Positions 1 to 64,000 of a DNA stretch of 64,000 bases are shown piece after piece. The stretch is from Vibrio coralliilyticus ATCC BAA-450 (GTDB taxonomy: Bacteria > Pseudomonadota > Gammaproteobacteria > Enterobacterales > Vibrionaceae). The translations under genes and the position numbers were made by a program. The notes below the pieces were generated by a model. It was not told the origin of the DNA, made no database searches, and saw only the letters and a program-made list of their open reading frames with translations. The stretch spans positions 1 through 64,000 of the forward strand of contig NZ_ACZN01000015.1 in NCBI RefSeq assembly GCF_000176135.1, written 5' to 3'. Numbering within the stretch: position 1 is the stretch's first letter; each line of letters opens with the position of its first letter.

Positions 1-112
1 TGTTAAGGTGTGAGTAACGCAATACCGATGCCGCCGCATACCACCTTAAACACTAAACACAACGCATAGCAAAAATGCCAAGCGTTGCGAATCACTCTTA
101 AACAGTTTGTTA
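1..112 (-). repeat. attC site 1 (R' end cut by window edge)
   Basis: attC of the GTTAAGGTGTGAG..CAACGCAATACC type; the GTTA core is at 109-112 directly after the stop of the 253-residue gene. The last bases of its R' end lie outside the window. Confidence 0.85.
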
Positions 113-115
113 TAT

Positions 116-877
116 TCATATTTTCGCAAAATACTCTGTGATAATGCGCCTTTTAAGCTCAGGAGATTGGATTAATACACTCCTAAGATGCAAGTCACCC
201 TGTTTTAAGGCATCCCAGTGCCCATCAGAATTTAGAGCCGGATTATTTTTCAGCCTTTCGCTAAACTCACGCCCAAACTCCAGCTTTTCCACTTCGAGTT
301 CATAGAACTTATCTTTTTTAACTTCTGAGTATAATTCTATCGGTAGCCAAGCCGAAAACTCAATGTTCCATCCATTTTCAATATTCAAATCAAGTTCAAT
401 GAAATAATGAGAAATACTAGGATGTTCAAAGTAGATATCACTATGCACCTCTTTAACCCAACTATCCGTTGAGCGTAAGAAATACCACGTGAACTCAATA
501 TACTCTTCACACCGTTCATGTGACGGCGCGTCACTGAACTGATGCTCTATATTGTTCCTTAATTCGATAAGCTTGTTCACCATCAACCTGCGGACAAGTG
601 ACAACTTTGACAAAGTATCAAATGAACCTTTAACGCCAAATAGCCTTGATATGTGTTTAATGTCGTAGCACTTAGATAACAACTTTAGACGATGATCTAT
701 TGAGCGTTTTAAGTTGGATATGATATCAATATAAAAGTTGCCATTATCGGCAATAGCTAACAAAGACTGAGCGTGATTTACGTATATGTAGCTCTTTTCC
801 CACTCACTTCCTTGAGGTTTGATTGTGAACTTTTTCACGTCCCAATCGAACACTCTTTCGCTAACGTAAATCTTCAT
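116..877 (-). CDS. HEPN-like cassette protein, 253 aa, function unknown
   Basis: Cassette gene with no family I can name. Residues roughly 90-115 are helical and contain LRNNIEH, an R-X4-H motif of the kind that forms the RNase centre of HEPN domains. The C-terminal half is acidic and mixed alpha/beta with no further motif seen. No signal peptide or membrane segment. It starts 17 bp after the upstream attC GTTA and is followed directly by attC 1. HEPN proteins are common in toxin and phage-defence systems, but that role is inferred from a short motif only. Start ATG chosen as the first in frame after the attC site. Confidence 0.75.
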   Translation of the reverse strand: MKIYVSERVFDWDVKKFTIKPQGSEWEKSYIYVNHAQSLLAIADNGNFYIDIISNLKRSIDHRLKLLSKCYDIKHISRLFGVKGSFDTLSKLSLVRRLMVNKLIELRNNIEHQFSDAPSHERCEEYIEFTWYFLRSTDSWVKEVHSDIYFEHPSISHYFIELDLNIENGWNIEFSAWLPIELYSEVKKDKFYELEVEKLEFGREFSERLKNNPALNSDGHWDALKQGDLHLRSVLIQSPELKRRIITEYFAKI

Positions 878-893
878 ACTACCTCGTTGAATA

Positions 894-1013
894 TAACGCC
901 GCGTTAATGGGCAGACAACGCTGCCACCAACTTAAACCATTGTGCCATAAACGCTAATGCCAAACTGTGAGCAAAACTTCCAAGCGTTGGTTGTCCAATT
1001 GAACGCTTGGTTA
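894..1013 (-). repeat. attC site 2
   Basis: attC of the GCGTTAATGGGCAGACAACGC / AAACTGTGAG type, about 120 bp, GTTA core at 1010-1013. Confidence 0.9.
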
Positions 1014-1015
1014 TA

Positions 1016-1363
1016 TTATTTACTGATTGATATGAAGTCTGCACCCGTACATGAGTTGTCAGCGTAATTGTGAATTCTCACGCTTTTCCCTGTTGTTAAG
1101 GCGGTTAGAGCTAAGGAAAATGACTGATTATATGACGCAATAGAATTAAATTTCGCTTCTGGAAAATATATCCATTGCTTGGCTGTAGGAGTTCCAGCAC
1201 ATACTCCATTACCACCATCGATTAATACTGCAAAGCTTTTACCTCCATTAGTTGCATTTGATGCTACTTCTAACAACTGCACATCTTTTACCAATTGACC
1301 GGCAACACCTAAACTCGATATAGAAATAATCGCAGTAGCTAAAATCAATTTTCCAAAATTCAT
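1016..1363 (-). CDS. Small secreted cassette protein, DUF5992-like
   Basis: The 115-residue product starts at the ATG encoding MNFGK, chosen because GGAG lies 9 nt upstream; an in-frame extension into the attC site is not credible. Residues 1-21 are a signal peptide ending near GVAG, so the mature protein should be periplasmic or outside the cell. It has two cysteines (VCAG and NSCTG) that could form a disulfide, and a segment LALTALTTGKSVRIHNY typical of small secreted proteins frequent in Vibrio cassettes. The DUF5992 assignment is from memory of the family pattern. Biological role unknown. Confidence 0.75.
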   Translation of the reverse strand: MNFGKLILATAIISISSLGVAGQLVKDVQLLEVASNATNGGKSFAVLIDGGNGVCAGTPTAKQWIYFPEAKFNSIASYNQSFSLALTALTTGKSVRIHNYADNSCTGADFISISK

Positions 1364-1398
1364 TAAATTAGTCTCCATACAAGATCGTATCGGCAATA

Positions 1399-1518
1399 TA
1401 ACGCCCTGTTAAGGTGTGAGCAACGCAATACCGATGCTCCCGCATACCACCTTAAACACTAAAACCAACGCATAGTAAAAATGCCACGCGTTGCGAATCA
1501 CTCTTAAACAGTTTGTTA
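1399..1518 (-). repeat. attC site 3
   Basis: attC of the CCCTGTTAAGGTGTGAGCAACGC type; GTTA core at 1515-1518. Confidence 0.9.
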
Positions 1519-2018
1519 GTCGCGAGGCACCGAGCGACAATTTTAAGCCGAACTAAATTTTGCGAACAACAAACTTTATGTGCTTTGATGCATTTAAGTC
1601 AGGCGTAGTCTCAAAGCGGCTACTCAATGAAACCACTTGGAACAAACAACGCCGCAGAAAACGAACTGACAATACCAAAAGGCGCTTTTGAAAAGCTAAT
1701 CTCACAGTGCGGACTTTCAACGAAGTCACTGAAACCACGTGGAATTTACAACACCAGAGAAAACGTCATTTCAGCGAGTAAATCGACGTTTGTACCGACA
1801 AACTCACCGAGCGGAGTTGCAACCAAAAATAGACTCTCGATTGCCCTACCCTGTAAGCACCAAAGAACAAAACAACCGCTAGGACAGGTACAAAACTTTG
1901 GACTTAAAACAGCTAGAACTAAGCTCTGATGACCTACGATTAATCGGTGTACCAAGCAAACAGCTGCTAAATTCTAAGCTCAGAAACATGATTTTGATTG
2001 CTAGCTTTTTCTGGCGAC
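1519..2018. other. Cassette without a convincing gene; contains a diverged ~103-bp tandem repeat
   Basis: About 500 bp between attC 3 and attC 4. The longest open frames are 100 aa on the plus strand (1627-1929) and 69 and 61 aa on the minus strand, none with a good ribosome binding site or family resemblance. The stretch starting near 1624 (TGAAACCACTTGGAA) recurs in diverged form near 1727 (TGAAACCACGTGGAA), about 103 bp later. A short hairpin GTCGC/GCGAC sits at 1519-1539 next to the attC core. Could be a regulatory RNA, a decayed gene or a repeat-protein gene on the plus strand. Confidence 0.55.
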
Positions 2019-2138
2019 TAACGCTCTGTTAAGGGGTGAGCAACGCAATACTGATGCCTCTGAAAACCACCTTAATCACTAAAACCAACGCATAGTGAAA
2101 ATGCCACGCGTTGCGAATCCCTCTTGAACAGTTTGTTA
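2019..2138 (-). repeat. attC site 4
   Basis: attC of the CTCTGTTAAGGGGTGAGCAACGC type; its GTTA core (2135-2138) supplies the TAA stop of the gene at 2136-2567. Confidence 0.9.
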
Positions 2139-2567
2139 TGCATTTGCCACGTATTTCACATGAAGCTTTTCAAACTCAGCAACCAGAACCTTTAGGCAAT
2201 CACTTAACTCATCCTCTAACTCAAAGAATTCATGTGATTTCTCATGGAGTGTATCCATATTCGGATTGTTGCCAATAGTAACAAGTAGAGCTTCATGGGC
2301 TATATAATTTCGCTGCTTTCTGAGTTTATTGAGACGTTTATGTAATTCTTTGTTGTCGTTTAACTTAACGAATGTGTTGAGTAGTCTTTCTAACGGATAA
2401 TTTTCTACATCGTCAATCGAAAAACCAAAGTGGATTCGGTCACCAACAAGAGCATGAATAAAGTCATATGACTTTCCAATATACATTTTCAACGAAAGCT
2501 CTAGGAGCTGAAAATTCGTTAACAGCCCAACCGTTCTTTCGCGGTAAAACTCTTGCTCTTTCTTCAT
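2136..2567 (-). CDS. HEPN-like cassette protein, 143 aa
   Basis: All-helical 143-residue protein. Near residues 82-92 it has KQRNYIAHEA, an R-X4-H motif with the aromatic/hydrophobic pattern usual in HEPN domains. No membrane segment or signal peptide. The start ATG is preceded by AGGAG in the leader between the attC core and the gene. The TAA stop is formed by the first bases of attC 4. HEPN proteins often act as RNases or bind nucleotides in defence and toxin modules. With no partner gene in the cassette it would have to work alone or be silent. Function is inferred from fold pattern only. Confidence 0.75.
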   Translation of the reverse strand: MKKEQEFYRERTVGLLTNFQLLELSLKMYIGKSYDFIHALVGDRIHFGFSIDDVENYPLERLLNTFVKLNDNKELHKRLNKLRKQRNYIAHEALLVTIGNNPNMDTLHEKSHEFFELEDELSDCLKVLVAEFEKLHVKYVANA

Positions 2568-2583
2568 TTTATCTCCTGATGCA

Positions 2584-2704
2584 TAACGCCGCGTTAAGTA
2601 GTGAGCAACGCCACCACTGACTCTAACCTATTGTGCCGTAAACACTAAAGCTGATTCAAACCTAGAATGCCAAGCGTTGCGAATCTGCCTTAAACGCTTT
2701 GTTA
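2584..2704 (-). repeat. attC site 5
   Basis: attC of the GCGTTAAGTAGTGAGCAACGCC type; GTTA core at 2701-2704 gives the stop codon of the next gene. Confidence 0.9.
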
Positions 2705-3127
2705 TATGTTGGAGGGATAAATACATAACCCGCTAGTTTTTATGTAAATACCGTCACCAACTTTTGGCTCAATCGCCCAATCTTCTGATGATACACAGAG
2801 GAATTCAGGACCATTTCTCAGATAAACATCATATATCGTGGAGTCTTCCGAAATATAAACCACGTTATGCACATGACCAAAAATTTGATGAATGAGAAGC
2901 CCGTCACCTTGCTTAATTCCGGTTTTTGAGTCGGGTAAGTTAGCTATAATTTTAGCGTCTAAAACTTCCGCGAAATCGAATTCCACTTGCAGAACTTCAG
3001 ACGGTATATTTGACCTCAAGCTTGCGCTGACATCAATCAAGCATGTAAGCAAATTTCGTTGATGTTCTAGCTGGCATAGGTATTTATCACCAACTGATTT
3101 ACCGATACTTTTAATATTAACAGTCAT
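2702..3127 (-). CDS. Cassette protein of unknown function, 141 aa
   Basis: Soluble 141-residue protein, mostly beta in pattern, with no signal peptide, membrane segment or motif that I recognise. The C-terminal third (VGDGIYIKTSG) and the middle (QGDGLLIHQIFGHVHNVVYI) suggest small beta barrels. The stop TAA is supplied by the attC core. It begins with ATG about 15 bp after the upstream attC core with a weak AAAGT leader. No neighbour shares a pathway with it. Confidence 0.7.
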   Translation of the reverse strand: MTVNIKSIGKSVGDKYLCQLEHQRNLLTCLIDVSASLRSNIPSEVLQVEFDFAEVLDAKIIANLPDSKTGIKQGDGLLIHQIFGHVHNVVYISEDSTIYDVYLRNGPEFLCVSSEDWAIEPKVGDGIYIKTSGLCIYPSNI

Positions 3128-3142
3128 ACTTTACCCAACATA

Positions 3143-3264
3143 TAACGCCGCATTAAGGTGTGAGCAACGCTACCGCGAAACCTAACCATACCACCGTAAA
3201 CACACAACCCAACGATAGAATAAAGAATGCCAAACGTTGCGAGTCACTCTTAAATGCTTTGTTA
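3143..3264 (-). repeat. attC site 6
   Basis: attC of the GCATTAAGGTGTGAGCAACGCTACC / CCAACGATAGAA type; GTTA core at 3261-3264. Confidence 0.9.
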
Positions 3265-3276
3265 TGTTTGTTCGAG

Positions 3277-3702
3277 TTACTGTTTATGAGCTTCTATTGT
3301 TCTGCGGATGAAGACTTCAAATGAGTCATTTGAAACATGATATGAATCTGAAAAATCATGATCTTCCCCATAGATTGCCCAATTTTTTGAAGGCACAAAA
3401 TAGTAATAACTATCACCGAAAAGCCCAAATACTATGGCATCCGTACCTTTTAGTTCCGACGCCATTTCAGAAACCTCACTGCACACATCTTCAGCAAAAG
3501 ACGGTGAACAATGCATATCAATGCAACCATCAAAATACAAGCCAGCACCAAGTTCTTTTAAGAAATCTAGATAACTCTCCGGAATGCCTTGATACTTATT
3601 GCGAATTTTTTCTATGTTTTGCTCAGACAAAGGCTCCCGGTAATCTAATTCAAAATTACTCAAGTCTTTCAAGAAAGGGGATAAATCTGTATACCTAGCC
3701 AT
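3277..3702 (-). CDS. SMI1/KNR4 (SUKH) family protein
   Basis: A 141-residue protein with the SUKH signature: an N-terminal helix followed by IPESYLDFLKELGAGLYF (residues 40-57), then a beta-rich body with FGDSYYYFVPSKNWAIYGED. SUKH proteins are mostly immunity proteins that neutralise nuclease or other toxins of polymorphic toxin systems. No cognate toxin is encoded next to it, which fits an orphan immunity gene carried as a cassette. The start follows a GGAG leader. Family call is fairly secure; which toxin it would counter cannot be told. Confidence 0.8.
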   Translation of the reverse strand: MARYTDLSPFLKDLSNFELDYREPLSEQNIEKIRNKYQGIPESYLDFLKELGAGLYFDGCIDMHCSPSFAEDVCSEVSEMASELKGTDAIVFGLFGDSYYYFVPSKNWAIYGEDHDFSDSYHVSNDSFEVFIRRTIEAHKQ

Positions 3703-3729
3703 TATTACTCCAATTTCCGACTAAAAACA

Positions 3730-3852
3730 TAACGCCCAATTAAGGGGTGAACAACGCCTCCACCCAAACCTAAAGCATTGTGCCATAAACACTAAAACTG
3801 AAGTAGAAGCAAAAGTGCCAAGCGTTGTGAATCCCTCTTAAATTGCTTGTTA
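3730..3852 (-). repeat. attC site 7
   Basis: attC of the CCAATTAAGGGGTGAACAACGCCTCC type; GTTA core 3849-3852 supplies the stop of the next gene. Confidence 0.9.
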
Positions 3853-4473
3853 GAGCTCGTATTTTTTGTAGTACGACCTAAGGATAGATACTTTCTCTGA
3901 CATCTCTTCTGATAAGCTCTGTGTCTTAATGTATTCATTGAGAGCTTCCAAATTTGGTGCATGTTCAAATGAAAAAATTCCGACGATGTCTTTCATATTC
4001 CCACTGCAACTATAAATAATATCCTCAACCATATCCCAAGCATGTATATTTACATACTGCTTCTTTAGCAGTTCAAGCTTTTCATTTGATAATTTATTCG
4101 TTTCAATTAATTGGCATAAATCGTCAAACAGGTCATGATTAATTGAAAATGAATCATTTTCTTCTCGTGTAATACGAGCTCCGTCTGACCAACGATTTCC
4201 TTTAGTCATTGCTTGCAAGCTCGAGATTGCTAATGGAGTTGCGACTGATTTTAGTTGTTCAATCGACGCATTTGCTTCCTGAACGACAGATTTTAATTCA
4301 GCTTCAAACCCCGCCCCCTTAAACCTTGTAAATTTATCGAGATTCGCAAACGCTAAAAATATACCACTTGCAGCGACTGCGATCCCCATTTCTACACTTT
4401 GAGCATTTAGACCAAACAGAAAAACGGAAACAACTAACAATGCGAAACCGCACAAATTTAATAACTTATTCAT
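3850..4473 (-). CDS. Two-TM membrane-anchored cassette protein, 207 aa
   Basis: Two hydrophobic segments at residues 4-22 and 30-45 anchor the protein in the inner membrane. They are followed by FKGAGFEAEL, a junction motif seen in many bacterial membrane proteins with a cytoplasmic helical domain. The remaining 150 residues are soluble, helical and partly coiled coil. No catalytic motif recognised. The TAA stop is the attC core. Similar two-TM plus cytoplasmic-domain layouts occur among membrane-acting defence effectors, but nothing specific shows that here. Confidence 0.7.
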   Translation of the reverse strand: MNKLLNLCGFALLVVSVFLFGLNAQSVEMGIAVAASGIFLAFANLDKFTRFKGAGFEAELKSVVQEANASIEQLKSVATPLAISSLQAMTKGNRWSDGARITREENDSFSINHDLFDDLCQLIETNKLSNEKLELLKKQYVNIHAWDMVEDIIYSCSGNMKDIVGIFSFEHAPNLEALNEYIKTQSLSEEMSEKVSILRSYYKKYEL

Positions 4474-4497
4474 ATCGAAAATTCCACGAAAGAGCTC

Positions 4498-4618
4498 TAA
4501 CGCCCTGCTAAGTGGCTAGCAACGCATAACACGATACTGAAACTAGCCACCGTAATCACTATGCCTGATTAGAGGTAAAATCGCCAAGCGTTGATAGTCC
4601 GTCTTGAGCAGTTTGTTA
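4498..4618 (-). repeat. attC site 8
   Basis: attC of a type seen once here (CCCTGCTAAGTGGCTAGCAACGC); GTTA core 4615-4618. Confidence 0.9.
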
Positions 4619-4621
4619 TGT

Positions 4622-5020
4622 TTAAAGCCAAACAAGCCCACTGTATGGTTTTGTTCTTAGAGATTCTAACCTGCTTTCCAGCGAACCTGAATGTACCTCT
4701 AACTTGTGGCCATCAGGGTCTAAAATGTAGAGTGACTGCCCTTCACTTTTGTTCTCTTTCCAAACTTCTACACCCAATGAAACGACACACTTCGCAAAGG
4801 CTTCAAATTCTTCAGATGCAATATCAAAAGCGATGTGGGTATAGTCGGCTTTTGGGCAAGGCTCATCGAGTGAAAGACAAAACCAAAGTTCACCTACAGA
4901 TAAGTAAGCTCCATTATCCCACTTCGCATGAGCAGTGAACCCCAAAATATCTCTATAAAACTGAAGAGAGGATTCCAAGTCACTAACTGCAATAGTGATA
5001 TGATTTAGCCCTAAAATCAC
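4622..5020 (-). CDS. FosA-like fosfomycin thiol transferase (VOC/glyoxalase fold)
   Basis: The 132-residue product follows FosA nearly end to end: LNHITIAVSDLESSLQFY at the N-terminus, GAYLSVGELWFCLSLDE in the middle, YTHIAF, WKENKSEG, LDPDGHKLEVH and KPYSG at the end. Metal ligands expected for FosA are visible: His near residue 7 (LNH), His in THIAF and Glu in LEVH. The SEG loop that binds potassium is also present. FosA adds glutathione to fosfomycin in the cytoplasm. Start set at the GTG giving VILGLNH, because GGAGG lies 5 nt upstream and this matches the FosA N-terminal length; an upstream ATG would add four residues. Resistance activity is inferred from conservation. Confidence 0.88.
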   Translation of the reverse strand: MILGLNHITIAVSDLESSLQFYRDILGFTAHAKWDNGAYLSVGELWFCLSLDEPCPKADYTHIAFDIASEEFEAFAKCVVSLGVEVWKENKSEGQSLYILDPDGHKLEVHSGSLESRLESLRTKPYSGLVWL

Positions 5021-5038
5021 CGTGTCCTCCATTAAACA

Positions 5039-5161
5039 TAACGCCGCGTTAAGTGGTGAACAACGCCAACCACCAAACCTAAGCCATTTGTACCTTAAAC
5101 ACTTAAGCTGACTTGAACTTAAAGTGCCAAGCGTTGTGAATCCGTCTTAAACGCTTTGTTA
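5039..5161 (-). repeat. attC site 9
   Basis: attC of the GCGTTAAGTGGTGAACAACGCCAACC type, nearly identical to attC 20; the cassette it belongs to is duplicated. Confidence 0.9.
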
Positions 5162-5164
5162 GGG

Positions 5165-5638
5165 CTAATCTCGACTGGGGCCATCAACATTAATTGAGGG
5201 CATCAATGGCTTTAACTGCGTTTTTAACTGCCCAGACAGCATGACCTGACCGTAGCCCACACTATAAAAACTGTGTTCTGGAGCGAGTAAACTCTCTGTG
5301 TCAGTCATTCTGTATGTAGCTGTATAATTATTGATAGCCCAAAAAGGTTTCCCAAGAGCTTTCTCTATGTGCGCAATTTCGGAGTCTTTACTATCAACTA
5401 GATCAACTATGTCATAAAAAGACAATTGAATATAACGATCTAGTTCATTCGGGTTATGAACCACGTTATTCACCCTTATAGTGCTGACTAGCTTTAGGTT
5501 ACTAGCTTCAACTTTTCCGTAAAAGTGACTAATTTCACTCAAAGCGTGAGCTTGAAAATCATCAATTTCATTGCAAACAGATGCAAATGAAACAACTGAA
5601 GACACCAACACTAAAAATTTCACCATAATTCTCGCCAT
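5165..5638 (-). CDS. Secreted cassette protein of unknown function, 157 aa (copy 1 of 2)
   Basis: Residues 1-19 form a signal peptide (VKFLVLVSSVVSFAS), so the mature protein should be periplasmic. It has a single mature cysteine (VCNE) and no recognised domain. The start ATG has GAGGG 4 nt upstream. A second copy at 12088-12561 encodes the identical protein although the DNA differs at seven positions, so the sequence is under purifying selection. The attC site travels with it. Function unknown. Confidence 0.82.
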   Translation of the reverse strand: MARIMVKFLVLVSSVVSFASVCNEIDDFQAHALSEISHFYGKVEASNLKLVSTIRVNNVVHNPNELDRYIQLSFYDIVDLVDSKDSEIAHIEKALGKPFWAINNYTATYRMTDTESLLAPEHSFYSVGYGQVMLSGQLKTQLKPLMPSINVDGPSRD

Positions 5639-5655
5639 TTTTCCCTCAATAGCCC

Positions 5656-5777
5656 TAACGCCGCATTAAGGGGTGAACAACGCAGCCACCCGACTTAACA
5701 TATTGTGCCATAAACACTTAAATTGAAGTAGAAGCTGAAATGCCAAGCGTTGAGAATCCCTCTTAAATGCTTGGTTA
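5656..5777 (-). repeat. attC site 10
   Basis: attC of the GCATTAAGGGGTGAACAACGCAGCC type; GTTA core 5774-5777. Confidence 0.9.
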
Positions 5778-5789
5778 GGTGTGGAGCCT

Positions 5790-6104
5790 TTATTTACGCT
5801 GGCAAAGCTTGTACTCGTTAGGCATTGTGCGTTCTAGTAAAAGTTTATTAGGATGACCTTTGGGTGCTTTGTGAAGACCATGATATACGATCCACTTGCC
5901 TATCTCTCGATGCCTAATTTCATGGCACTTTCTCCAAAAGCTAGGAGTAAGCTCTATCTCAACTAATTCATCATCTATTAGCAACCTTATGTTTGGCTGC
6001 GATTGAGAAAAGTTGGAATCTCGATCCACCCGAGCAATACGAACTCCTAAACCTGCACCTGTCTCATAATTGGGCTTACCACTCGTCCAAACTTTGACTT
6101 CCAT
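5790..6104 (-). CDS. Cassette protein of unknown function, 104 aa
   Basis: Small basic soluble protein. The N-terminal half is beta-rich; the C-terminal half contains FWRKCHEIRHREIGKWI followed by a positively charged tail ending in LCQRK. No signal peptide or membrane segment. The pattern resembles small Vibrio hypothetical proteins of about 100 residues, and nucleic-acid binding is possible from the charge, but no domain is recognised. The ATG follows an AAGGGG leader. Confidence 0.7.
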   Translation of the reverse strand: MEVKVWTSGKPNYETGAGLGVRIARVDRDSNFSQSQPNIRLLIDDELVEIELTPSFWRKCHEIRHREIGKWIVYHGLHKAPKGHPNKLLLERTMPNEYKLCQRK

Positions 6105-6131
6105 TGTATTGGCCCCTTATGTAAAAACACC

Positions 6132-6252
6132 TAACGCCGCGTTAAGTGGTGAGCAACGCTACCACCTGACCTAAACCATTGTGCCGTAAACACTAAAGCT
6201 GAATCAAACCGAAAATACCAAGCGTTGGGAATCCGTCTTAAACGCTTTGTTA
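6132..6252 (-). repeat. attC site 11
   Basis: attC of the GCGTTAAGTGGTGAGCAACGCTACC type; GTTA core 6249-6252 supplies the stop of the next gene. Confidence 0.9.
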
Positions 6253-7056
6253 AATTCGTTCTGATGGAGTCCCACAGACTTCAACATGCTTTGGTACCCA
6301 CCATTCTTTACAAAGACGCGGTTTCAATGAAAAAAAGTAGTCACCATCGACTGGTATTACTTGTTTTTCGCAGTATGTTTTATTTTTCAGAGTTTTATGA
6401 AGTTCTTTCCAACACTTTGAGCCTTTCATATTGGTCTGCATCCATTTATCCGAACGAGGCGATATAACTGGAACTTGTATATCTAACGCGCATAGAGAGT
6501 ATAAAAACTGATCATTTGGTAACTTTATAATTTCTTGCGAATTACTTCTGGGGTTAACAAAATTCCACCCTAGCAGCCAATAAGGAAACGGTTTATCTTT
6601 TTTCGACCAAACTTCAGATAAGAAACTAGCCGTCACTTCAATGATCTTTGAGCCAGTTAATGCTTCAAGTGTTTCATATTCATCTGTTTGAGTTAACTTA
6701 GGATGTATTAAGCCACAGCGAACATCATAAAAGAGGTTGATGTGCTTCATGACTCCCGGCGAATACTTCAAACTACTATCACTTCCTAAAGAATCTTTAG
6801 GCCAATTTTGTAGCTTTTGGCTAAATTTCGTACTCTTTATCAAGCGTAATATTTCGCTATCCTCTGTATGTGACTCACGCAACTCTTCTGTTTTCAAGTG
6901 ATTGAGGAAAGCTTCAATACACGCAATTGAAAAATACACAGCAGATGTCACATGGTGAAGCATACTTTCTTCATGAGGAGCCCTGTCACTCTCAGTAGCC
7001 TCTCTATACATCGAACAATAATTTTTAAATACAGGATCAAGATTCCAAGGATTCAT
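6250..7056 (-). CDS. HEPN-like cassette protein, 268 aa
   Basis: Largest cassette product in the window. The first 150 residues are helical and include a segment SAVYFSIACIEAFLNHL and then FYDVRCGLIHPKL near residues 130-142, an R-X4-H motif in the setting typical of HEPN domains of apo-ribosomal or abortive-infection type proteins. The C-terminal third is basic and ends KHVEVCGTP. No signal peptide. The ATG lies behind GGGGAGAG, a strong ribosome binding site. Stop codon is from attC 11. An RNase or defence role is inference. Confidence 0.78.
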   Translation of the reverse strand: MNPWNLDPVFKNYCSMYREATESDRAPHEESMLHHVTSAVYFSIACIEAFLNHLKTEELRESHTEDSEILRLIKSTKFSQKLQNWPKDSLGSDSSLKYSPGVMKHINLFYDVRCGLIHPKLTQTDEYETLEALTGSKIIEVTASFLSEVWSKKDKPFPYWLLGWNFVNPRSNSQEIIKLPNDQFLYSLCALDIQVPVISPRSDKWMQTNMKGSKCWKELHKTLKNKTYCEKQVIPVDGDYFFSLKPRLCKEWWVPKHVEVCGTPSERI

Positions 7057-7083
7057 TTAACTCTCCCCGTCCGTAAAAGAATT

Positions 7084-7205
7084 TAACGCCCAATTAAGGG
7101 GTGAACAACGCTACCACCCAACCTAAAAGATTGCGTCATAAACACTAAATTTGAAGTAAAAGCAAAAGTGCCAAGCGTTGTGAATCCCTCTTAAATTGCT
7201 TGTTA
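7084..7205 (-). repeat. attC site 12
   Basis: attC of the CCAATTAAGGGGTGAACAACGCTACC type; GTTA core 7202-7205 supplies the stop of the next gene. Confidence 0.9.
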
Positions 7206-7898
7206 TGACGATTTTCTCGCATTCATAATATTGCCGAGACCAATACTAACAATAGAAATAAATAAGCCACCGAGCATACTTACACCCCATGTTTTCATAT
7301 CAGATAACTGGGACTCTAGAACTTTTATATGAAGCTCGTACTCTTTGACTTTCTCAACTTTCCCATCGAGCTCGCTGATACTTTGCTCTAGCTTGTTGAC
7401 CTCTTTACTCAATACACCAAGATCCTTAGCAAGTAATGGCAACTTCAAGACCTTTTCTGGTGTTGCAACTAGTGCCGTTTCTATTAACTCTATACGGTTG
7501 TCCATTATATCTAGCTCAAGGTTTTCGGCTATGCTTTCTTCGACTCGCTCCTGTACAACTTCTATTAAATCTGTTTTTGATTCACTATTTAACTTCTGAC
7601 TAGTGAACAATAAAAGTGTATTTTGCTGTTGCTCTGATAAACTGGCAAGCTGCTTTTCTGATTGATTAATTGTAGAGTCAACTTGCGCTTTAAAATCGAC
7701 AAAGTCATCAGTTAATTTGCTTAAATCGCCCGCTAGTTCACTATATTGCTGACCATCATTAACTAGTTCAAATTTTACTCTATCTTCCTTAACTTGAGAA
7801 TCCGTATATAATGTGGCGGAAAACGCTATGATTGCAGTTACCACTGCCGTTGATAGCCCTACGCCAGTAAATAAATTGTCGCTGATTTTAATACTCAT
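7203..7898 (-). CDS. Membrane/coiled-coil cassette protein, 231 aa
   Basis: Hydrophobic segments at about residues 10-29 and 204-225 flank a 170-residue, strongly acidic and glutamine-rich helical region with heptad spacing, predicted to be a long coiled coil (for example LEQSISELDGKVEKVKEYE). Both ends would sit in the inner membrane with the coiled coil on one face. No enzymatic motif. The stop codon is provided by attC 12. It resembles small membrane scaffolds; function unknown. Confidence 0.72.
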   Translation of the reverse strand: MSIKISDNLFTGVGLSTAVVTAIIAFSATLYTDSQVKEDRVKFELVNDGQQYSELAGDLSKLTDDFVDFKAQVDSTINQSEKQLASLSEQQQNTLLLFTSQKLNSESKTDLIEVVQERVEESIAENLELDIMDNRIELIETALVATPEKVLKLPLLAKDLGVLSKEVNKLEQSISELDGKVEKVKEYELHIKVLESQLSDMKTWGVSMLGGLFISIVSIGLGNIMNARKSS

Positions 7899-7940
7899 AT
7901 ATTAGTTAAATTCCTAAGAAACCTATCGTGCTGATCGTCA

Positions 7941-8061
7941 TAACGCCGCGTTAATGGGCAAGCAACGCTTCCACCAACTTAAGCCATTGTGCCATAAACA
8001 CAAAAACTAAACTGTGAGCCAAAACTGCCAAGCGTTGGTTGTCCGATTAAACGCTTGGTTA
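7941..8061 (-). repeat. attC site 13
   Basis: attC of the GCGTTAATGGGCAAGCAACGC / AAACTGTGAG type, found with the ORF-less cassette family; GTTA core 8058-8061. Confidence 0.9.
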
Positions 8062-8420
8062 TGGAAACCTAAGACAACCAACACACTCACAGCAAAGCAT
8101 CGGCTCATTGGGACCAATAAACACAACAAACCAGAATACAGCAACCCAATGAAGTCCAAAGAAAAAAACCAACAACAACGATACAGCCAGCTAGAACAAA
8201 GAAGGGCCGCCCCACTGAAGCCAAGTAACAGCTAATTGCCGCTTTACCAGTTTCACTTGGGAACCAGATGCAAACGGCAGATTAGCCATCTTGAGAAACT
8301 CAAAGCGGCTTTTCATCAGAGATAAAGGTTTGGAACCTAGCAGGGATTTGAGAATGACCATGAAACTCGTAACGAACGCTGAACCAACAAGCCAAATAAG
8401 AACTAAATCTTGCTGCACCA
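8062..8420 (-). ncRNA. ORF-less cassette family, copy 1 (candidate structured RNA)
   Basis: About 360 bp sharing with four other cassettes the block GGGCCGCCCCACTGAAGCCAAG, CTAATTGCCGC, ACGGCAGATTAGC and AAGCGGCTTTTCA. CTAATTGCCG and CGGCAGATTAG are inverted repeats and GCCGC/GCGGC gives an alternative pairing. Read on the minus strand the cassette begins ATGGTGCAGCAA right at the crossover. In this copy an open frame of 76 codons (8191-8421) runs through the conserved block, but in other copies it is broken, so conservation looks nucleic-acid level. Type given as ncRNA is a hypothesis. Confidence 0.5.
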
Positions 8421-8541
8421 TAACGCAGCGTTAATGGGCAGGCAACGCCGCCAAAAACTTAGACCATTGTGGCATAAACACAAAAACCAAACTGTGAGTC
8501 TAAGCCGCCAAGCGTTGGCTGTCCTGTTGAACGCCTGGTTA
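8421..8541 (-). repeat. attC site 14
   Basis: attC of the GCGTTAATGGGCAGGCAACGC type with CGCAG at the R' end; GTTA core 8538-8541. Confidence 0.9.
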
Positions 8542-8568
8542 GGTGAGTTCTACACCTCATTAATGTGC

Positions 8569-8889
8569 CTACCTTGTTTTTACATGGTTCTTAATGTAAC
8601 AATCAACTTCCTCATGATTGCCTGTGATAACTAGCTCCTCTGTATATCTATTAACAATTAGAGGAGTATTTCCACTAAGTGCTTCTCTAAAGTCGCCAGC
8701 TTTTATGAATTCTTCGGTGTTGTAATAGAATACCCAACCAAAATCATACTCTTCGGTCTCATTGTCTTGAATTTTTAACCTAATATTAGGATTTACATAG
8801 TTGGGTAAAGCTGAACCAAAACTGTTCATTTTAGTCTCTTCACACTTCAGATAACTTTCTACTTTCTTGACTGCTTCTGTATATTCCAT
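8569..8889 (-). CDS. YrhB/Imm35-like immunity-type protein
   Basis: A 106-residue protein whose centre, FGWVFYYNTEEFIKAG and then SGNTPLIVNRYTEELVITG, is the YrhB/Imm35 pattern (GW-[VY]-F, GN-PLIV-, TGE- strand). Imm35-type proteins are immunity factors in polymorphic toxin loci, and E. coli YrhB is a small heat-inducible relative. Start set at the ATG for MEYTEA because AGGTG, contributed by the attC junction GTTAGGTG, lies just upstream. No toxin partner is present. Confidence 0.78.
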   Translation of the reverse strand: MEYTEAVKKVESYLKCEETKMNSFGSALPNYVNPNIRLKIQDNETEEYDFGWVFYYNTEEFIKAGDFREALSGNTPLIVNRYTEELVITGNHEEVDCYIKNHVKTR

Positions 8890-8896
8890 AATCACC

Positions 8897-9016
8897 TAAC
8901 GCCTTGTTAAGGGGTGAGCAACGCAATACCGATGCTACCGCATGCCACCCTAATCACTAAAGCCAACGCATAGTAAAAATGCCACGCGTTGCGAATCCCT
9001 CTTGAACAATTTGTTA
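8897..9016 (-). repeat. attC site 15
   Basis: attC of the CTTGTTAAGGGGTGAGCAACGCAATACC type; GTTA core 9013-9016. Its partner cassette carries two genes. Confidence 0.9.
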
Positions 9017-9019
9017 TGT

Positions 9020-9253
9020 TTATTTTTTAAAGAGCTTACCAAATGTCTTTTTTAAATGGTCATCTAAGTGTGCTTGAACTATTGTCAGTCCCTCTTCTGC
9101 CGCTACGTCTAACAACGCATCGTAATCATTTAATTCGTTACAGTTTTGACATTTTATTAAGTCCCCTGAAGAAAATTCCTGATCGGGTTCCCCCTCTAAT
9201 GGGCAGTCACAAAACAGACATTTAAGTTCAACAGTAAAGTTGCTGTCATCCAT
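9020..9253 (-). CDS. Small zinc-ribbon protein, 77 aa (second gene of a two-gene cassette)
   Basis: Two CxxC pairs (CLFCDC near residue 12 and CQNC near residue 35) form a zinc ribbon. A helical C-terminal part ending in a basic KKTFGKLFKK tail follows. It starts only 2 bp after the stop of the upstream membrane protein, so both are translated from one message. This is the only cassette here with two genes, suggesting that the two products act together. Zinc-ribbon proteins with this tail are widespread small hypothetical proteins; function unknown. Confidence 0.78.
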   Translation of the reverse strand: MDDSNFTVELKCLFCDCPLEGEPDQEFSSGDLIKCQNCNELNDYDALLDVAAEEGLTIVQAHLDDHLKKTFGKLFKK

Positions 9254-9255
9254 TA

Positions 9256-9660
9256 TTAAAACTCCATCACTTTAAGACCAAGCGTCGCTAGCGCTAGAAG
9301 AAAGCCTAGAACAACAAAAAGCCCCTTGTGTTCCTCTATGTAATCTGAGGTTTTCTTCAAAAACGACCTGTTTGCCTTAAGTTCATCCGAACGCTTTTTA
9401 GAACGAGCAACACCAATTCCTTTAGGTGTTATTTGTAATCCGTTGTACTTACCACCACCTAAAAACGCATGCTTAAGCCATTCATGCGCTAAGCACTTGT
9501 CCGCCGCTTTTTCTAGTTGTTCAAGAGTGAACTTACCTTTGTTAACCGCGTTAATCTCTTGAACCAATTTTTCGTCTATATCGAGATGAACGGTTTTATA
9601 TGTATGACCATGCTCTTCCATATAGTCGACAACATTATTTAATAAAGCATATTCAGGCAT
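9256..9660 (-). CDS. Winged-helix-like protein with C-terminal membrane anchor (first gene of a two-gene cassette)
   Basis: The 134-residue product starts at MPEYALL, preceded by GGAGG 4 nt upstream. Residues 1-85 look like a winged helix: helices, then HAFLGGGKYNGLQITPKGIGVARSKK, the strand-turn-strand of a wing. Residues 112-131 are a single hydrophobic helix (GLFVVLGFLLALATLGLKVM) that would tether it to the inner membrane. It forms a two-gene unit with the zinc-ribbon gene 2 bp downstream. A membrane-tethered regulator or sensor is possible; nothing more specific can be shown. Confidence 0.75.
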   Translation of the reverse strand: MPEYALLNNVVDYMEEHGHTYKTVHLDIDEKLVQEINAVNKGKFTLEQLEKAADKCLAHEWLKHAFLGGGKYNGLQITPKGIGVARSKKRSDELKANRSFLKKTSDYIEEHKGLFVVLGFLLALATLGLKVMEF

Positions 9661-9677
9661 CGTTCCTCCGCTAAACA

Positions 9678-9800
9678 TAACGCCCAATTAAGGGGTGAAC
9701 AACGCCTCCACCCAAACCTAAATTATTTTGCCATAAACACTAAAGCTGAAGTAGAAGCAAAAGTGCCAAGCGTTGTGAATCCCTCTTAAATTGCTTGTTA
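9678..9800 (-). repeat. attC site 16
   Basis: attC of the CCAATTAAGGGGTGAACAACGCCTCC type; GTTA core 9797-9800. Confidence 0.9.
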
Positions 9801-9805
9801 TGTTT

Positions 9806-10234
9806 TTACGACCTCGATGCTATTTCCATAAACAGTACGACTAAAAAGCCTAAAACGAATCCTAGAAAGGCAAGCATTGTCATTATTGTATCTGGTTCTG
9901 AATGAGCTCTGTCGATATCTGGATGCTTTATGTAGATTCCCTTTATGGGAAAGCGCCTGTAGTACAATCGTGGATAAAAGCCATGTGTAGCTTTGATTTG
10001 ATGGCTATAGCGTAGTTGAGCTAAAAAACTCAACTGCGCAGCTGAAAACATAGCGAAAGACGTAATGTCACCACGGGTATAACCATAATTGAAATTGTAG
10101 ACGCCTAAACCGAAGTACAGAAATAGTAAGCCTGCAACCACTTGAAGCGCTTTTTTATGATGATAAATTGGCTGCAAAACAATGAACATAATGACACATG
10201 TACTTGTAGTGCTAATGATAAGATTCCAGTCCAT
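9806..10234 (-). CDS. Three-TM cassette membrane protein, 142 aa
   Basis: Hydrophobic segments at about residues 2-20, 30-46 and 116-137. The loop between the second and third is basic and aromatic (HGFYPRLYYRRFPIKG), which would lie in the cytoplasm. Start set at the ATG for MDWNLI, with AGGAG 4 nt upstream; the longer frame would run into the attC site. No family recognised. Confidence 0.7.
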   Translation of the reverse strand: MDWNLIISTTSTCVIMFIVLQPIYHHKKALQVVAGLLFLYFGLGVYNFNYGYTRGDITSFAMFSAAQLSFLAQLRYSHQIKATHGFYPRLYYRRFPIKGIYIKHPDIDRAHSEPDTIMTMLAFLGFVLGFLVVLFMEIASRS

Positions 10235-10248
10235 ATGACTCCTAAACA

Positions 10249-10371
10249 TAACGCCCAATTAAGGGGTGAACAACGCCTCCACCCAAACCTAAGGCATTGT
10301 GCCATAAACACTAAATTTGAAGTAGAAGCCAAAATGCCGAGCGTTGTGAATCCCTCTTAAATTGCTTGTTA
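10249..10371 (-). repeat. attC site 17
   Basis: attC of the CCAATTAAGGGGTGAACAACGCCTCC type; GTTA core 10368-10371. Confidence 0.9.
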
Positions 10372-10376
10372 GGCAT

Positions 10377-10784
10377 TTATTCACAATAGTAAACTTTTAT
10401 TTTATCTGGAGTTTTTCCATCACCTTTATATGCAGTCCAACCACCATTTGAACTACATGAACTTCCATTGTGTCTCGCTTCTAAGCAATAGCATAGCTTG
10501 CGATTATCTACATTTTCTATCTTTGTAGATAAATTACCAACATTGACCTTGAGACTTGACACATCTTCTTCCAAAGTGCCCTTAGACTTTTCTATCTCTG
10601 CCATGGCTTGAGTCTTAGCTAGTTCTATTAGTTGGATAGCATCTTTCTTATCTTCTTTCAAAGATGCATAATCCTTGTCATCTTCAATTGCTGATAGCCT
10701 ACCGTCTAACTGTCCTAGAAATAATGCACCTGAGACAACAGATATAATCAATGTAATTACCACTCCGATTTCAATTTTAGACAT
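10377..10784 (-). CDS. Membrane-anchored coiled-coil protein with cysteine-rich tail, 135 aa
   Basis: Residues 5-26 are a single membrane helix; 30-95 form an acidic coiled coil with heptads (SLKVNVGNLSTKIENVD). The C-terminal 40 residues contain five cysteines (CYCLEARHNGSSC and a final CE) plus WTAYKG, a small disulfide-bonded or metal-binding head. That orientation would place the head in the periplasm. The layout recalls spanins or small envelope proteins but no family is recognised. GGGAGAG precedes the ATG. Confidence 0.75.
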   Translation of the reverse strand: MSKIEIGVVITLIISVVSGALFLGQLDGRLSAIEDDKDYASLKEDKKDAIQLIELAKTQAMAEIEKSKGTLEEDVSSLKVNVGNLSTKIENVDNRKLCYCLEARHNGSSCSSNGGWTAYKGDGKTPDKIKVYYCE

Positions 10785-10806
10785 ATATACTCTCCCTGTT
10801 GATGCC

Positions 10807-10906
10807 TAACGCCGGGCATAAGGTGCGCCACGACTAACTCACCAAGCCCACTGAACTCCACACCAAAACCGCCGAGTGTAACGCGTCACCCTTGATGCCT
10901 TTGTTA
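10807..10906 (-). repeat. attC site 18 (short, distinct type)
   Basis: A 100-bp attC unlike most others: GGGCATAAGGTGCGCCACGAC at R' and CGCCGAGTGTAACG near R''. Its closest match in the window is attC 34. Confidence 0.88.
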
Positions 10907-10914
10907 GGTGCGTG

Positions 10915-11397
10915 TTACTCAAAGTGCTTTGTATACAACACCTGATTCCACGCATTTGTTAAAGCATTATCAATCGATACCGCCTTAGAAAATCCGGTAG
11001 GTTCACTAGCTACAACAAAAGCAATTGGCTCATTTTTATAACTCAAAGCCACTGCATTACCATCAGATGACCATTTGAAGGAAAAATCCGCTTCACTGGT
11101 ACCTGTTATTACTGCTTTTTCAGAGGCCAACTTTGCAGGTAATAATGGTGGTTCTCCCTTAGAAGCATCCGCTTTCCAGTCAAAGTTAACCGGTGGTTTT
11201 ACTCGCATATATGCGATCGCATCTTTTGATGGTGACTGCTCTCCTGGCTTTGTGAGGTAGAGAAATGCTACTTTGTCAGTTTCGTCTAATATCGCGAACC
11301 GATTAGAAGCAGCACTGTGTGAATGTATAAAAATGCCTTCAGCCATACATGTTCCTGTAATTAAGACACCAATTACTAAGGTTATTATTCTTCTCAT
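10915..11397 (-). CDS. Secreted cassette protein of unknown function, 160 aa
   Basis: An N-terminal signal peptide (MRRIITLVIGVLITGTCMAEG) with cleavage likely after CMAE. The mature part is beta-rich, with SFKWSSDGNAVALSYKNEPIAFVV recalling a blade-like repeat and LTNAWNQVLY at the end. No domain named. Start set at the ATG for MRRII because AGGTG from the attC junction precedes it. Likely periplasmic. Confidence 0.75.
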   Translation of the reverse strand: MRRIITLVIGVLITGTCMAEGIFIHSHSAASNRFAILDETDKVAFLYLTKPGEQSPSKDAIAYMRVKPPVNFDWKADASKGEPPLLPAKLASEKAVITGTSEADFSFKWSSDGNAVALSYKNEPIAFVVASEPTGFSKAVSIDNALTNAWNQVLYTKHFE

Positions 11398-11404
11398 AAG
11401 CACC

Positions 11405-11526
11405 TAACGCCGTGTTAAGTGGTGAACAACGCCAACCACCAAACCTAAACCATTGTACCTTAAACACTTAACCTGACTGGAACTGAAATCGCCAAACGTT
11501 GTGAATCCGTCTTGAACGCCTTGTTA
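11405..11526 (-). repeat. attC site 19
   Basis: attC of the GTGTTAAGTGGTGAACAACGCCAACC type; GTTA core 11523-11526 supplies the stop of the next gene. Confidence 0.9.
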
Positions 11527-11943
11527 GGTATTTGTTTTTCTCAAACACTTTTGAACCACGATCGACGTACAAATCATATTGCATTCGAAGGATTCAACAT
11601 TCGTCGAAGAGCTCATTACAACAGACAACAACCCTGACATTTCATCCTTTTTAACATTTAGATAATACAAGCAATTGTCATAGGTAAAACCGCTAATATC
11701 TACGGATGAAACTCCCAAAAACTCGATTGTAACCTCTGAGTAATGGGATATTTGATATTCTTGTTCCGAGCCTGTGTAACAAGGGAAGTCAAAAACAACA
11801 GTGACACTGGGAGCATTTTTGCCACCAGAGTTTAAGTTCCCTGAATTCAAGTTCAGCATATTTATATAAGCATCATGAAATGAAGGTGGTTCATCAAACT
11901 CTTCAAGCAATAATGCAGAATTCTCAATAAAGTCCCATGCCAT
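11524..11943 (-). CDS. Imm50-like immunity-type protein
   Basis: A 139-residue protein starting MAWDFIENS, with GGAG 6 nt upstream. The N-terminal LLLEEFDEPPSFHDAYINML resembles the SFHDAE segment of the Imm50 family, followed by alternating beta strands (VTVVFDFP, EVTIEFLGVSSVDISGF). Imm50 proteins are predicted immunity factors of polymorphic toxin systems. The match is partial. No toxin gene is nearby. The stop TAA is supplied by attC 19. Confidence 0.65.
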   Translation of the reverse strand: MAWDFIENSALLLEEFDEPPSFHDAYINMLNLNSGNLNSGGKNAPSVTVVFDFPCYTGSEQEYQISHYSEVTIEFLGVSSVDISGFTYDNCLYYLNVKKDEMSGLLSVVMSSSTNVESFECNMICTSIVVQKCLRKTNT

Positions 11944-11962
11944 GTTATACTCCAAAAATACC

Positions 11963-12084
11963 TAACGCCGCGTTAAGTGGTGAACAACGCCAACCACCAA
12001 ACCTAACCCATTGTACCTTAAACACTTAAGCTAACTTGAACTTAAAGTGCCAAGCGTTGTGAATCCGTCTTAAACGCTTTGTTA
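11963..12084 (-). repeat. attC site 20
   Basis: attC of the GCGTTAAGTGGTGAACAACGCCAACC type, near-identical to attC 9 and part of the same duplicated cassette. Confidence 0.9.
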
Positions 12085-12087
12085 GGG

Positions 12088-12561
12088 CTAATCTCGACTG
12101 GGGCCATCAACATTAATTGAGGGCATCAATGGCTTTAACTGCGTTTTTAACTGCCCAGACAGCATGACCTGACCGTAGCCCACACTATAAAAACTGTGTT
12201 CTGGAGCGAGTAAACTCTCTGTGTCAGTCATTCTGTATGTAGCTGTATAATTATTGATAGCCCAAAAAGGTTTCCCAAGAGCTTTCTCTATATGCGCAAT
12301 TTCGGAGTCTTTACTATCAACTAGATCAACTATGTCGTAAAAAGACAACTGAATGTAACGATCTAATTCATTCGGGTTATGAACCACGTTATTCACCCTT
12401 ATAGTGCTGACTAGCTTTAGGTTACTAGCTTCAACTTTTCCGTAAAAATGACTAATTTCACTCAAAGCGTGAGCTTGGAAATCATCAATTTCATTGCAAA
12501 CAGATGCAAATGAAACAACTGAAGACACCAACACTAAAAATTTCACCATAATTCTCGCCAT
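12088..12561 (-). CDS. Secreted cassette protein of unknown function, 157 aa (copy 2 of 2)
   Basis: Second copy of the cassette at 5165-5638, 6.9 kb away. The protein is identical over all 157 residues including the signal peptide, while seven bases differ, all silent. The leader and adjoining attC also match, so whole cassettes were copied. Neighbouring cassettes differ, which fits cassette re-insertion rather than tandem duplication. Confidence 0.82.
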   Translation of the reverse strand: MARIMVKFLVLVSSVVSFASVCNEIDDFQAHALSEISHFYGKVEASNLKLVSTIRVNNVVHNPNELDRYIQLSFYDIVDLVDSKDSEIAHIEKALGKPFWAINNYTATYRMTDTESLLAPEHSFYSVGYGQVMLSGQLKTQLKPLMPSINVDGPSRD

Positions 12562-12578
12562 TTTTCCCTCAATAGCCC

Positions 12579-12698
12579 TAACGCCCTGTTAAGGTGTGAG
12601 CAACGCAATACCGATGCTTCCGCATACCACCTTAAACACTAAAACCAACGCATAGTAAAAATGCCACGCGTTGCGAATCACTCTTAAACAGTTTGTTA
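12579..12698 (-). repeat. attC site 21
   Basis: attC of the CCCTGTTAAGGTGTGAGCAACGCAATACC type; GTTA core 12695-12698. Confidence 0.9.
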
Positions 12699-12702
12699 GG
12701 GC

Positions 12703-13290
12703 TCAGTTACCCAGCGATACTAGTTCGTCTAGCTCACTCTGCAAGCGAGCAGTTCGTTCAAAAACTAAAGTTTCGAGTTCCGAGTAATATATCAATGGGT
12801 ATATGGAGCCCCCTTTGTACATATCAGCTACTGATCTCGCATGGGCTTCGATATACTCGTTCCACTTTACCTGTGCAGACCCGTACGCTTCGGTGCGGTC
12901 ACTATCTAGCTTACTCATTAATTGAGCGTAAACTTCGTTCATTTTAACTAATGAACGATTATAACTATCCGAAGCCATTTGGTTCATTTCAGTTTGAGTA
13001 ATATGCTCAGTGCTACTCGTCTGCATATGAGAAACCGATTTAGTGTTTAAATCTAAAACATGACTCTGCACCGCACTACTTTTTTCTGTGAGCATAGAAG
13101 CAAACTGGTTTAAGCCTGAGATATCTAAACCTTGCTCACTCATTTTTTTATGTATATCTAGAACTTTTTGATGCTTATCCAAAATTTCTAATTCAGGCTT
13201 TGATTCGATTCTTCGCTTTATAAGATAACCAATGCCCGTCATGAGAGCTCCTAGTAAAACGAAGCCCAACTTTTCTATCATTTCATTCAT
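12703..13290 (-). CDS. Membrane-anchored DUF1311/LprI-like protein, 195 aa
   Basis: A membrane helix at residues 6-24 is followed by a basic RRR stop and a long helical region. Residues about 120-190 follow the LprI N-terminal (DUF1311) pattern: NEVYAQLMSKL, then QVKWNEYIEAHARSVADMYKGGSIYPLIYYSELETLVFERTARLQ, with the GGS..PL turn, but without the family's usual cysteines. LprI of mycobacteria is a periplasmic lysozyme inhibitor; here the lack of a cleavable signal and of cysteines makes that role doubtful. Confidence 0.72.
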   Translation of the reverse strand: MNEMIEKLGFVLLGALMTGIGYLIKRRIESKPELEILDKHQKVLDIHKKMSEQGLDISGLNQFASMLTEKSSAVQSHVLDLNTKSVSHMQTSSTEHITQTEMNQMASDSYNRSLVKMNEVYAQLMSKLDSDRTEAYGSAQVKWNEYIEAHARSVADMYKGGSIYPLIYYSELETLVFERTARLQSELDELVSLGN

Positions 13291-13315
13291 TTACACCGAA
13301 TCATCCTATGAGCCC

Positions 13316-13436
13316 TAACGCCGCGTTAATGGGCAAGCAACGCTGCCACAAACTTAAACCATTGTGCCATAAACACAAAAACCAAACTGTGAGACAAAAC
13401 CAGCAAGCGTTGGTTGTCCGATTAAACGCTTGGTTA
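13316..13436 (-). repeat. attC site 22
   Basis: attC of the GCGTTAATGGGCAAGCAACGC / AAACTGTGAG type, paired with an ORF-less cassette; GTTA core 13433-13436. Confidence 0.9.
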
Positions 13437-13793
13437 TGGAAACCTAAGACAACCCATACACTCACCACACTACATGAGCTCTTTGCAACCACGAAAACCC
13501 CACAAGCCAGCATGCAGCAACCCGATGAAGTCCAAAGAAGAAACCTAACAACAACGATATGGCCAATTGATACAAAGAAGGGCCGCCCCACTGGAGCCAA
13601 GATTCAGCTAATTGCCGCTGTACCATGTAACTTGGGATAAAACGCAAACGGCAGATTAGCCATAGAGAAATACCCAAAGCGGCTTTTCACCAGAGATAAA
13701 AATTTGGTACCAAGTGAGGAAATAAGAGCTCACAGGAAACTCGCTACAAAAGGAGAACCAATAACCAAATAAGAACTAAATTTTGCTGCACCA
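13437..13793 (-). ncRNA. ORF-less cassette family, copy 2 (candidate structured RNA)
   Basis: Homologous to the other four family members and keeps GGGCCGCCCCACTGGAGCCAAG, CTAATTGCCGC, ACGGCAGATTAGC and AAGCGGCTTTTCACCAGAG. On the minus strand it begins ATGGTGCAGCAA, but this frame stops after 16 codons, and the other frame that is open in copies 1, 3 and 4 is shifted here by a 2-bp loss between the two arms of the inverted repeat. The arms themselves are intact. Confidence 0.5.
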
Positions 13794-13914
13794 TAACGCC
13801 CAATTAAGGGGTGAACAACGCCTCCACCCAAACCTAAAGCATTGTGCCATAAGCACTTAATTGACTTGAAGTGAGGGCGCCAAGCGTTGTGAATCCCTCT
13901 TAAATTGCTTGTTA
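13794..13914 (-). repeat. attC site 23
   Basis: attC of the CCAATTAAGGGGTGAACAACGCCTCC type at the R' half but with GAGGGCGCCAAG near R''; GTTA core 13911-13914. Confidence 0.9.
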
Positions 13915-13917
13915 GGT

Positions 13918-14310
13918 TTAGACAACTAGCAAGTCACCATAACCCCAGATAGCCGTACCTAAAACAACAAACACATGAGCAAAAAGCTTTAAAACCTTTC
14001 TGTCTTTTGGCGTTTCAGGTTTACTCGCTATATTGGACTTTACTAACCCGTTGACCAGATCGTTGTCTGATATGTTAGGCATAACCGCTCTTTTCTTAGC
14101 TGTAACCTTTATAGCATCGAAAACTTCGTCATGTGAGTAACTCGCAAGGCGATATTCGACAATTGCTGCAAACAATACCAAAACTGCTCCTGACCTCTGG
14201 AACCAAATAGTATCGTCTACCGTTTGAATATCAAAAAACATCGAAGCCATTGAAAATACAATGCTTATAACGAGCAATAACCACTCTTTCTTATGCTTGC
14301 CGAACTTCAC
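13918..14310 (-). CDS. Three-TM cassette membrane protein, 130 aa
   Basis: Hydrophobic segments near residues 10-28, 38-56 and 108-127. The second is preceded by TIWFQRSG and followed by VEYRLASY. The loop of about 50 residues between the second and third segments is polar and basic and would be cytoplasmic. GGAGA precedes the ATG. No family recognised. Confidence 0.7.
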   Translation of the reverse strand: MKFGKHKKEWLLLVISIVFSMASMFFDIQTVDDTIWFQRSGAVLVLFAAIVEYRLASYSHDEVFDAIKVTAKKRAVMPNISDNDLVNGLVKSNIASKPETPKDRKVLKLFAHVFVVLGTAIWGYGDLLVV

Positions 14311-14327
14311 TATCTCTCCTTTAAACC

Positions 14328-14447
14328 TAACGCCTTGTTAAGGGATGAGCAACGCAATACCAAAGCCGCCGCATGCCACCTTAATCACCAAAACCAACGC
14401 ATAGTAAAAATGTCACGCGTTGCGAATCCCTCTTGAACAATTTGTTA
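14328..14447 (-). repeat. attC site 24
   Basis: attC of the CTTGTTAAGGGATGAGCAACGCAATACC type; GTTA core 14444-14447. Confidence 0.9.
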
Positions 14448-14453
14448 GGTGAA

Positions 14454-14813
14454 TTATCGCGCACCCAACTCCTTTAGTTCCCTTGCACTTTTTAGAACAG
14501 GTTGAAGATAGTTCTCTAACGCTAAAAACCATTGCGGCTCAGACAACTTACCATCAGAGCCAACTTCTAAGGGAGGTACCCAATCTTTGTGCCGATTAAA
14601 AAGATCTGGGATTGAACCACTAACATTCGACAATTGATTTTGGTTAAAACCATTGAAAATCAGCTCATCTAGGTCAAACAAAGCACGCTCGTATATTGAA
14701 ATTATCTTGGCATCGTTATGGTTTAGTTGAAGATGAGCAATTAAAAGCGTCAAACGTCCTTTTAAGTCATTTAGCTGCATCAATCTATCATTCTTTGTGT
14801 AGTGATATTCCAT
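14454..14813 (-). CDS. Cassette protein of unknown function, 119 aa
   Basis: Soluble, mostly helical protein. Residues 1-60 (LNDLKGRLTLLIAHLQLNHND) look like a helical hairpin; the end ENYLQPVLKSARELKELGAR is a charged helix. Start set at the ATG for MEYHYT with AGGTG from the attC junction upstream; the longer open frame only adds translated attC sequence. No family recognised. Confidence 0.68.
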   Translation of the reverse strand: MEYHYTKNDRLMQLNDLKGRLTLLIAHLQLNHNDAKIISIYERALFDLDELIFNGFNQNQLSNVSGSIPDLFNRHKDWVPPLEVGSDGKLSEPQWFLALENYLQPVLKSARELKELGAR

Positions 14814-14822
14814 TAATTCACC

Positions 14823-14944
14823 TAACGCCCTGTTAAGGTGTGAGCAACGCAATACAAAAGCTCCTGCATACCACCTTAAACACTAACCCCAACGATAGAA
14901 TGAAAAATGCCAAGCGTTGGGAATCACTCTTAAATGCTTTGTTA
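14823..14944 (-). repeat. attC site 25 (mixed type)
   Basis: R' half is of the CCCTGTTAAGGTGTGAGCAACGCAATAC type while the R'' half (CCAACGATAGAA..AAATGC) matches attC 6 and 38. GTTA core 14941-14944 supplies the stop of the next gene. Confidence 0.88.
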
Positions 14945-15550
14945 TGCACGTACTGCACCAAAGCTTTCTGCTATAACGTAAGAATTACCTAACTCAAAGA
15001 CAGACAAGCTTGGGTAACTTATGAATTCTGAACCTGTCCAATGTTTTGGAGCGCCTACCTCAATGGGCTTGATATTTATTGGCAGTGCACTTAGCTCTTG
15101 AGTAATTTTGTCAGCCAATGGTTTGGGGAAGCGACCTAAAGTACCAAATTTAGCTTTCACGATCCCATTTACTGTTGGCTTTTGATTCAAGAACCGGACT
15201 AAGTATTCCGCTTTTCCCATTATCTCCACACAGGCGCTGAAAAGAACACCAAGAAGTGACTCTGGGCTGCATGAGTTCCCCGAAAAAAACAGGTCAATTT
15301 CTACTTCTTGGTACGGAATTAAAAGAGGAGAGTTCTTAGATATAGAGAGTAACTCTTCTTCAACAGAGCATATAGACTCTTCAACGACACCAATACACTG
15401 CACTTCCCAAAGTTCAGGAGCAGCCTCATTATGCATCAAGACTGAAAGGCTAATCCTAAGATCGTCCGCATACCAATCAGCATCAACGATGCGAATATTA
15501 CCTTCTGCTTCATCAAACTCTGTTTGAATTCTTTCCAATAGTTCTTTCAT
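14942..15550 (-). CDS. Cassette protein of unknown function, 202 aa
   Basis: Soluble acidic protein of alternating helices and strands. Visible stretches include DWYADDLRISLSVLMHN, a conserved-looking EVEIDLFFSG, and FELGNSYVIAESFGAVRA at the end. No signal peptide, membrane segment or catalytic motif. The stop TAA comes from attC 25. Size and composition suggest a single folded domain, but I do not recognise the family. Confidence 0.7.
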   Translation of the reverse strand: MKELLERIQTEFDEAEGNIRIVDADWYADDLRISLSVLMHNEAAPELWEVQCIGVVEESICSVEEELLSISKNSPLLIPYQEVEIDLFFSGNSCSPESLLGVLFSACVEIMGKAEYLVRFLNQKPTVNGIVKAKFGTLGRFPKPLADKITQELSALPINIKPIEVGAPKHWTGSEFISYPSLSVFELGNSYVIAESFGAVRA

Positions 15551-15565
15551 ATAACCCTAAGTGCA

Positions 15566-15686
15566 TAACGCCGCGTTAATGGGCAGACAACGCTACCGCA
15601 AACCTAAGCCATTGTGGCATAAACACTAATACCAAACTGTGAGACAAAACTGCCAAGCGTTGACTGTCCAATTGAACGCTTGGTTA
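15566..15686 (-). repeat. attC site 26
   Basis: attC of the GCGTTAATGGGCAGACAACGC / AAACTGTGAG type; GTTA core 15683-15686. Confidence 0.9.
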
Positions 15687-15694
15687 TGTGGAGA

Positions 15695-16045
15695 CTAGCC
15701 CCACTTTTGCAACGCACAATCTAATGCCTTTAAAACTCGTTTACGATTGGATGCTTTGTTTAAGCTTTTTGGCAATTTACAATACCAAGGATGCCAATAG
15801 TGTTCAGATGGAGGGTGAGAGTCACGCGTTGAGGGGTGAACTTTCTGCACAAAATACGCTTTGCATTCAATAATCTGCTCAATACTGACAAATTGAAATG
15901 TAAAACCACATACGTTGACAAAGTACACCCATTGCTTCAAAAGGTTATCCCTACTTTTCTTTACAGGTACACCACCTTCATTATATGAGCTCATGAAATC
16001 AGAGTGCACTTTGGGGTCTGCTAACTCACGCCATATTTTACTCAT
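15695..16045 (-). CDS. Cassette protein of unknown function, 116 aa (copy 1 of 2)
   Basis: Basic soluble protein with a cluster of aromatic, Cys and His residues (SEHYWHPWYCKLPK) and a basic C-terminal helix (NRKRVLKALDCALQKW). No family recognised. A paralogous cassette lies at 21342-21692, 5.6 kb away, differing at five residues (K/E, Y/F, S/G, A/T, G/S) and about sixteen bases. The flanking attC sites are of the same type in both. GGAG lies upstream of the ATG. Confidence 0.75.
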   Translation of the reverse strand: MSKIWRELADPKVHSDFMSSYNEGGVPVKKSRDNLLKQWVYFVNVCGFTFQFVSIEQIIECKAYFVQKVHPSTRDSHPPSEHYWHPWYCKLPKSLNKASNRKRVLKALDCALQKWG

Positions 16046-16057
16046 ATTTTCTCCACA

Positions 16058-16179
16058 TAACGCCCAATTAAGGGGTGAACAACGCCTCCCCCGAACCTAA
16101 AGCATTGTGCCATAAACACTAAATTTGAAGTAGAAGCAAAAATGCCAAGCGTTGTGAATCCCTCTTAAATTGCTTGTTA
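16058..16179 (-). repeat. attC site 27
   Basis: attC of the CCAATTAAGGGGTGAACAACGCCTCC type; GTTA core 16176-16179. Confidence 0.9.
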
Positions 16180-16184
16180 TGTGT

Positions 16185-16610
16185 TTACTCAAAGTAACCC
16201 TTGGAAGCAATTGCAACCGATTGAAAGTACAACCCTTCACCTTCTTCTAGGTCAGGAAGAGTTGGACGCCAGAAAGATAACTGAAGCTCTTTAAACACGT
16301 AGCTATAGCCTAACTCTGGATCAGCATGATCATAGTTACCTTCTAGCTGAACTCGTTCGAGCACATTAGCCGCTAAAGTCCTATGTACGTCAAAGCCAAA
16401 CAATGTCGTTGAAAACAACTCAGACGCAGCAGCTTCAATGAACTCAACTCTTCCTTCATTATTAAAATCTACCATGAGACCATCTAAAAAATGATGGCGA
16501 TGACCATAGATGTAATCAGAAGCTCCGATAACATTGCTCACTTCAGTTTCTGTCATACCAAGCTTGACTGGACCGATTGAGTTTCCTAGTTGAATTTCGA
16601 AAATTTCCAT
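16185..16610 (-). CDS. Cassette protein of unknown function, 141 aa
   Basis: Starts at MEIFEIQLG, behind AGGA 5 nt upstream; the longer open frame reads back through attC and is not credible. Begins with a strand, then the turn GPVKLGMTETEVSNVIG, a pattern found in several small bacterial proteins of unknown role. It continues LMVDFNNEGRVEFIEAA and a C-terminal beta segment (YVFKELQLSFWRP). Cytoplasmic, acidic. I cannot assign a function. Confidence 0.7.
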   Translation of the reverse strand: MEIFEIQLGNSIGPVKLGMTETEVSNVIGASDYIYGHRHHFLDGLMVDFNNEGRVEFIEAAASELFSTTLFGFDVHRTLAANVLERVQLEGNYDHADPELGYSYVFKELQLSFWRPTLPDLEEGEGLYFQSVAIASKGYFE

Positions 16611-16628
16611 TTTTGTCCTAAAAACACA

Positions 16629-16748
16629 TAACGCCCTGTTAAGGGGTGAGCAACGCAATACCGAAGCCGCCGCAAACCACCTTAAACACTTAAACCAACG
16701 CATAGTGAAAATGCCACGCGTTGCGAATCCCTCTTAAACAGTTTGTTA
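16629..16748 (-). repeat. attC site 28
   Basis: attC of the CCCTGTTAAGGGGTGAGCAACGCAATACC type; GTTA core 16745-16748. Confidence 0.9.
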
Positions 16749-16753
16749 TATTT

Positions 16754-17428
16754 CTATTTCGCCATTGTCAGAAAACCATTAACGATAAAAACACATACAA
16801 CACCAAACGAAATAAAAAGCAACTGGGTCATAAATACTACTCGACGGTCATATTGAAACGGCTTCATTTCACCAACCTTATAACCTGCTGCAAATGTAGG
16901 AAATGTACCTAAGTAAAGGTTTTTATGTACCATTGGCGATCTGTAATATTGCATAGCAACTCTAGGCCAGAGTCCAAAGTCCATTAATTGTTGCAAATAT
17001 CTTGGCGAGTTTTGATACATAGCTGAAAGCCCTGTACTCATGGAAATACCCCCACCAATTGACTTACGATGAACCAAAGCTTCAAAGGCCGTTTTAATTG
17101 TGGCATTTGAGTCATTGTTATAAATTTGCTCTCCTTTCCTTGCTCTCATAAAGCAGCCGCCCAGTAACAAATAAAAGAAAATGACATCTTTTACCGAAGA
17201 TGGAACTGTAATACCAAGCAATGAAAAGAACCAATCCATGGGTTGATGTACGAATGCTTTATACATGTCGAGAAGAACTTGGAACATGTACGCAAAATCG
17301 AACGATACAAAAGCAGATATAAAGTTTACAACTGCGATTGTTGCTGCTAATACTCCGCCCATAGCAAAAACGGACTTAAATGACTCTATAGCTTTCGCTA
17401 TAGATTTTTTATTGTTCTCAGAAAACAC
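16754..17428 (-). CDS. Polytopic cassette membrane protein, 224 aa
   Basis: Hydrophobic segments near residues 18-40, 43-58, 82-95 and 195-219. The central loop of about 90 residues is basic and includes MRARKGEQIYNN and a PRYLQQLMDFGLWPRVAMQYYRSP stretch. No transporter or enzyme signature. The weak leader before the ATG (AAAGTGGTG) leaves the start slightly uncertain. Function unknown. Confidence 0.68.
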   Translation of the reverse strand: MFSENNKKSIAKAIESFKSVFAMGGVLAATIAVVNFISAFVSFDFAYMFQVLLDMYKAFVHQPMDWFFSLLGITVPSSVKDVIFFYLLLGGCFMRARKGEQIYNNDSNATIKTAFEALVHRKSIGGGISMSTGLSAMYQNSPRYLQQLMDFGLWPRVAMQYYRSPMVHKNLYLGTFPTFAAGYKVGEMKPFQYDRRVVFMTQLLFISFGVVCVFIVNGFLTMAK

Positions 17429-17464
17429 AAAACACCACTTTCGTTGTAAATTTGACTAGAAATA

Positions 17465-17587
17465 TAACGCCCAATTAAGGGGTGAACAACGCCTTCGCCC
17501 AAACCTAAAGCATTGTGCCATAAACACTAAATTTGATGTAAAAGCAAAAATGCCAAGCGTTGTGAATCCCTCTTAAATTGCTTGTTA
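17465..17587 (-). repeat. attC site 29
   Basis: attC of the CCAATTAAGGGGTGAACAACGCC type; GTTA core 17584-17587. Confidence 0.9.
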
Positions 17588-17590
17588 TGT

Positions 17591-18073
17591 TTATTTTGCT
17601 ATATCTATCCACTGTCCCTGTGTTAGTTCACCTAATTTCTGCGGATTCAGCTTAAACACTGAATTAGGTGTTCCCGCTGCTGCCCAAATTTCAGAATACT
17701 GATTTAGATCTTTGTCCAAAATGGTGTGGACTGATGAATTGTGAGCAACTGGTGGTACACCGCCTATAGCGTAACCAACTTTGTCACGAACAAAAGAAGC
17801 GTCTGCTTTGGTGAGAACAATTCCTGTAGCTTCTCTGACTTTGTTAGCACACACCATGTTAGAGCCAGAGACAACAACTAGCACCGGCTCACCGGTTTCT
17901 CCATGCTTAAAGATTAACGACTTCGCTATTTGGGAAACGGTACATCCGATAGATTCAGCGGCATCGAGCGCTGTACGAGTAGAACTTGGCATTTCCTGAA
18001 CGACAAAATCTTGGCCGTTTCGAGACAAAAACTCCTGTACTTTCAATGACGAAGACTTCAATTCCTTTGACAT
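17591..18073 (-). CDS. YbaK/EbsC-family aminoacyl-tRNA deacylase
   Basis: A 160-residue YbaK/ProX domain, usual length for the family. Visible hallmarks are SIGCTVSQIAKSLIFK (the substrate-pocket Lys), VLVVVSGSNMV, VGYAIGGVPPVAH and AAAGTPNSVFKL near the C-terminus. Family members free the cell of mischarged tRNA, for example Cys- or Ala-tRNA(Pro), by hydrolysing the ester bond; some act on other substrates. GGAGG lies just upstream of the ATG. One of the few housekeeping-like enzymes in the array; which tRNA it edits cannot be told. Confidence 0.88.
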   Translation of the reverse strand: MSKELKSSSLKVQEFLSRNGQDFVVQEMPSSTRTALDAAESIGCTVSQIAKSLIFKHGETGEPVLVVVSGSNMVCANKVREATGIVLTKADASFVRDKVGYAIGGVPPVAHNSSVHTILDKDLNQYSEIWAAAGTPNSVFKLNPQKLGELTQGQWIDIAK

Positions 18074-18109
18074 ATATCCTCCTTAATCTTGCTTATTCGA
18101 CGATAAACA

Positions 18110-18229
18110 TAACGCCGCATTAAGGTGTGAGCAACGCAATACCGAAGCTTCCGCATACCACCTTAAACACTAAACGCAACGCATAGCAAAAATGCTACGC
18201 GTTGCGAATCACTCTTAAATGCTTTGTTA
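18110..18229 (-). repeat. attC site 30
   Basis: attC of the GCATTAAGGTGTGAGCAACGCAATACC type; GTTA core 18226-18229 supplies the stop of the next gene. Confidence 0.9.
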
Positions 18230-18784
18230 TGTGTTTATCAACCGACTCACTAAGATTTTACCATTACGAGAGCTTGGTAACGTTGTAGAACGAACAATAA
18301 TTTGGTCTTTATCTATTTTATCGGCTTCAACGCCTAATGTACGCACAAAAGAAAAACAACGACTTAACAAGGTAAGCATGCCTTCGTAGCTTATTTCATT
18401 CACAAATGTCCTTTTACCCATGTAAGACTTTAAATCGTTATGGGCATATAGTTTATTTCGAATTTTCTTAAGGCCTGTCGTTTTAAAATCAAGCTTAATA
18501 CTTTCTAGAGTCAGGTGAAGATCTTTCGAATAACTCCCCCCACTTAACGTAACCAGATAATCAAGGGTTAGATTGTTATCACTTCTTGTTGCTGCCGGGT
18601 CAAATAATGCACTTGTTCTACAGACAATCTCGAAGAACAACGATTCTTGAATATTCGAAAAACACTCAGGAAAGCTGTGATTCAATGCTTTGACCGATTC
18701 CTCAGAGCCAAACAATTCTTGATACAACTCTACTTTTGTCTGTATCTCTGCGATCATTTTTTCTAATCGATAAAACTCGTTCAT
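18227..18784 (-). CDS. AbiU2-like HEPN protein, 185 aa
   Basis: Starts MNEFYRLEKM behind GGAG; the longer open frame runs through attC. An all-helical protein with KKIRNKLYAHND at about residues 123-134, an R-X5-H motif followed by Asp as in the HEPN domain of AbiU2-type proteins. The region before it (FEIVCRTSALFDPAATRSDNNLTLDYL) also fits that family. AbiU2 belongs to a lactococcal abortive-infection system, so a phage-defence or RNase role is possible. No partner gene in the cassette. Stop codon comes from attC 30. Confidence 0.72.
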   Translation of the reverse strand: MNEFYRLEKMIAEIQTKVELYQELFGSEESVKALNHSFPECFSNIQESLFFEIVCRTSALFDPAATRSDNNLTLDYLVTLSGGSYSKDLHLTLESIKLDFKTTGLKKIRNKLYAHNDLKSYMGKRTFVNEISYEGMLTLLSRCFSFVRTLGVEADKIDKDQIIVRSTTLPSSRNGKILVSRLINT

Positions 18785-18799
18785 ATGTCTCCAAACACA

Positions 18800-18890
18800 T
18801 AACGCCGCATTAAGGTGTGAGCGACGCTTGGCTATACTTGAGCGAAGCGAAACTGCCAAGCGTTGCGAATCACTCTTAAATGCTTTGTTA
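18800..18890 (-). repeat. attC site 31 (shortened, 91 bp)
   Basis: Ends match the GCATTAAGGTGTGAGCGACGC type, but the central part is replaced by a short unrelated stretch (TTGGCTATACTTGAGCGAAG). Shortest attC in the window. GTTA core 18887-18890 supplies the stop of the next gene. Confidence 0.85.
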
Positions 18891-19301
18891 GTTGGTGGAC
18901 TCCAACGCATGCTGAAGACATTCAGCGCCTTTGCACCCTAGGTAAATATTTTTGCCATTAGACATCTTTAATTTCAAAGCCTTACCTATTGAGACATTGT
19001 ATAACCAACCATCTTTTAGCAAACGAACTCCAATGCCTTGATACCATTTCGTTTCATAAGACGAAATATCTACAATACTTGAAACTTCGACTTCCTTTCG
19101 AAGAAAGCCAAAACCAAAATACCAGCACACTTTATTACCACTTACCTCAACAGACATCGAGTAAAACAATGCACCGATTACAAGATTAACTGTCAACGCT
19201 ATGAGCATACTGCCAATGTGATTCGATGTTAAAACTATAATTGCACTGAGAATAGAAAGGATGACTATCAGTATCTTGTTAACTTCCGTTTGTTTATACA
19301 T
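18888..19301 (-). CDS. Membrane protein with PH-like domain, 137 aa
   Basis: Two hydrophobic segments (residues 9-26 and 29-48) precede a small beta-rich domain: VCWYFGFGFLRKEVEVSSI, GIGVRLLKDGWLYNVS, KLKMSNGKNIYLGC. This strand layout matches bacterial PH-like domains attached to a membrane hairpin. Probably inner membrane with the domain in the cytoplasm. Such proteins have no common known function. Its TAA stop is the attC core. No clear ribosome binding site beyond GGGAA. Confidence 0.75.
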   Translation of the reverse strand: MYKQTEVNKILIVILSILSAIIVLTSNHIGSMLIALTVNLVIGALFYSMSVEVSGNKVCWYFGFGFLRKEVEVSSIVDISSYETKWYQGIGVRLLKDGWLYNVSIGKALKLKMSNGKNIYLGCKGAECLQHALESTN

Positions 19302-19330
19302 TACTTTTTCGTTCCCTGTACTGAACCAAC

Positions 19331-19451
19331 TAACGCCGCGTTAATGGGCAGACAACGCTACCACAAACTTAAACCATTGTGACATAAACACTAATGCCAA
19401 ACTGTGAACCAAAACTGCCAAGCGTTGGTTGTCCGATTAAACGCTTGGTTA
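19331..19451 (-). repeat. attC site 32
   Basis: attC of the GCGTTAATGGGCAGACAACGC / AAACTGTGAA type, paired with an ORF-less cassette; GTTA core 19448-19451. Confidence 0.9.
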
Positions 19452-19809
19452 TGGAAACCTAAGACAATCAATGTACTCACCGCAAAGCGTAAGCTCATTG
19501 CGGCCACGAAACCCCATAAACCACTATGCAGCAACCACATGAAGCCCAAAGAAGAAACCTAACAGCAACGATACGGCCAATTGATACAAAGAAGGGCCGC
19601 CCCACTGGAGCCAAGATTCAGCTAATTGCCGCTGTACTAATTTCACTTGGTAAATAGATGCAAACGGCAGATTAGCATTCATGGAACACTCAAAGCGGCT
19701 TTTCACCAGAGATATAACTTTGAACCTAGTGGACATGTAAGGGTGGCAATGAAACTCGCAGCGAATGCTGAACCAACAAACCAAACAAGAACTAAATCTT
19801 GCTGCACCA
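19452..19809 (-). ncRNA. ORF-less cassette family, copy 3 (candidate structured RNA)
   Basis: Same family as copies 1, 2, 4 and 5; contains the inverted repeat CTAATTGCCG/CGGCAGATTAG and AAGCGGCTTTTCACCAGAG. On the minus strand an ATG at the crossover opens a 35-codon hydrophobic frame beginning MVQQDLVLVWFVG and ending TGG TGA; a second frame of 86 codons (19524-19784) spans the conserved block. Directly adjacent to copy 4, with one attC between. Confidence 0.5.
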
Positions 19810-19930
19810 TAACGCCGCGTTAATGGGCAAACAACGCTGCCACCAACTTAAGCCATTGTGCCATAAACACAAAAACTAAACTGTGAGCCAAAACTGCCAA
19901 GCGTTGGTTGTCCGATTAAACGCTTGGTTA
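19810..19930 (-). repeat. attC site 33
   Basis: attC of the GCGTTAATGGGCAAACAACGC / AAACTGTGAG type; GTTA core 19927-19930. It separates two ORF-less sister cassettes. Confidence 0.9.
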
Positions 19931-20287
19931 TGGAAACCTGAGACAACCACTACACTCACCGTACAATACGAGCGCTTTGCAACCACAAAACACAACAAAC
20001 TTGTATGCAGCAACCCAATGAGTCCAAAGAAGAAACCTAACAACAACGATACAGCGAACTAAAACAAAGAAGGGCCGCCCCGCTGAAGCCAAGTTTCAGG
20101 TAATTGCCGCAATACCGATATCACTTGGAAGCAGAACGCAAACGGCAGATTAGCCTTAATGAAAAACTCAAAGCGGCTTTTCACCAGAGATAAAATTTGG
20201 AACCTAGTGGACATGTGAGAATGGCTATGAAACTCACCTCTAACGCCAAACCACCAAGACAAATAACAACTAAATCTTGCTGCACCA
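19931..20287 (-). ncRNA. ORF-less cassette family, copy 4 (candidate structured RNA)
   Basis: Homologue next to copy 3. The inverted repeat is kept in the right arm but the left arm has one change (GGTAATTGCCGC). The 35-codon hydrophobic frame from the crossover ATG (MVQQDLVVICLGG, ending at TGG TGA) is open. A second frame of 67 codons (20059-20262) crosses the conserved block. Its upstream attC is of the short 18/34 type, showing it was inserted independently of its own attC neighbours. Confidence 0.5.
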
Positions 20288-20386
20288 TAACGCTTGCAAT
20301 AAGGTGTGCCACGATAAACTCACCAAGCACACTGAACTCCGAACCAAAACCGCCGAGTAAAAAGCATCACCTTGATTGCTTTGTTA
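20288..20386 (-). repeat. attC site 34 (short, distinct type)
   Basis: A 99-bp attC (CTTGCAATAAGGTGTGCCACG and CGCCGAGTAAAAAG) related to attC 18. GTTA core 20383-20386 supplies the stop of the next gene. Confidence 0.88.
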
Positions 20387-20716
20387 TGTGTCAAACTCTT
20401 CAGCAGTTGAGCTTTCTAAACTCATTGCTAAAAAACGAATTCCCGGACCCGACTCAAAATTTTGGACTTCAATCTGAGCATGTGACCACTGACGACAACT
20501 TATATCCACAATAGCCATACCTCCAAGATAACCATCGAAACCTTCTTCAATGGTTAGATTGGATACATTCATAAACTTAAATTTTCGGAAACCGCCAGCC
20601 CTATCATGAGTTGTCAGTTCGATAGAACTATTCAAAGGCTCCCAAGGGTCAATATTATATTTAAACTCAACTAAATCTGTGTTTGCGAAATCTGCAAACA
20701 TCACCTTTTTTTGCAT
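20384..20716 (-). CDS. Cassette protein of unknown function, 110 aa
   Basis: Starts at MQKKVMFADF behind GGAGG 5 nt upstream. A beta-rich soluble protein: repeated strands (VEFKYNIDPW, SSIELTTHD, FRKFKFMNVSNLTIEEG, IVDISCRQW, AQIEVQNFE) suggest a sandwich or barrel. No catalytic motif. The strand pattern with IRFLAMSLE near the end recalls Imm50-type immunity proteins, but without the SFHDA segment this is only a guess. The TAA stop is the attC core. Confidence 0.7.
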   Translation of the reverse strand: MQKKVMFADFANTDLVEFKYNIDPWEPLNSSIELTTHDRAGGFRKFKFMNVSNLTIEEGFDGYLGGMAIVDISCRQWSHAQIEVQNFESGPGIRFLAMSLESSTAEEFDT

Positions 20717-20733
20717 GTTTGCCTCCTGACACA

Positions 20734-20854
20734 TAACGCCGCGTTAATGGGCAGACAACGCTACCACATACTTAACCCATTGTGGCATAAACACTAATGC
20801 CAAACTGTGAACCAAAACTGCCAAGCGTTGGATGTCCAATTGAACGCTTGGTTA
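20734..20854 (-). repeat. attC site 35
   Basis: attC of the GCGTTAATGGGCAGACAACGC / AAACTGTGAA type, paired with an ORF-less cassette; GTTA core 20851-20854. Confidence 0.9.
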
Positions 20855-21212
20855 TGGAAGGTTAAGGCAGCCACTACACTCACAGCAAAGCATGAGCTTC
20901 TTTGCGGCCACGAAACCAAACAAACCGCTATGCAGCAACCAATTAAAGCCCGAAGAAGAAACCTACAACAGAGATACGGCCAACTAAAACTAAGAAGGGC
21001 CGCCCCACTAAAGCCAAGATTCAGCTAATTGCCGCAATTCCAAACCCACTTGGGAGCCAATTTCAAACGGCAGATTAGCCTTAACAACTTACTCAAAGCG
21101 GCTTTTCACCAGAGAGCAAAATTTGGAATCAAGTGATTGAGCAAAAACTGCTTTGAAACACGCAGCGAGCGATAAACCAACAAGCCAAACAAGAATAAAC
21201 TTTGCTGCACCA
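20855..21212 (-). ncRNA. ORF-less cassette family, copy 5 (candidate structured RNA)
   Basis: Most diverged member. The conserved nucleotides GGGCCGCCCCACTAAAGCCAAG, CTAATTGCCGC, ACGGCAGATTAGC and AAGCGGCTTTTCACCAGAG are intact, yet the reading frame open in copies 1, 3 and 4 has stop codons after the SRFE position and inside the WLQW position. This is the best evidence that the conserved part acts as DNA or RNA rather than protein. A 35-codon frame from the crossover ATG is open but shifted in the middle. Confidence 0.5.
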
Positions 21213-21333
21213 TAACGCCGCGTTAATGGGCAGGCAACGCTACCACAAATTTAAATCATTGTGGCATAAACACTAAAGCTAAACTGTGAGCCAAAACTGT
21301 CAAGCGTTAACTGTCCAATTGAACGCTTGGTTA
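21213..21333 (-). repeat. attC site 36
   Basis: attC of the GCGTTAATGGGCAGGCAACGC / AAACTGTGAG type; GTTA core 21330-21333; partner of the duplicated 116-residue gene cassette. Confidence 0.9.
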
Positions 21334-21341
21334 TGTGGAGA

Positions 21342-21692
21342 CTAGCTCCACTTTTGCAACGCACAATCTAATGCCTTTAGAACTCTTTTACGATTGGATG
21401 TTTTGTTTAAGCCTTTTGGTAATTTACAATACCAAGGATGCCAAAAATGTTCAGATGGTGGGTGAGAGTCACGCGTTGAGGGATGAACTTTCTGCACAAA
21501 ATACGCTTTGCATTCAATGATCTGCTCAATACTGACAAATTGAAATGTAAAACCACATACGTTGACAAAGTAAACCCATTGCTCCAAAAGGTTATCCCTA
21601 CTTTTCTTTACAGGTACACCACCTTCATTATATGAGCTCATGAAATCAGAGTGCACTTTAGGGTCCGCTAACTCTCGCCATATTTTACTCAT
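21342..21692 (-). CDS. Cassette protein of unknown function, 116 aa (copy 2 of 2)
   Basis: Paralogue of the gene at 15695-16045, with 111 of 116 residues identical. The aromatic/Cys/His cluster (SEHFWHPWYCKLPK) and basic tail are conserved; changes are scattered. Start at MSKIWREL, behind GGAG; a longer frame would translate attC. Both copies sit beside the same attC type, so the whole cassette was copied and then diverged in protein sequence. Confidence 0.75.
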   Translation of the reverse strand: MSKIWRELADPKVHSDFMSSYNEGGVPVKKSRDNLLEQWVYFVNVCGFTFQFVSIEQIIECKAYFVQKVHPSTRDSHPPSEHFWHPWYCKLPKGLNKTSNRKRVLKALDCALQKWS

Positions 21693-21704
21693 ACTTTCTC
21701 CACA

Positions 21705-21824
21705 TAACGCTCTGTTAAGGGGTGAGCAACGCAATACTGATGCCTCTGAAAACCACCTTAATCACTAAAACCAACGCATAGTGAAAATGCCACGCGTTGC
21801 GAATCCCTCTTGAACAGTTTGTTA
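21705..21824 (-). repeat. attC site 37
   Basis: attC of the CTCTGTTAAGGGGTGAGCAACGCAATACTG type, nearly identical to attC 4; GTTA core 21821-21824. Confidence 0.9.
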
Positions 21825-21828
21825 AGTG

Positions 21829-22386
21829 CTAATTTCGACTTATTCTTCTGGTAGTCAATACAACATCCTCCAAGCGAGAAGTGTTGGCTTTTAAGGCTCG
21901 ATAAGTGTTGTCTGATATTGCTTCAAAATTATAACCGCGATCTTCTAGGGTCTGCCTAATATAGTCGTAACATTCATCGAAACTACCAAAGTAACGATTG
22001 CTAACATCGTTGAGAAACCTAACCATTTCTGCATCGTTGGAGTCTATAGTAAAATTAATAACTTGGTTACCTGCATTATCACGTTTGTTTAGGTAGTAAA
22101 GGATGATTGGTACTATAACTCCGGCAACAGGCAATATGTCCGATATAACCAGTTCTATACTACCCTCTTTAAACTCCTTTACTTTAATGTCCTTGTTGTG
22201 CTTTTTATAATAGGAACCAAGTGAGTTTCTATTCAGATAAGATTTGTCTATATTTTTTGCAGTCTTTAGCTTGGAGTCCTTGCTCACATCTTGAGACTCT
22301 TCGATTAGACTAGCGACAACACTCAACCTAAGAAGATCGAGTGAAAAAAAGCTTAATTCGTATAATGTCGGTTCATCGACATTCAT
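21829..22386 (-). CDS. Single-TM cassette protein, about 185 aa
   Basis: A helical N-terminal part is followed by KEGSIELVISDILPVAG and a hydrophobic segment (VAGVIVPIILYYL, about residues 86-100), then a charged NKRDN stop and a 85-residue soluble domain ending in RRISRN. The GSIEL strand running into a membrane helix is a recurrent layout in bacterial proteins of unknown function. Start set at the ATG for MNVDEPTL with AAGAG upstream; a GTG six codons earlier is an alternative. No family recognised. Confidence 0.68.
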   Translation of the reverse strand: MNVDEPTLYELSFFSLDLLRLSVVASLIEESQDVSKDSKLKTAKNIDKSYLNRNSLGSYYKKHNKDIKVKEFKEGSIELVISDILPVAGVIVPIILYYLNKRDNAGNQVINFTIDSNDAEMVRFLNDVSNRYFGSFDECYDYIRQTLEDRGYNFEAISDNTYRALKANTSRLEDVVLTTRRISRN

Positions 22387-22440
22387 TTTTACTCTTAGAT
22401 CCACTTTATATCTTTTAACCTATTGTTTTTGATAAGCACT

Positions 22441-22561
22441 TAACGCCGCATTAAGGTGTGAGCAACGCTACCACAAACCTAACCATACCACCGTAAATAC
22501 GAAACCCAACGATGGCGCCCAAAATGCCGAGCGTTGGGAATCACTCTTAAATGCTTTGTTA
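22441..22561 (-). repeat. attC site 38 (rightmost)
   Basis: attC of the GCATTAAGGTGTGAGCAACGCTACC / CCAACGATGG type; GTTA core 22558-22561 supplies the stop of the last gene at the right end. Confidence 0.9.
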
Positions 22562-22951
22562 TGTGTTTGCCAAAAATAGTAAAGGTGACAATACAAAAAA
22601 TACGCACCCAAACAGAAAAAAGTAAAAGAATAACAGGAAAACTATTTCTGAAAGAGTTTTTCCAACTTTGGCGACCGACTCACCTGCGTCCGTTGCAGCA
22701 ATTTTTACTGCAATTGGGCCGGTTAAGATGACTTTCTTTCTTGAGAAAAACTTCGCCGAAATCATACCCAAGACAAACAACAAGTAAATGCTAAATGCCG
22801 GAGCAACTAATAGTTCGTTCAATGAAGCTATCACCGACGCGATAAATGCAAATAAAACCATCGAAATGAAGGATATTGCCCAAATACTCAATATTGAAAA
22901 CTTGTTAAAGTAAGCAAACTTCTCAGCCAACAACTTGGGAAGGTAGTACAT
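22559..22951 (-). CDS. Small polytopic membrane protein, 130 aa; first cassette at the attI-proximal edge
   Basis: Three hydrophobic regions (about residues 22-44, 50-68 and 100-128) joined by short loops; the loop FFSRKKVILTGPIAVKIAATDAGESVAKVGK would be cytoplasmic. No family recognised. It is the rightmost cassette, so by integron logic the most recently inserted or the one closest to any promoter. AGAGGA precedes the ATG. Its left boundary is attC 38 and its right boundary is the lone GTTATGTG core. Confidence 0.72.
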   Translation of the reverse strand: MYYLPKLLAEKFAYFNKFSILSIWAISFISMVLFAFIASVIASLNELLVAPAFSIYLLFVLGMISAKFFSRKKVILTGPIAVKIAATDAGESVAKVGKTLSEIVFLLFFYFFLFGCVFFVLSPLLFLANT

Positions 22952-22966
22952 AATAATCCTCTTTTA

Positions 22967-22974
22967 CACATAAC
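22967..22974 (-). other. Right-hand array boundary: lone recombination core (attI-like or secondary site)
   Basis: Minus-strand GTTATGTG, the core expected at an attI or attC crossover, lies upstream of the first cassette gene. The DNA to its right has no attC-like paired boxes and no integrase gene. It therefore marks either a degenerate attI or a secondary-site insertion. Confidence 0.55.
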
Positions 22975-23125
22975 ATTTGTATACTACGCATGCTCATTTC
23001 TAAATGCCCGATTTTCAACAAATCTCCCTGATTCCTCTACAGAAAGATTGAAATAACGCCTGAACAAAACGCGCATGCGCACTTTGGTTGCGTAGTATCT
23101 CTTCACCAACTCACCTAACCCGTTG

Positions 23126-23154
23126 ATTTTAAATTTACTGTGTTTTTATCACAA
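23126..23154 (-). promoter_or_regulatory. Candidate cassette promoter (Pc-like) firing into the array
   Basis: Minus strand TTGTGA (23149-23154), 17-bp spacer, TAAAAT (23126-23131), matching sigma-70 elements. It points toward the first cassette about 160 bp downstream. TTTGTGATAAAAACACAG around the -35 also resembles half of a CRP site. Inference from sequence only. Confidence 0.4.
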
Positions 23155-23215
23155 ACATAAGTGAGCACAGGCGTGGTGATGATCACCATCTGCTTGGCAT
23201 CTTCGATTCTAATTA

Positions 23216-23250
23216 GAAAAAACCGCTGGGCATGAGTGCCAGCGGTTTAA
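23216..23250 (-). terminator. Rho-independent terminator after the PilZ gene
   Basis: Stem AAACCGCTGG / CCAGCGGTTT (23220-23229 with 23239-23248), a 9-nt loop and a T-run on the minus strand. It shields the array from read-through from the PilZ gene. Confidence 0.85.
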
Positions 23251-23282
23251 AAATTACATTGATGTAACAGTTAAGATTGTAT

Positions 23283-23639
23283 TTATGCGACTTCGGTAAT
23301 TGGTCGGGAGAAATACGTTGGGTACTTCTGGCGAATATGGCGTTGCTCTTCGACCATATTCTTAAACGTTGGTCCTTTCTTTAGCTTCACAATCACTTCA
23401 TTCTGATCAAAACGAAGCACTGCGCCTTCAAAAGTCACTTGCTTGTTGTTGTGTAAATTGAGGGTACCTGACATAGCCAGCCCTTTGTACCAGTCGGTAA
23501 ATGTATTCTTTACAACTCGAATACCACCTTCAGAAACTTCGGTCACGTGAAACAGCTCGTTAGAAATACGCACAGAAGGCCGTGCTCTTCTTGGGTATTT
23601 CAAGCGATAGAATTTACGTTTTTGTTCAAAATCACTCAT
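23283..23639 (-). CDS. PilZ-domain c-di-GMP-binding protein, 118 aa
   Basis: A stand-alone PilZ domain. Residues 7-25 contain the arginine-rich switch (KRKFYRLKYPRRARPSVR) and residues 37-46 the VSEGGIRVV motif corresponding to D/N-x-S-x-x-G, the two parts that grip c-di-GMP. The C-terminus is an extra amphipathic helix region (RHIRQKYPTYF). It likely links c-di-GMP level to motility or surface behaviour through an unknown partner. Start is the ATG for MSDFEQ behind GGAGA; an upstream TTG adds two residues. Followed by a strong terminator. Confidence 0.85.
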   Translation of the reverse strand: MSDFEQKRKFYRLKYPRRARPSVRISNELFHVTEVSEGGIRVVKNTFTDWYKGLAMSGTLNLHNNKQVTFEGAVLRFDQNEVIVKLKKGPTFKNMVEEQRHIRQKYPTYFSRPITEVA

Positions 23640-23939
23640 CAACAATCTCCTATTACTTCGAGTGATAGCGTCCCGAAGATCCTTACCTTGTACTGGTGGT
23701 TTTTCGTCACCAATATCAATTAAATTTCCAGATAGTATAACTGTCGACTATTAAAAGAAAATCTTTAGCGCTTAGTTTTGAGCCTGTGATCTTGATACAC
23801 TGTATAATCACTTAATCAAATCATTGTACCTCATTGTTTTTAAATGAATAAAAACCAGAAAACAACGACACAACAAACTTCTTTACAATACGCAGTTTTG
23901 CGCATACATTGCACGCATATTAATCGCTAGGTTTATTCG
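23640..23939. other. 300-bp divergent intergenic region
   Basis: AT-rich region between the PilZ gene (minus) and rarD (plus). A possible plus-strand promoter TTGAGC (23778-23783), 19-bp spacer, TATAAT (23803-23808) could serve rarD. No other structure seen. Confidence 0.4.
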
Positions 23940-24830
23940 ATGTCACAAGAACGTACCGGTAACTGGATGGCAGCGCTTTCATTCCTTCTATGGGGTTTAC
24001 TGCCACTCTATTATCAATATTTGCCTAACGCGGCTTTAGACGAGCTACTTACCGTTCGATTGGTCGCGTCTGTGCCCTTTGGCATACTGATTGTGTTATT
24101 TGTCACCAAGCGAATGCCTGACTTTTCAGCTATTTTCGCGGATCGCCGCTCTCTTGCCATTACATTCCTTGGTAGTACCTTGATGTCTATCTCCTGGTGC
24201 GCTTTCACATGGGCAATCACCAATGATCGCGTTATCGATGCCAGCTTAGGCTTTTTTATCAGCCCATTGACGATGACGGCACTGGGCGTATTTGTGTTGG
24301 GAGAAAAGCTTTCACTTGGCAAGAAGGTCGCGCTGGTGCTGGCCAGCGCTGGTTTAAGCTATCAAGTGATGCAATATGGACAGGTACCCGTTATCGCACT
24401 CACGATGGCGATCTTCTTTACGCTGTATGGTTGGTGCAAGAAAAAGATCCGATACGAGTGGAGCACCTGTCTGTTTGTTGAAGCTCTAGCACTGACGCCA
24501 TTTGCACTGGGCTACCTTATTTTCAAAGAAGCGACGGTTGGAACGGAATCTCTTAACTCTGGCTGGGAGACTTTTGCCCTCTACGTTGGCGCAGCTCCGG
24601 CGACTTTGATTCCACTGCTTTTCTATTCTCTCGCGATTCGTTTAACCAGTATGTCGACCGTCGGCCTAATGCAATATATTGAGCCGTCTATCCAGTTTTT
24701 GTTGGCGATCTATTTATTTGGCGAAGTCTTCGATGAAGTCAAACTAGTGAGTTTCAGCCTAATATGGGCAGGCTTGCTGTTCACCATTGCAGAAAGCGCC
24801 AAAAACCGAGTTGTACTAAAACGCTCATAA
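23940..24830 (+). CDS. rarD: RarD/EamA-family permease
   Basis: A 296-residue protein of ten predicted membrane helices in two EamA repeats. The start MSQERTGNWMAALSFLLWGLLPLYYQYL and the following DELLTVRLVASVPF follow the RarD pattern (WG..P.Y, DE.L..R). A second repeat starts near residue 150. Family members export or import small metabolites; E. coli RarD was named for chloramphenicol sensitivity, and the substrate is unknown. It is a single gene ending in a bidirectional terminator shared with the convergent amino-acid permease. Confidence 0.85.
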   Translation: MSQERTGNWMAALSFLLWGLLPLYYQYLPNAALDELLTVRLVASVPFGILIVLFVTKRMPDFSAIFADRRSLAITFLGSTLMSISWCAFTWAITNDRVIDASLGFFISPLTMTALGVFVLGEKLSLGKKVALVLASAGLSYQVMQYGQVPVIALTMAIFFTLYGWCKKKIRYEWSTCLFVEALALTPFALGYLIFKEATVGTESLNSGWETFALYVGAAPATLIPLLFYSLAIRLTSMSTVGLMQYIEPSIQFLLAIYLFGEVFDEVKLVSFSLIWAGLLFTIAESAKNRVVLKRS

Positions 24831-24857
24831 AAAATCCCCCAGTTGGGGGATTTTTTT
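24831..24857. terminator. Bidirectional terminator between rarD and the amino-acid antiporter
   Basis: AAATCCCCC AGTT GGGGGATTT with A/T runs on both sides; it overlaps the stop codon of the minus-strand gene. Confidence 0.9.
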
Positions 24858-26274
24858 AAAATGAAAGGCTAATCATGCCTTGCCACAACAGGCCAACAGC
24901 CAACACGGCGACCACACTCAATAGTCCAGCCCCTACCTTCTCTTTACCTTCGAATGGGTTAATACCCTGCTCTTTTTTAGCCTGAATGTAAAAGTACAAA
25001 CCCGGCAGATAAAGAATGGCAGAAAGCAGTAAATAATTGAGCCCGGAAGCGTACAGCAACCAAAGCCCATACAAGGTTGCACCGATACCAATGGCTAGCA
25101 GGCTGCCTTTATTTTTCTGCTCTAGCGCCAGTTTTAGTACAAATGCGCCCACCAAAAAGTAAGGCACTAGGATCATTTCGGAGGCAATAATCAGTAAGGT
25201 ATCGTACGTGCTACCCGCGAACATCACAAAGATGAGAGAGATTTGAACCCAAACATTGGTCAGGGTTAACGGTCTTACCGGACTGCCCGCCTTGTTTAAC
25301 TTAGCGTACTTGGCTGGGAACATTTTCTCTTTGGCACATAGATACGGAGCTTCTGACGCCAAAACCGTCCAGCTCAAAAATGCACCACAAACAGACACCA
25401 ATAAACCAATACTTATAACGTATTGCCCCCAAGGCCCAAGGATATGAGTCAGCACTTTTGCCATTGAAGGGTTCTGATAGTGGGCGAGTTCCGTTGGTTT
25501 AATAACGCCCATCGACAGTAACGTCACTAACACATAGATAGATAACGCGGTAAGCAGGCCTAATATCGTTGCGCGGCCAATGTCTTTCCGGTTTCGAGCT
25601 CGACTTGATACGACCACCGCGCCTTCAATACCGATGAAGACCCAAACGGTCACCAGCATGGTACTTTTTACTTGCTCCAATAACCCATGTCCTTCACCGA
25701 AATGAAGGCCACTAAAATCGAGCGTAAATGTGTCCCAGCTAAAAGCAAACAGAGCACATAGTATGAAAACAAATAGCGGCACCAACTTGGCGTAAGTCGT
25801 GACCATGTTAATCAAAGCCGCAGTCTGGACGCCGCGTAAAACCAGAGCATGCACCATCCACAACAAGGCAGAAGCGCCTAAGATCGACACCCAAGTATTA
25901 CCCTGACCAAAAATAATATTGTCTGGTGTGTCAAACAGCATACCCAACGTGCTAAACACAATCACCAAATAAGAGACATTGGCTAACATCGCACTGAGCC
26001 AATACCCCCACGCAGAGCAAAAGCCGACGAAATCGCCAAACCCTTCTTTGGCGTAGCCGAATACACCACTCTCGATATGAGGCTTGTGGAAAGCTAACTT
26101 TTGAAATGAGAGAGCGAGAAAAACCATGCCGATCCCCGTGATCGACCAACCGATCATCACGGCAGCGGGGCTCGCAACAGCAGCCATGTTTTGTGGCAAG
26201 CTAAATACACCTGCGCCTATCATTGAGCCAATGACGATCGCAGTAAGAGAACTGAGCCCGAGTTTGTTGTTCAT
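24856..26274 (-). CDS. APC-family basic amino acid antiporter (arginine/ornithine type)
   Basis: A 472-residue protein of 12 or more membrane helices. Residues 8-30 (LTAIVIGSMIGAGVFSLPQNMA) carry the GS-IGAG-F substrate-binding motif of APC antiporters, close to arginine/ornithine and lysine/cadaverine exchangers; SGVFGYAKEGFGDFVGF and IGIEGAVVVSSRARN are further family marks. It would exchange a basic amino acid for its decarboxylation or deimination product across the inner membrane. No ArcA/ArcB or decarboxylase gene lies next to it, so the substrate is open. The start follows GGAAAC. Confidence 0.82.
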   Translation of the reverse strand: MNNKLGLSSLTAIVIGSMIGAGVFSLPQNMAAVASPAAVMIGWSITGIGMVFLALSFQKLAFHKPHIESGVFGYAKEGFGDFVGFCSAWGYWLSAMLANVSYLVIVFSTLGMLFDTPDNIIFGQGNTWVSILGASALLWMVHALVLRGVQTAALINMVTTYAKLVPLFVFILCALFAFSWDTFTLDFSGLHFGEGHGLLEQVKSTMLVTVWVFIGIEGAVVVSSRARNRKDIGRATILGLLTALSIYVLVTLLSMGVIKPTELAHYQNPSMAKVLTHILGPWGQYVISIGLLVSVCGAFLSWTVLASEAPYLCAKEKMFPAKYAKLNKAGSPVRPLTLTNVWVQISLIFVMFAGSTYDTLLIIASEMILVPYFLVGAFVLKLALEQKNKGSLLAIGIGATLYGLWLLYASGLNYLLLSAILYLPGLYFYIQAKKEQGINPFEGKEKVGAGLLSVVAVLAVGLLWQGMISLSF

Positions 26275-26615
26275 TGTTGTTTCCGGATTATAAATTCGAA
26301 CGCTATGGAAGTGGTCATATTACGAAGAAATATCAATAAGCGGCAGAGCAGTTGTGATTGCTGTCGCAAAGATAGGTTCATAATCAAACACTTCATTGTT
26401 ACTGATCAAACCAAGTCGCCATGGTAATATTTAATTCCACATATGCAATATATATTAGAATTTAAAACCACCACGAAACAAATTGGCAAATCAATAAATT
26501 ATCAAGAAATCAAACCAAAGAATGTATGAAACCATCAAGAGGGGTTGGTTGACTGTGAATACCCAAACGAGAGAACGAAAAAAAGCGGGGCACTGTCGCC
26601 CCACTTTATTGTAGA
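26275..26615. other. 341-bp intergenic region upstream of the antiporter gene
   Basis: AT-rich, holding presumably the antiporter promoter (minus strand) and, at its right end, the terminator of the LexA-boxed gene (26580-26612). No ORF, repeat or clear operator recognised. Confidence 0.4.
26580..26612 (-). terminator. Terminator of the SOS-boxed small gene
   Basis: Minus-strand stem GGGGC GACAGT GCCCC followed by a run of seven T, starting a few bases after the TAA stop. Confidence 0.75.
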
Positions 26616-26840
26616 TTAATGGTGAGAGCCAGAAGGGTCATACCCGAATTCTGACTGCTGGTAAATGTCCGATAGCGCTTTTGTTTTTTTCGACTTAGCT
26701 GAACGCTTTGAAGTCCCTATATAGTGAACCTCTTGAGATTCTAACGCTTTCTCATGCGCTTTTGCCGAGCGAATAAATTCTGGGTCGTTAAGCGCCTCCT
26801 GACGCAGGCGATTAACACGTTCAAGGGTTTCCCACAACAT
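26616..26840 (-). CDS. Small protein of unknown function, 74 aa, probable SOS regulon member
   Basis: A charged, helical protein beginning MLWETLERVNRLRQEALND, with a lysine-rich centre (SKRSAKSKKTKALSDI) and a C-terminal YDPSGSHH. No domain recognised, no signal peptide or membrane segment. The ATG is preceded by GGAGGTGAG. Immediately upstream stand two CTGT-N8-ACAG LexA boxes (26857-26872 and 26907-26922), so expression should rise after DNA damage. It lies between dps and the antiporter gene with its own terminator. Nucleic-acid binding is possible from the basic region; function unknown. Confidence 0.82.
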   Translation of the reverse strand: MLWETLERVNRLRQEALNDPEFIRSAKAHEKALESQEVHYIGTSKRSAKSKKTKALSDIYQQSEFGYDPSGSHH

Positions 26841-26854
26841 AACTCACCTCCAGA

Positions 26855-26874
26855 AACTGTATTTATATACAGTA
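26855..26874 (-). promoter_or_regulatory. LexA box 1 (SOS box)
   Basis: Minus strand TACTGTATATAAATACAGTT: a full CTGT-N8-ACAG palindrome (26857-26872) with AT-rich centre, 17 bp upstream of the start codon of the 74-residue gene, where LexA would block transcription. Confidence 0.85.
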
Positions 26875-26904
26875 TAGATATCCTCACCAATAGTTCAAGA
26901 AAAA

Positions 26905-26924
26905 GACTGTTTATTTAAACAGTA
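26905..26924 (-). promoter_or_regulatory. LexA box 2 (SOS box)
   Basis: CTGTTTATTTAAACAG (26907-26922), a second exact CTGT-N8-ACAG palindrome 50 bp from the first, just after the dps stop codon. The 50-bp spacing puts the boxes on roughly the same helical face. Confidence 0.8.
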
Positions 26925-26927
26925 TCT

Positions 26928-27407
26928 TTATTGCATATATGCATTAAGCATCCACATTAGCTTTTCTTGCTCTCGAATGTAGTCACCCATCAAGGCAGCT
27001 GTACCTTCATCTTCTGCATCCTCAGCTTGAGCCAAAATAGCGCGTTGCTGAGTCAGTAACGTGCTGAAACCATGAACAAGGCCTCTCACACATTCTTTAC
27101 CTGTTGTCGCATTCTGGTGTTCTTCAATATCACTCTTGGCCAAGTATTGGCTAAAGCTGTGGTCTGGCGTTGATCCAATCGTCAGAATACGTTCCGCCAA
27201 CTCATCAATTTTGGTTTGAAGATCTGTGTAGATCTCTTCAAATTTCACATGCAATTCGAAAAACTGCTGACCTTTGATGTTCCAGTGATAACCGCGGGTG
27301 TTCATGTAAAGCACTTGGTAGTGCGCTAACAACGCATTCAACTCGGCCGCCAGTGCTTGTGATTTTTCGTTGTTTAGGCCGATTAAGTTAATTTGGTTTG
27401 TCATCAT
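26928..27407 (-). CDS. dps: Dps-family ferritin-like DNA-protection protein
   Basis: A 159-residue Dps subunit. The ferroxidase ligands are visible: His in TRGYHWNI (near residue 41), His and Glu/Asp in ELHVKFEEIY and the KIDELAERIL helix. Twelve subunits form a shell that oxidises and stores iron using hydrogen peroxide and protects DNA in stress. The N-terminus is short and not lysine-rich, so direct DNA binding is uncertain. Two adjacent ATGs follow GAGGA; either may be used. Upstream ATAG-N7-CTAT motifs (27510-27541) hint at OxyR control. Confidence 0.93.
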   Translation of the reverse strand: MMTNQINLIGLNNEKSQALAAELNALLAHYQVLYMNTRGYHWNIKGQQFFELHVKFEEIYTDLQTKIDELAERILTIGSTPDHSFSQYLAKSDIEEHQNATTGKECVRGLVHGFSTLLTQQRAILAQAEDAEDEGTAALMGDYIREQEKLMWMLNAYMQ

Positions 27408-27509
27408 GCATTCCTCATTAATTTCAATATTCTTAGGCTGTTGCCCTTCAATGACTTCACTATATCCATCACGATAAGATAGTTAAAAACGTTCATTTCT
27501 ATACTTTCA

Positions 27510-27541
27510 ATAGGAGTTTCCTATCTATAGTTTTTGCCTAT
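27510..27541 (-). promoter_or_regulatory. Candidate OxyR-type half-sites upstream of dps
   Basis: ATAG-N7-CTAT occurs twice (27510-27524 and 27527-27541), 2 bp apart, about 105-135 bp upstream of the dps start. The individual units match the OxyR half-site pattern, but the spacing between them is not the 7 bp of the E. coli consensus. Confidence 0.3.
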
Positions 27542-27621
27542 TTCAATGATGCCTAGATCCGATTATCCGATGTCGTTCGCTGGCGTTATTCTGGATAAAA
27601 CAATTGGTTGAGGACAAGATA

Positions 27622-28488
27622 GTGAAGGCTCTTGTTGTTGAAGGAGGCGCAATGCGCGGCATTTTTGCTGCGGGTGTGCTCGATACATTTATTGACGATG
27701 ATTACTACCCTTATGACTTTGTCATTGGCGTTTCGGCGGGTGCGTCCAATCTACTCGGCTATCTTGGTAAGCAGATCGGCCGTAGCTATCATGTCATTAC
27801 TGAACTGGCCACTGACCGAGATTTTTACAACCCTAAACGGTTTGTAAAAGGTGGTGATCTTATTGACGTGCATTGGTTGGTGTCAGAATCCGAGAAGCGC
27901 TATCCGCTAGACACACACCAAGTGTTCCAGTCGGCCCCAATGCTGGCTGTTGCCACTAATATCAATACGGGACAAGCTGACTACTACCAGCTCAATCACA
28001 GCAATCTCAGCCAGATCATTGAAGCCACCAGCGCACTGCCTATAGCGTATAAAACAACGCCCTGCTTCTCTGGTGGCTGCTACACCGATGGCGGCGTCGC
28101 AGACTCCATTCCTGTGATGGAGGCGTATCGCCGCGGTGCGACGGACATTACGGTTGTCCTATCTCACCCACTCAGCTACGAGATGCCTAAGCCGAAAAGC
28201 TCTTGGGTAATCAAAAAGCTGCTACGTAAATACCCGAAAATTGCCGAGGCACTGACTAGAAGAGCCGAAGGATACAACCAAGCGTTAGCCTTTATTCGCA
28301 ATCCACCAGAAGGGGTTAAAGTGCGTGTCATCGCGCCACCAGAGAATTTCACCGTGAAACGATTAACAATGAAAAAACTGGCTTTAGATGAAGGTTATTT
28401 CATGGGGTTCGAAGAAGGGAGAAAGCACCTAGCCAGCCGCAAAGGCGCTTATGGATTAGATGCGGAGAATTGTCATTTCTGCCTGTAA
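27622..28488 (+). CDS. Patatin-like phospholipase (YjjU-type)
   Basis: A patatin domain of about 288 residues. It has the oxyanion loop GGAMRG (near residue 8), the nucleophile GVSAG (G-x-S-x-G, near residue 36) and the catalytic Asp in TDGGVADSIPV (DGG/A). The family hydrolyses acyl esters of phospholipids; E. coli YjjU is similar. The C-terminus ends NCHFCL. No signal peptide, so cytoplasmic or membrane-associated. Start placed at the GTG preceded 7 nt upstream by GAGGA; a TTG six codons earlier is the alternative. A bidirectional terminator follows. Confidence 0.85.
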   Translation: MKALVVEGGAMRGIFAAGVLDTFIDDDYYPYDFVIGVSAGASNLLGYLGKQIGRSYHVITELATDRDFYNPKRFVKGGDLIDVHWLVSESEKRYPLDTHQVFQSAPMLAVATNINTGQADYYQLNHSNLSQIIEATSALPIAYKTTPCFSGGCYTDGGVADSIPVMEAYRRGATDITVVLSHPLSYEMPKPKSSWVIKKLLRKYPKIAEALTRRAEGYNQALAFIRNPPEGVKVRVIAPPENFTVKRLTMKKLALDEGYFMGFEEGRKHLASRKGAYGLDAENCHFCL

Positions 28489-28490
28489 AA

Positions 28491-28515
28491 AAAGACCGCC
28501 GATGGCGGTCTTTCC
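28491..28515. terminator. Bidirectional terminator between the patatin and chemoreceptor genes
   Basis: AAAGACCGCC GAT GGCGGTCTTT with flanking A and T runs, between convergent genes. Confidence 0.9.
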
Positions 28516-28518
28516 TAT

Positions 28519-30393
28519 TTAAACAACGAATGCTTCGAGGGATTTGTCAGATTCGTTTTGGTCTTTCAGTTTCTGAACAGCTGTTCGCGTGTTCGACACC
28601 AGATCCGTCACCTCGCTGGATAAGGTATAGATGTTTGTCGCATTGGTGCTGATCTCTTCGACAACTAAACTTTGTTCTTCAGCGGCAGTCGCGATCTGTA
28701 CGTTCATATCGTTGATCGATTGAACAGACTCATTAATAGTATTAAGACCCATCTCAACCTGCTTCATTCCACTAATCGCCTCATCCGCTTTGGTCAGGCT
28801 GACTGACATAGACTGCCCTACTTGCTCAGTACCAGTCTCCAGCTCTTCGAGAATTTTACCAATATCCGCCGTTGCGCTTTGTGTACGCAGTGCAAGCTGG
28901 CGAACTTCATCGGCAACAACAGCAAAACCTCGACCTGAATCCCCTGCTCGTGCTGCTTCAATCGCTGCATTCAGTGCCAACAAATTGGTTTGATCTGAAA
29001 TGTCAGAAATGACGCTCAGAATTCCCTTAATGTTATCGGCAGACACATTGAGCTGTTTGACATCCTGTTCAGACTGAGCGACCTGCGCTGACAGCTCTCC
29101 GATGATGCAGCTGGCGTTTACCGCCGTCTGAACACCTTCAACCGATGCGTCGTGTGCCTGACTGGCGGCGTGAGCCGCACTTTGAGTGTTGCGCGCCATT
29201 TCCTGCGCGGTGCTGCTCATTTCATTCAATGCCGTCACAAGCTGCTCAACTTCTTGCTGTTGTTTAAGGATGGAAGCTTCAGAGCGCTCCGAGTTCTCCA
29301 CAGCAGTTCTGGTTGTCGAAGTCAGGTCATTGGCAAATAGTTTAGAGGTTTGAATATTGTTTTGTAGCATTTCAACAAAGCCGTTAAACGCGCCCGCAAT
29401 ATGTGCAAACTCTTTATCAACTTTAGTTTCAAGGCGGTAAGTTAGATCTTTCTTATCACCTTCGCCCGAGATACTGTTAATGCCAGTCGTCATGTTCGAT
29501 AGCGGCTTCATCAGTAGGTTGACCACGAAGCCCAACACAACAACTGAGATCATGATGACGGCCAGAAGATACATCAACGTCTGGTCACGCATGTCATCCA
29601 GTGATTGGAAAACAATATCTTCTTTCAGTACAGAACCGATGATCCAATCATGGCCTGTCAACGGTAGTTGCTGGACGATGTTCTTTTCACCATCAAGGGT
29701 CAGTACCTGGTCATCACCACCCAGTTTTAGCTCTGGGTACACCTCAGACAGCTGCTTACCGTTATAGTCTTTGTTTGGGTGAGAAATGATGTTGCCGTCT
29801 TTGGTCATCAAAAACAGATAACCCGCATTCAATGGTGAAATTCGGTTAATTTTCTCACTCAATACCGCAAGGCTAACATCAAAGAAAGTGACCCCTTTAA
29901 ACTCCCCTTTTACAACGACAGGCGCTGAGATGGAGATCATCTGCTGCTGAGTATTAACATCGATATAGGGCTCAGTAATGATCAAAGAACGATGTGTCTT
30001 TGCATCCTGATACCAAGGGCGTTCACGAGAATCCCATGTGCTGTCTGGCACCCAGCCTGGTACATTTTCAATAATACCGCCATCTTCTTCTATGCCGATA
30101 CCCGTCGCGACAAACAGCTCTTTTAATTTTGGTTGTTCAATGATCTGTTCGATACTTTTAGGTGCGTATTCGTGTTCAATGGTCTGAGTGGTCGATAACG
30201 CAAGGTTTTTCCACCCATCAATATCAGATTGCACGGTATTCTCTACACCAGTCAGAACTGATTCAATGGTGTTGTGGATCTCTTTTTCTCTGTCACTATG
30301 CAAAAATGAATACTGAAAATAAGCGAGTGCAACGAGTGAAATAACCAGTAGCGAAAGTTTGCTGATAAGTAGCTTGGCTTTAAAACTAAACAC
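28519..30393 (-). CDS. Methyl-accepting chemotaxis protein with dCache sensor domain
   Basis: A 624-residue chemoreceptor. Membrane helix at residues 8-27, periplasmic dCache domain about 35-270 ([18 protein letters not shown] and [15 protein letters not shown] are typical), second helix about 276-300, HAMP to about 350, then the signalling coiled coil. The highly conserved hairpin tip [20 protein letters not shown] and [12 protein letters not shown] lies near residue 460-500. dCache domains of this kind bind amino acids, organic acids or similar small ligands; the ligand here is unknown. It couples to CheA/CheW. Monocistronic. Confidence 0.93.
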
Positions 30394-30694
30394 GTATACC
30401 TCTTGGCAAATAGCCTAGGCTGCGCGCTTAATCAAACTGCACTTTTCAGCCTAGTAGTATGATGACTGGCCCTCCTGGCATTCCCCGAACATCCGTATGG
30501 GCCAAGACAGTACATAAACCAAGCTGAAAAAGTTAATGATTAGTGATTAATCATAATTAACAGTGATAGCCATTATCGTTAAAATAGTAAATTATCCAAG
30601 TCTAATCAGTAAGGTAGACATAAAAACTTCTAAAAATATCATTTCCACAAGTGATAGATAAAACCAATAAATTTGCGTGATAAATGCAAGTTAT
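30394..30694. other. 301-bp AT-rich intergenic region
   Basis: Between the chemoreceptor start and the DOPA-dioxygenase-like stop. Contains several ATTA/TAAT runs (30535-30565) and presumably the chemoreceptor promoter; no gene or clear structure seen. Confidence 0.4.
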
Positions 30695-31033
30695 CTAAAA
30701 CGAAGATAGATTCAGTTCAACAGGTTTACCCAACCAGTAGGCAAACTCCGTATGATCTTCTAAGTCATTATCTGTTAGCGCATGGACCAAAACTGACAAC
30801 TCGCCACGGGATTTATCCAACCACGGGATAAGAGCATCGAAGTCACCCGCTGTAAACGTCACAGAAAAGCTCCACATCGTATGAGGGCCGACGAGTTTCT
30901 GGTTGAAGCGCCCGACAGACAAGTCAAACTCGCGACGGATTTGCTCCCTCAGTTCAGAAGCAAAATCGTTGCTGTTAGCGTCAAAATAGACGTGTGCGTG
31001 GTAATCTTGATGGGTATTCTTAGGATAGGTCAT
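30695..31033 (-). CDS. DOPA 4,5-dioxygenase-family protein
   Basis: A 112-residue protein. It has the family pattern YHAHVYFD near residue 11, VGPHTMWSFSVTF near residue 47 and the closing HALTDNDLEDHTEFAYWLG. The conserved His residues would bind an extradiol-cleaving iron. Eukaryotic members open DOPA in pigment synthesis; bacterial ones are short and of unknown substrate. Single gene; the start codon lies in a weak AAGAA context. Confidence 0.85.
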   Translation of the reverse strand: MTYPKNTHQDYHAHVYFDANSNDFASELREQIRREFDLSVGRFNQKLVGPHTMWSFSVTFTAGDFDALIPWLDKSRGELSVLVHALTDNDLEDHTEFAYWLGKPVELNLSSF

Positions 31034-31121
31034 AACAATAAAACAAGAACGTGTTCGAATACTTCATCCTAACACGTTCCCGATATTAACTCTCAAACAC
31101 TTACATTCATTACACTTGGGA

Positions 31122-31760
31122 TTAGCCGAGCAGCCCCTGCTCCACTGCGTACTTTGCGAGTTCAGCCGTACTGTGCAAATCCAGTTTCTGCTTGATGTTC
31201 TGTCGATGGGTTTCAACGGTTCGATAACTAATACTGAGCAGCGCTGCAATTTTTTTGCTGCTGTTTCCTTCCGCAACCAATTTAAGAACGGCTTCCTCGC
31301 GTCGACTGAGAGGGTTAGGTTTTTGCGCAGCAGGAATCACTTCTTGAGAAAACAAGGTTTGTGTAACCGATTCGCAAAAATAGGTGGAGCCTTGGTAAAC
31401 CGTTTTAATCGCCTGCACCATCCGACGGGCACAAATCTCTTTCAGCATGTAGCCAACAGCACCAGCCTGCATCACCTTCATGATGTATTCGCGGTTATCA
31501 TGCATGGTCAGCATCAACACCTTAATCTCTGGCAGCTCTTCCTTGATAAGACGCGTGGCATCGATGCCGTTCATTAATGGCATACTCACATCCATCAACA
31601 CAACGTCTGGAGTTAGCTCCTTAACCTTTTCAATCGCCTCCAAGCCATTGCTGGCCGAGCCAATCACCTCAATTTCTGGTTCCAGTTGGAGCCGAGCGAT
31701 AAATCCATCTAAGACGACCTGGTGATCGTCCACTATCACCACTTTGATCGGTTTATCCAT
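31122..31760 (-). CDS. LuxR/NarL-family response regulator of the TRAP-associated two-component system
   Basis: Receiver domain residues 1-120 with acidic pair DD at 11-12, phosphoacceptor Asp near 57 (LMDVSMP) and Lys in KEICA. The C-terminal LuxR helix-turn-helix spans about 148-205 (LSRREEAVLKLVAEGNSSKK and RTVETHRQNIKQKLDLHS). Its start overlaps the 3' end of the sensor kinase gene by 8 bp, so they are translationally coupled. The position beside dctPQM suggests that it controls that transporter, perhaps through the TACGTA repeats upstream of dctP. Ligand unknown. Confidence 0.92.
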   Translation of the reverse strand: MDKPIKVVIVDDHQVVLDGFIARLQLEPEIEVIGSASNGLEAIEKVKELTPDVVLMDVSMPLMNGIDATRLIKEELPEIKVLMLTMHDNREYIMKVMQAGAVGYMLKEICARRMVQAIKTVYQGSTYFCESVTQTLFSQEVIPAAQKPNPLSRREEAVLKLVAEGNSSKKIAALLSISYRTVETHRQNIKQKLDLHSTAELAKYAVEQGLLG

Positions 31761-33108
31761 ATATTAATCCATCTAATTTCAACAGAACGGTAATCTCTGT
31801 ACCAAACCCTGGTTCGCTTTCAAGCTCAAAATCGCCGCCCAAAAACTCTACTCGCTCACGCATATTGCGTAAACCAATACCCGACTTCCTTAACGTCGAG
31901 CCTACATCAAATCCGACACCATCATCACGTATGATCAGTTGAAGCATGTCACCCAATTGCTGCAGTATCACCGTCACCTGCTTGGCTTGGGAGTGCTTCT
32001 CTATATTGGTCAGCGACTCCTGTGCCACTCGGTAAAGCGTGGTCGCTACCTCTGATTTTAGCCTGCTCTGACTGGTTGACAATGACGCCTCAACATCGAC
32101 GCCAGAATGCGCTTTAAAGTCCGTCAGCAAAGTCGTCATCGCAGCCTCAAGACCGATATCATCAAGGGCACTCGGTCTTAACTGATGAGAAATATGCCTA
32201 ACTTCATTAATCGCTGTCATGAGAGAATTTTGCGATTTAGCCAGATGCTGCTTTTGAGTTTCGTCATCAAGTTTAGTGCCAAGCAACTCCAAATGGCATT
32301 TGCTTGAGATCAGAAGCTGGTTGATACCATCGTGAAGCTCCCTCGCTAAATGCTTTTTCTCGTCTTCCTGAAACATCACGGTTTTATGCGCCAGCTCTTT
32401 TAAGCTCTTATCCGCCAGTCGATGCTCATGTAAATTAACGGCTAATGTCAGAACCAGAATCACCGCAACGGTCACCACTACAATCACAATGAGTGAAAAG
32501 AAGGTCGTCTCGATATTATCGTTGACCGCTAATTGGAGGTTTGCCACTTCTTCAGTGACATCTTCAATGTACAAACCCGTACCGATCATCCAGTTCCATT
32601 TGCTTAACCAAGCCGCGTAACTCAGTTTAGGAACGCTTTCTCCTGTGGATGGCTTTTGCCACAAATACTGATGAAAACCGCCACCGGATTTTGCCTGCGC
32701 CAATAAAGATTCAATTAAGTGGTTGCCGTTTTCATCCTGAATGTGCAGCAGGTTTTGCCCCACCAGCTCAGGCATAATAGGGTGAACTAAGTTAGTCCCG
32801 TTCTTATCGTAAACAAAGAAGTAGCCATCTGTACCATATTGCAGACGACTGATGATCGCTTTGACCTGCTCCTTGGCCTGATGCTCTTCGATATTAGGAT
32901 CGTTATAGATGTGCTCAATGGCATCAAAGGCCAAATCAACCAGATCCTTGAGCGCCGATTCTTTTGACTTAATGAGGCTGGAATGGAAGATTTTCACTTC
33001 TTTGTCACCCAGCGTTTTGGTTTGGTAGATAGCGATCCAACTTGTCAGCGCCATCACTAACAATAGCGGCAACAAGCTCAACAAAATCAACTTAGCTTTT
33101 AGAGGCAT
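31753..33108 (-). CDS. sCache sensor histidine kinase (HisKA_3 type), partner of the LuxR-type regulator
   Basis: A 451-residue kinase. Membrane helix at residues 6-27; periplasmic single-Cache domain about 35-190 with YGTDGYFFVYD and WNWMIGTGLYI, as in sensors of C4-dicarboxylates and other organic acids; second helix about 205-228; HisKA_3 with HLARELHDGINQ (phospho-His); C-terminal ATPase with GIGLRNMRERVEFLGG. Start set at the ATG for MPLKAK, 5 nt after GGAG, rather than four codons upstream. A terminator hairpin lies just before the start, between dctM and this gene. Confidence 0.9.
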   Translation of the reverse strand: MPLKAKLILLSLLPLLLVMALTSWIAIYQTKTLGDKEVKIFHSSLIKSKESALKDLVDLAFDAIEHIYNDPNIEEHQAKEQVKAIISRLQYGTDGYFFVYDKNGTNLVHPIMPELVGQNLLHIQDENGNHLIESLLAQAKSGGGFHQYLWQKPSTGESVPKLSYAAWLSKWNWMIGTGLYIEDVTEEVANLQLAVNDNIETTFFSLIVIVVVTVAVILVLTLAVNLHEHRLADKSLKELAHKTVMFQEDEKKHLARELHDGINQLLISSKCHLELLGTKLDDETQKQHLAKSQNSLMTAINEVRHISHQLRPSALDDIGLEAAMTTLLTDFKAHSGVDVEASLSTSQSRLKSEVATTLYRVAQESLTNIEKHSQAKQVTVILQQLGDMLQLIIRDDGVGFDVGSTLRKSGIGLRNMRERVEFLGGDFELESEPGFGTEITVLLKLDGLIYG

Positions 33109-33123
33109 TCCTTCTCCCATACT

Positions 33124-33150
33124 AAAAAGCTGCCCATACGAGCAGCTTTA
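33124..33150 (-). terminator. Hairpin/terminator between dctM and the kinase gene
   Basis: Minus-strand AAAGCTGC TCGTATGG GCAGCTTT followed by a T-run, ending only about 15 bp before the kinase start. No room is left for a separate promoter downstream, so kinase and regulator may rely on read-through from the transporter operon. Confidence 0.75.
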
Positions 33151-33187
33151 CTTTAGCAAGAGTTGTTACATTTCTGTAATCGGGCGA

Positions 33188-34471
33188 TCACATTCCATAG
33201 AATCCAGGGAAGACTAACAGTGATGCCAACACGAGGATCTGAATACCGATGAATGGCATCACGCCTCGGTATATGTCTCGAGTTGTCACCCCTTTCGGTG
33301 CTACACCTTTGAGATAAAACAGGCTGAAACCAAATGGTGGGGTCAGGAAGGAAGTCTGCAGGTTCATCGCAATCAAGATCGCAAACCAAGTCATGTTGAT
33401 GCCCATAATCTCGGCAACGGGTGCGATGATTGGAACGATGATAAAACAGATTTCCACAAAGTCGATGAAGAAGCCCAGAACCAGAATCACTAACATAGTG
33501 ATGATCAGGAAGCCCCATTTCTCACCCGGTATTTGTAGCATCCACTCTTCAACCAGGTAGTCACCACCCGTGTAAGTAAATGCCATAGAGAACGCTGTAG
33601 CACCAAGTAGAATCGCAAACACCATAGCGGTCACTTTAACCGTCTCTTTCGACGCTTCATACACCATGTTCCAGCTGAATTGCTTGTAAAGCAGAGACAG
33701 AACTATCGCACCAGCCCCACCAAGCGCAGCGGATTCTGTTGGCGTCGCAACACCAGCAAAGATGGAACCAAGTACCACTACGATAAGCGCAAGTGGCGGG
33801 ATCACAGCTTTAAGCGCAGTGATGACTTCCTGCTTACGGCTTACCGATTCATCACGAGGAATTGGCTGCGCAGCTTCTGGATTCAGTTTGGCGTAAATCA
33901 GAATATAGAGAACGTAAGCGCCAACTAAAACGAGCCCCGGCCAAACTGCTGCCTGAAACAAATCCCCAACGGGTACACCTAACACATCACCAAGAAGGAT
34001 TAAGACGATAGAGGGTGGAATGATTTGGCCTAACGTACCTGAGGCACAAATCGTTCCGCACGCCAGCCCTTTGTCGTAGTTGTACTTGAGCATAACTGGC
34101 AGAGAGATAAGCCCCATCGCTACAACAGACGCACCAACAACGCCTGTAGACGCCGCCAGTAAAGCACCCACTAACACGGTAGAAATCGCGATACCACCGC
34201 GCACACCACCAAACAGCTTACCCATGGATTCAAGCAGCTGTTCCGCTAGACGTGTTTTTTGAAGAACCAAACCCATGAAAACGAACAATGGCACTGCCAT
34301 CAATACCGTGTTTTCCATGATGGATTGGATGCGATATGGCATGAAAGCAAACATATCCATGCCTTCGGCCCAAACGCCGAATATCAGTGCAATACCACCA
34401 AAGGTGAACGCAACTGGGAAGCCAAGCAGCAAAGCAAACAAGGCAACAAAAAACATTACAATACCGACCAT
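33188..34471 (-). CDS. dctM: TRAP transporter large membrane subunit (DctM type)
   Basis: A 427-residue permease of about 12 membrane helices with the family start GIVMFFVALFALLLGFPVAF and family stretches ASTGVVGASVVAMGLISLP and GTLGQIIPPSIVLILLGD. It forms the Na+-driven channel part of the DctPQM system in the inner membrane. It starts 10 bp after dctQ, so they form one operon. An in-frame FPGFYGM C-terminus is usual. The substrate is set by DctP. Confidence 0.93.
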   Translation of the reverse strand: MVGIVMFFVALFALLLGFPVAFTFGGIALIFGVWAEGMDMFAFMPYRIQSIMENTVLMAVPLFVFMGLVLQKTRLAEQLLESMGKLFGGVRGGIAISTVLVGALLAASTGVVGASVVAMGLISLPVMLKYNYDKGLACGTICASGTLGQIIPPSIVLILLGDVLGVPVGDLFQAAVWPGLVLVGAYVLYILIYAKLNPEAAQPIPRDESVSRKQEVITALKAVIPPLALIVVVLGSIFAGVATPTESAALGGAGAIVLSLLYKQFSWNMVYEASKETVKVTAMVFAILLGATAFSMAFTYTGGDYLVEEWMLQIPGEKWGFLIITMLVILVLGFFIDFVEICFIIVPIIAPVAEIMGINMTWFAILIAMNLQTSFLTPPFGFSLFYLKGVAPKGVTTRDIYRGVMPFIGIQILVLASLLVFPGFYGM

Positions 34472-34481
34472 TTTTGTCTCC

Positions 34482-35021
34482 TTACTTTTGCTCTGTTGAG
34501 TTGGCGTAAATTAAATGCGGGTTAAAAATCTTATTGAGAGAATGAAGCAGTAATCCAACACCACTTATTGCCATAAACATAAACGACAATGGAATCATGG
34601 CTTTAATTACCCAGCGATAGGGTAAGCCACCAGGGTCACCAGACGTTTCACCTAGGGCGAAACTCTCTTTAGCGAAATCAACGCCGTACCAAGCCACCAG
34701 CAGACAAAACGGAAAAAGAAAAACGATGGTACCGATTAAATCAATGATCGCCTGTGCTCGATGAGACAAACGCTCGTAAAAAAGGTCTACCCTGACATGG
34801 CCACCCGCTTTAATGGCATAAGGTACACCCAGAAGGAATACGGCAGAGAACAAGTGCCACTCCATTTCCTGAAATGCAATGGAAACATCGTTAAACACGT
34901 AGCGCATCACCACATCGTAAACGACATTTGCGAGCAATAAGATAAACAGGATACTCGACAGCCATCCTAGGAAATCGCCGAAGCGATTAAAGATGCGCTC
35001 TATATAGATTAGATTTCTCAT
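34482..35021 (-). CDS. dctQ: TRAP transporter small membrane subunit (DctQ type)
   Basis: A 179-residue, four-helix membrane protein typical of DctQ: RFGDFLGWLSSILFILLLANVVYDVVMRYVFN, the EMEWHLFSAVFLLGVPYAIKAGGHVRVDL stretch and the closing hydrophobic helix. It pairs with DctM. The gene sits between dctP and dctM. The gap to dctP holds a stem-loop, which may keep the more abundant dctP message apart. Confidence 0.92.
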   Translation of the reverse strand: MRNLIYIERIFNRFGDFLGWLSSILFILLLANVVYDVVMRYVFNDVSIAFQEMEWHLFSAVFLLGVPYAIKAGGHVRVDLFYERLSHRAQAIIDLIGTIVFLFPFCLLVAWYGVDFAKESFALGETSGDPGGLPYRWVIKAMIPLSFMFMAISGVGLLLHSLNKIFNPHLIYANSTEQK

Positions 35022-35120
35022 TCCCTACTCCATGGAACTTTGAAATAACTCCGCTTGGCCGAAGCCTGCGGAGCTTTGTTATAGACTCTTCAAATTATAA
35101 GAGAGTTTTCTTGGGCTTCT

Positions 35121-35148
35121 CGTTGCCAGCTCAATCAAACTGGCAACG
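35121..35148 (-). other. Intercistronic stem-loop between dctP and dctQ
   Basis: CGTTGCCAG / CTGGCAACG (9-bp stem, 10-nt loop). No T-run follows on the transcribed minus strand, so it is more likely an mRNA-stabilising or processing element raising dctP over dctQM than a full terminator. Confidence 0.6.
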
Positions 35149-35159
35149 AATTTTTATGA

Positions 35160-36251
35160 TTATTGTTGTGCCTGACTGTTTAGGTATGCGCGGTGCGAGA
35201 TGTCAGACCAAGGACGAACTTGCTCGATGTAAGCAGCCTGAGACGCTTGGATCTCTTTTGCCATTTCATCTTTGTCAGCATGTTCTTTAAGTAGACGCTC
35301 GTTAGCTTCACGAAGTGCTGTCATGACTTCCGCTGGGAAGTTTTTCACCTGCACATTTGGATATTCAGACTTGATTGACGCCCAGTTCTTACCACTTTCG
35401 TGTTTAGACTGAGTGTACATATCGTAAGCCGCAGTCTTCATGGCAACCTGAAGAATCGCTTTCAGATCGTCAGGCAGGCGGTTCCAAGTGCGCTTATTGA
35501 TCAGGAATTGCAGCTCTGTACCTGGCTCATGCCAACCTGTGTAGTAGTAAGGTGCAATCTTGTGGAAACCCATACGTAGGTCAAGTGATGGCCCTACCCA
35601 CTCAAGTGCATCGATAGTGCGGCGCTCAAGCGAGGTATATAGCTCACCCGGTGCGATGTTGGTTGGTTTTGCACCCAGCTCCGCCAGAATCTCACCGGCA
35701 AATCCAGGGATACGCATTTTCAGACCTTTTAGGTCATCAACAGAGTTGATCTCTTTCTGGAACCAACCACCCATCTGAGTATCTGTGTTACCTCCAGGGA
35801 AAGACATCAGGTTATGAGGTGAATAGACTTTCTCCATTAACTCCATACCACCGCCGTAGTAGAACCAGGCGTATTGCTCTGTCGGCAGCATACCAAATGG
35901 CATTGAGGTGAAATAAAGCGTATTAGGCACTTTACCTTTCCAGTAGTAAGACGCAGAGTGCCCCATGTCATACTGGCCCGATTTCACCATATCAAACACA
36001 CCCAGTGGCGCTTTGTGCTTATTTGCAGAGTCGATTCGAATCTGAAGGCGGCCATTAGACATTTCTTCCGCCATCTTCGCCATGTTTTTGGTTGCATCAC
36101 CAAAGATTGGGAAGTTTGGGCCCCAAGTTTCCGCCAGCTTCAAGCGGTACACTTTTTCAGCAGCATTCACTGATGTCGCAGCAACAGCTAGTGCTGCTGC
36201 CATAGCCGTACCTTTCAGTACTCGTTTCAAAGATTGTCTGATTAGACTCAT
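35160..36251 (-). CDS. dctP: TRAP transporter periplasmic binding protein (DctP type)
   Basis: A 363-residue solute-binding protein. The signal peptide spans residues 1-31, ending SVNAAEK. The mature part has YRLKLAETWGPNFPIFG and the DctP/TAXI-like region KGLKMRIPGFAGEILAELGAKPTNI, where the conserved Arg binds a carboxylate, then LEWVGPSLDLRMGFHK. This subclass usually carries alpha-keto or aromatic acids; the exact ligand is unknown. Start is the ATG for MSLIRQSL, behind AGGA; the longer frame is not needed. First gene of the transporter operon. Confidence 0.92.
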   Translation of the reverse strand: MSLIRQSLKRVLKGTAMAAALAVAATSVNAAEKVYRLKLAETWGPNFPIFGDATKNMAKMAEEMSNGRLQIRIDSANKHKAPLGVFDMVKSGQYDMGHSASYYWKGKVPNTLYFTSMPFGMLPTEQYAWFYYGGGMELMEKVYSPHNLMSFPGGNTDTQMGGWFQKEINSVDDLKGLKMRIPGFAGEILAELGAKPTNIAPGELYTSLERRTIDALEWVGPSLDLRMGFHKIAPYYYTGWHEPGTELQFLINKRTWNRLPDDLKAILQVAMKTAAYDMYTQSKHESGKNWASIKSEYPNVQVKNFPAEVMTALREANERLLKEHADKDEMAKEIQASQAAYIEQVRPWSDISHRAYLNSQAQQ

Positions 36252-36389
36252 GTTCACGTCCTTTGTTAGATTCAGCAACTTTCCAGTTACCTTCTGTTCC
36301 ATTACAGAGTGGTTTATCTACGAGAAATAGGAAATCAGCGCGAACACGGAGAAAAATTAACAAACCCAAATATACTTCAACCTTAGAAT

Positions 36390-36405
36390 TACGTATTACT
36401 ACGTA
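36390..36405 (-). promoter_or_regulatory. Candidate operator upstream of dctP (paired TACGTA)
   Basis: TACGTA at 36390-36395 and 36400-36405, one helical turn apart (10 bp), with a third copy at 36484-36489. Located 140 bp upstream of the dctP start. Could be the binding site of the nearby LuxR-type regulator; this is inference. Confidence 0.4.
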
Positions 36406-36596
36406 GGATAAAGGATATAAAAATTATAATTTACTAAGATTCAAATACTTATAAAAAATTGAGACACTATAAGTTTGGAGTAATACGTAGAGAACGATGC
36501 GTGGAAGATATAGAGTAAAAGATTTTATAAATGTGACAAATGTTAAATATTGATAGATATAATGATAAATCAATAAAAAGGAAGGTCCGAATGGAG

Positions 36597-36622
36597 AAAA
36601 ACCCCGATAGGCATCGAGGTTC
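36597..36622 (-). terminator. Terminator of the basic winged-helix-like gene
   Basis: Minus-strand AACCTCGAT GCCT ATCGGGGTT followed by TTTT. Confidence 0.75.
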
Positions 36623-36684
36623 TTCTATTCGTCTGAAGAAGCAGAGGTGTCTGCTATTTCAAAAGAGGTCGCTAACAGTATGAA

Positions 36685-37056
36685 TTAAACTGCTTTGTAG
36701 ATAACTTTGTTACCTGCTAACTGCTCTTTTGCTACCAGGTTTTCTTCTAGTAGTTTTTTCAGTGCGCCAGTTGCCCAAGAAGCCGCTTTCGCTTCTTCCT
36801 GACCCGCCGCTAGGCCAATACCCTTAGGGTTGATGCCTTCAACGTTAGCAACAACAATGTCTAGTACTTGTTGTTGTTTTGGAGTTAGTGCAACGCTAAC
36901 TTCTTTAGCCGCAACAACTTTCTCCGCTGCTGGTGCTACAGCTACTTTCTTCTCAACTACAGGCTTAGCTTTCTTAGTTGCTTCTACATTGGCAACAGTC
37001 GCCTTAACGCGTTTTTGCAATTTCATCTGCACTTTACGCTTATGAGCAAGTCTCAT
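36685..37056 (-). CDS. Basic Ala/Lys-rich protein with winged-helix-like C-terminal domain
   Basis: A 123-residue protein. Residues 1-58 are low-complexity, rich in Ala, Lys and Val (RLAHKRKVQMKLQKRVKA, then AKPVVEKKVAVAPAAEKV), like a disordered nucleic-acid-binding tail. The rest (LTPKQQQVLDIVVANVEGINPKGIGLAAGQEEAKAASWATGALKKLLEE) looks like a winged helix. It is common in Vibrio as a hypothetical or MarR-like protein. The histone-like composition suggests a nucleoid or RNA-associated role; unproven. Start is the ATG for MRLAHK, behind GGAGA. Confidence 0.82.
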   Translation of the reverse strand: MRLAHKRKVQMKLQKRVKATVANVEATKKAKPVVEKKVAVAPAAEKVVAAKEVSVALTPKQQQVLDIVVANVEGINPKGIGLAAGQEEAKAASWATGALKKLLEENLVAKEQLAGNKVIYKAV

Positions 37057-37277
37057 CGAGTTTCTCTCCATTTCACTGCATACGGAGCAGTGGTGAAAAT
37101 TTGAAGCGCGATTTATACCAAAAAAATGCGGCCATTTACAGGGTATGAGGGGCTTTATCGAGCAAAAATGCGTGATATGCTGTCATCAGGCTACAATTTA
37201 ATCAGTACCAATTATGATCCTTTTCATAACTACTGAATATATAAACAGAGGTTTAAGTTATCGCCAAGGAGTCGTAA

Positions 37278-37955
37278 ATGCAGACATTGCATCTTACCAA
37301 TCAACCTATTCGGCTATCTTCACCGATTGCCAAAATCCTTGCGACTATAGCTTCTATTGTATTGATTTCTCTTGTAATGTTTTCTCCAGATTTCCAGCAG
37401 GCAGTTTTGACGCTGGTCGCTATCCTGTCTATGCTCGGATTTGGCTACCTGTTGATTCTCAAAAGCACCGTCTCCTACACATTAACAGCCACCCACTTTC
37501 AGCAGCACCTGTTCAAAGGCGGTTGGGTGGTAAAATGGAGTAATGTCAGCAAGATTGGCATCTGCCATTATGATCAAGAAGGATGGCAGCAGCCTCTGCC
37601 TTGGATCGGAATTAAACTCAAGCACTATTCACCATACCTCGATAGTATTTGCCCTCGAATCGCCACGGAGATTCTGCTTAGCCAAAGAGCCTTGCTGTAT
37701 CTTGGGGCCAAACAGAGCCAGCAAGGTACCCAATTTGAGGATATAGTTTTGGATTCCAAGCCGTATAAAAATACGCAAGGCGAACAGTATTCAGGACTAC
37801 AAGCCATGCTTGCCAATAGAATGCGCTATCAGAGAAGTTACTTTGATTACGACATTTTCATTTCCGCACATGACTTAGACCGTTCTGCAGAAGAATTTGT
37901 CGGACTTGCAAGACGCTATCTTGCCGCTGCTGAGCCTGAAGAAGAATACGAATAA
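37278..37955 (+). CDS. DUF2982 family membrane protein
   Basis: A 225-residue protein with two membrane helices (about residues 18-40 and 45-64), then a cytoplasmic domain with FQQHLFKGGWVVKWSNVSKIG and PWIGIKLKHYSPYLDSICPRIA, the pattern of DUF2982 found in Vibrio and Shewanella. Function unknown. AAGGAG lies just upstream of the ATG. Convergent with the glyoxalase-like gene, sharing a terminator. Confidence 0.85.
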   Translation: MQTLHLTNQPIRLSSPIAKILATIASIVLISLVMFSPDFQQAVLTLVAILSMLGFGYLLILKSTVSYTLTATHFQQHLFKGGWVVKWSNVSKIGICHYDQEGWQQPLPWIGIKLKHYSPYLDSICPRIATEILLSQRALLYLGAKQSQQGTQFEDIVLDSKPYKNTQGEQYSGLQAMLANRMRYQRSYFDYDIFISAHDLDRSAEEFVGLARRYLAAAEPEEEYE

Positions 37956-37975
37956 TGGAATGACAGGCAATATAA

Positions 37976-38002
37976 GAAAAGGTCGCGCGAGGCGACCTTT
38001 TT
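37976..38002. terminator. Bidirectional terminator
   Basis: AAAAGGTCGC GCGAG GCGACCTTTTT between the convergent DUF2982 and ycbL-like genes. Confidence 0.88.
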
Positions 38003-38008
38003 CAGTAA

Positions 38009-38665
38009 TTAGTAAAGTGGCATTTCATCCGCCACAAATGGGTTGGATGCACGCTCTCTACCAAAGGTAGATTCAGGACCATGGCCCGGCACGAATCGAA
38101 CGTCATTACCTAGAGGCCAAAGTTTGGTTTTGATCGAGTTAATCAGAGTATCGAAGTCACCTTTAGGAAAATCTGTGCGTCCGACTGAACCGTTAAACAA
38201 CACATCACCAACAAAGGCAAGCTTAGCTTCTTCACTGAATAGCACCACGTGACCTGGTGTATGGCCTGGAGTATGGTAAACATTGAGTATTTGATTACCA
38301 AACGCTACGGTATCGCCATCATTCAACCACTTTTGCGGTTCGAATGCTTCAGTTAATGGAAAACCAAACATCTGGCTCTGCCCAGCTAAGCCTTGAAGCC
38401 AGAAGTTGTCATCTTTGTGTGGGCCAACAATTTCAATACCGCCCAGCTCAGCGGACAAAGACTCTGTGCCACCAACATGATCTAAGTGACCATGTGTCAG
38501 AACCAAATTGACGACCTTAACACCCAACTCTTTAATCAGTGCCGCCAGTTGTTTTACGTCGCCGCCGGGATCAACCACTACGCCTTCCATGGTTTCATCA
38601 CACCATACAATCGAGCAGTTTTGCGAAAAAGAAGTGACAGGAACAACTTGGTACTTCAGAGACAT
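38009..38665 (-). CDS. ycbL: Metallo-beta-lactamase-fold hydrolase, YcbL/glyoxalase II-like
   Basis: A 218-residue MBL-fold enzyme with metal motif LTHGHLDHVGG (HxHxDH), VYHTPGHTPGHVV, the Asp of FVGDVLF and the final His in FVPGHGPEST. The size and FNGSVGRTDFPKGD loop match YcbL, a type II glyoxalase hydrolysing S-lactoylglutathione. The order ycbL-ycbK-ycbB is the same as in E. coli. Cytoplasmic; zinc or iron cofactor. Confidence 0.9.
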   Translation of the reverse strand: MSLKYQVVPVTSFSQNCSIVWCDETMEGVVVDPGGDVKQLAALIKELGVKVVNLVLTHGHLDHVGGTESLSAELGGIEIVGPHKDDNFWLQGLAGQSQMFGFPLTEAFEPQKWLNDGDTVAFGNQILNVYHTPGHTPGHVVLFSEEAKLAFVGDVLFNGSVGRTDFPKGDFDTLINSIKTKLWPLGNDVRFVPGHGPESTFGRERASNPFVADEMPLY

Positions 38666-38748
38666 ATTGAAACCTTACTGAATATCTAAACTGGCGAAAC
38701 TATGACATTTGGTAAGGTTTTTGACAACCTTGTCTTATATGAAGACGC

Positions 38749-39288
38749 TTACCAGTGGCGGACTGGCCCAGTATCAATGTGGACAAAATTGCTTCTAGGG
38801 TAATAGCCGACACCGCCCGCTTTAAGCTCAATCGCAGCGTCGCGGACTTTTTTCAGATTGACACCGTCAAGACGAAAATCAATCGCCTGCCCTAGCATGT
38901 GGTAGCTCTTCTTCGCCACCCCACTTGATTTTGAGCGTAACGCTGCATTGGTGGCAGGAGAGCGGTAACCAGAAATGATCTGAACTTCTGCTTCAACACC
39001 AAGCTCAGATTGAATCAGCGAAATCTGATCGAACAAGTATTTGTCCATCTCATGGACTTCATTGCGGCGGAAGTCTCGGCAAATGTTGTCAATGCGACTC
39101 AGTTCGTTTGCTACATAGTCCCGACCATCGAAGTAGCAAGATTCGAGCTCTTCCCCTGTATGGAGGTTATTAAAGGCCAATGCGCGAGGTTGATCTGGGT
39201 GAGCGGCGAAAGCAAGAGAAGGAGCGCAGCTAGCTACAACTAAACCACTACCAGCTAACTTAATAAAATCTCTACGAGAAAAATCCAC
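38749..39288 (-). CDS. ycbK: YcbK/DUF882 peptidase (MepK-like), Tat-exported
   Basis: A 179-residue protein. The N-terminus MDFSRRDFIKLAGSGLVVASCA carries a twin-arginine motif SRRDFIK. The mature part has the peptidase M15 signature: ISGYRSPATN, SYHMLGQAIDFRL (Zn ligands His and Asp) and NFVHIDTGPVRHW. E. coli MepK cleaves 3-3 crosslinks in peptidoglycan made by L,D-transpeptidases, and it sits beside the ycbB gene here too. Periplasmic. Confidence 0.92.
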   Translation of the reverse strand: MDFSRRDFIKLAGSGLVVASCAPSLAFAAHPDQPRALAFNNLHTGEELESCYFDGRDYVANELSRIDNICRDFRRNEVHEMDKYLFDQISLIQSELGVEAEVQIISGYRSPATNAALRSKSSGVAKKSYHMLGQAIDFRLDGVNLKKVRDAAIELKAGGVGYYPRSNFVHIDTGPVRHW

Positions 39289-39472
39289 GGTGAACAGCCT
39301 TCATAAAATCGTTGATGGAAACGTGTCGAACGGCGACACTACCTAACTCTAATATGAAGTGCAAATGCATAAACCATGCTCATAGATAGATTCTGAGCAT
39401 AGAAATTTGCTTACTGCTTGACCTTATTAATAAAAAACTTTGTTGTGAGAAAATGTTATTTTTTGGTCAGGC

Positions 39473-41026
39473 TCACCCTTTACCGTAACTGAAACGATCC
39501 CAGCGGTATATATCGTCCCTGTAATGGATCTTGCCGCCCTCTGACCAAGCTGTTTGGTAGATGATGTGCACCGGCACACGCTGTTTGAGCGGAATCGATT
39601 TGTTTGCCGCCAACTCTTCTTCGTCCAGCGTCGACATATCCAAGCCTTGGCTCTCTAGCAAACGCGTGGCAAATTGATCCGCATGCTCAACCCTAATGCA
39701 ACCTGAGCTGAATGCCCTGCTGGCCTCATCAAACAAATTTTTACTTGGTGTATCATGCAGATAGATCGCACGGCGATTAGGGGTGTTAAACTTGTATAGG
39801 CCGAGCGCATTGTTGTTTCCTGAAAGCTGCGTCATTCGATACGGAAACGCGCTGGGGCGCATGTTCTGCCAATCAATGTCCTCTGGGTTAATCAACTCTT
39901 TCGATCCCCACTTAGGTACAATCGTAATATTCTGGCGAACCAGATACTCAGGGTCTTCTTTCACTTTGGGGATGATATCCTCAACCATGATTTTCCACGG
40001 CACATTCCAAGTAGGATTAAGAATCAATGAATCCAGCTTAGTCGTCATCATCGGTGTTGGCCTGCCCTTACGCCCTACAACCACCTTAGACTCAAACACT
40101 TCTTGACCTGAGTACCAATACTTCATCTCAAACCCGGGCACATTCACCACAATGATGGTGTCTCGTTCGATCGGCCATAACCTGCCACGTTCGGCATTGA
40201 GCGCCAGTATAGATAACCTCTCACTCGGACTGATGTTCAACCAACGAATCGTATCGGGGCCAATAATGCCATCGTCCGTTAAACCATGAAGGCGTTGGAA
40301 CTGTTTTACAGCGGTCTCTAAAGTGACGTCATACCAATTTACATCCCGTCGTACATCTGACAAATCGACATCTACCATTTCCATTCTGACCAACAGAACT
40401 TCTCGGTTTTTCAGTTTGTCCCCGACTTGCCTTAGCCCTCTTTGGGTGTACTTAGGCAAGTTCAGCTCTTCAAACTTCACAACATGTAAGTAGCTGTCGA
40501 TCAGCTTTTGGTAGTCGTCACTGTCTGGGGTATAGACTTCTATTAGCTCACTGAGCTGCTGATGATCTACCGCCACAGCAACGGCAATTAAATTGGTTTG
40601 GCTCAGTTTAGGTAAAGGTTTATACAATTTGGATTCGAAGAACCAGTCATAACCAAGCAGTTTCGCTTGCTCAGCGTAGCTAATGTAGAGAAGCAAAGTG
40701 TCGGTGGCAAGAAGGTCATATTCATGCCAGCGATTACTCTTACGATAGTACTCAAGGTATCTCAATTGACGGGCAAACAGAGGGCTGAACCCCGCACTGG
40801 TGATGATTTCAAGTTGGAACTCAAGCCGAGTGCTTTGTTGAAGATCAAACCAGATCAATTGGTTGTGATTGCTCTGATAAATGTGTTCGACATCTTTGGA
40901 ATATTGCAGGACCCGAAGGACATGACTGTCTGGCTCCAACCACCCAATACGCTCAAAATAGCTACTGGCCCAAGTCGGAATAGGAATAATTATCAGCAGT
41001 AATAGAAGGGGGTTAAGTCTAGCCAT
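39473..41026 (-). CDS. ycbB: L,D-transpeptidase YcbB/LdtD-like
   Basis: A 517-residue protein with a signal peptide (MARLNPLLLLLIIIPIPTWAS), a peptidoglycan-binding helical repeat near residues 240-275 (AVKQFQRLHGLTDDGIIGPDT) and a YkuD domain from about 295 with IYLHDTPSKNLFD and catalytic SSGCIRV (HxD..SxGC). It forms 3-3 crosslinks in periplasmic peptidoglycan. Start set at the ATG behind GGAG, six nt away. Neighbouring mepK-like gene would undo its products. Confidence 0.92.
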   Translation of the reverse strand: MARLNPLLLLLIIIPIPTWASSYFERIGWLEPDSHVLRVLQYSKDVEHIYQSNHNQLIWFDLQQSTRLEFQLEIITSAGFSPLFARQLRYLEYYRKSNRWHEYDLLATDTLLLYISYAEQAKLLGYDWFFESKLYKPLPKLSQTNLIAVAVAVDHQQLSELIEVYTPDSDDYQKLIDSYLHVVKFEELNLPKYTQRGLRQVGDKLKNREVLLVRMEMVDVDLSDVRRDVNWYDVTLETAVKQFQRLHGLTDDGIIGPDTIRWLNISPSERLSILALNAERGRLWPIERDTIIVVNVPGFEMKYWYSGQEVFESKVVVGRKGRPTPMMTTKLDSLILNPTWNVPWKIMVEDIIPKVKEDPEYLVRQNITIVPKWGSKELINPEDIDWQNMRPSAFPYRMTQLSGNNNALGLYKFNTPNRRAIYLHDTPSKNLFDEASRAFSSGCIRVEHADQFATRLLESQGLDMSTLDEEELAANKSIPLKQRVPVHIIYQTAWSEGGKIHYRDDIYRWDRFSYGKG

Positions 41027-41135
41027 CTTACTCTCCAATCTAATCGCCCGAGATCAAAGTATGGCAGAGAAATAAGAGGCTAGGATGAAATGTTGATGAG
41101 AATATTAATTTTCCCAAGCTTTACAATGAAGTAAG

Positions 41136-42218
41136 CTAAGAAATCATCGACCAGTGGTTATCCCATTGAATTCCCGACTGAATTTTTTTCTTCTCTTCAG
41201 GTGAGTATTGCGTGATCACGCCGCCAGCCCCCGAGCTAACTCGGAAAAAGCCATTCTGTACGACGACACCTGAAGCGTCTGGCAATGAGGCTAGTTCAAC
41301 CATTTTTCTGGTTTGCTTAGACCAGATTCCATAGCAGTTTCCGCGAGGTGATGTGGCTAAAATCCACTCATCCGTTGCCGCAATACTCGCGATGTAATGA
41401 TTAAATCTTGCCCACTGTTCAGGTTCCCCTTCCAGCGGGATCATTTGACCACCTTGAGTATGCATTGCCAAAAGAGACGGGTACTCATCAGGCTCACCAC
41501 GGTACTGCTGACCGCACAGGACAGTTTTGTCACCATCATGTGCGAGATGACGAATACTCAAATGGTTATCTGGCAAAGCCACCTGCTCTGTCAGTTCACC
41601 ATTGGAGTTAAGGTAGCTCAAGCTAGGCTTCATAGTTGCAATGTTGAGCGGCTGTCGGCCATTGGTATGAACGCCGCCAACACCAATTGCCAGAGAGCCA
41701 TCTGGCATGGCAATCACTTCATGAGGCCCGAGGCCAAAGTTGGTAAACTCTGCTACCTTGTCATAACCAGACAACACATCGTAAACACCAATAATGCCTC
41801 GGCTGGTACCACGCTCACCCTCTGTTGCGTACAGCCACTTACCGTCGTTTGAATACACGCCATGACCATAATAGTGACGATTGGAATGGGCGGCTGAGGA
41901 TTTGATCACTTCGCCAGTCACATAGTCAAAAACTACGAAAAACGTACCCGGACGACGAGCAAACGCCACCGCATGGTTAAGTTTCGCATTTGTTGCGACT
42001 CCATGCCCTCTTGCAGGAAGAGGAACTTGTCTTATCGGATGACCAAACTCATCCGCGACTACCGCAGAGTACTTGTCTCGACCAGATAAGGAGCAACCGA
42101 TCAGTGACGGCTGACCCAATGTCTCTGACGTGCTCGCACAACCGAAAGGCAGCAAAGGCATAGCAGCGCCGAACAGCGCTGCCTTGAGAAGGTTTCTTCT
42201 TGTGTTATCAGTCACCAT
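41136..42218 (-). CDS. DUF1513 beta-propeller lipoprotein (iron cluster)
   Basis: A 360-residue protein with RRNLLKAALFGAAMPLLPFGC at the N-terminus: a possible Tat motif ending in a lipobox (LPFGC), so it would be a lipoprotein. The body is a series of beta-propeller-like blades (LYATEGERGTSRGIIGVYD, VIAMPDGSLAIGVGGVHTNGR). DUF1513 proteins accompany imelysin and di-heme proteins in iron-regulated gene clusters. Its start overlaps the imelysin gene's stop region by 11 bp, so it is the last gene of the operon. Confidence 0.87.
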   Translation of the reverse strand: MVTDNTRRNLLKAALFGAAMPLLPFGCASTSETLGQPSLIGCSLSGRDKYSAVVADEFGHPIRQVPLPARGHGVATNAKLNHAVAFARRPGTFFVVFDYVTGEVIKSSAAHSNRHYYGHGVYSNDGKWLYATEGERGTSRGIIGVYDVLSGYDKVAEFTNFGLGPHEVIAMPDGSLAIGVGGVHTNGRQPLNIATMKPSLSYLNSNGELTEQVALPDNHLSIRHLAHDGDKTVLCGQQYRGEPDEYPSLLAMHTQGGQMIPLEGEPEQWARFNHYIASIAATDEWILATSPRGNCYGIWSKQTRKMVELASLPDASGVVVQNGFFRVSSGAGGVITQYSPEEKKKIQSGIQWDNHWSMIS

Positions 42219-43239
42219 CAGTTGCGTTAAACCCTATTACGACACCAAGTTCAATCGCCACTTCTTCGTGGATAAGATACTTCAACTGCTCCAGCTTATT
42301 GTATTGAGCGTAGGCTTTGCGATAACCCTCTTTTGTCTGCAGCATGTCAAACAAGCTTTCATCGGTTGGCCATGTTTCCAATGCAGTATCAAACTGTTGA
42401 GCGATGCTGTCAGCAAGCTGTACTTTGCCACGCTCACGCAGCAGTTTATCCAGCCCGTTACCACCCGCTAAGTACAACGCCTGCATCGCTTCAATGTTAG
42501 CTTTGAGATTCTGCATGGAAGTTTCCGAGCGCCAGGACTCAGCGAAATACGGTCTTGGTTTACCGAAGTTCGCCAAAGGACGACTCATCTTTTTCATGCT
42601 GTATTCAAGCTGATTAGAAAGAAGAGAAATGTACTCAGACGTCCATGCTTTTTCATCCAGCTCAACCCAAGGGTTAGTTTGCCATGCCGTAGCAATGGTC
42701 TCAGCATTCGCAGCAATGTTCTCTGCGATTGCAATACCGGTTTGGCAGGTAGCTTGTGATGAACTCAAAGAAGAGGCTTGGTCATACAACAGCCATTCTA
42801 CCGAGCCTAAACCTTGAACCGTCACGCTCTGCTGTGAAATTTGTGCTTGCGTCCAAGTCTTGCTTTGGCCCGTCAGTGCAGTCATCTTGCGACCCGTCGT
42901 ATTCTTCTTGTCTGGCCAAAACTGAATATTCCAGCTCTGCTCAAGTGCCTTTTCAGGCCCCCTTTCCTGCCCTTGTAGAGCCATCCAAGCAACCATGGTT
43001 TGATGCCATTGTGACTTCAGTGACTCCAATTCCGTCGCGTCCGCACAATAAGCTGCCATTTGAGCGGCCAGCTTATCAGCTTGATTAGAGAAAGTGTGCG
43101 CTGCGGCAAACTCTACTTGATAAACACCCTGACTAGGATGAGAGGTTTTCTGAGCGACAGGCACTGTGCTGCTGGTTGACTGACAGCCAGCCAGTAGCAT
43201 CATCGAGGCAGCCAGTGCTGATAAAGAAAAGATCTTCAT
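42208..43239 (-). CDS. Imelysin-family lipoprotein
   Basis: A 343-residue protein with lipobox LLAGC at residue 16-20 (MKIFSLSALAASMMLLAGCQ). The imelysin fold is seen as an all-helical body with QGLGSVEWLLYDQAS, the GxHxxE-like region where the usual His is replaced, and a later helix YKLAESL-type region (KAYAQYNKLEQLK). Imelysin proteins sit in the periplasm or on the outer membrane, and are tied to iron uptake. It lies 9 bp from the di-heme gene, so cotranscribed. Confidence 0.85.
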   Translation of the reverse strand: MKIFSLSALAASMMLLAGCQSTSSTVPVAQKTSHPSQGVYQVEFAAAHTFSNQADKLAAQMAAYCADATELESLKSQWHQTMVAWMALQGQERGPEKALEQSWNIQFWPDKKNTTGRKMTALTGQSKTWTQAQISQQSVTVQGLGSVEWLLYDQASSLSSSQATCQTGIAIAENIAANAETIATAWQTNPWVELDEKAWTSEYISLLSNQLEYSMKKMSRPLANFGKPRPYFAESWRSETSMQNLKANIEAMQALYLAGGNGLDKLLRERGKVQLADSIAQQFDTALETWPTDESLFDMLQTKEGYRKAYAQYNKLEQLKYLIHEEVAIELGVVIGFNATDGD

Positions 43240-43248
43240 CGTGATTCC

Positions 43249-44637
43249 TTACAATGAATTCAAGAAAGCGATCAATGCATCGCGCTCTTTTTGATTGAAC
43301 TTGAGAACGGTTTGTTTCGCGGGCTCAGCTTCACCGCCATGCCACAACACCGCTTCCATCAGGTTACGAGCTCGGCCATCATGAAGGAAATAGGTATGGC
43401 CGTTTACTTCTTCGGTGTAACCGATACCCCATAATGGCGCAGTTCGCCACTCGCGTCCATTCGCCAGATACTCAGGCCTGTTATCTGCAAGTCCTTCACC
43501 CATATCATGAAGCAGTAAATCGGTGTAAGGATGAATTTTCTGATTCGACAAAGCTGGCAGGCCTTCTCGTTTCATGGTTCTCGCTTCGCTCTTATGACAG
43601 CTATCACAACCTGCTTTGGCAAATAAGTTCTGACCAAGCTTAACTTCCGGATCATCCATATTACGACGAATCGGTACGGCTAAGTGCTGAGAATAGAATT
43701 CAACGAAATCGAGAATGTTGTCGCTCACTTCTGGAGCTCCACCATTTGGCAATTCAGCACAAATGGATTGCTTTGACGTGCAGTTTTCATTCGGGAAAAG
43801 GTTGCTGGTCAGGCCAACATCACCGTTAAATGCTGCAGCATTTTGTTGCATCAGCGTAGGTTGCCCAGACTTCCAGCCAAAGCGACCAATGGCGAAATCA
43901 TTCTTCTGTACATCCCAAACTTTGTTCACCTTACCTGAGATACCATCGCCATTAGCATCATTTTCATCTGCCCAAGTTTGCAGCGTTTCGTCAGAAATAC
44001 TTTCTAATAGCCCCAAGCCAATCATTGGCGGAGCAACGCGGGCGGAAAATTGGGTATCAGGGTGCATCTCGCCGTAACCTAAATCGGTAATTTTCAGGTT
44101 GGGCTTACGTAGTACTACTTTTGTACCGTCGGTAAAGGTCACTGGTACATCTGTGTACGTAATGTTGATCTGTCCTTCAGGAGTTTGATCTTGAAGTGAA
44201 AAGTCTTGTAGCTGACCACCATACGTTGGTTCAGGGATCACACCATCTTTGATGAAAGCTTTTTTCTGCTCTGGTGTCATCGCAGGAATACTCAAACGCA
44301 CTAGCATGGAAACGGCATGAATGTCCCCTTCTTCTGGTGGGTGGCCACGACCATCTTTAATATGGCAGTTTTGGCAACCATTGGTATTGAAAAGAGGCCC
44401 TAAGCCGTCACGGGCATCGGTAGAAGCCGGCGCTTGTACCCATGGGTTACGGAAAAAACTGTTACCAACACTAAAATCCAGTCGCTTAGACATTGGCAGG
44501 TTTCCGGCAGGCAAAGAATAAGCATTTGCGCCCTCTTTCTTAACCGCGGTACCGCCGCCAGATTTCATTTCATAACCAGAAACAGAAGCACTCACCAGTA
44601 TTAGAGAGGCTAATATGGACTTTTTATACAACTTCAT
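43249..44637 (-). CDS. Di-heme oxidoreductase (DUF1111 / cytochrome c peroxidase-like)
   Basis: A 462-residue secreted c-type cytochrome: signal peptide in residues 1-22, then heme-binding CQNCH near residue 86 and CDSCH near residue 345. Segments PLFNTNGCQNCHIKDGRGHPP and PLWGIGYTEEVNGHTYFLHDGRARNLMEAVLWHGGEA are typical of the DUF1111 di-heme family. It likely transfers electrons in the periplasm, perhaps reducing or oxidising iron handled by the imelysins. First gene of the operon, behind a candidate Fur box. Confidence 0.9.
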   Translation of the reverse strand: MKLYKKSILASLILVSASVSGYEMKSGGGTAVKKEGANAYSLPAGNLPMSKRLDFSVGNSFFRNPWVQAPASTDARDGLGPLFNTNGCQNCHIKDGRGHPPEEGDIHAVSMLVRLSIPAMTPEQKKAFIKDGVIPEPTYGGQLQDFSLQDQTPEGQINITYTDVPVTFTDGTKVVLRKPNLKITDLGYGEMHPDTQFSARVAPPMIGLGLLESISDETLQTWADENDANGDGISGKVNKVWDVQKNDFAIGRFGWKSGQPTLMQQNAAAFNGDVGLTSNLFPNENCTSKQSICAELPNGGAPEVSDNILDFVEFYSQHLAVPIRRNMDDPEVKLGQNLFAKAGCDSCHKSEARTMKREGLPALSNQKIHPYTDLLLHDMGEGLADNRPEYLANGREWRTAPLWGIGYTEEVNGHTYFLHDGRARNLMEAVLWHGGEAEPAKQTVLKFNQKERDALIAFLNSL

Positions 44638-44671
44638 ACCAATAGTTCTCGGGTAAAGACCAACACCTTGT

Positions 44672-44692
44672 TAAGAAATATTCTCATTAAAA
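44672..44692 (-). promoter_or_regulatory. Candidate Fur box upstream of the di-heme gene
   Basis: Minus strand TTTTAATGAGAATATTTCTTA, including AATGAGAATATTT of the Fur consensus, 35 bp upstream of the di-heme start. Confidence 0.6.
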
Positions 44693-44712
44693 GTGTGGTT
44701 ATAGAAACAGCA

Positions 44713-44733
44713 AAAGGGCTCACTAAGAGCCCT
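44713..44733 (-). terminator. Terminator of the iron-regulated imelysin gene
   Basis: AAGGGCT CTTAGTG AGCCCTT with TTTT following on the minus strand, after the stop of the gene at 44753. Confidence 0.75.
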
Positions 44734-44752
44734 TAAAATTATTTAATTGTTT

Positions 44753-46015
44753 TTAGAATTCGTGGTCAGCTGTATCTGGGTTCAGGCTGTTGATACCAAC
44801 GATTTTCGCCGCACGTTCGATAGATGAAGTCTGAGCAACTAGAGACATGATTGTCTCGTTTACTAATGCGTTACCTTGCGCGTTACCTGCTGCAATTAGC
44901 TGGTCAAAGTACTGACCGTTCTTTTCAGCAGAAGTGACAAGTTGACCAACTTGAGAGCGTGTTACGTCGAATTGCTTCTGGATCTCTTTCGCTGCGGCTT
45001 TGTCTTTCTGAGCTACAAGATCTGCGATGCTAGGACCAGATAGAAGCGTACCGTCTTCACGTTTGTACAGACCAGTGTATACGTTGTAGATACCCTGCTC
45101 GTTGTAGTAGTGAGAGTTGTGCGTGTTGTCAGAGAAACAATCGTGCTCATCTTCAGTAGAGTTTGCTTCTAGAGCGACTTTCATACGCTCACCAGCAAGC
45201 TCACCTAGAGATAGAGAACCCATGCCGAATAGCATTTTGCGAAGGCCGTTGTCCGCAGAGTCGTTCAGAAGTTCTTCACGGTAGTTACCTTTTACATCTG
45301 AAGACCACTGTTTTTCCATCCACTGTAGATCTTGAACCAATAGGTCAGCCGCTGCTTTTAGATACTCACCACGACGGTCGCAGTTGCCGTTAGTACAACC
45401 TTTACCAACAACGAAGTCAGTGTAAGCACGCTCACCAGCACCAGCGTTAGTACCGTTTAGGTCTTGACCCCATAGCAGGAATTCAATCGCGTGGTAACCA
45501 GATGCAACGTTAGCTTCAGAACCGCCCACCTCGTTCAGATCAGCAATCGCTTCTGGAGTCAGTTGAGCAACGTCAAGTTTAGTTGCACCAATCGTTAGCT
45601 GCTTATTTGCAACGATATTTGCGCTTGCGCCTTCGTTACCTAGCTCATACTGGTAATCAGTTGATACGTAATCAATTAGGCCTTCATCAAGAGGCCATGC
45701 GTTTAGTTGACCTTCCCAATCATCAACAACCGCGTTACCAAAACGAAATACTTCAGACTGTTGGTACGGAACGCGAGAGTCAAGCCAAGCTTGTTTTACT
45801 TCAGCAAGCTTGGCTTCAGATGGAGCTGCAAGGAAAGATTCGATAGATTGGTCTAGTGTCTTAGCAGTTGTTAGTGCATCGGCAAATACTGCGTGAGCAA
45901 CATCTGCGTAGTGTTCTACTACTTGCTCTTTTGTCACGTTCGCTGCAAAAACAGAACTGCTAGCAAGAACGAGAGAAGTTGCAACAGAGCGCGCTAAAAG
46001 TGATTTTACATTCAT
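44753..46015 (-). CDS. Imelysin-family iron-regulated protein (IrpA-like)
   Basis: A 420-residue secreted protein: signal peptide to about residue 24 (SLVLASSSVFAAN). The hallmark SGYHAIEFLLWGQDLN (GxHxxE) is at about residue 180 and a second conserved part RAYTDFVVGKGCTNGNC follows. IrpA/imelysin proteins are induced by low iron and held at the cell envelope; earlier thought to be proteases, they may bind iron or a siderophore. Single gene with terminator, preceded by tandem candidate Fur boxes. Confidence 0.9.
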   Translation of the reverse strand: MNVKSLLARSVATSLVLASSSVFAANVTKEQVVEHYADVAHAVFADALTTAKTLDQSIESFLAAPSEAKLAEVKQAWLDSRVPYQQSEVFRFGNAVVDDWEGQLNAWPLDEGLIDYVSTDYQYELGNEGASANIVANKQLTIGATKLDVAQLTPEAIADLNEVGGSEANVASGYHAIEFLLWGQDLNGTNAGAGERAYTDFVVGKGCTNGNCDRRGEYLKAAADLLVQDLQWMEKQWSSDVKGNYREELLNDSADNGLRKMLFGMGSLSLGELAGERMKVALEANSTEDEHDCFSDNTHNSHYYNEQGIYNVYTGLYKREDGTLLSGPSIADLVAQKDKAAAKEIQKQFDVTRSQVGQLVTSAEKNGQYFDQLIAAGNAQGNALVNETIMSLVAQTSSIERAAKIVGINSLNPDTADHEF

Positions 46016-46037
46016 TGAAAAGCATCCTTGTTGAGCT

Positions 46038-46078
46038 TAATAATTATTCTGCATAATAAGTGCTAATTATTCTCATTT
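46038..46078 (-). promoter_or_regulatory. Tandem candidate Fur boxes upstream of the imelysin gene
   Basis: Minus strand AAATGAGAATAATTAGCAC (46060-46078) followed by ATTATGCAGAATAATTATT (46038-46056), both similar to GATAATGATAATCATTATC. They sit 23-63 bp upstream of the start codon. Confidence 0.65.
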
Positions 46079-46133
46079 ACACTTATAGGCGCAGATAATA
46101 CAAACTTACATTTTTTTTGCAAGGGTTATACAA

Positions 46134-46159
46134 AAAAGCCTCACAAAAGTGAGGCTTTT
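46134..46159. terminator. Terminator downstream of ribA paralogue
   Basis: AAAAGCCTCAC AAAA GTGAGGCTTTT, a strong symmetric hairpin with T-runs both ways. Confidence 0.9.
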
Positions 46160-46181
46160 ATCAACATAGGCTGCTATTGGG

Positions 46182-46820
46182 CTAGAGCTTAAGATCGTGT
46201 TTTCCGTGTGATACCTTAGCTTTAAGATATCCTTCGTTACCATCTTTAATATGCGCAGAGGTGTTGACAGTATCTTCGATTTCAACGCCATGTTCTTTCA
46301 GTTCACGGATCTTCTTCGGATTATTCGTGATTAAACGGATCTTATTAACATCCAACGCTTTAAGCATTTGCGCCGCTTCCGTAAAATCACGCAAGTCATC
46401 ACCAAAGCCTAAATGGTTGTTCGCTTCATAGGTATTCAGACCTTCACTTTGTAATTTGTACGCGTCAATCTTGTTGTAAAGGCCGATACCACGACCTTCC
46501 TGGCGCAAGTAAAGAATAATCCCGCCTGATTCACCCATTTTATTAATCGTCTCATCCAACTGTTCACCACAATCGCATCGAGAAGAATGGAAAACATCAC
46601 CTGTCAGGCATTCTGAGTGCAAGCGAACTAAAGGGCTGGACTGAGTCTTGTCGGCTTGTTTGAAAATGATGGCTACATGCTCTTTGTCGGTCTTGAGTCC
46701 TTTAAAAGAAAGAAGCTCCGCTTCTATATCACTGTTTTTACCGACTTTAAAATCTACTCTGGCTCTAACTTCCGCCATATCCCTACTCACTTGAATCTTG
46801 CTATCTTCTATTTCTATCAT
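46182..46820 (-). CDS. ribA: GTP cyclohydrolase II (RibA paralogue)
   Basis: A 212-residue GTP cyclohydrolase II. The catalytic/zinc motif [21 protein letters not shown] (three Cys) and [24 protein letters not shown] and LITNNPKK are all present. It opens GTP for riboflavin synthesis. Unlike the usual E. coli RibA it stands alone rather than beside other rib genes and next to the iron-regulated imelysin cluster; many Vibrio carry such a second copy. Some riboflavin is secreted under iron limitation in related bacteria, which the location suggests but does not prove. Own terminator downstream. Confidence 0.9.
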
Positions 46821-46925
46821 TTTAGAAATCTCTTATGTATCTAACTATGGGGATTGATATCCGAGAAATCAATGGTCAGATCACTTTTTGTTATAATATA
46901 ACAATTTATATTTAAGACAATAAAA

Positions 46926-46953
46926 AACCTCAGCGAATTTACTTCGTGAGGTT
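46926..46953 (-). terminator. Terminator of the 58-residue gene
   Basis: Minus-strand AACCTCACGAAG TAAA TTCGCTGAGGTT, followed by TTTTTTA. Confidence 0.8.
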
Positions 46954-46981
46954 CTTTATGAAACTGGTCAGATAATAGAAT

Positions 46982-47158
46982 TTAGTGGTTCTGCTTTTTC
47001 TTCCACATAGAGAGCTCAATCCAAAGAGCTTCGAGCACCTGAAGCTCTTCTTCAGTTAACAGAGAAAGCGTTGGTTTAGTTTGTGGCAAAGAATAAGCTT
47101 GCAGCGAGCTTATTTGAGCATAAAAATCTTTGCGTAATTGAGATATATTTGTATCCAC
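46982..47158 (-). CDS. Small hypothetical protein, 58 aa, GTG start
   Basis: A short helical protein beginning (as M)DTNISQLRKDFYAQIS, with an acidic centre (LLTEEELQVLEALWIEL) and a basic end (MWKKKQNH). GTG is preceded by AGGGA and followed by a full open frame to TAA; a terminator lies just downstream, together giving good support for a real gene. No domain recognised. It lies alone between the ribA paralogue and the diguanylate cyclase gene. Confidence 0.7.
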   Translation of the reverse strand: MDTNISQLRKDFYAQISSLQAYSLPQTKPTLSLLTEEELQVLEALWIELSMWKKKQNH

Positions 47159-47342
47159 TACTATTCCCTAAGTCTCTATCTATAAACCGATATAAAATGG
47201 TGACTCAAACCATTTGTCTCAAAAATGATAGCAAATTACATAAATTGCGCAAAGATATGAAGCATTTTTGAGCATTAAATCACATTTTATTCATCGGTAT
47301 AATCTTTACAATTCAACAAATTACTTGATCAAAATTGATCTT

Positions 47343-48314
47343 TCAAAACAGTTCTACGTCATCCAAATGATCATTATCACCAGGTTCAGTTGCTCCGAGT
47401 ATAAGATCTTCATAGCACTCGATTCGATTCCTACCGTGTTCTTTTGCACTGTAGAGTGCCACATCAGCATGACCTAAAATTGTCGGCAAATACTCGTGTC
47501 TGGAGATAGCACAGACTCCGCAGCTAAACGTCATATTATTTACTTGTGGAAAACGAAATGACTCAATGTGCCTGCGAAATAACTCCAGTTCTTTCAGCAC
47601 TTGTTTCTTTTCCTGAGGTGGCAGTAGCACGACAAATTCCTCACCACCAAATCGAAACAATTGCTCTGAACCAGAAAAGAAATTCTGTAGCTGCTGAGAA
47701 AACATTAATAGCACTTCATCGCCAATCATATGACCATAGGTATCATTGATGCTCTTGAACAAGTCGAGATCAATAATAGCGACCCAGGCATACAAACCGG
47801 AATCTTGATTAACGGACAGATTAAAACAATGTGATAGGCGTTCTTCGAGTGTTTTTCGATTGAGCAGCCCGGTCAGCTTATCCCGTTCACTCTCATGCAA
47901 CACCATCAAATAGTTGCGATATATCTTGGCAAAGCCATCGATCAATAGCTCAAACTTTACAGGGTCAGCCTCGGTTTCAATTTGCAACAATGCCGAGCTC
48001 TCTTCAGAAATCGGGATTGGATAACGGCATATATAACTCGACGTTTGTGGTTTTGTAACGTTAAATGCGCTTTCTTTATGATCATGCATGTAACACTGCT
48101 CTGGCGCCTGATCGTATGTCCATTGATACTCTTCTTGTTTGCTATTTCTGAATACTTTGGCGACAACAATAGATGTGTTGGATAGGTAATGGGTCAGGCT
48201 AATGGACTCAATGGGCATCATTTCAAGTAGAGTTGCAACCAGACAATGGCCAAGAGAGATCGAGTTTCTTTGCTCAGTGATTTCGACAACAGAGTTCAGA
48301 ATCTTAGCTTCCAT
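47343..48314 (-). CDS. GGDEF-domain diguanylate cyclase
   Basis: A 323-residue protein. Residues 1-135 are a sensory region with GAF-like pattern (LGHCLVATLLEMMPIESISLTHYLS). The GGDEF domain follows from about 145: RDKLTGLLNRKTLEER, DLDLFKSINDTYGHMIGDEVL and active-site FRFGGEEF. It should make c-di-GMP from two GTP. The usual RxxD inhibitory site five residues before GGEEF is not present, so product inhibition may be weak. Divergent from the BLUF gene 122 bp away. Confidence 0.92.
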   Translation of the reverse strand: MEAKILNSVVEITEQRNSISLGHCLVATLLEMMPIESISLTHYLSNTSIVVAKVFRNSKQEEYQWTYDQAPEQCYMHDHKESAFNVTKPQTSSYICRYPIPISEESSALLQIETEADPVKFELLIDGFAKIYRNYLMVLHESERDKLTGLLNRKTLEERLSHCFNLSVNQDSGLYAWVAIIDLDLFKSINDTYGHMIGDEVLLMFSQQLQNFFSGSEQLFRFGGEEFVVLLPPQEKKQVLKELELFRRHIESFRFPQVNNMTFSCGVCAISRHEYLPTILGHADVALYSAKEHGRNRIECYEDLILGATEPGDNDHLDDVELF

Positions 48315-48436
48315 CCACCGATCCTAAATAGACTTAGTTCGTTAAATCACATTATAGACGTTAATACTATGGCGTGCGTTTTATTGCATATACTTAAAGC
48401 TGAGGGACAATAACCTAACACGAAAAGGAGAAAACT

Positions 48437-48856
48437 ATGTTCCTAGTCAGATTGGTTTACACGAGCACAATAACAAAAGGGATTACAGATTCCGATATTC
48501 AGAATATTCTTGATGTGGCGAGAAAAAACAACTCTCTGGTTGACGTAACAGGTTTGCTTCTATTTAACCGTAATTACTTTTTGCAATGCCTCGAAGGTTC
48601 GAGAGCTCAAGTCAATAAAATTTACCACCAGATTCTAAACGACCCAAGGCATGAAAACATATTGCTGCTAGATTATTCAGAAGTTGCTGAACGCGAATTT
48701 AGTGACTGGAGCATGGGTTATATTCCCGAGATGAACTCTACTATGCCTGTGAATCTCAAATACTCCACTAGTTCAAAGTTCGATCCTTACAATATGTCTG
48801 GTCATAGTGCACATAAACTTCTGCTCAACTTGCGTAATGTAGTCACCATTGTCTGA
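48437..48856 (+). CDS. Short BLUF-domain blue-light photoreceptor
   Basis: A 139-residue protein made of a BLUF domain plus a short tail. Family residues are visible: Tyr8 in LVYTS, Asn near 33 in ARKNNSLVDVTGLLLF, Gln near 52 in FLQCLEGSR, and the Trp/Met region in FSDWSMGYI. It binds FAD and switches on blue light, passing the signal to a separate partner. AAGGAG is 8 nt before the ATG. The adjacent divergent diguanylate cyclase is a natural partner candidate, not shown. Confidence 0.92.
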   Translation: MFLVRLVYTSTITKGITDSDIQNILDVARKNNSLVDVTGLLLFNRNYFLQCLEGSRAQVNKIYHQILNDPRHENILLLDYSEVAEREFSDWSMGYIPEMNSTMPVNLKYSTSSKFDPYNMSGHSAHKLLLNLRNVVTIV

Positions 48857-48869
48857 TGAAAAACATTAA

Positions 48870-48898
48870 AAAAAGCAGCCTTTACGGCTGCTCTTTTT
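48870..48898. terminator. Bidirectional terminator between BLUF and DUF2947 genes
   Basis: AGCAGCC TTTAC GGCTGCT with A and T runs on both sides. Confidence 0.85.
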
Positions 48899-49370
48899 AA
48901 TCTCGATGTCCGAGTTTAACGTTACCTTCGGAGTCGAACCACAAGGCTTCTTTTCGTCTTCGACCAATTAGAATTGGGCCATCATCGTAAAACAAAAAGT
49001 TCTTCCAGTGCTTCTTAAATACACTCCATTTGGTTTCAATAACATTGTATTTTTCATAACAAAAATAAACAGTTACGTCATCTTGCCAATCGATAAACTC
49101 AGCTACTCCCTCAGGCAACGCCTCTTCATCAGCTTCCCAGGCAGCCATCCAATCCAAACTCTCTTTCCAATTAGAGTCTTTCATTGGCCAGTCACCTGAA
49201 CTCAAGCGTTCTGCATCTGGGCTTTGAGCACTGATGTTCTCTTTCCAAAGCTGCGCCGCTCTGGCCTGAGTCATTGGCTTTATCTGTGCTAAATCCTGCT
49301 CAGGAACAGGCATAGACTGGTGAGTGAAAATCCATTTTCTTTGGTATTCATCCAAAGTGAGATACGACAT
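48897..49370 (-). CDS. DUF2947 family protein
   Basis: A 157-residue soluble protein of DUF2947 type: EYQRKWIFTHQSMPVPEQDL at the start, then LDWMAAWEADEEALPEGVAEF, a region typical of the family, and FYDDGPILIGRRRKEALWFDSEGNVKLG at the end. Function unknown. It starts behind GAGGA and lies 23 bp downstream of the HD-domain gene, probably in the tyrR-GNAT-HD transcription unit. Confidence 0.85.
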   Translation of the reverse strand: MSYLTLDEYQRKWIFTHQSMPVPEQDLAQIKPMTQARAAQLWKENISAQSPDAERLSSGDWPMKDSNWKESLDWMAAWEADEEALPEGVAEFIDWQDDVTVYFCYEKYNVIETKWSVFKKHWKNFLFYDDGPILIGRRRKEALWFDSEGNVKLGHRD

Positions 49371-49393
49371 TCATTTTCCTCGTTATGGCATCT

Positions 49394-49981
49394 TCAGGCT
49401 TTTAGCCATCCTTTCTGGGTTGCTTCTTCAATCACTTGTTGAGCCTTATCCCACAAAGCTTGTGAGCCATATTCTATTTTTCTATTCACCGTCAGAGCTT
49501 GCTCACGAGTCACTCCGTGCTCCTGCCAACTCTGACCGTTGTTGTGATAATTAAGCAACATAGGAATGATCCTATCAAGTGCTTTACCAAATTTGGCGTC
49601 TGCCGATTCTGCTCGCTCAAACTCTAGCCATAACTCAAGCAGCTCTTTTCCCTGCTCTTCAGGCAACATCGCGAATAATCGCTGAGCAGCAGCAAGCTCT
49701 TTTTCTTCTTGTACTGCTGACGCGGCAACATCGTAAACAAAGGTGTCGCCAGCGTCGATTTCGACAATATCATGCAGTAACAACATCTTAACGACACGAG
49801 CAATATCCACCGGCTCATTGGCGTGTTCTTCCATGAGAATCGCCATTAGAGCAACATGCCAACTGTGCTCTGCACTGTTTTCAAGACGGCCATCAGCACT
49901 TTTGACTCGAGTGCGTCTCAAAACAGATTTCAGTTGATCCAGCTCCATCAATAAAGCCAGTTGTTGCTCTAATTTACTCAT
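49394..49981 (-). CDS. HD-domain 5'-nucleotidase-like protein (HDDC2/YfbR type)
   Basis: A 195-residue HD-superfamily phosphohydrolase. Metal ligands: His of AEHSWHVAL (near residue 38), His-Asp of LLHDIVEIDAGD (near 70) and a later Asp. The family removes phosphate from deoxynucleoside monophosphates. It starts 2 bp after the stop of the GNAT gene, so translationally linked. Cytoplasmic. Confidence 0.85.
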   Translation of the reverse strand: MSKLEQQLALLMELDQLKSVLRRTRVKSADGRLENSAEHSWHVALMAILMEEHANEPVDIARVVKMLLLHDIVEIDAGDTFVYDVAASAVQEEKELAAAQRLFAMLPEEQGKELLELWLEFERAESADAKFGKALDRIIPMLLNYHNNGQSWQEHGVTREQALTVNRKIEYGSQALWDKAQQVIEEATQKGWLKA

Positions 49982-49983
49982 GC

Positions 49984-50562
49984 TTAACTCTCTTTCCAGT
50001 TGGGGTTAATCAGTGATGTCAGGTTATGGTCTTCCCAGCGGCCATCAATCAGTAAATAGTCCTCTGCAAACCCTTCTTGCTTGAACCCTAAACGATTCAA
50101 TACCGCCTCACTGCGTTGATTGCGTGGCATGTAGCCCGCCATAATCCGATGAATATTCTGGATGCTAAACATGTAGTTCACGGCCATCTTCAATGCCCGT
50201 GTCATCACGCCCCTTCCCTGCGCATTCTCACCAAGCGAATAGCCAAGATTACATGCATGAAACGGAAATCTCGAAATGTTGCTAAAGGAGACGGTCCCTA
50301 ACATCTCTCCCGACTCTCTATCAATAATGATCAGGTAGTAACCTAAACCCATACGATGCAACTCATTGAGCTTGATCAAACGCTGCGTCCAACCTGATTC
50401 AGAGAAGAAGGCGTCTTCGCGTCGTGGCTCCCATTGTTTCAGATGCGCACGATTGGCAATGAAGTAGTCAGAGATGAGCTGGCCGTCTGTTGGTTCTGCA
50501 GTGCGCAGGATGATATCCCCATCCTGCTCAAACACTTGCTGAGGAGTACTGAGTCGTTCCAT
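49984..50562 (-). CDS. GNAT N-acetyltransferase (RimJ-like)
   Basis: A 192-residue acetyltransferase: SDYFIANRAHLKQWEP at the start, IIIDRESGEMLGTVSFSNI, then acetyl-CoA-binding LGYSLGENAQGRGVMTRAL and PRNQRSEAVLNRLGFKQEGFAEDYL near the end. RimJ acetylates the N-terminal Ala of ribosomal protein S5; related members act on other proteins. The start is adjacent to the stop of tyrR. Confidence 0.87.
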   Translation of the reverse strand: MERLSTPQQVFEQDGDIILRTAEPTDGQLISDYFIANRAHLKQWEPRREDAFFSESGWTQRLIKLNELHRMGLGYYLIIIDRESGEMLGTVSFSNISRFPFHACNLGYSLGENAQGRGVMTRALKMAVNYMFSIQNIHRIMAGYMPRNQRSEAVLNRLGFKQEGFAEDYLLIDGRWEDHNLTSLINPNWKES

Positions 50563-52107
50563 TTAGTTTTTTCTTATTCCGTATTCACGTAGCTTGTTAG
50601 CCACGGAGGTATGAGAAACATTAAGGCGTTTTGCTAACTTACGGCTGGATGGGAAAGACTGATAAAGTCGCTCCAAAACCTGCGACTCATAGTCTTTCAT
50701 GATTTCATCCAACGAACCGTCGAGGTTAATTGTCGGGCCTGTCGAAGCTGGGCTTTCTAGTTGAGGCAGGTGGAACAAGTCGATCGTTAAGGTATCTGAA
50801 TCCAGCTCAGTCAACGCGCGGAGCACCATATTTTCTAGCTGACGCATGTTACCCGGCCATTGGTAATTCACCAGTTGATCAACCAGTGTTTCTTCCAGCT
50901 CAGGTTTCATGATGCCTAACTGCTTAACGTATTTAACAACAAATAGATCCAGCAGCGGGCCTATATCGTTAGAACGTTCGCGCAGTGCCGGAATATTGAG
51001 TGTCAGTACGTTGAGGCGGTAGAAAAGATCTTCTCGGAAGGATTTCGACTCTGCCAAATCGGCTAGATTATGGCGCGTTGAAGCAATCACGCGTACATCA
51101 ACATGGATCTCCTGCTCAGCACCTACGCGACGGAAAGTACCATCTTGTAACAGGCGCAGTAATTTGATTTGCAGGTGCGGGCTCATTTCGCCAATTTCAT
51201 CTAAAAAGACGGTACCACCATCTGCTTGTTCAAAAATACCTTTATGGCCTTGCTCATGATTGAATGAACCGGGAGCATGACCAAACAGTTCTGTCTCCGC
51301 TACATCATCTGGCATGGATGCACAGCTCAAGACTAAGAACGGAGCGGCAGCTCGGTGAGAACGATTATGACACGCTCTGGCGAGCATTTCTTTACCCGTA
51401 CCTGTTTCACCCTGAATCAGCAGTGGCTGCTCAAGCATCGACAGCTTCTTAGCTTGGCTCATCAGTGCCTTGTGTCGATTAGACACACCGACAAAGTGTT
51501 CAAAACCAAGGTTATTGTGTAAAGGTAATGAATCTTCTAACGCCGACTTTTCTTGAGATGAGCGGATGATCATTACCGTACTGGCGAGAATCGATTCGTT
51601 GGATTCATCAGTAATATAGACCGGCATGATCTCCATGATGTAATCGAGACCACTGATAACGATATTTTCCCGCTGACGGGTAATTTTGCCTTCCACCCAT
51701 TTGGAGAAGTTGAAGCTTGGTAGCAAGGTGCCTATCTGGTGACCAATCATCTCTTCTTCTTCGCAGCTGAACAGGCTTAGCGCTGCATGGTTAGCCATGT
51801 CAACATTACCTTTCAGATCGATGGCCAATACTGGCTCGGGAAGATTGTTCAACAGGGAGATGAGTTCGGTGTTATGCCTTTCCATCGGCATAAATTGAAT
51901 TTTTCTTACGTCTCTTACACCTGATATACGACGTATCTCTGCCATGAGTTCACTGAAAGTATCGAAGTCAATATCTGGGCAATTCAGGTAGATAATGCCC
52001 GTAATGTCGATTTCGATCCCTCGCAAATCAATATTTTTAGAAGCCAGAATATCGAGCAGCTCACGAGTAAGCCCCAATCTGTCTTCACATGTCACTTCTA
52101 AACGCAC
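50563..52107 (-). CDS. tyrR: TyrR transcriptional regulator of aromatic amino acid genes
   Basis: A 514-residue TyrR. An ACT-like N-terminal domain (MRLEVTCEDRLGLTRELLD, about 1-75), a PAS domain (80-190), the AAA+ sigma-54-type domain (205-430) with GETGTGKEML and FGHAPGSF, and a Fis-type helix-turn-helix at the end (RKLAKRLNVSHTSVANKLR). It senses Tyr/Phe/Trp and controls their synthesis and uptake. First gene of a probable unit with the GNAT and HD genes. The GAFTGA loop of sigma-54 activators is changed here to HAPGSF, as in TyrR, which uses sigma-70. Confidence 0.94.
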   Translation of the reverse strand: MRLEVTCEDRLGLTRELLDILASKNIDLRGIEIDITGIIYLNCPDIDFDTFSELMAEIRRISGVRDVRKIQFMPMERHNTELISLLNNLPEPVLAIDLKGNVDMANHAALSLFSCEEEEMIGHQIGTLLPSFNFSKWVEGKITRQRENIVISGLDYIMEIMPVYITDESNESILASTVMIIRSSQEKSALEDSLPLHNNLGFEHFVGVSNRHKALMSQAKKLSMLEQPLLIQGETGTGKEMLARACHNRSHRAAAPFLVLSCASMPDDVAETELFGHAPGSFNHEQGHKGIFEQADGGTVFLDEIGEMSPHLQIKLLRLLQDGTFRRVGAEQEIHVDVRVIASTRHNLADLAESKSFREDLFYRLNVLTLNIPALRERSNDIGPLLDLFVVKYVKQLGIMKPELEETLVDQLVNYQWPGNMRQLENMVLRALTELDSDTLTIDLFHLPQLESPASTGPTINLDGSLDEIMKDYESQVLERLYQSFPSSRKLAKRLNVSHTSVANKLREYGIRKN

Positions 52108-52209
52108 TGATTAAATCCCTAGTCTGAGGTGTCAGGAAAAGTTGACAGTAGTTTCCCTTAAGCCTAGATCCTCGTCAAGCAAACCGACATTACTTGCTTC
52201 ACATTCGCA

Positions 52210-53259
52210 CTATTTGATTGTTATAGAGGCGATTTTTTCTACAATCTGTTTTCGAACCGCACCCAATTTCACCTTTCTATCTGGGTGCCAAGGTATTGGT
52301 CTTAACAATGCCATCGCTTTGACCCCAAGCCTTGCGGTCAGTATGCCAACACCCAGCCCTTGCCCTGCTCTGGCGGAGACTTTTCCTGCTAGATCCATAG
52401 ACATCAGATCCATGCTGGCATCTATCGCTATTTCACTGGCACCTGCAGCCGCCATATTGATCAACGTCGCTTTGAGCAGCTTCAACCTAGACCAGTATCC
52501 AAGCTCTACACCGTAAACATCGGCAAGACTGTCGATCATTTTGAAATTGCGCCATGCCACCAGCAGCATGTCTGCAATAGCCAGTGGGCTTATTGCCACC
52601 AAAGCGGCTGATTCCGTTGCATGCTGCGTAACGATTTTGGTTGCTTTTTTGTCCTGTTCACTCACCACCATCGCGTCATACATGTCGAGCACTTCGGCGT
52701 CGCTGTGAGAGGCATTCACACTGTGTGTCCAACGATCATAACTTGGTGATTCTGTCTTAATGCCACTTTGCTTCGCGATAGATTCGCAAAACGCTTTACC
52801 TTGCCCAACGCTGTTTGCTTCTATCAAGGCTTCACTCTGCTCTTGAATAGAAAAGTGACGACGTAACGTTCTAAGCTTCCATAGCTCCTTTCCAATTGCC
52901 CCGACTCCTAACGCAGCCAACGTTGACATAAAACCAGCCCAGCCAAGCGCTAGCCAATCAGAACTTTGAACAGACGTAATAATACTGTCTATGGCTTGCC
53001 AACCAACCAAGCCAGAAAACGCCGTAAGTAACCCGCTCGCTAACCATCGGCGCCCTGTTTTAGGTCGAATCACCTGCTCCAGCTTTTCTTCAGCCTCGCT
53101 TTGCGTTTCTTCTGAGTTGATTGCCGTTGGTATAAAGGTTTCTTGTTCTTCAAACTGCATTTGGGAGGTCAAGTCCGGGTCGCTCCCCATAGGCTCTTGC
53201 TCCAATGTTTGAGTGAAGACTTGTTTTTGCTTTAGCTTTGCATCTTGAGAATCGGTCAT
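52210..53259 (-). CDS. ycjF: YcjF (TIGR01620) membrane protein
   Basis: A 349-residue protein. The acidic N-terminal 75 residues are followed by two membrane helices near residues 78-95 and 104-120 ([20 protein letters not shown]), then a cytoplasmic domain ending [27 protein letters not shown]. YcjF is coded with YcjX, and both are members of the phage-shock regulon in enterics. The start overlaps the ycjX stop by 4 bp (ATGA). Confidence 0.9.
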
Positions 53260-54632
53260 TTCAGCTTGTCTCCAATCAGGTATTCCAGCGCTTTATCAAT
53301 ACGAATATGGGGCAGAGGATCATCTATCGAGCTAGGGAGTGGCCGGAAAGCAGTAAATTCGAACCCTTCGTTTTGCCAGAAACTCTTCTGAGGCAGTTTT
53401 TTTGGAACTTCGCCAGGAAAGATTGTCATTGGTTGTTCATCAAGGGTTATACCCTGAATAGCGGGAACTGATTCGGTACCACGATTGATGAAACCTGTTT
53501 TAGTTGCCTGAATAGACGCCATGGAGATACAACTCATTTCGATGTTTTCATAAGAGGCTGTCTGCCAAGCGGGATGCACCATCTGCTGCAATAAAGAAAC
53601 TAGGTTTGGATGCTGCTCTGGCGTCACATGATCGGCTTTAGTCGCTGCAAACAATATCTTATCGATTCTCGGGGCAAACAATCTCTTTAACATATTGCTT
53701 CTGCCATAGCGGAAGCTGTGCATGATCTGTTCAATCGCATGGCGCATATCATGAAAAGACTCGTAACCGGCGTTCAAGGGCTGTAGACAATCAACTAAGA
53801 CGATCTGGCGGTCAAAGGTCGAAAAATGATGCTTGTAGAAGGCTTTCACGACTTTTTGCTGATACTCCTGATACCGCGCTTTTAGCATGGCTAAATTGGA
53901 GTCTTTGCTGGCTTTGCTCTCTTCATCAAAGCGGCAAGGAAAAAACTGCAAGACTGGCGCGCCTTCTAGCTCACCAGGTAAGACAAACCTGCCCGGCTGA
54001 ACCCAATGCAGCCCAGTATCCTTACAATCATGTAAATACTGGGTGTAGCTTTGCGCGATCGCCTCAAGCTCTCTTTCGTTGACGTCATCTGCTAGGTTTA
54101 GTTGTTCAAGTTTGGCTAACCACTCTTTTGCCAACTCTCCACGCTGACCTTTAAGAGCCGCGAATTGCGTCTGTGACCACTCATGAAAACTCATATCCAA
54201 TAAAGGGAGATCCAGTAACCATTCACCGGGATAGTCAATGATATCGATGTGCAGCGTTGATGTGCTGCCAAACAACTTTTTGGACTTTCTCGTCGGCTTG
54301 TATTTCACTGCAAGACGAATTTCACTCACATCGCGAGTAGGCTCGGGCCATTTTGGTGGCTGCGTGAACACATGCTCCATCGCTTCATCGTAGGCAAAAC
54401 GTGGCACCATCATATTGGCTTGGGGTTCACGCTTCGCACCCACTAGGCGCTTATCGCGTGCTGAAACCAGTAAAGGAAGATTGTCGTGAGTGGAAGTGTG
54501 CAACAACTGATTCACCAAGGAGCTGATAAACGCCGTTTTCCCCGCACGAGATAAACCAGTCACCGCGACACGCACATGAGAATCGACGCTGCGGTTAATA
54601 AAATCATTCACTTCCTGAGTAATACTCTTCAT
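53256..54632 (-). CDS. ycjX: YcjX P-loop ATPase/GTPase
   Basis: A 458-residue P-loop NTPase. Walker [18 protein letters not shown] at residues 24-40, a Walker-B-like [18 protein letters not shown], and the conserved [13 protein letters not shown]. coli YcjX is an Psp-linked protein of unknown task. Translationally coupled to ycjF downstream. Promoter region upstream is separated by a terminator from the small membrane gene. Confidence 0.92.
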
Positions 54633-54694
54633 TTACTGTCTCTTTGTTTTGAACACGAGATTATCCTAACCATTGTAATCTTAATGAAAGATGA

Positions 54695-54728
54695 ATAAAA
54701 AAGCCTCCGATATAAATCAGAGGCTTAG
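54695..54728 (-). terminator. Terminator downstream of the 61-residue membrane gene
   Basis: Minus-strand AAGCCTC TGATTTATATCG GAGGCTT followed by TTTTTTA. Confidence 0.85.
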
Positions 54729-54761
54729 TATGTCACTTGGGTATCACATATTGCATTGTGT

Positions 54762-54947
54762 CTAGTCGTCTTCAATCAGCTTGTAGATGACAAACAACGC
54801 AATCTCCAGCAATACAAACAAAGCACAGGTGATCATTACGTACTTTTGATTAAAGATGCTGATGCCGTGAAGGACAATATCGTAGCCGATGAAAACACCT
54901 ACAACCACGGCAATGATTAGCTGTAAGATTTGAATAAATCGAGGCAT
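54762..54947 (-). CDS. Small two-TM membrane protein, 61 aa
   Basis: Two hydrophobic helices (about residues 6-25, ILQLIIAVVVGVFIGYDIVL, and 34-57, YVMITCALFVLLEIALFVIY) with an acidic LIEDD end. The ATG follows AGGAGC. Position before ycjXF and after fumarase suggests independent expression with its own terminator. A role beside the membrane-stress genes is possible but not supported by motifs. Confidence 0.8.
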   Translation of the reverse strand: MPRFIQILQLIIAVVVGVFIGYDIVLHGISIFNQKYVMITCALFVLLEIALFVIYKLIEDD

Positions 54948-54990
54948 GAATGCTCCTGAAGTTCTTCAATGCAGAGAACAGTATATAAAA

Positions 54991-55014
54991 AAAGGCGCGG
55001 CCTCTGCCGCACCT
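54991..55014 (-). terminator. Terminator downstream of the fumarase gene
   Basis: Minus-strand GGTGCGGCAG A GGCCGCGCC imperfect stem followed by TTTTTTT. Confidence 0.75.
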
Positions 55015-55057
55015 TCATCAAATATTTGCTATGTAATTCAGCCGTTTCTCACAAAGA

Positions 55058-56581
55058 TCAGGCTTGAGATTCCATTTCCTGAATTTTCACTTTCCAAGTA
55101 TCAGGACCAATCTGGTGAGCATTAGCACCAGTTGAATCTACAGCAACGGTCACTGGCATGTCTTCGACTTCAAACTCATAAATCGCTTCCATACCTAGGT
55201 CTTCAAACGCCACAACGCGTGCTTTCTTGATCGCTTTTGCCACAAGGTAAGCCGCACCGCCAACTGCCATCAGATAAACCGCTTTATGCTTTTTGATCGA
55301 CTCTACCGTCGCAGGACCGCGCTCTGCTTTACCAATCATGCCCATAATGCCTGTTTCTTCAAGCATCATATCGGTGAACTTGTCCATACGAGTTGATGTA
55401 GTCGGGCCTGCCGGACCAACCGCTTCGTCACCAACTGCATCAACAGGGCCTACGTAATAGATAAACTTCCCTTTAAAGTCGACACCTTCAGGCAGCCCTT
55501 CACCACTTTCTAGCATGCCCTGAATACGTTTATGAGCAGCATCACGACCTGTCAGGATTTTACCAGACAGCAGAACGGTTTCGCCGGTCTTCCACTGTTC
55601 TACATCTGCCTGAGTCACCTCTTCAAGGTTCACGCGACGAGTGTTTGCTCCCGCTTCCCAAGTGATATCTGGCCACTCTTCAAGTTTAGGTGGTGTAAGA
55701 TCCGCAGGACCTGAGCCATCCAATGTGAAGTGAACGTGTCTTGTCGCCGCACAGTTTGGAATCAAGCACACTGGCTTAGAAGCAGCATGTGTTGGCGCTG
55801 TTTTGATCTTCACATCTACCACGGTAGTTAAACCGCCAAGGCCCTGTGCACCGATACCAAGTTTATTGACACGGTTGAAAATATCTAGACGTAACTCTTC
55901 TTCAGCGTTTTCTGGACCACGTTCGATCAACTCTTGAATATCAATGTGTTCCATTAGAGATTCTTTTGCCAGTACCGCTGCTTTTTCCGCAGTACCGCCA
56001 ATACCTATACCCAGCATGCCCGGTGGACACCAACCTGCGCCCATCGTTGGCAAGGTTTTTTCTACCCACTCTGCAATATCATCTGATGGGTTAAGCATTA
56101 CCATCTTAGTTTTGTTTTCCGAACCACCGCCTTTGGCTGCAATTTGGATTTCAACCGTATTGCCCGGTACCATATTGATGTGTACAACCGCCGGCGTATT
56201 GTCTTTCGTGTTAATACGCTTGCCCGCAGGGTCAAGAAGTACTGATGCACGTAGCGGGTTGTCAGGGTTGGTGTATGCCTGACGTACACCTTCATCGACC
56301 ATCTGTTGTACCGTCATATCGGTCGAGTCCCATTGAACTTGCATACCGATGTTAACAAAACAGGTCACGATACCAGTGTCCTGACAGATCGGTCGGTGAC
56401 CTTCTGCAGACATACGGGAGTTAATCAGAATCTGTGCCATAGCGTCTTTAGCCGCCTGACTTTCTTCTTTGTGATAGGCTTTTTCCAGGGCTTGAACAAA
56501 GTCCAGAGGGTGATAGTACGAAATGTACTGAAGTGCATCAGCGACACTGCTGATCACATCTTGCTTGCGAATTACCGTCAT
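55058..56581 (-). CDS. fumA: Class I fumarate hydratase ([4Fe-4S], FumA/FumB type)
   Basis: A 507-residue single-chain class I fumarase: the N-terminal alpha domain with the first Fe-S Cys in RPICQDTGIV (near residue 62), then GWCPPGMLGIGIGG, NCAATRHVHF, and the C-terminal beta domain with GPTTSTRMDKFTDMML. It makes malate from fumarate in the TCA cycle, and the exposed Fe-S cluster makes it sensitive to oxygen and superoxide. E. coli FumA/FumB are 548 residues. Monocistronic with terminator downstream. Confidence 0.9.
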   Translation of the reverse strand: MTVIRKQDVISSVADALQYISYYHPLDFVQALEKAYHKEESQAAKDAMAQILINSRMSAEGHRPICQDTGIVTCFVNIGMQVQWDSTDMTVQQMVDEGVRQAYTNPDNPLRASVLLDPAGKRINTKDNTPAVVHINMVPGNTVEIQIAAKGGGSENKTKMVMLNPSDDIAEWVEKTLPTMGAGWCPPGMLGIGIGGTAEKAAVLAKESLMEHIDIQELIERGPENAEEELRLDIFNRVNKLGIGAQGLGGLTTVVDVKIKTAPTHAASKPVCLIPNCAATRHVHFTLDGSGPADLTPPKLEEWPDITWEAGANTRRVNLEEVTQADVEQWKTGETVLLSGKILTGRDAAHKRIQGMLESGEGLPEGVDFKGKFIYYVGPVDAVGDEAVGPAGPTTSTRMDKFTDMMLEETGIMGMIGKAERGPATVESIKKHKAVYLMAVGGAAYLVAKAIKKARVVAFEDLGMEAIYEFEVEDMPVTVAVDSTGANAHQIGPDTWKVKIQEMESQA

Positions 56582-56772
56582 TGCATGCCTCGTTATAGTT
56601 ATGCTTCCTTTATACCGCTATCAAAACGTTTGCTTATATAAGCAAGTTTAGAAGACTGACATCACCTTTTTATTATAAAACGTCAATGTAGCGGCGATAG
56701 TTCGCAATATGATACTCTTGGTTTCCCTCTCTTGCCATGCAGTGAACGAACTCTTTGTCACAAATTAAACAA

Positions 56773-58140
56773 ATGAATAACAACGCGCCAAATTGCTTAG
56801 AAATCAAGCCGATTAACTATCACCCAGAGCTATCCAAGCAGCTTTTTAGCCCCATAGAATCTAAGCCTTGGGCAATGTTGTTACGTTCCGCATCAGAGAG
56901 CCATGTCGACAGCCGATTTGACATCTTGGTTGCTAATCCATTGGTAACATTGACCACATCGGGCAACACCACTCGAGTTGTCACTCCACAAGAGACTTTT
57001 GACTCTGACAGTGATCCTTTTACCTTGCTCGAACAGCAGCAAACTCAGTGGTTACCAGAGCAAAGCTATTCTGGCGAACTTCCATTTGTGGGAGGAGCGC
57101 TAGGTTACTTTGCTTACGATCTTGGCCGACGTGTCGAGCGATTACCTCAAATTGCACAACAAGACCTAACAACTCCTGACATGGCTGTTGGTCTGTATCA
57201 ATGGGCAGTGATCGTTGATCACAAGCGACAGCAGGCATTTGTCGTAGGCGAAGAGGTAGAGCGCCACTACGATTGGTTGGTTTCTCAGTCTCTTCCAACT
57301 CAAACCGAGTTTGTTCTACAAAGTACTTGGCAGTCAAACATGACTAAAGGGAGTTACAGCGAAAAGTTTGCCAGCGTACAAGAGTATTTGCGCTCTGGAG
57401 ATTGCTACCAAATCAACCTTGCCCAGCGCTTTCAGGCAAAGTATTCAGGAAGCGAGTGGCAAGCCTATCAAAAACTGGAATCCTACAATAAAGGGCCATT
57501 TTCAGCATTCGTTCGCACTGAACACAGTGCAATCCTCAGTGTCTCACCAGAACGCTTCCTTCAAGTTCATGATAGACAGATTGAAACTAAGCCAATCAAA
57601 GGTACTCGCCCACGCCATCTGGATGCTACTCAGGATGCAGCTTCAGCATATGAGCTCGCCCATGCAGATAAAGATCAGGCTGAGAACTTGATGATCGTCG
57701 ATCTGCTGCGCAATGATGTCGGCAGAGTGGCGAAGCCAGGAAGTGTGCATGTACCTAAGTTGTTTGATATTGAGAGCTTCCCTGCCGTTCACCATTTAGT
57801 GAGCACCATTCGGGCAGAGCTGGATTCACCCTACTCTCCTGCTGATCTGTTACGAGCCAGTTTTCCGGGAGGATCCATTACTGGTGCACCCAAAATCCGT
57901 GCTATGGAAATCATTGAAGAGTTAGAGCCTCATAGACGCAGCGCCTATTGCGGTAGTATTGGTTATATCAGCCGCCATGGCGCAATGGATACCAGCATTA
58001 CGATACGCACTCTCATCGCAGAAAATAATCAGATTTATGTCTGGGCTGGAGGCGGTTTAGTCGCAGACAGTGAAAATGACGCTGAGTATCAGGAAACGTT
58101 AGACAAGCTGTGTAGAATTCTGCCTGTGCTCGAAAGTTAA
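56773..58140 (+). CDS. pabB: Aminodeoxychorismate synthase component I (PabB)
   Basis: A chorismate-binding enzyme of 455 residues. Conserved parts: SGDCYQINLAQRF, ILSVSPERFLQ, KPIKGTRPRH, ENLMIVDLLRNDVGRV, LRASFPGGSITGAPKIRAMEIIEELE and YCGSIGYI. Makes 4-amino-4-deoxychorismate for folate with PabA. Start placed at the ATG for MNNNAPNC; a TTG six codons upstream is an alternative and no clear ribosome site decides it. Its stop codon overlaps that of the convergent kinase by three bases. Confidence 0.9.
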   Translation: MNNNAPNCLEIKPINYHPELSKQLFSPIESKPWAMLLRSASESHVDSRFDILVANPLVTLTTSGNTTRVVTPQETFDSDSDPFTLLEQQQTQWLPEQSYSGELPFVGGALGYFAYDLGRRVERLPQIAQQDLTTPDMAVGLYQWAVIVDHKRQQAFVVGEEVERHYDWLVSQSLPTQTEFVLQSTWQSNMTKGSYSEKFASVQEYLRSGDCYQINLAQRFQAKYSGSEWQAYQKLESYNKGPFSAFVRTEHSAILSVSPERFLQVHDRQIETKPIKGTRPRHLDATQDAASAYELAHADKDQAENLMIVDLLRNDVGRVAKPGSVHVPKLFDIESFPAVHHLVSTIRAELDSPYSPADLLRASFPGGSITGAPKIRAMEIIEELEPHRRSAYCGSIGYISRHGAMDTSITIRTLIAENNQIYVWAGGGLVADSENDAEYQETLDKLCRILPVLES

Positions 58141-59828
58141 GCCCACTTTTCAAGCATCAATCTGAGATCTTTTGCGGTATAAGGTTTGGTTAAAATGTCA
58201 TCCATACCGCACTGGATACACTTTTCACGTTCTTCAAGTGTCGTTCCTGCAGTCAAGGCAATGATCGGTTGGCTAAATTCTTGCTCTCTAAGATAACTGG
58301 TCGCCTCAAAACCATCCATTTCTGGCATTCGGCAATCCATAAAGATTAAGTCGTAACTGCTTCCCGACGCCGCTTTTATGGCTTCTAAGCCATTACTGGC
58401 AATATCAGGGGTGATCGATAACTTCTTCAGCATTTGATTAATAATGACTTGGTTCATCCGAATGTCATCCACCACTAAAATAGACAAGCTTTCTAGCGGT
58501 TTGGTGACACCACTGTCGGTTTTCTCGATCTTCGACTCTTGAGTGGCAACTTTAAGTGGGATGGATAGTTTAAACTGGGTACCAACACCTGTCTGGCTGG
58601 TAAAGCTGATTTCGCCTTTCATCAAATCTATAAGATTTTTACAAATAGCCAGCCCTAGTCCTGTTCCCTCAAAATTACGTTTAGCGGTTCTGTCTGCTTG
58701 TACAAAAGGATCGAAAAGAATCGCTTTCGCTCCTTCTGGTATCCCTATTCCCGTATCTTTGACCGAGATATGAAGGTTGTTTTCTTGCCAGAAGACTTCA
58801 ACCTGTACAGAGCCCGCAGAGGTAAACTTGATTGCATTTCCGACTAGGTTAATCAGAATTTGGCAAATACGATCGAAATCTCCTATCAGAAAATTGGGGA
58901 CTTCCGGAGCCGAGTGAATTGAAAACTGAATCCCTTTTTCCTGAGCTTTATTCGCAAACACGCCCTGAAGCATGTTCGTTAATTCTTTCCAAGCAAAAGT
59001 CGATGGAATAAGCTCCATCATGCCCGCACTGATCTTACTGAAATCAAGAATATCGTTGATGATATGTCTTAAAAAATCCCCCGTATGAGACAGATTTGTT
59101 AGCAAAGTACGCTGCTCTTCGTCTAGCGAGGTATCGGCGAGCAATTCAGCGCTACCAAGCAAGCCATTTAGCGGTGTTCTCAACTCATGATTAATCATGG
59201 CGACAAACTCTTTTGTCGCTCTTTCCGATTCTTCTGCTCTGGCTCTAGCTTCTTGGGTATTCGTTAACATAATTTGTCGGCTGATGGCGCTGCAAAGCAA
59301 ATCCGCGACCAAGCGCATCTGACTAACTACAAATTCCTCCTCGATGTCTTGATCTTCTGTGAGTACCGATAACTCTCCCACCACCTTATGATCAATCTCT
59401 AACGGAAGAGATACTCTGTCTTCTTCCCAAAATGCATAGGGCTTGATCTCATCTACCTTGTCCCTTTGCGCGTGCCCGAAGCGGCTATCGTGAATCGTTG
59501 AAACAATATCGGTCGCTAGAAACAAACCCGATTCGGTCAACGCAGATGAGGAATCGAGTCGTTCAAGAAGATTAGAAAGCAAACCATCATCCAAGGTGCG
59601 ACTGAGAAAAGCACGTCCAAAATGAATCAGAGTTTCGTTAATTTGCTCCTCGAACGCTAGCTTATGCAAGTCTTTGTGTGTTTGCCTTTTAAGCTGCGTA
59701 AGAACCAGTTTTAGGTGTTCATTCGCTTCGTAAAGTTCGAGGCTTTTCTGCTCCAGCAACAACTCAGCTTGCTTGCGTGCAGCAATCTCTCTGGCAAGTT
59801 TCCGTTCTAGCGCAGACTCACTACTCAT
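58137..59828 (-). CDS. Hybrid sensor kinase associated with H-NOX (HahK/HqsK-type)
   Basis: A 563-residue cytoplasmic hybrid kinase without membrane helices. N-terminal coiled coil (residues 5-60), a GAF-like region about 65-195, HisKA with FVAMINHELRTPLNGLLGSA near residue 210, HATPase (ISVKDTGIGIPEG, GTGLGLAICKNLI), and a C-terminal receiver with LIFMDCRMPEMDGFE and final TKPYTAKDLR. The kinase gene begins 5 bp after the H-NOX stop, so the pair forms an operon. In related Vibrio the H-NOX-controlled kinase responds to nitric oxide and feeds quorum-sensing output; that role is by analogy. Confidence 0.9.
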   Translation of the reverse strand: MSSESALERKLAREIAARKQAELLLEQKSLELYEANEHLKLVLTQLKRQTHKDLHKLAFEEQINETLIHFGRAFLSRTLDDGLLSNLLERLDSSSALTESGLFLATDIVSTIHDSRFGHAQRDKVDEIKPYAFWEEDRVSLPLEIDHKVVGELSVLTEDQDIEEEFVVSQMRLVADLLCSAISRQIMLTNTQEARARAEESERATKEFVAMINHELRTPLNGLLGSAELLADTSLDEEQRTLLTNLSHTGDFLRHIINDILDFSKISAGMMELIPSTFAWKELTNMLQGVFANKAQEKGIQFSIHSAPEVPNFLIGDFDRICQILINLVGNAIKFTSAGSVQVEVFWQENNLHISVKDTGIGIPEGAKAILFDPFVQADRTAKRNFEGTGLGLAICKNLIDLMKGEISFTSQTGVGTQFKLSIPLKVATQESKIEKTDSGVTKPLESLSILVVDDIRMNQVIINQMLKKLSITPDIASNGLEAIKAASGSSYDLIFMDCRMPEMDGFEATSYLREQEFSQPIIALTAGTTLEEREKCIQCGMDDILTKPYTAKDLRLMLEKWA

Positions 59829-59833
59829 TGATT

Positions 59834-60376
59834 TTACCCGACGACCGTAACCTTGAACCTAACATCATTACCACTTTTGTCGTTGTTTTCCATTGCAATA
59901 TTAAGTGATTCATCAAAATGCTGGGCACATCCCTCAATCAAACCTAAGCAAACATGGGACATACAGCGGGCGCTTTTGTAGTCAAAGATCATTTCTGTTT
60001 CCGTTTCAGAAATGAATTCAAAGCGTGGAGGGTTAGCTTCTTGATAAAGTTTTTTCACTTCAATATGGATATAGTCCTCAACTAAACGAATAAACTGAAG
60101 AGAATTTTTACACCCTTGAAGGCTACTACGCTCAGGCAATGATTCGTAAAGGTTTTCGAAGACAGATTGCCCAAAAACGCGCTGTAGCTCTTCAGCAGGA
60201 ATACCCGTTTGTTTACTCAACTGGACGATAAGTTTTACCAAAGCTTTGTGGTCATAACTGCCCACTGATGTGTATATGCCTTCATCACCCGCATCAGAAA
60301 GCAGTTGATCAAGAGCATCAAGACCAAACTTCTCTTCGACTAAGTCCATAAATTCTGTGAAGATAATTCCTTTCAT
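59834..60376 (-). CDS. H-NOX heme nitric-oxide sensor
   Basis: A 180-residue H-NOX domain. The proximal heme ligand His lies in VEDYIHIEVKKLY (near residue 103), and the YxSxR heme-propionate motif is YKSAR (near 133). A typical PPRFEFISETE stretch follows the proximal helix. It binds NO on ferrous heme; no distal Tyr is apparent for O2 binding. It precedes the hybrid kinase in the same operon and likely controls its activity. Start is the ATG for MKGIIF. Confidence 0.94.
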   Translation of the reverse strand: MKGIIFTEFMDLVEEKFGLDALDQLLSDAGDEGIYTSVGSYDHKALVKLIVQLSKQTGIPAEELQRVFGQSVFENLYESLPERSSLQGCKNSLQFIRLVEDYIHIEVKKLYQEANPPRFEFISETETEMIFDYKSARCMSHVCLGLIEGCAQHFDESLNIAMENNDKSGNDVRFKVTVVG

Positions 60377-60459
60377 ATATTAAGCTATCCTTGGTATATG
60401 ATGGTCTTTCAAGCATGAATCATAAAGTATAGTTTTTCAAATACGCATATGGAGCTAAC

Positions 60460-61068
60460 GTGTTGTCAGAACTCAATAAAAATCAATTAATTCAGAAGTT
60501 CCAGTTACAGCAAACCGTCGACTACCACCACGAAGCAATAAAACGAGTTGCACATATCAATCATGCATCCTTACGTAAAGCCTCAGTACTTATCGGTTTT
60601 GTTGAGAGGGGCGATGGGCTGAACATCATTTTCACCAAGCGCGCAAAGCACTTAAAACATCATCCCGGGCAGGTCAGTTTTCCGGGAGGCAAATATGAAG
60701 ATTGGGACAGTTCACTGGCTGATACAGCGTTAAGAGAAACTTACGAGGAAATCGGCATTGAACAAGGTAAGATTTCCATTTTTGGTCAGATGCCAGAACT
60801 GGTGACGATCAGCAAATTTACAGTAACACCTTTCCTAGCTTTCGTTTCACCAGACTATGAGACAACCATTGACACCAACGAAGTGGATGAGGTTTTTGAA
60901 GTACCCGCAGAAATTGTTCTTGATAAACATCACCTGCACAGTGAACGCTTTCAGTTCCGCAATCATTCACACCGTGTATTTGGCTTATCCTACGAGAAGC
61001 ACTTCATTTGGGGAATGACAGCGCAAATTATCCATGCCATGCAGAAACATATTATGCATCAATATTAA
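60460..61068 (+). CDS. nudL: Nudix hydrolase, CoA pyrophosphatase type (NudL)
   Basis: A 202-residue Nudix enzyme. The Nudix helix (GGKYEDWDSSLADTALRETY then EEIG) and the NudL-type stretch HHPGQVSFPGG before it are clear. NudL-type enzymes split coenzyme A and its derivatives. GTG start, 5 nt after GGAG. Divergent from the H-NOX gene; no terminator was seen before sdaC. Confidence 0.85.
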   Translation: MLSELNKNQLIQKFQLQQTVDYHHEAIKRVAHINHASLRKASVLIGFVERGDGLNIIFTKRAKHLKHHPGQVSFPGGKYEDWDSSLADTALRETYEEIGIEQGKISIFGQMPELVTISKFTVTPFLAFVSPDYETTIDTNEVDEVFEVPAEIVLDKHHLHSERFQFRNHSHRVFGLSYEKHFIWGMTAQIIHAMQKHIMHQY

Positions 61069-61358
61069 TAAATCTTAATATTGTTCGAAGTTTCATCACA
61101 TTAGTTAAACTATTCATCAATAAGGCAAACGTTTTCTCGCGACATGCATAAAACAAATTTGCAACAAGATTAGTTTTTCTAATGAAAAGGATTAGCATAA
61201 ATCACTAGTAGCACATCATTTTCGTGAGCAAAAACCTGTTTTTGACATATCATGTTATAACTCGTATCAATTCATGATTTAGATCTATTTTTCGTGCAAG
61301 ATTTTTATGCAAAATTGCACTCGACTTATTTCCTGTTCCCAAAAATGAGTATCACAAA
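61069..61358 (+). other. 290-bp leader region of sdaC
   Basis: AT-rich. A candidate plus-strand promoter TTGACA (61242-61247), 17-bp spacer, TATCAA (61265-61270) is the best match seen. No other structure or gene was recognised. Confidence 0.4.
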
Positions 61359-62612
61359 ATGAATGCTACAAATTCAGCGGTTTCGACCGCACAATCGTCT
61401 AGTAAGTTTTCTTACAAAGACTTCACTTGGTGTCTGTCACTTTTCGGTACTGCAGTAGGTGCTGGCGTACTATTTCTTCCAATCAAAGCGGGTGCTGGCG
61501 GCTTTTGGCCATTAGTTATCCTTGCACTAATCGCAGCACCAATGACTTGGTTCGCTCACAAATCTCTGGCTCGTTTCGTTCTTTCTGCGAAAAACCCTGA
61601 AGCTGATATCACTGATACAGTGGAAGAACATTTCGGTAAAACTGGCGCAAACCTTATTACTTTTGCTTATTTCTTCGCTATTTACCCTATTGTTCTTATC
61701 TATGGTGTTGGTATCACAAACACAGTAGATTCTTTCCTAGTCAACCAAATGGGCATGGAATCTATCCCTCGTTGGCTACTATCTGGCGCACTGATTGCAG
61801 CCATGACTGCGGGTGTTGTATTCGGTAAAGAGCTGATGTTGAAAGCTACATCTGCGATGGTATACCCATTGGTATTCATCCTTCTTGCTCTGTCTTTCTA
61901 CCTGATTCCTGACTGGAACAGCTCAATGGTTGAAGTCGCACCTGACTGGTCTGCAATGCCTTCTATCGTTTGGCTAGCAATCCCAATCATCGTTTTCTCT
62001 TTCAACCACAGCCCAATCATCTCTCAGTTCTCTAAAGAGCAACGTCGTGTGTACGGTGAAAATGCTGTTCAGAAAACAGATGCTATCACTGGCGGCGCAG
62101 CAATGATGCTGATGGGCTTTGTTATGTTCTTCGTATTCTCTGTTGTACTGTCTCTATCTCCAGAGCAGCTAGCAATGGCGCAAGAACAGAACATCTCTGT
62201 ACTGTCTTACCTAGCAAACGTTCATGAGTCTCCACTTATCTCTTACATGGGTCCACTTGTAGCATTCGCAGCAATTACGTCTAGCTACTTTGGTCACTTC
62301 CTAGGAGCACATGAAGGTCTTGTGGGTCTAATCAAATCTCGCTCTGAAACACCAAAGAGCAAGATTGAAAAAGCTTCTCTTCTTTTCATCGTTATCACCA
62401 CTTGGATTGTGGCTATTGTTAACCCAAGCATCCTTGGCATGATTGAAACCATGGGCGCGCCAATGATTGCAGCGATCCTATTCCTAATGCCTGTTTTTGC
62501 GATGCAAAAAGTACCAGCAATGGCGAAGTACAAAACTTCTGCGCCTGTTCAGATTTTCACAACAATCTGTGGTCTTGCGGCAATTAGTTCTGTAATCTAC
62601 GGAGCACTTTAA
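61359..62612 (+). CDS. sdaC: Serine transporter SdaC (HAAAP family)
   Basis: A 417-residue permease of 11 membrane helices. The first helix is FTWCLSLFGTAVGAGVLFLPIKAG, the HAAAP signature GTAVGAG-LFLP. The long loop and SFNHSPIISQFSKEQRRVYG are typical of SdaC/TdcC. It imports serine with H+. Lies 100 bp upstream of sdaA, with a terminator-like hairpin between, so both supply serine degradation to pyruvate. Confidence 0.93.
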   Translation: MNATNSAVSTAQSSSKFSYKDFTWCLSLFGTAVGAGVLFLPIKAGAGGFWPLVILALIAAPMTWFAHKSLARFVLSAKNPEADITDTVEEHFGKTGANLITFAYFFAIYPIVLIYGVGITNTVDSFLVNQMGMESIPRWLLSGALIAAMTAGVVFGKELMLKATSAMVYPLVFILLALSFYLIPDWNSSMVEVAPDWSAMPSIVWLAIPIIVFSFNHSPIISQFSKEQRRVYGENAVQKTDAITGGAAMMLMGFVMFFVFSVVLSLSPEQLAMAQEQNISVLSYLANVHESPLISYMGPLVAFAAITSSYFGHFLGAHEGLVGLIKSRSETPKSKIEKASLLFIVITTWIVAIVNPSILGMIETMGAPMIAAILFLMPVFAMQKVPAMAKYKTSAPVQIFTTICGLAAISSVIYGAL

Positions 62613-62665
62613 TCACACTAGTGTAGTGAATTAAGTGGTTAAACAAAAAATATAACGATAATAAT

Positions 62666-62700
62666 AAGCCTCCCGCTCCCCGTTGGGAGGCTTTGTTTTG
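62666..62700 (+). terminator. Terminator/attenuator between sdaC and sdaA
   Basis: AAGCCTCCC GCTCCCCGTT GGGAGGCTT followed by TGTTTTG, 12 bp before the sdaA start. May end most sdaC transcripts or set the sdaC:sdaA ratio. Confidence 0.75.
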
Positions 62701-62711
62701 AGGAAATCGAT

Positions 62712-64000
62712 ATGATTAGTGTTTTTGACATCTATAAAATCGGTGTTGGTCCTTCAAGTTCGCACACTGTAGGCCCAATGAAGGCGGGCAAAGAGTTTAT
62801 TGATGATTTACGCTCAATGGGAAAATTGCGCGACATCACTAAAATCACCGTTGACGTTTATGGATCGCTATCACTGACAGGGAAAGGTCACCACACAGAT
62901 ATCGCTATTATAATGGGTCTTGCAGGCAACACCCCTGAGAAAGTCGATATTGATTCTATTCCGGGCTTTATCGCTCGTGTAGAAGAAACGGAGCGCCTAC
63001 CTGTTGGCATGCACTGTCACACAGTATCGTTCCCGAAAGATGGTGGTATGAACTTCCATACTACTAACCTTGAGTTGCACGAAAATGGTATGCAGATCCA
63101 CGCTTGGATCGACAACGAGAAAGTGTACTCAAAAACCTATTACTCAATCGGTGGTGGTTTCATCGTTGACGAAGAAAATTTCGGCAAAGAAGAAGAAAAC
63201 CCGATTAAAGCACCTTACGAATTCACAACCGCTGAAGAGTTGGTAAACCAGTGTAAAGAAAGCGGCCTCTCCATCAGTACACTAGTGATGAAGAACCAAG
63301 CCGCACTGCACTCTGAAGAAGAGTCTCGCACTTACTTTGCTAACATTTGGAAAACCATGCGCGAGTGTATGGATCGCGGAATGAATACAGAAGGTATTCT
63401 GCCTGGTCCACTTCGTGTACCTCGCCGTGCTGCGGCTCTTCGCCAGCAACTGATGACTTCTGAGAAAACGACTAACGATCCAATGGCTGTTGTAGACTGG
63501 GTCAACATGTTTGCTTTCGCCGTTAATGAAGAAAACGCAGCAGGTGGCCGTGTAGTTACAGCACCTACAAACGGTGCGTGTGGCATTATCCCAGCGGTTT
63601 TGGCCTACTATGACAAGTTTATCCAAACCGTCACTGAGAAAGATTACATCCGCTACTTCGCGGCTTCTGGTGCGATCGGTGGCCTTTACAAGCGTAACGC
63701 GTCAATCTCTGGTGCGGAAGTTGGTTGTCAGGGTGAAGTCGGCGTAGCGTGTTCAATGGCAGCGGCTGGTCTTGCTGAGCTTATGGGTGGTAGCCCAGAG
63801 CAAGTCTGTATGGCTGCGGAAATCGCGATGGAGCACAACCTAGGTCTAACGTGCGATCCTGTTGCGGGTCAGGTCCAGGTTCCATGTATCGAACGTAACG
63901 GTATTGCTGCCGTGAAGTCGATCAACTCCTCTCGTATGGCTCTGCGTCGTTCATCGGCTCCGACTGTGTCTCTGGATAAGGTTATCGAGACCATGCTAGA
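62712..64000 (+). CDS. sdaA: L-serine ammonia-lyase SdaA (3' end cut by window edge)
   Basis: Starts ATG ATT AGT (MISVFDIYKIGVGPSSSH) with AGGAAA upstream. The frame is open to the window end, giving 429 codons of an expected ~455. Visible marks are GPSSSHTVGPMKAG at the start and, near residue 340, GCQGEVGVACSMAAAGL, plus a further CDPVAG and VPCIERNG, holding the cysteines of the [4Fe-4S] cluster. Converts serine to pyruvate and ammonia. The last ~25 residues lie outside. Confidence 0.93.
   Translation, partial: MISVFDIYKIGVGPSSSHTVGPMKAGKEFIDDLRSMGKLRDITKITVDVYGSLSLTGKGHHTDIAIIMGLAGNTPEKVDIDSIPGFIARVEETERLPVGMHCHTVSFPKDGGMNFHTTNLELHENGMQIHAWIDNEKVYSKTYYSIGGGFIVDEENFGKEEENPIKAPYEFTTAEELVNQCKESGLSISTLVMKNQAALHSEEESRTYFANIWKTMRECMDRGMNTEGILPGPLRVPRRAAALRQQLMTSEKTTNDPMAVVDWVNMFAFAVNEENAAGGRVVTAPTNGACGIIPAVLAYYDKFIQTVTEKDYIRYFAASGAIGGLYKRNASISGAEVGCQGEVGVACSMAAAGLAELMGGSPEQVCMAAEIAMEHNLGLTCDPVAGQVQVPCIERNGIAAVKSINSSRMALRRSSAPTVSLDKVIETML

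Follow-up and report, generated by a model that had tools for sequence, protein, structure and literature searches.

The attC sites of integron cassettes are bottom-strand hairpins that conserve pairing rather than sequence, and it is this strand that recombines. Boucher et al. 2006 (PMC1382264) described conserved, paralogous non-coding cassettes in vibrios; according to the accessible text of that 2006 survey, non-coding cassettes make up 6% to 49% of those in Vibrio arrays, and purifying selection, an RNA role or a selfish role had already been proposed. Blanco et al. 2024 (PMC11014356), in the accessible text, examined 29 gene-less cassettes of four Vibrio species and report promoter activity for most of them; they state that small RNAs are not excluded, and one section heading describes such promoters as impossible to identify in silico. 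Outside the vibrios, the accessible descriptions of sRNA-Xcc1 from Xanthomonas integrons (PMC2996969, PMC12444791) report a cassette-borne non-coding RNA directed against the array, as we propose below for a Vibrio family, but only 88 nt long and, in one survey, sharing its cassette with symE.

The window analysed here (the whole 64,000-nucleotide stretch of Vibrio coralliilyticus ATCC BAA-450 contig NZ_ACZN01000015.1) carries, in a Vibrio superintegron whose cassettes lie mostly on the minus strand, five homologous gene-less cassettes (Table 1). They lie where the original prediction had placed them and measure 365-367 nt from attC to attC, slightly above its figure of ~358. Bottom strand here denotes the window plus strand, which is antisense to most cassette genes. 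Copies 1, 2, 4 and 5 are 78-82% identical to copy 3 over nearly their full length. Another contig (C3) of the same genome carries a sixth copy, 81% identical to copy 3. The four sequence blocks said to be shared were recovered on the plus strand in exact form in 4/5 (GGGCCGCCCCACT), 4/5 (CTAATTGCCGC), 5/5 (ACGGCAGATTAGC) and 4/5 (AAGCGGCTTTTCACC) copies, each miss being a one-base variant. An extra CTAATTGCCGC match is located at 62587 on the minus strand, outside all copies. A covariance model built from the five copies and their relatives retrieved all five at E <= 9.6e-38 and no sixth window locus, the next-best match having E 0.2 (0.061 with a second model). We conclude that the cargo is one structured nucleic acid filling the whole ~365-nt cassette, not a protein, and most likely an RNA, a reading to which we assign a probability of roughly 55%; the fold itself is well supported, and its identity as RNA is what we infer from the evidence below.

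Searching Vibrio genomes with covariance model R3 uncovered 84 copies in 22 of 227 genomes, with no match reported from E 4e-9 up to the cut-off, 1e-3, and a covariance model of the family returned no copy from 12 other genera of the Vibrionaceae (102 genomes). The family sits as a single cassette between attC sites: where a boundary was set, in 81 of 85 copies, the unit measures 351-378 nt by a procedure that favours such lengths, and these copies each have the length of one cassette, in keeping with the predicted spread as a cassette. Mean column identity across the 81 cassettes is 59%. Like the cassettes of PMC1382264, as its accessible text describes them, these lie between attC sites, show no coding signal, are conserved over their whole length, often occur in several copies and are confined to vibrios, which places them in that class; the same text reports homologues of >80% identity or none, whereas here divergent clades are united by a covarying fold at near-constant length, and its 150-bp ORF limit is exceeded by frames such as the 76-aa one of copy 1. 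It also includes a 45-copy V. vulnificus family, a possible member. The cassettes of PMC11014356 are likewise gene-less and from Vibrio superintegrons, with a part outside attC of 335-515 bp, but in the accessible text their function is promoter activity and no conserved fold is described.

A literature search, mostly of titles and passages of open-access papers, found no earlier description of the fold, which appears to be new within the literature searched. Rfam (release 15), which should include an sRNA-Xcc1 model, gave no match above gathering score in the whole window and, on 16 loci of divergent members, one match only, to a group II intron that lies beyond the element. A 16-base pattern of helix P2 (Table 1) occurred in 10 IMG/VR stretches; none of the six re-scanned with model R2 scored below E 0.12, and whole-cassette BLAST against all ten aligned pieces of <=25 bases only. 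Two gapped P2 patterns led to one and zero stretches, the one failing the covariance model, and phage records held no match to the family.

The conserved fold consists of attC-arm complementarity at both ends, helix P0 and helix P2 with one bulged base, with P1 as the likely outer core helix. P2 corresponds to the inverted repeat CTAATTGCCG/CGGCAGATTAG noted in the original prediction and forms a helix of 10-11 bp; P1 forms between GCGGC and the GCCGC that is part of the GGGCCGCCCC block; and P0 is a further helix, which runs from position ~80 to the margin of the recombination site on the right. When 25 representative whole cassettes were folded with RNAalifold, all three helices were recovered on both strands alike. 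The predicted switch between two mutually exclusive folds failed as a conserved feature: the alternative GCCGC/GCGGC pairing is feasible in the window copies, and across 84 distinct cores in a structure-fitted alignment its three central pairs hold in only 166/250 cells, versus 321/329 for the inner pairs of P1 and 327/333 for those of P2. A pseudoknot (P4, bottom strand) and a helix (P3) spotted by eye in one clade are paired in 94.3% and 78.7% of cells, respectively, and we do not claim them because neither showed covariation above shuffles within that clade (n = 27). An inner extension of P1 through top-strand U-G pairs was not supported; its pairs are nearly invariant, and most variants at its positions 1 and 3 are unpaired. 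Folds at clade level added nothing firm.

Table 1. Cassette copies, conserved cores and helix strands in the window (positions of the 64,000-nucleotide stretch).
Feature	Position	Strand	Remarks
Copy 1, whole gene-less cassette interior	8058..8424	.	attC arm GTTATGG to CCATAAC; cassette direction minus
Copy 2, whole cassette interior	13433..13797	.	attC-to-attC boundaries
Copy 3, whole cassette interior	19448..19813	.	attC-to-attC boundaries
Copy 4, whole cassette interior	19927..20291	.	attC-to-attC boundaries
Copy 5, whole cassette interior	20851..21216	.	attC-to-attC boundaries
Copy 1, conserved core (P1, P2, flanks)	8197..8324	+	covariance-model match, 152.1 bits, E 8.6e-42
Copy 2, conserved core	13573..13698	+	covariance-model match, 138.1 bits
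Copy 3, conserved core	19587..19714	+	covariance-model match, 150.8 bits
Copy 4, conserved core	20065..20192	+	covariance-model match, 144.3 bits
Copy 5, conserved core	20990..21117	+	covariance-model match, 139.4 bits
P0 5' side, copy 1 (CAGCAA)	8139..8144	+	covarying helix
P0 3' side, copy 1 (TTGCTG), next to attC arm	8410..8415	+	covarying helix
P1 5' side, copy 1 (GAAGGGCCGC)	8201..8210	+	
P1 3' side, copy 1 (GCGGCTTTTC)	8305..8314	+	
P2 5' side, copy 1 (GCTAATTGCCG)	8231..8241	+	exact block and covariation
P2 3' side, copy 1 (CGGCAGATTAGC, one bulged G)	8275..8286	+	exact block and covariation
P2 5' side, copy 2	13607..13617	+	block match
P2 3' side, copy 2	13649..13660	+	block match
P2 5' side, copy 3	19621..19631	+	block match
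P2 3' side, copy 3	19665..19676	+	block match
P2 5' side, copy 4	20099..20109	+	second base G not C, one pair broken
P2 3' side, copy 4	20143..20154	+	block match
P2 5' side, copy 5	21024..21034	+	block match
P2 3' side, copy 5	21068..21079	+	block match

Covariation was scored on several alignments. Alignment A5 holds 85 of the 88 known copies (missing are two G017 copies, whose core is the same as a row that is present, and one G024 copy found later), and A6 holds 81 cassettes, four of the 85 being excluded since no boundary was found; A6 keeps three rows with a wrong right end (L016:5395, L040 and L048), and two false rows (L052 and L053) were excluded from A4-A6. First, on the alignment of 81 cassettes made without structure, P2 pairs in 97.5% of cells with 6/11 pairs covarying, and P0 in 92.3% with 4/5 pairs covarying and a gap in 8/81 rows; P1 pairs in 55.2% of cells only, many rows being one column off register. 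The covariation score on this alignment was 0.277, versus 0.104 for shuffled and <=0.075 for slid controls, and none of 500 shuffles reached it; further pair types were not above shuffles, 482/500 being at least as high. Second, on the structure-fitted alignment, double changes affected 14 of 21 core pairs versus 10.1 in shuffles, and 193 cells were changed on both sides versus 67.7 shuffled and <=27 slid, neither count being reached by any of 500 shuffles and both including the two false rows, which are without attC flanks. The shuffle controls ignore relatedness, which the slid control keeps. Pairing beyond chance was thus found for P0 and P2 on the sequence-only alignment, and for P1 only on fitted alignments. 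The attC arms covary too (81-cassette alignment), as is expected from attC alone. Mutual information over columns was dominated by the clade split and was used only to note the arm and P0 columns. The check that had been suggested, a covariance model with a covariation test across Vibrio cassettes, came out in favour of structure, and divergent relatives retain pairing through double changes. Since the fold was kept while the sequence changed, the cargo is probably a folded RNA or a folded single-stranded DNA, not a protein.

No coding signal was detected on either strand. On the minus strand, a 76-aa frame of copy 1 begins at the edge of the cassette, and the frame reaches 95 aa in two relatives, as might be expected of a decayed protein-coding cassette in which some copies still show the frame. 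As had been described, copies 1, 3 and 4 have an open minus-strand frame across the block, copy 2 has it shifted and in copy 5 it is interrupted. Copies 2-5 each have one-base deletions relative to the frame of copy 1, and 7 of the 16 relatives of copy 1 have one-base indels in it. The wider alignment, named beforehand as the place where a codon-level signal would speak against the idea, revealed no third-position excess, with 48, 49 and 41 of 76 columns variable at codon positions 1, 2 and 3, respectively. ORF lengths of 23 representatives, which like those of the folding-energy and skew/promoter tests were drawn from the 25 used for RNAalifold, resembled those of shuffles (mean z +0.3 and -0.1). 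Pfam searches of eight frames gave nothing above cut-off (one weak DUF7220 match, E 0.022, fell below it), NCBIfam searches of five frames gave no match, and a protein search of species genomes with the 76-aa frame found two loci only, both in Vibrio sp. RE88. The indels, flat codon positions, shuffle-like ORF lengths and domain searches led us to reject a protein reading of the frame, and together with the G175 clade, which retains the helices without the peptide, they contradict the pseudogene explanation and leave it very improbable. Double changes that keep pairing, without a codon-level signal, uphold the idea of selection on nucleic-acid structure.

The evidence on strand is mixed, and several hints point to the bottom strand as the probable functional one. 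By parsimony on a tree of the 81 cassettes, changes creating G-U pairs on the bottom versus the top strand number nine versus four in P2, one versus four in P0 and two versus four in P1, which is badly aligned there. The bottom strand is A-rich in 81/81 copies (mean AT skew 0.26, minimum 0.10), whereas the skew of 35 other window intervals averages 0.00 and exceeds 0.1 in four. Mean folding-energy z-scores were modest and similar on the two strands (-1.4 bottom and -1.0 top for the core, -1.2 on both for whole cassettes). RNA and single-stranded DNA are both compatible with such a strand, because it is antisense to most genes and also the strand that recombines. Acting as single-stranded DNA, the fold would extend or isolate the attC hairpin through P0 by the R box and so tune excision, insertion or replicative resolution. 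The position of the P0 3' side next to the attC arm, the covarying arms, the P2 wobble changes leaning to the bottom strand and an A-richness that window attC sites share more weakly (A 0.322, T 0.245) all suit this explanation, and the fold resembles attC in keeping pairing over sequence; unlike attC, all three helices are within the cassette body, between attC sites, and in the window copies P2 is without paired GTT/AAC core boxes. Three points weigh against the single-stranded DNA explanation and leave it rather unlikely. G-U pairs are better tolerated in RNA than in DNA, and G-U states persist in the helices (one P2 pair, for instance, has 15 U-G cells and is also unpaired in 12 rows); nothing else in the window array matches the fold, and cassettes of that array can evidently do without it; and unpaired stretches that are long and conserved would point to a specific partner. 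PMC2945992 reports, in its accessible text, detectable expression of non-coding cassettes from one Vibrio array, which is in line with an RNA; none could be assigned there to cassettes whose genes lie on the opposite strand, which argues mildly against bottom-strand transcription.

Alternatively, the cassettes might be gene-less DNA retained for promoters that drive neighbouring cassettes, with the fold secondary, as the activity found in most of the 29 Vibrio cassettes would suggest (PMC11014356, accessible text). We found no excess of sigma-70-like promoters on either strand in the 23 representatives or in 2.1 kb of the window, a result that also speaks against the RNA reading, and promoters leave the pairing-preserving double changes across 81 cassettes unexplained; we consider this improbable.

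Under the preferred reading, an RNA would be transcribed from the bottom strand, through or within the array, and would fold into a closed domain that presents its conserved unpaired stretches (consensus CCCACTGAAGTCACGG and TTTCACCAAAGAAA, clade-variable) to a protein or RNA partner. The paralogous copies would be explained by the integrase copying and shuffling the unit as it does other cassettes. It is possible, and we suggest it tentatively, that these are whole-RNA-gene cassettes, in which a ~365-nt folded RNA runs against the array, is closed by the recombination-site arms and acts on the array, on the integrase or on a host target, with the integrase copying and shuffling the whole. In such a mobile RNA gene, the fold and the mobility site would form one continuous structure. 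With the fold, the alignment and the covariance model, one family of non-coding cassettes becomes testable, and RNA, single-stranded DNA and promoter roles can now be separated experimentally. Selfishness, one possibility proposed in the accessible text of Boucher et al. 2006 (PMC1382264), would mean that the fold is kept only for spread or resistance to deletion, without host benefit. The patchy occurrence among Vibrio genomes and the two or more copies in 17 of the 22 carriers, with a maximum of 14, would agree with it; on its own it is silent on how the fold acts, fits the RNA and DNA readings alike and seems quite improbable. Four more copies are located on a V. coralliilyticus plasmid.

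The window spans positions 1 to 64,000 of a contig from a 5.68-Mb Vibrio genome and carries a large superintegron array, in which a rough scan marked 48 attC-like sites (the right-most possibly false) with 41 intervals between them. The longest frame lies on the minus strand in 37 of the 41 intervals, indicating that the cassettes are mostly read minus and that the plus strand of the window is the bottom strand. Five intervals of 365-367 nt each are homologous, confirming the five homologous gene-less cassettes of the original prediction, whose quoted sequence blocks each recur as exact matches in at least four of the five copies. No 80-aa frame was found in six intervals, namely copies 1, 2, 4 and 5 together with a pair of shorter intervals whose length is unlike the family's; copy 3 is overlapped by frames of up to 86 aa.

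The family cassettes show no coding signal. In 23 representatives the longest frames were about as long as in dinucleotide shuffles, whichever strand was read (mean z +0.31 and -0.13). The variable columns of 17 window-clade copies showed no third-position excess (48, 49 and 41 of 76 at codon positions 1, 2 and 3), and the copy 1 frame is disrupted by one-base indels in 7 of 16 relatives.

There is good support for selection acting on a nucleic-acid fold. In a structure-fitted alignment (66 distinct rows), double changes occurred in 14 of 21 pairs versus 10.1 in shuffles, with 193 doubly changed cells versus 67.7 in shuffles and at most 27 when partners were slid. Because this alignment leans toward structure, we repeated the covariation test on a structure-free MAFFT alignment of 81 whole cassettes: all helices together gave 236 doubly changed cells versus 82.8 in shuffles (0 of 500 reached it) and at most 51 with slid partners; the number of further pair types did not exceed that in shuffles (matched or surpassed by 482 of 500). 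There, the inner helix P2 had 97.5% of cells paired with double changes in 6 of 11 pairs, and the attC arms 96.2% with double changes in 2 of 6. The outer helix P1 reached just 55.2% because many rows are one column out of register, and its support comes from the fitted alignments. In genome G175 the inner helix has changed from CTAATTGCCG/CGGCAGATTAG to CAAATGGCTG/CAGCCAATTTG, differing on both sides with pairing and bulge retained. P0, a helix absent from the original list that joins position ~80 to the right-hand attC edge, pairs columns 94-98 with 393-398, picked after inspection of the same MAFFT alignment; 92.3% of its cells are paired, with double changes in 4 of 5 pairs and a gap in 8 of 81 rows. 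By clade it reads GCTGCTG/CAGCAGC, GCTACTG/CAGTAGC, GCTGATG/CATCAGC or CAGCAA/TTGCTG. One P0 pair is lost (G opposite A) in the 17 of 81 rows that are of G175 type, where GCAGCT faces AGATGC.

In the clade of alignment A7 (genomes G024, G006, G055 and relatives), a possible pseudoknot, GAGAGCG/CGCTTTC, sandwiches the P2 3' side; on the bottom strand it is paired in 94.3% of cells, with covariation support absent.

We infer, rather than observe, that the family molecule is RNA, and likewise its strand of origin. Wobble cells in the fitted alignment favoured the bottom strand (28 versus 2 in P2, 24 versus 2 in the six inner P1 pairs), these cells being non-independent and the model made for that strand. 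On a tree from a sequence-only alignment, wobble events on bottom versus top numbered 9 versus 4 in P2, 1 versus 4 in P0 and 2 versus 4 in the badly aligned P1. The bottom strand is A-rich in 81 of 81 cassettes (skew at least 0.10), and 4 of 35 other window intervals exceed 0.1. Folding energies did not decide between strands, and promoter scans were flat. The bottom strand is the strand that recombines, so a role as DNA is also possible.

The family unit is the whole cassette. The boundary pair, set in 81 of 85 aligned copies, gave 351-378 nt. This range is partly imposed, because the search restricted itself to lengths of that order and preferred them, and because the right end is misplaced in three copies. 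With far looser limits, an earlier run had returned 353-378 nt for 57 of 64 copies, some of which end at an inner AAC; in the copies bounded by that run, 130-151 nt separate the left end from the start of the core.

Single-copy BLAST revealed six copies in the V. coralliilyticus genome, four in G037, three in G168 and four on the 255-kb V. coralliilyticus plasmid pSNUTY1 (CP020455.1); G175 gave a partial match of 71%. A first covariance model, built from 19 cores, matched in 19 of 227 Vibrio genomes, two false on inspection; the rebuilt model matched in 22 of 329 Vibrionaceae genomes, all within one of 13 genera. A further search again gave 22 of 227 Vibrio genomes (84 matches), with none reported between the weakest match (E 3.9e-9) and the limit of 1e-3. 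At present sensitivity the family search is saturated. Whenever more than 40 genomes were searched, filters were strict and few candidates per genome were scored, so weak members were possibly missed; the 22 carriers searched alone, with 150 candidates scored each, yielded no added copies.

Coordinates of family copies and neighbouring features
Feature	Sequence	Position	Remark
Copy 1	window	8058-8424	
Copy 2	window	13433-13797	
Copy 3	window	19448-19813	
Copy 4	window	19927-20291	
Copy 5	window	20851-21216	
Short interval	window	6249-6487	between attC-like sites
Short interval	window	22722-22974	between attC-like sites
Plasmid copy	pSNUTY1 locus L016	5395-5761	runs into attC-like sequence, own right end absent, as after deletion
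Group II intron	locus L044	2489-2750	Rfam RF02005, 97.5 bits; ~900 nt from family member in G217
Second cassette family	G175 locus L011	1250-1560	
Second cassette family	G175 locus L011	1680-1985	
Short-cassette run	G070:C81 (loci L098, L112)	88000-98000	

The element has no match among the Rfam 15 families. In earlier reports, conserved paralogous non-coding Vibrio cassettes were described and proposed to act as RNA or selfishly (Boucher 2006, PMC1382264), as were expression of non-coding cassettes, none of it attributable to those whose complementary strand carries genes (PMC2945992), gene-less cassettes with promoter activity (Blanco 2024, PMC11014356; PMC6557892) and, in Xanthomonas, a cassette-borne sRNA in reverse orientation (PMC12444791). 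Among the titles and passages searched, which took in few subscription papers, none describes a covarying fold for such Vibrio cassettes.

Other repeated cassettes accompany the family. In G175 its members are followed by a second, different repeated family that also looks gene-less and whose ends also look complementary by eye, and in the short-cassette run of G070 at least one other repeated kind is interleaved with family members.
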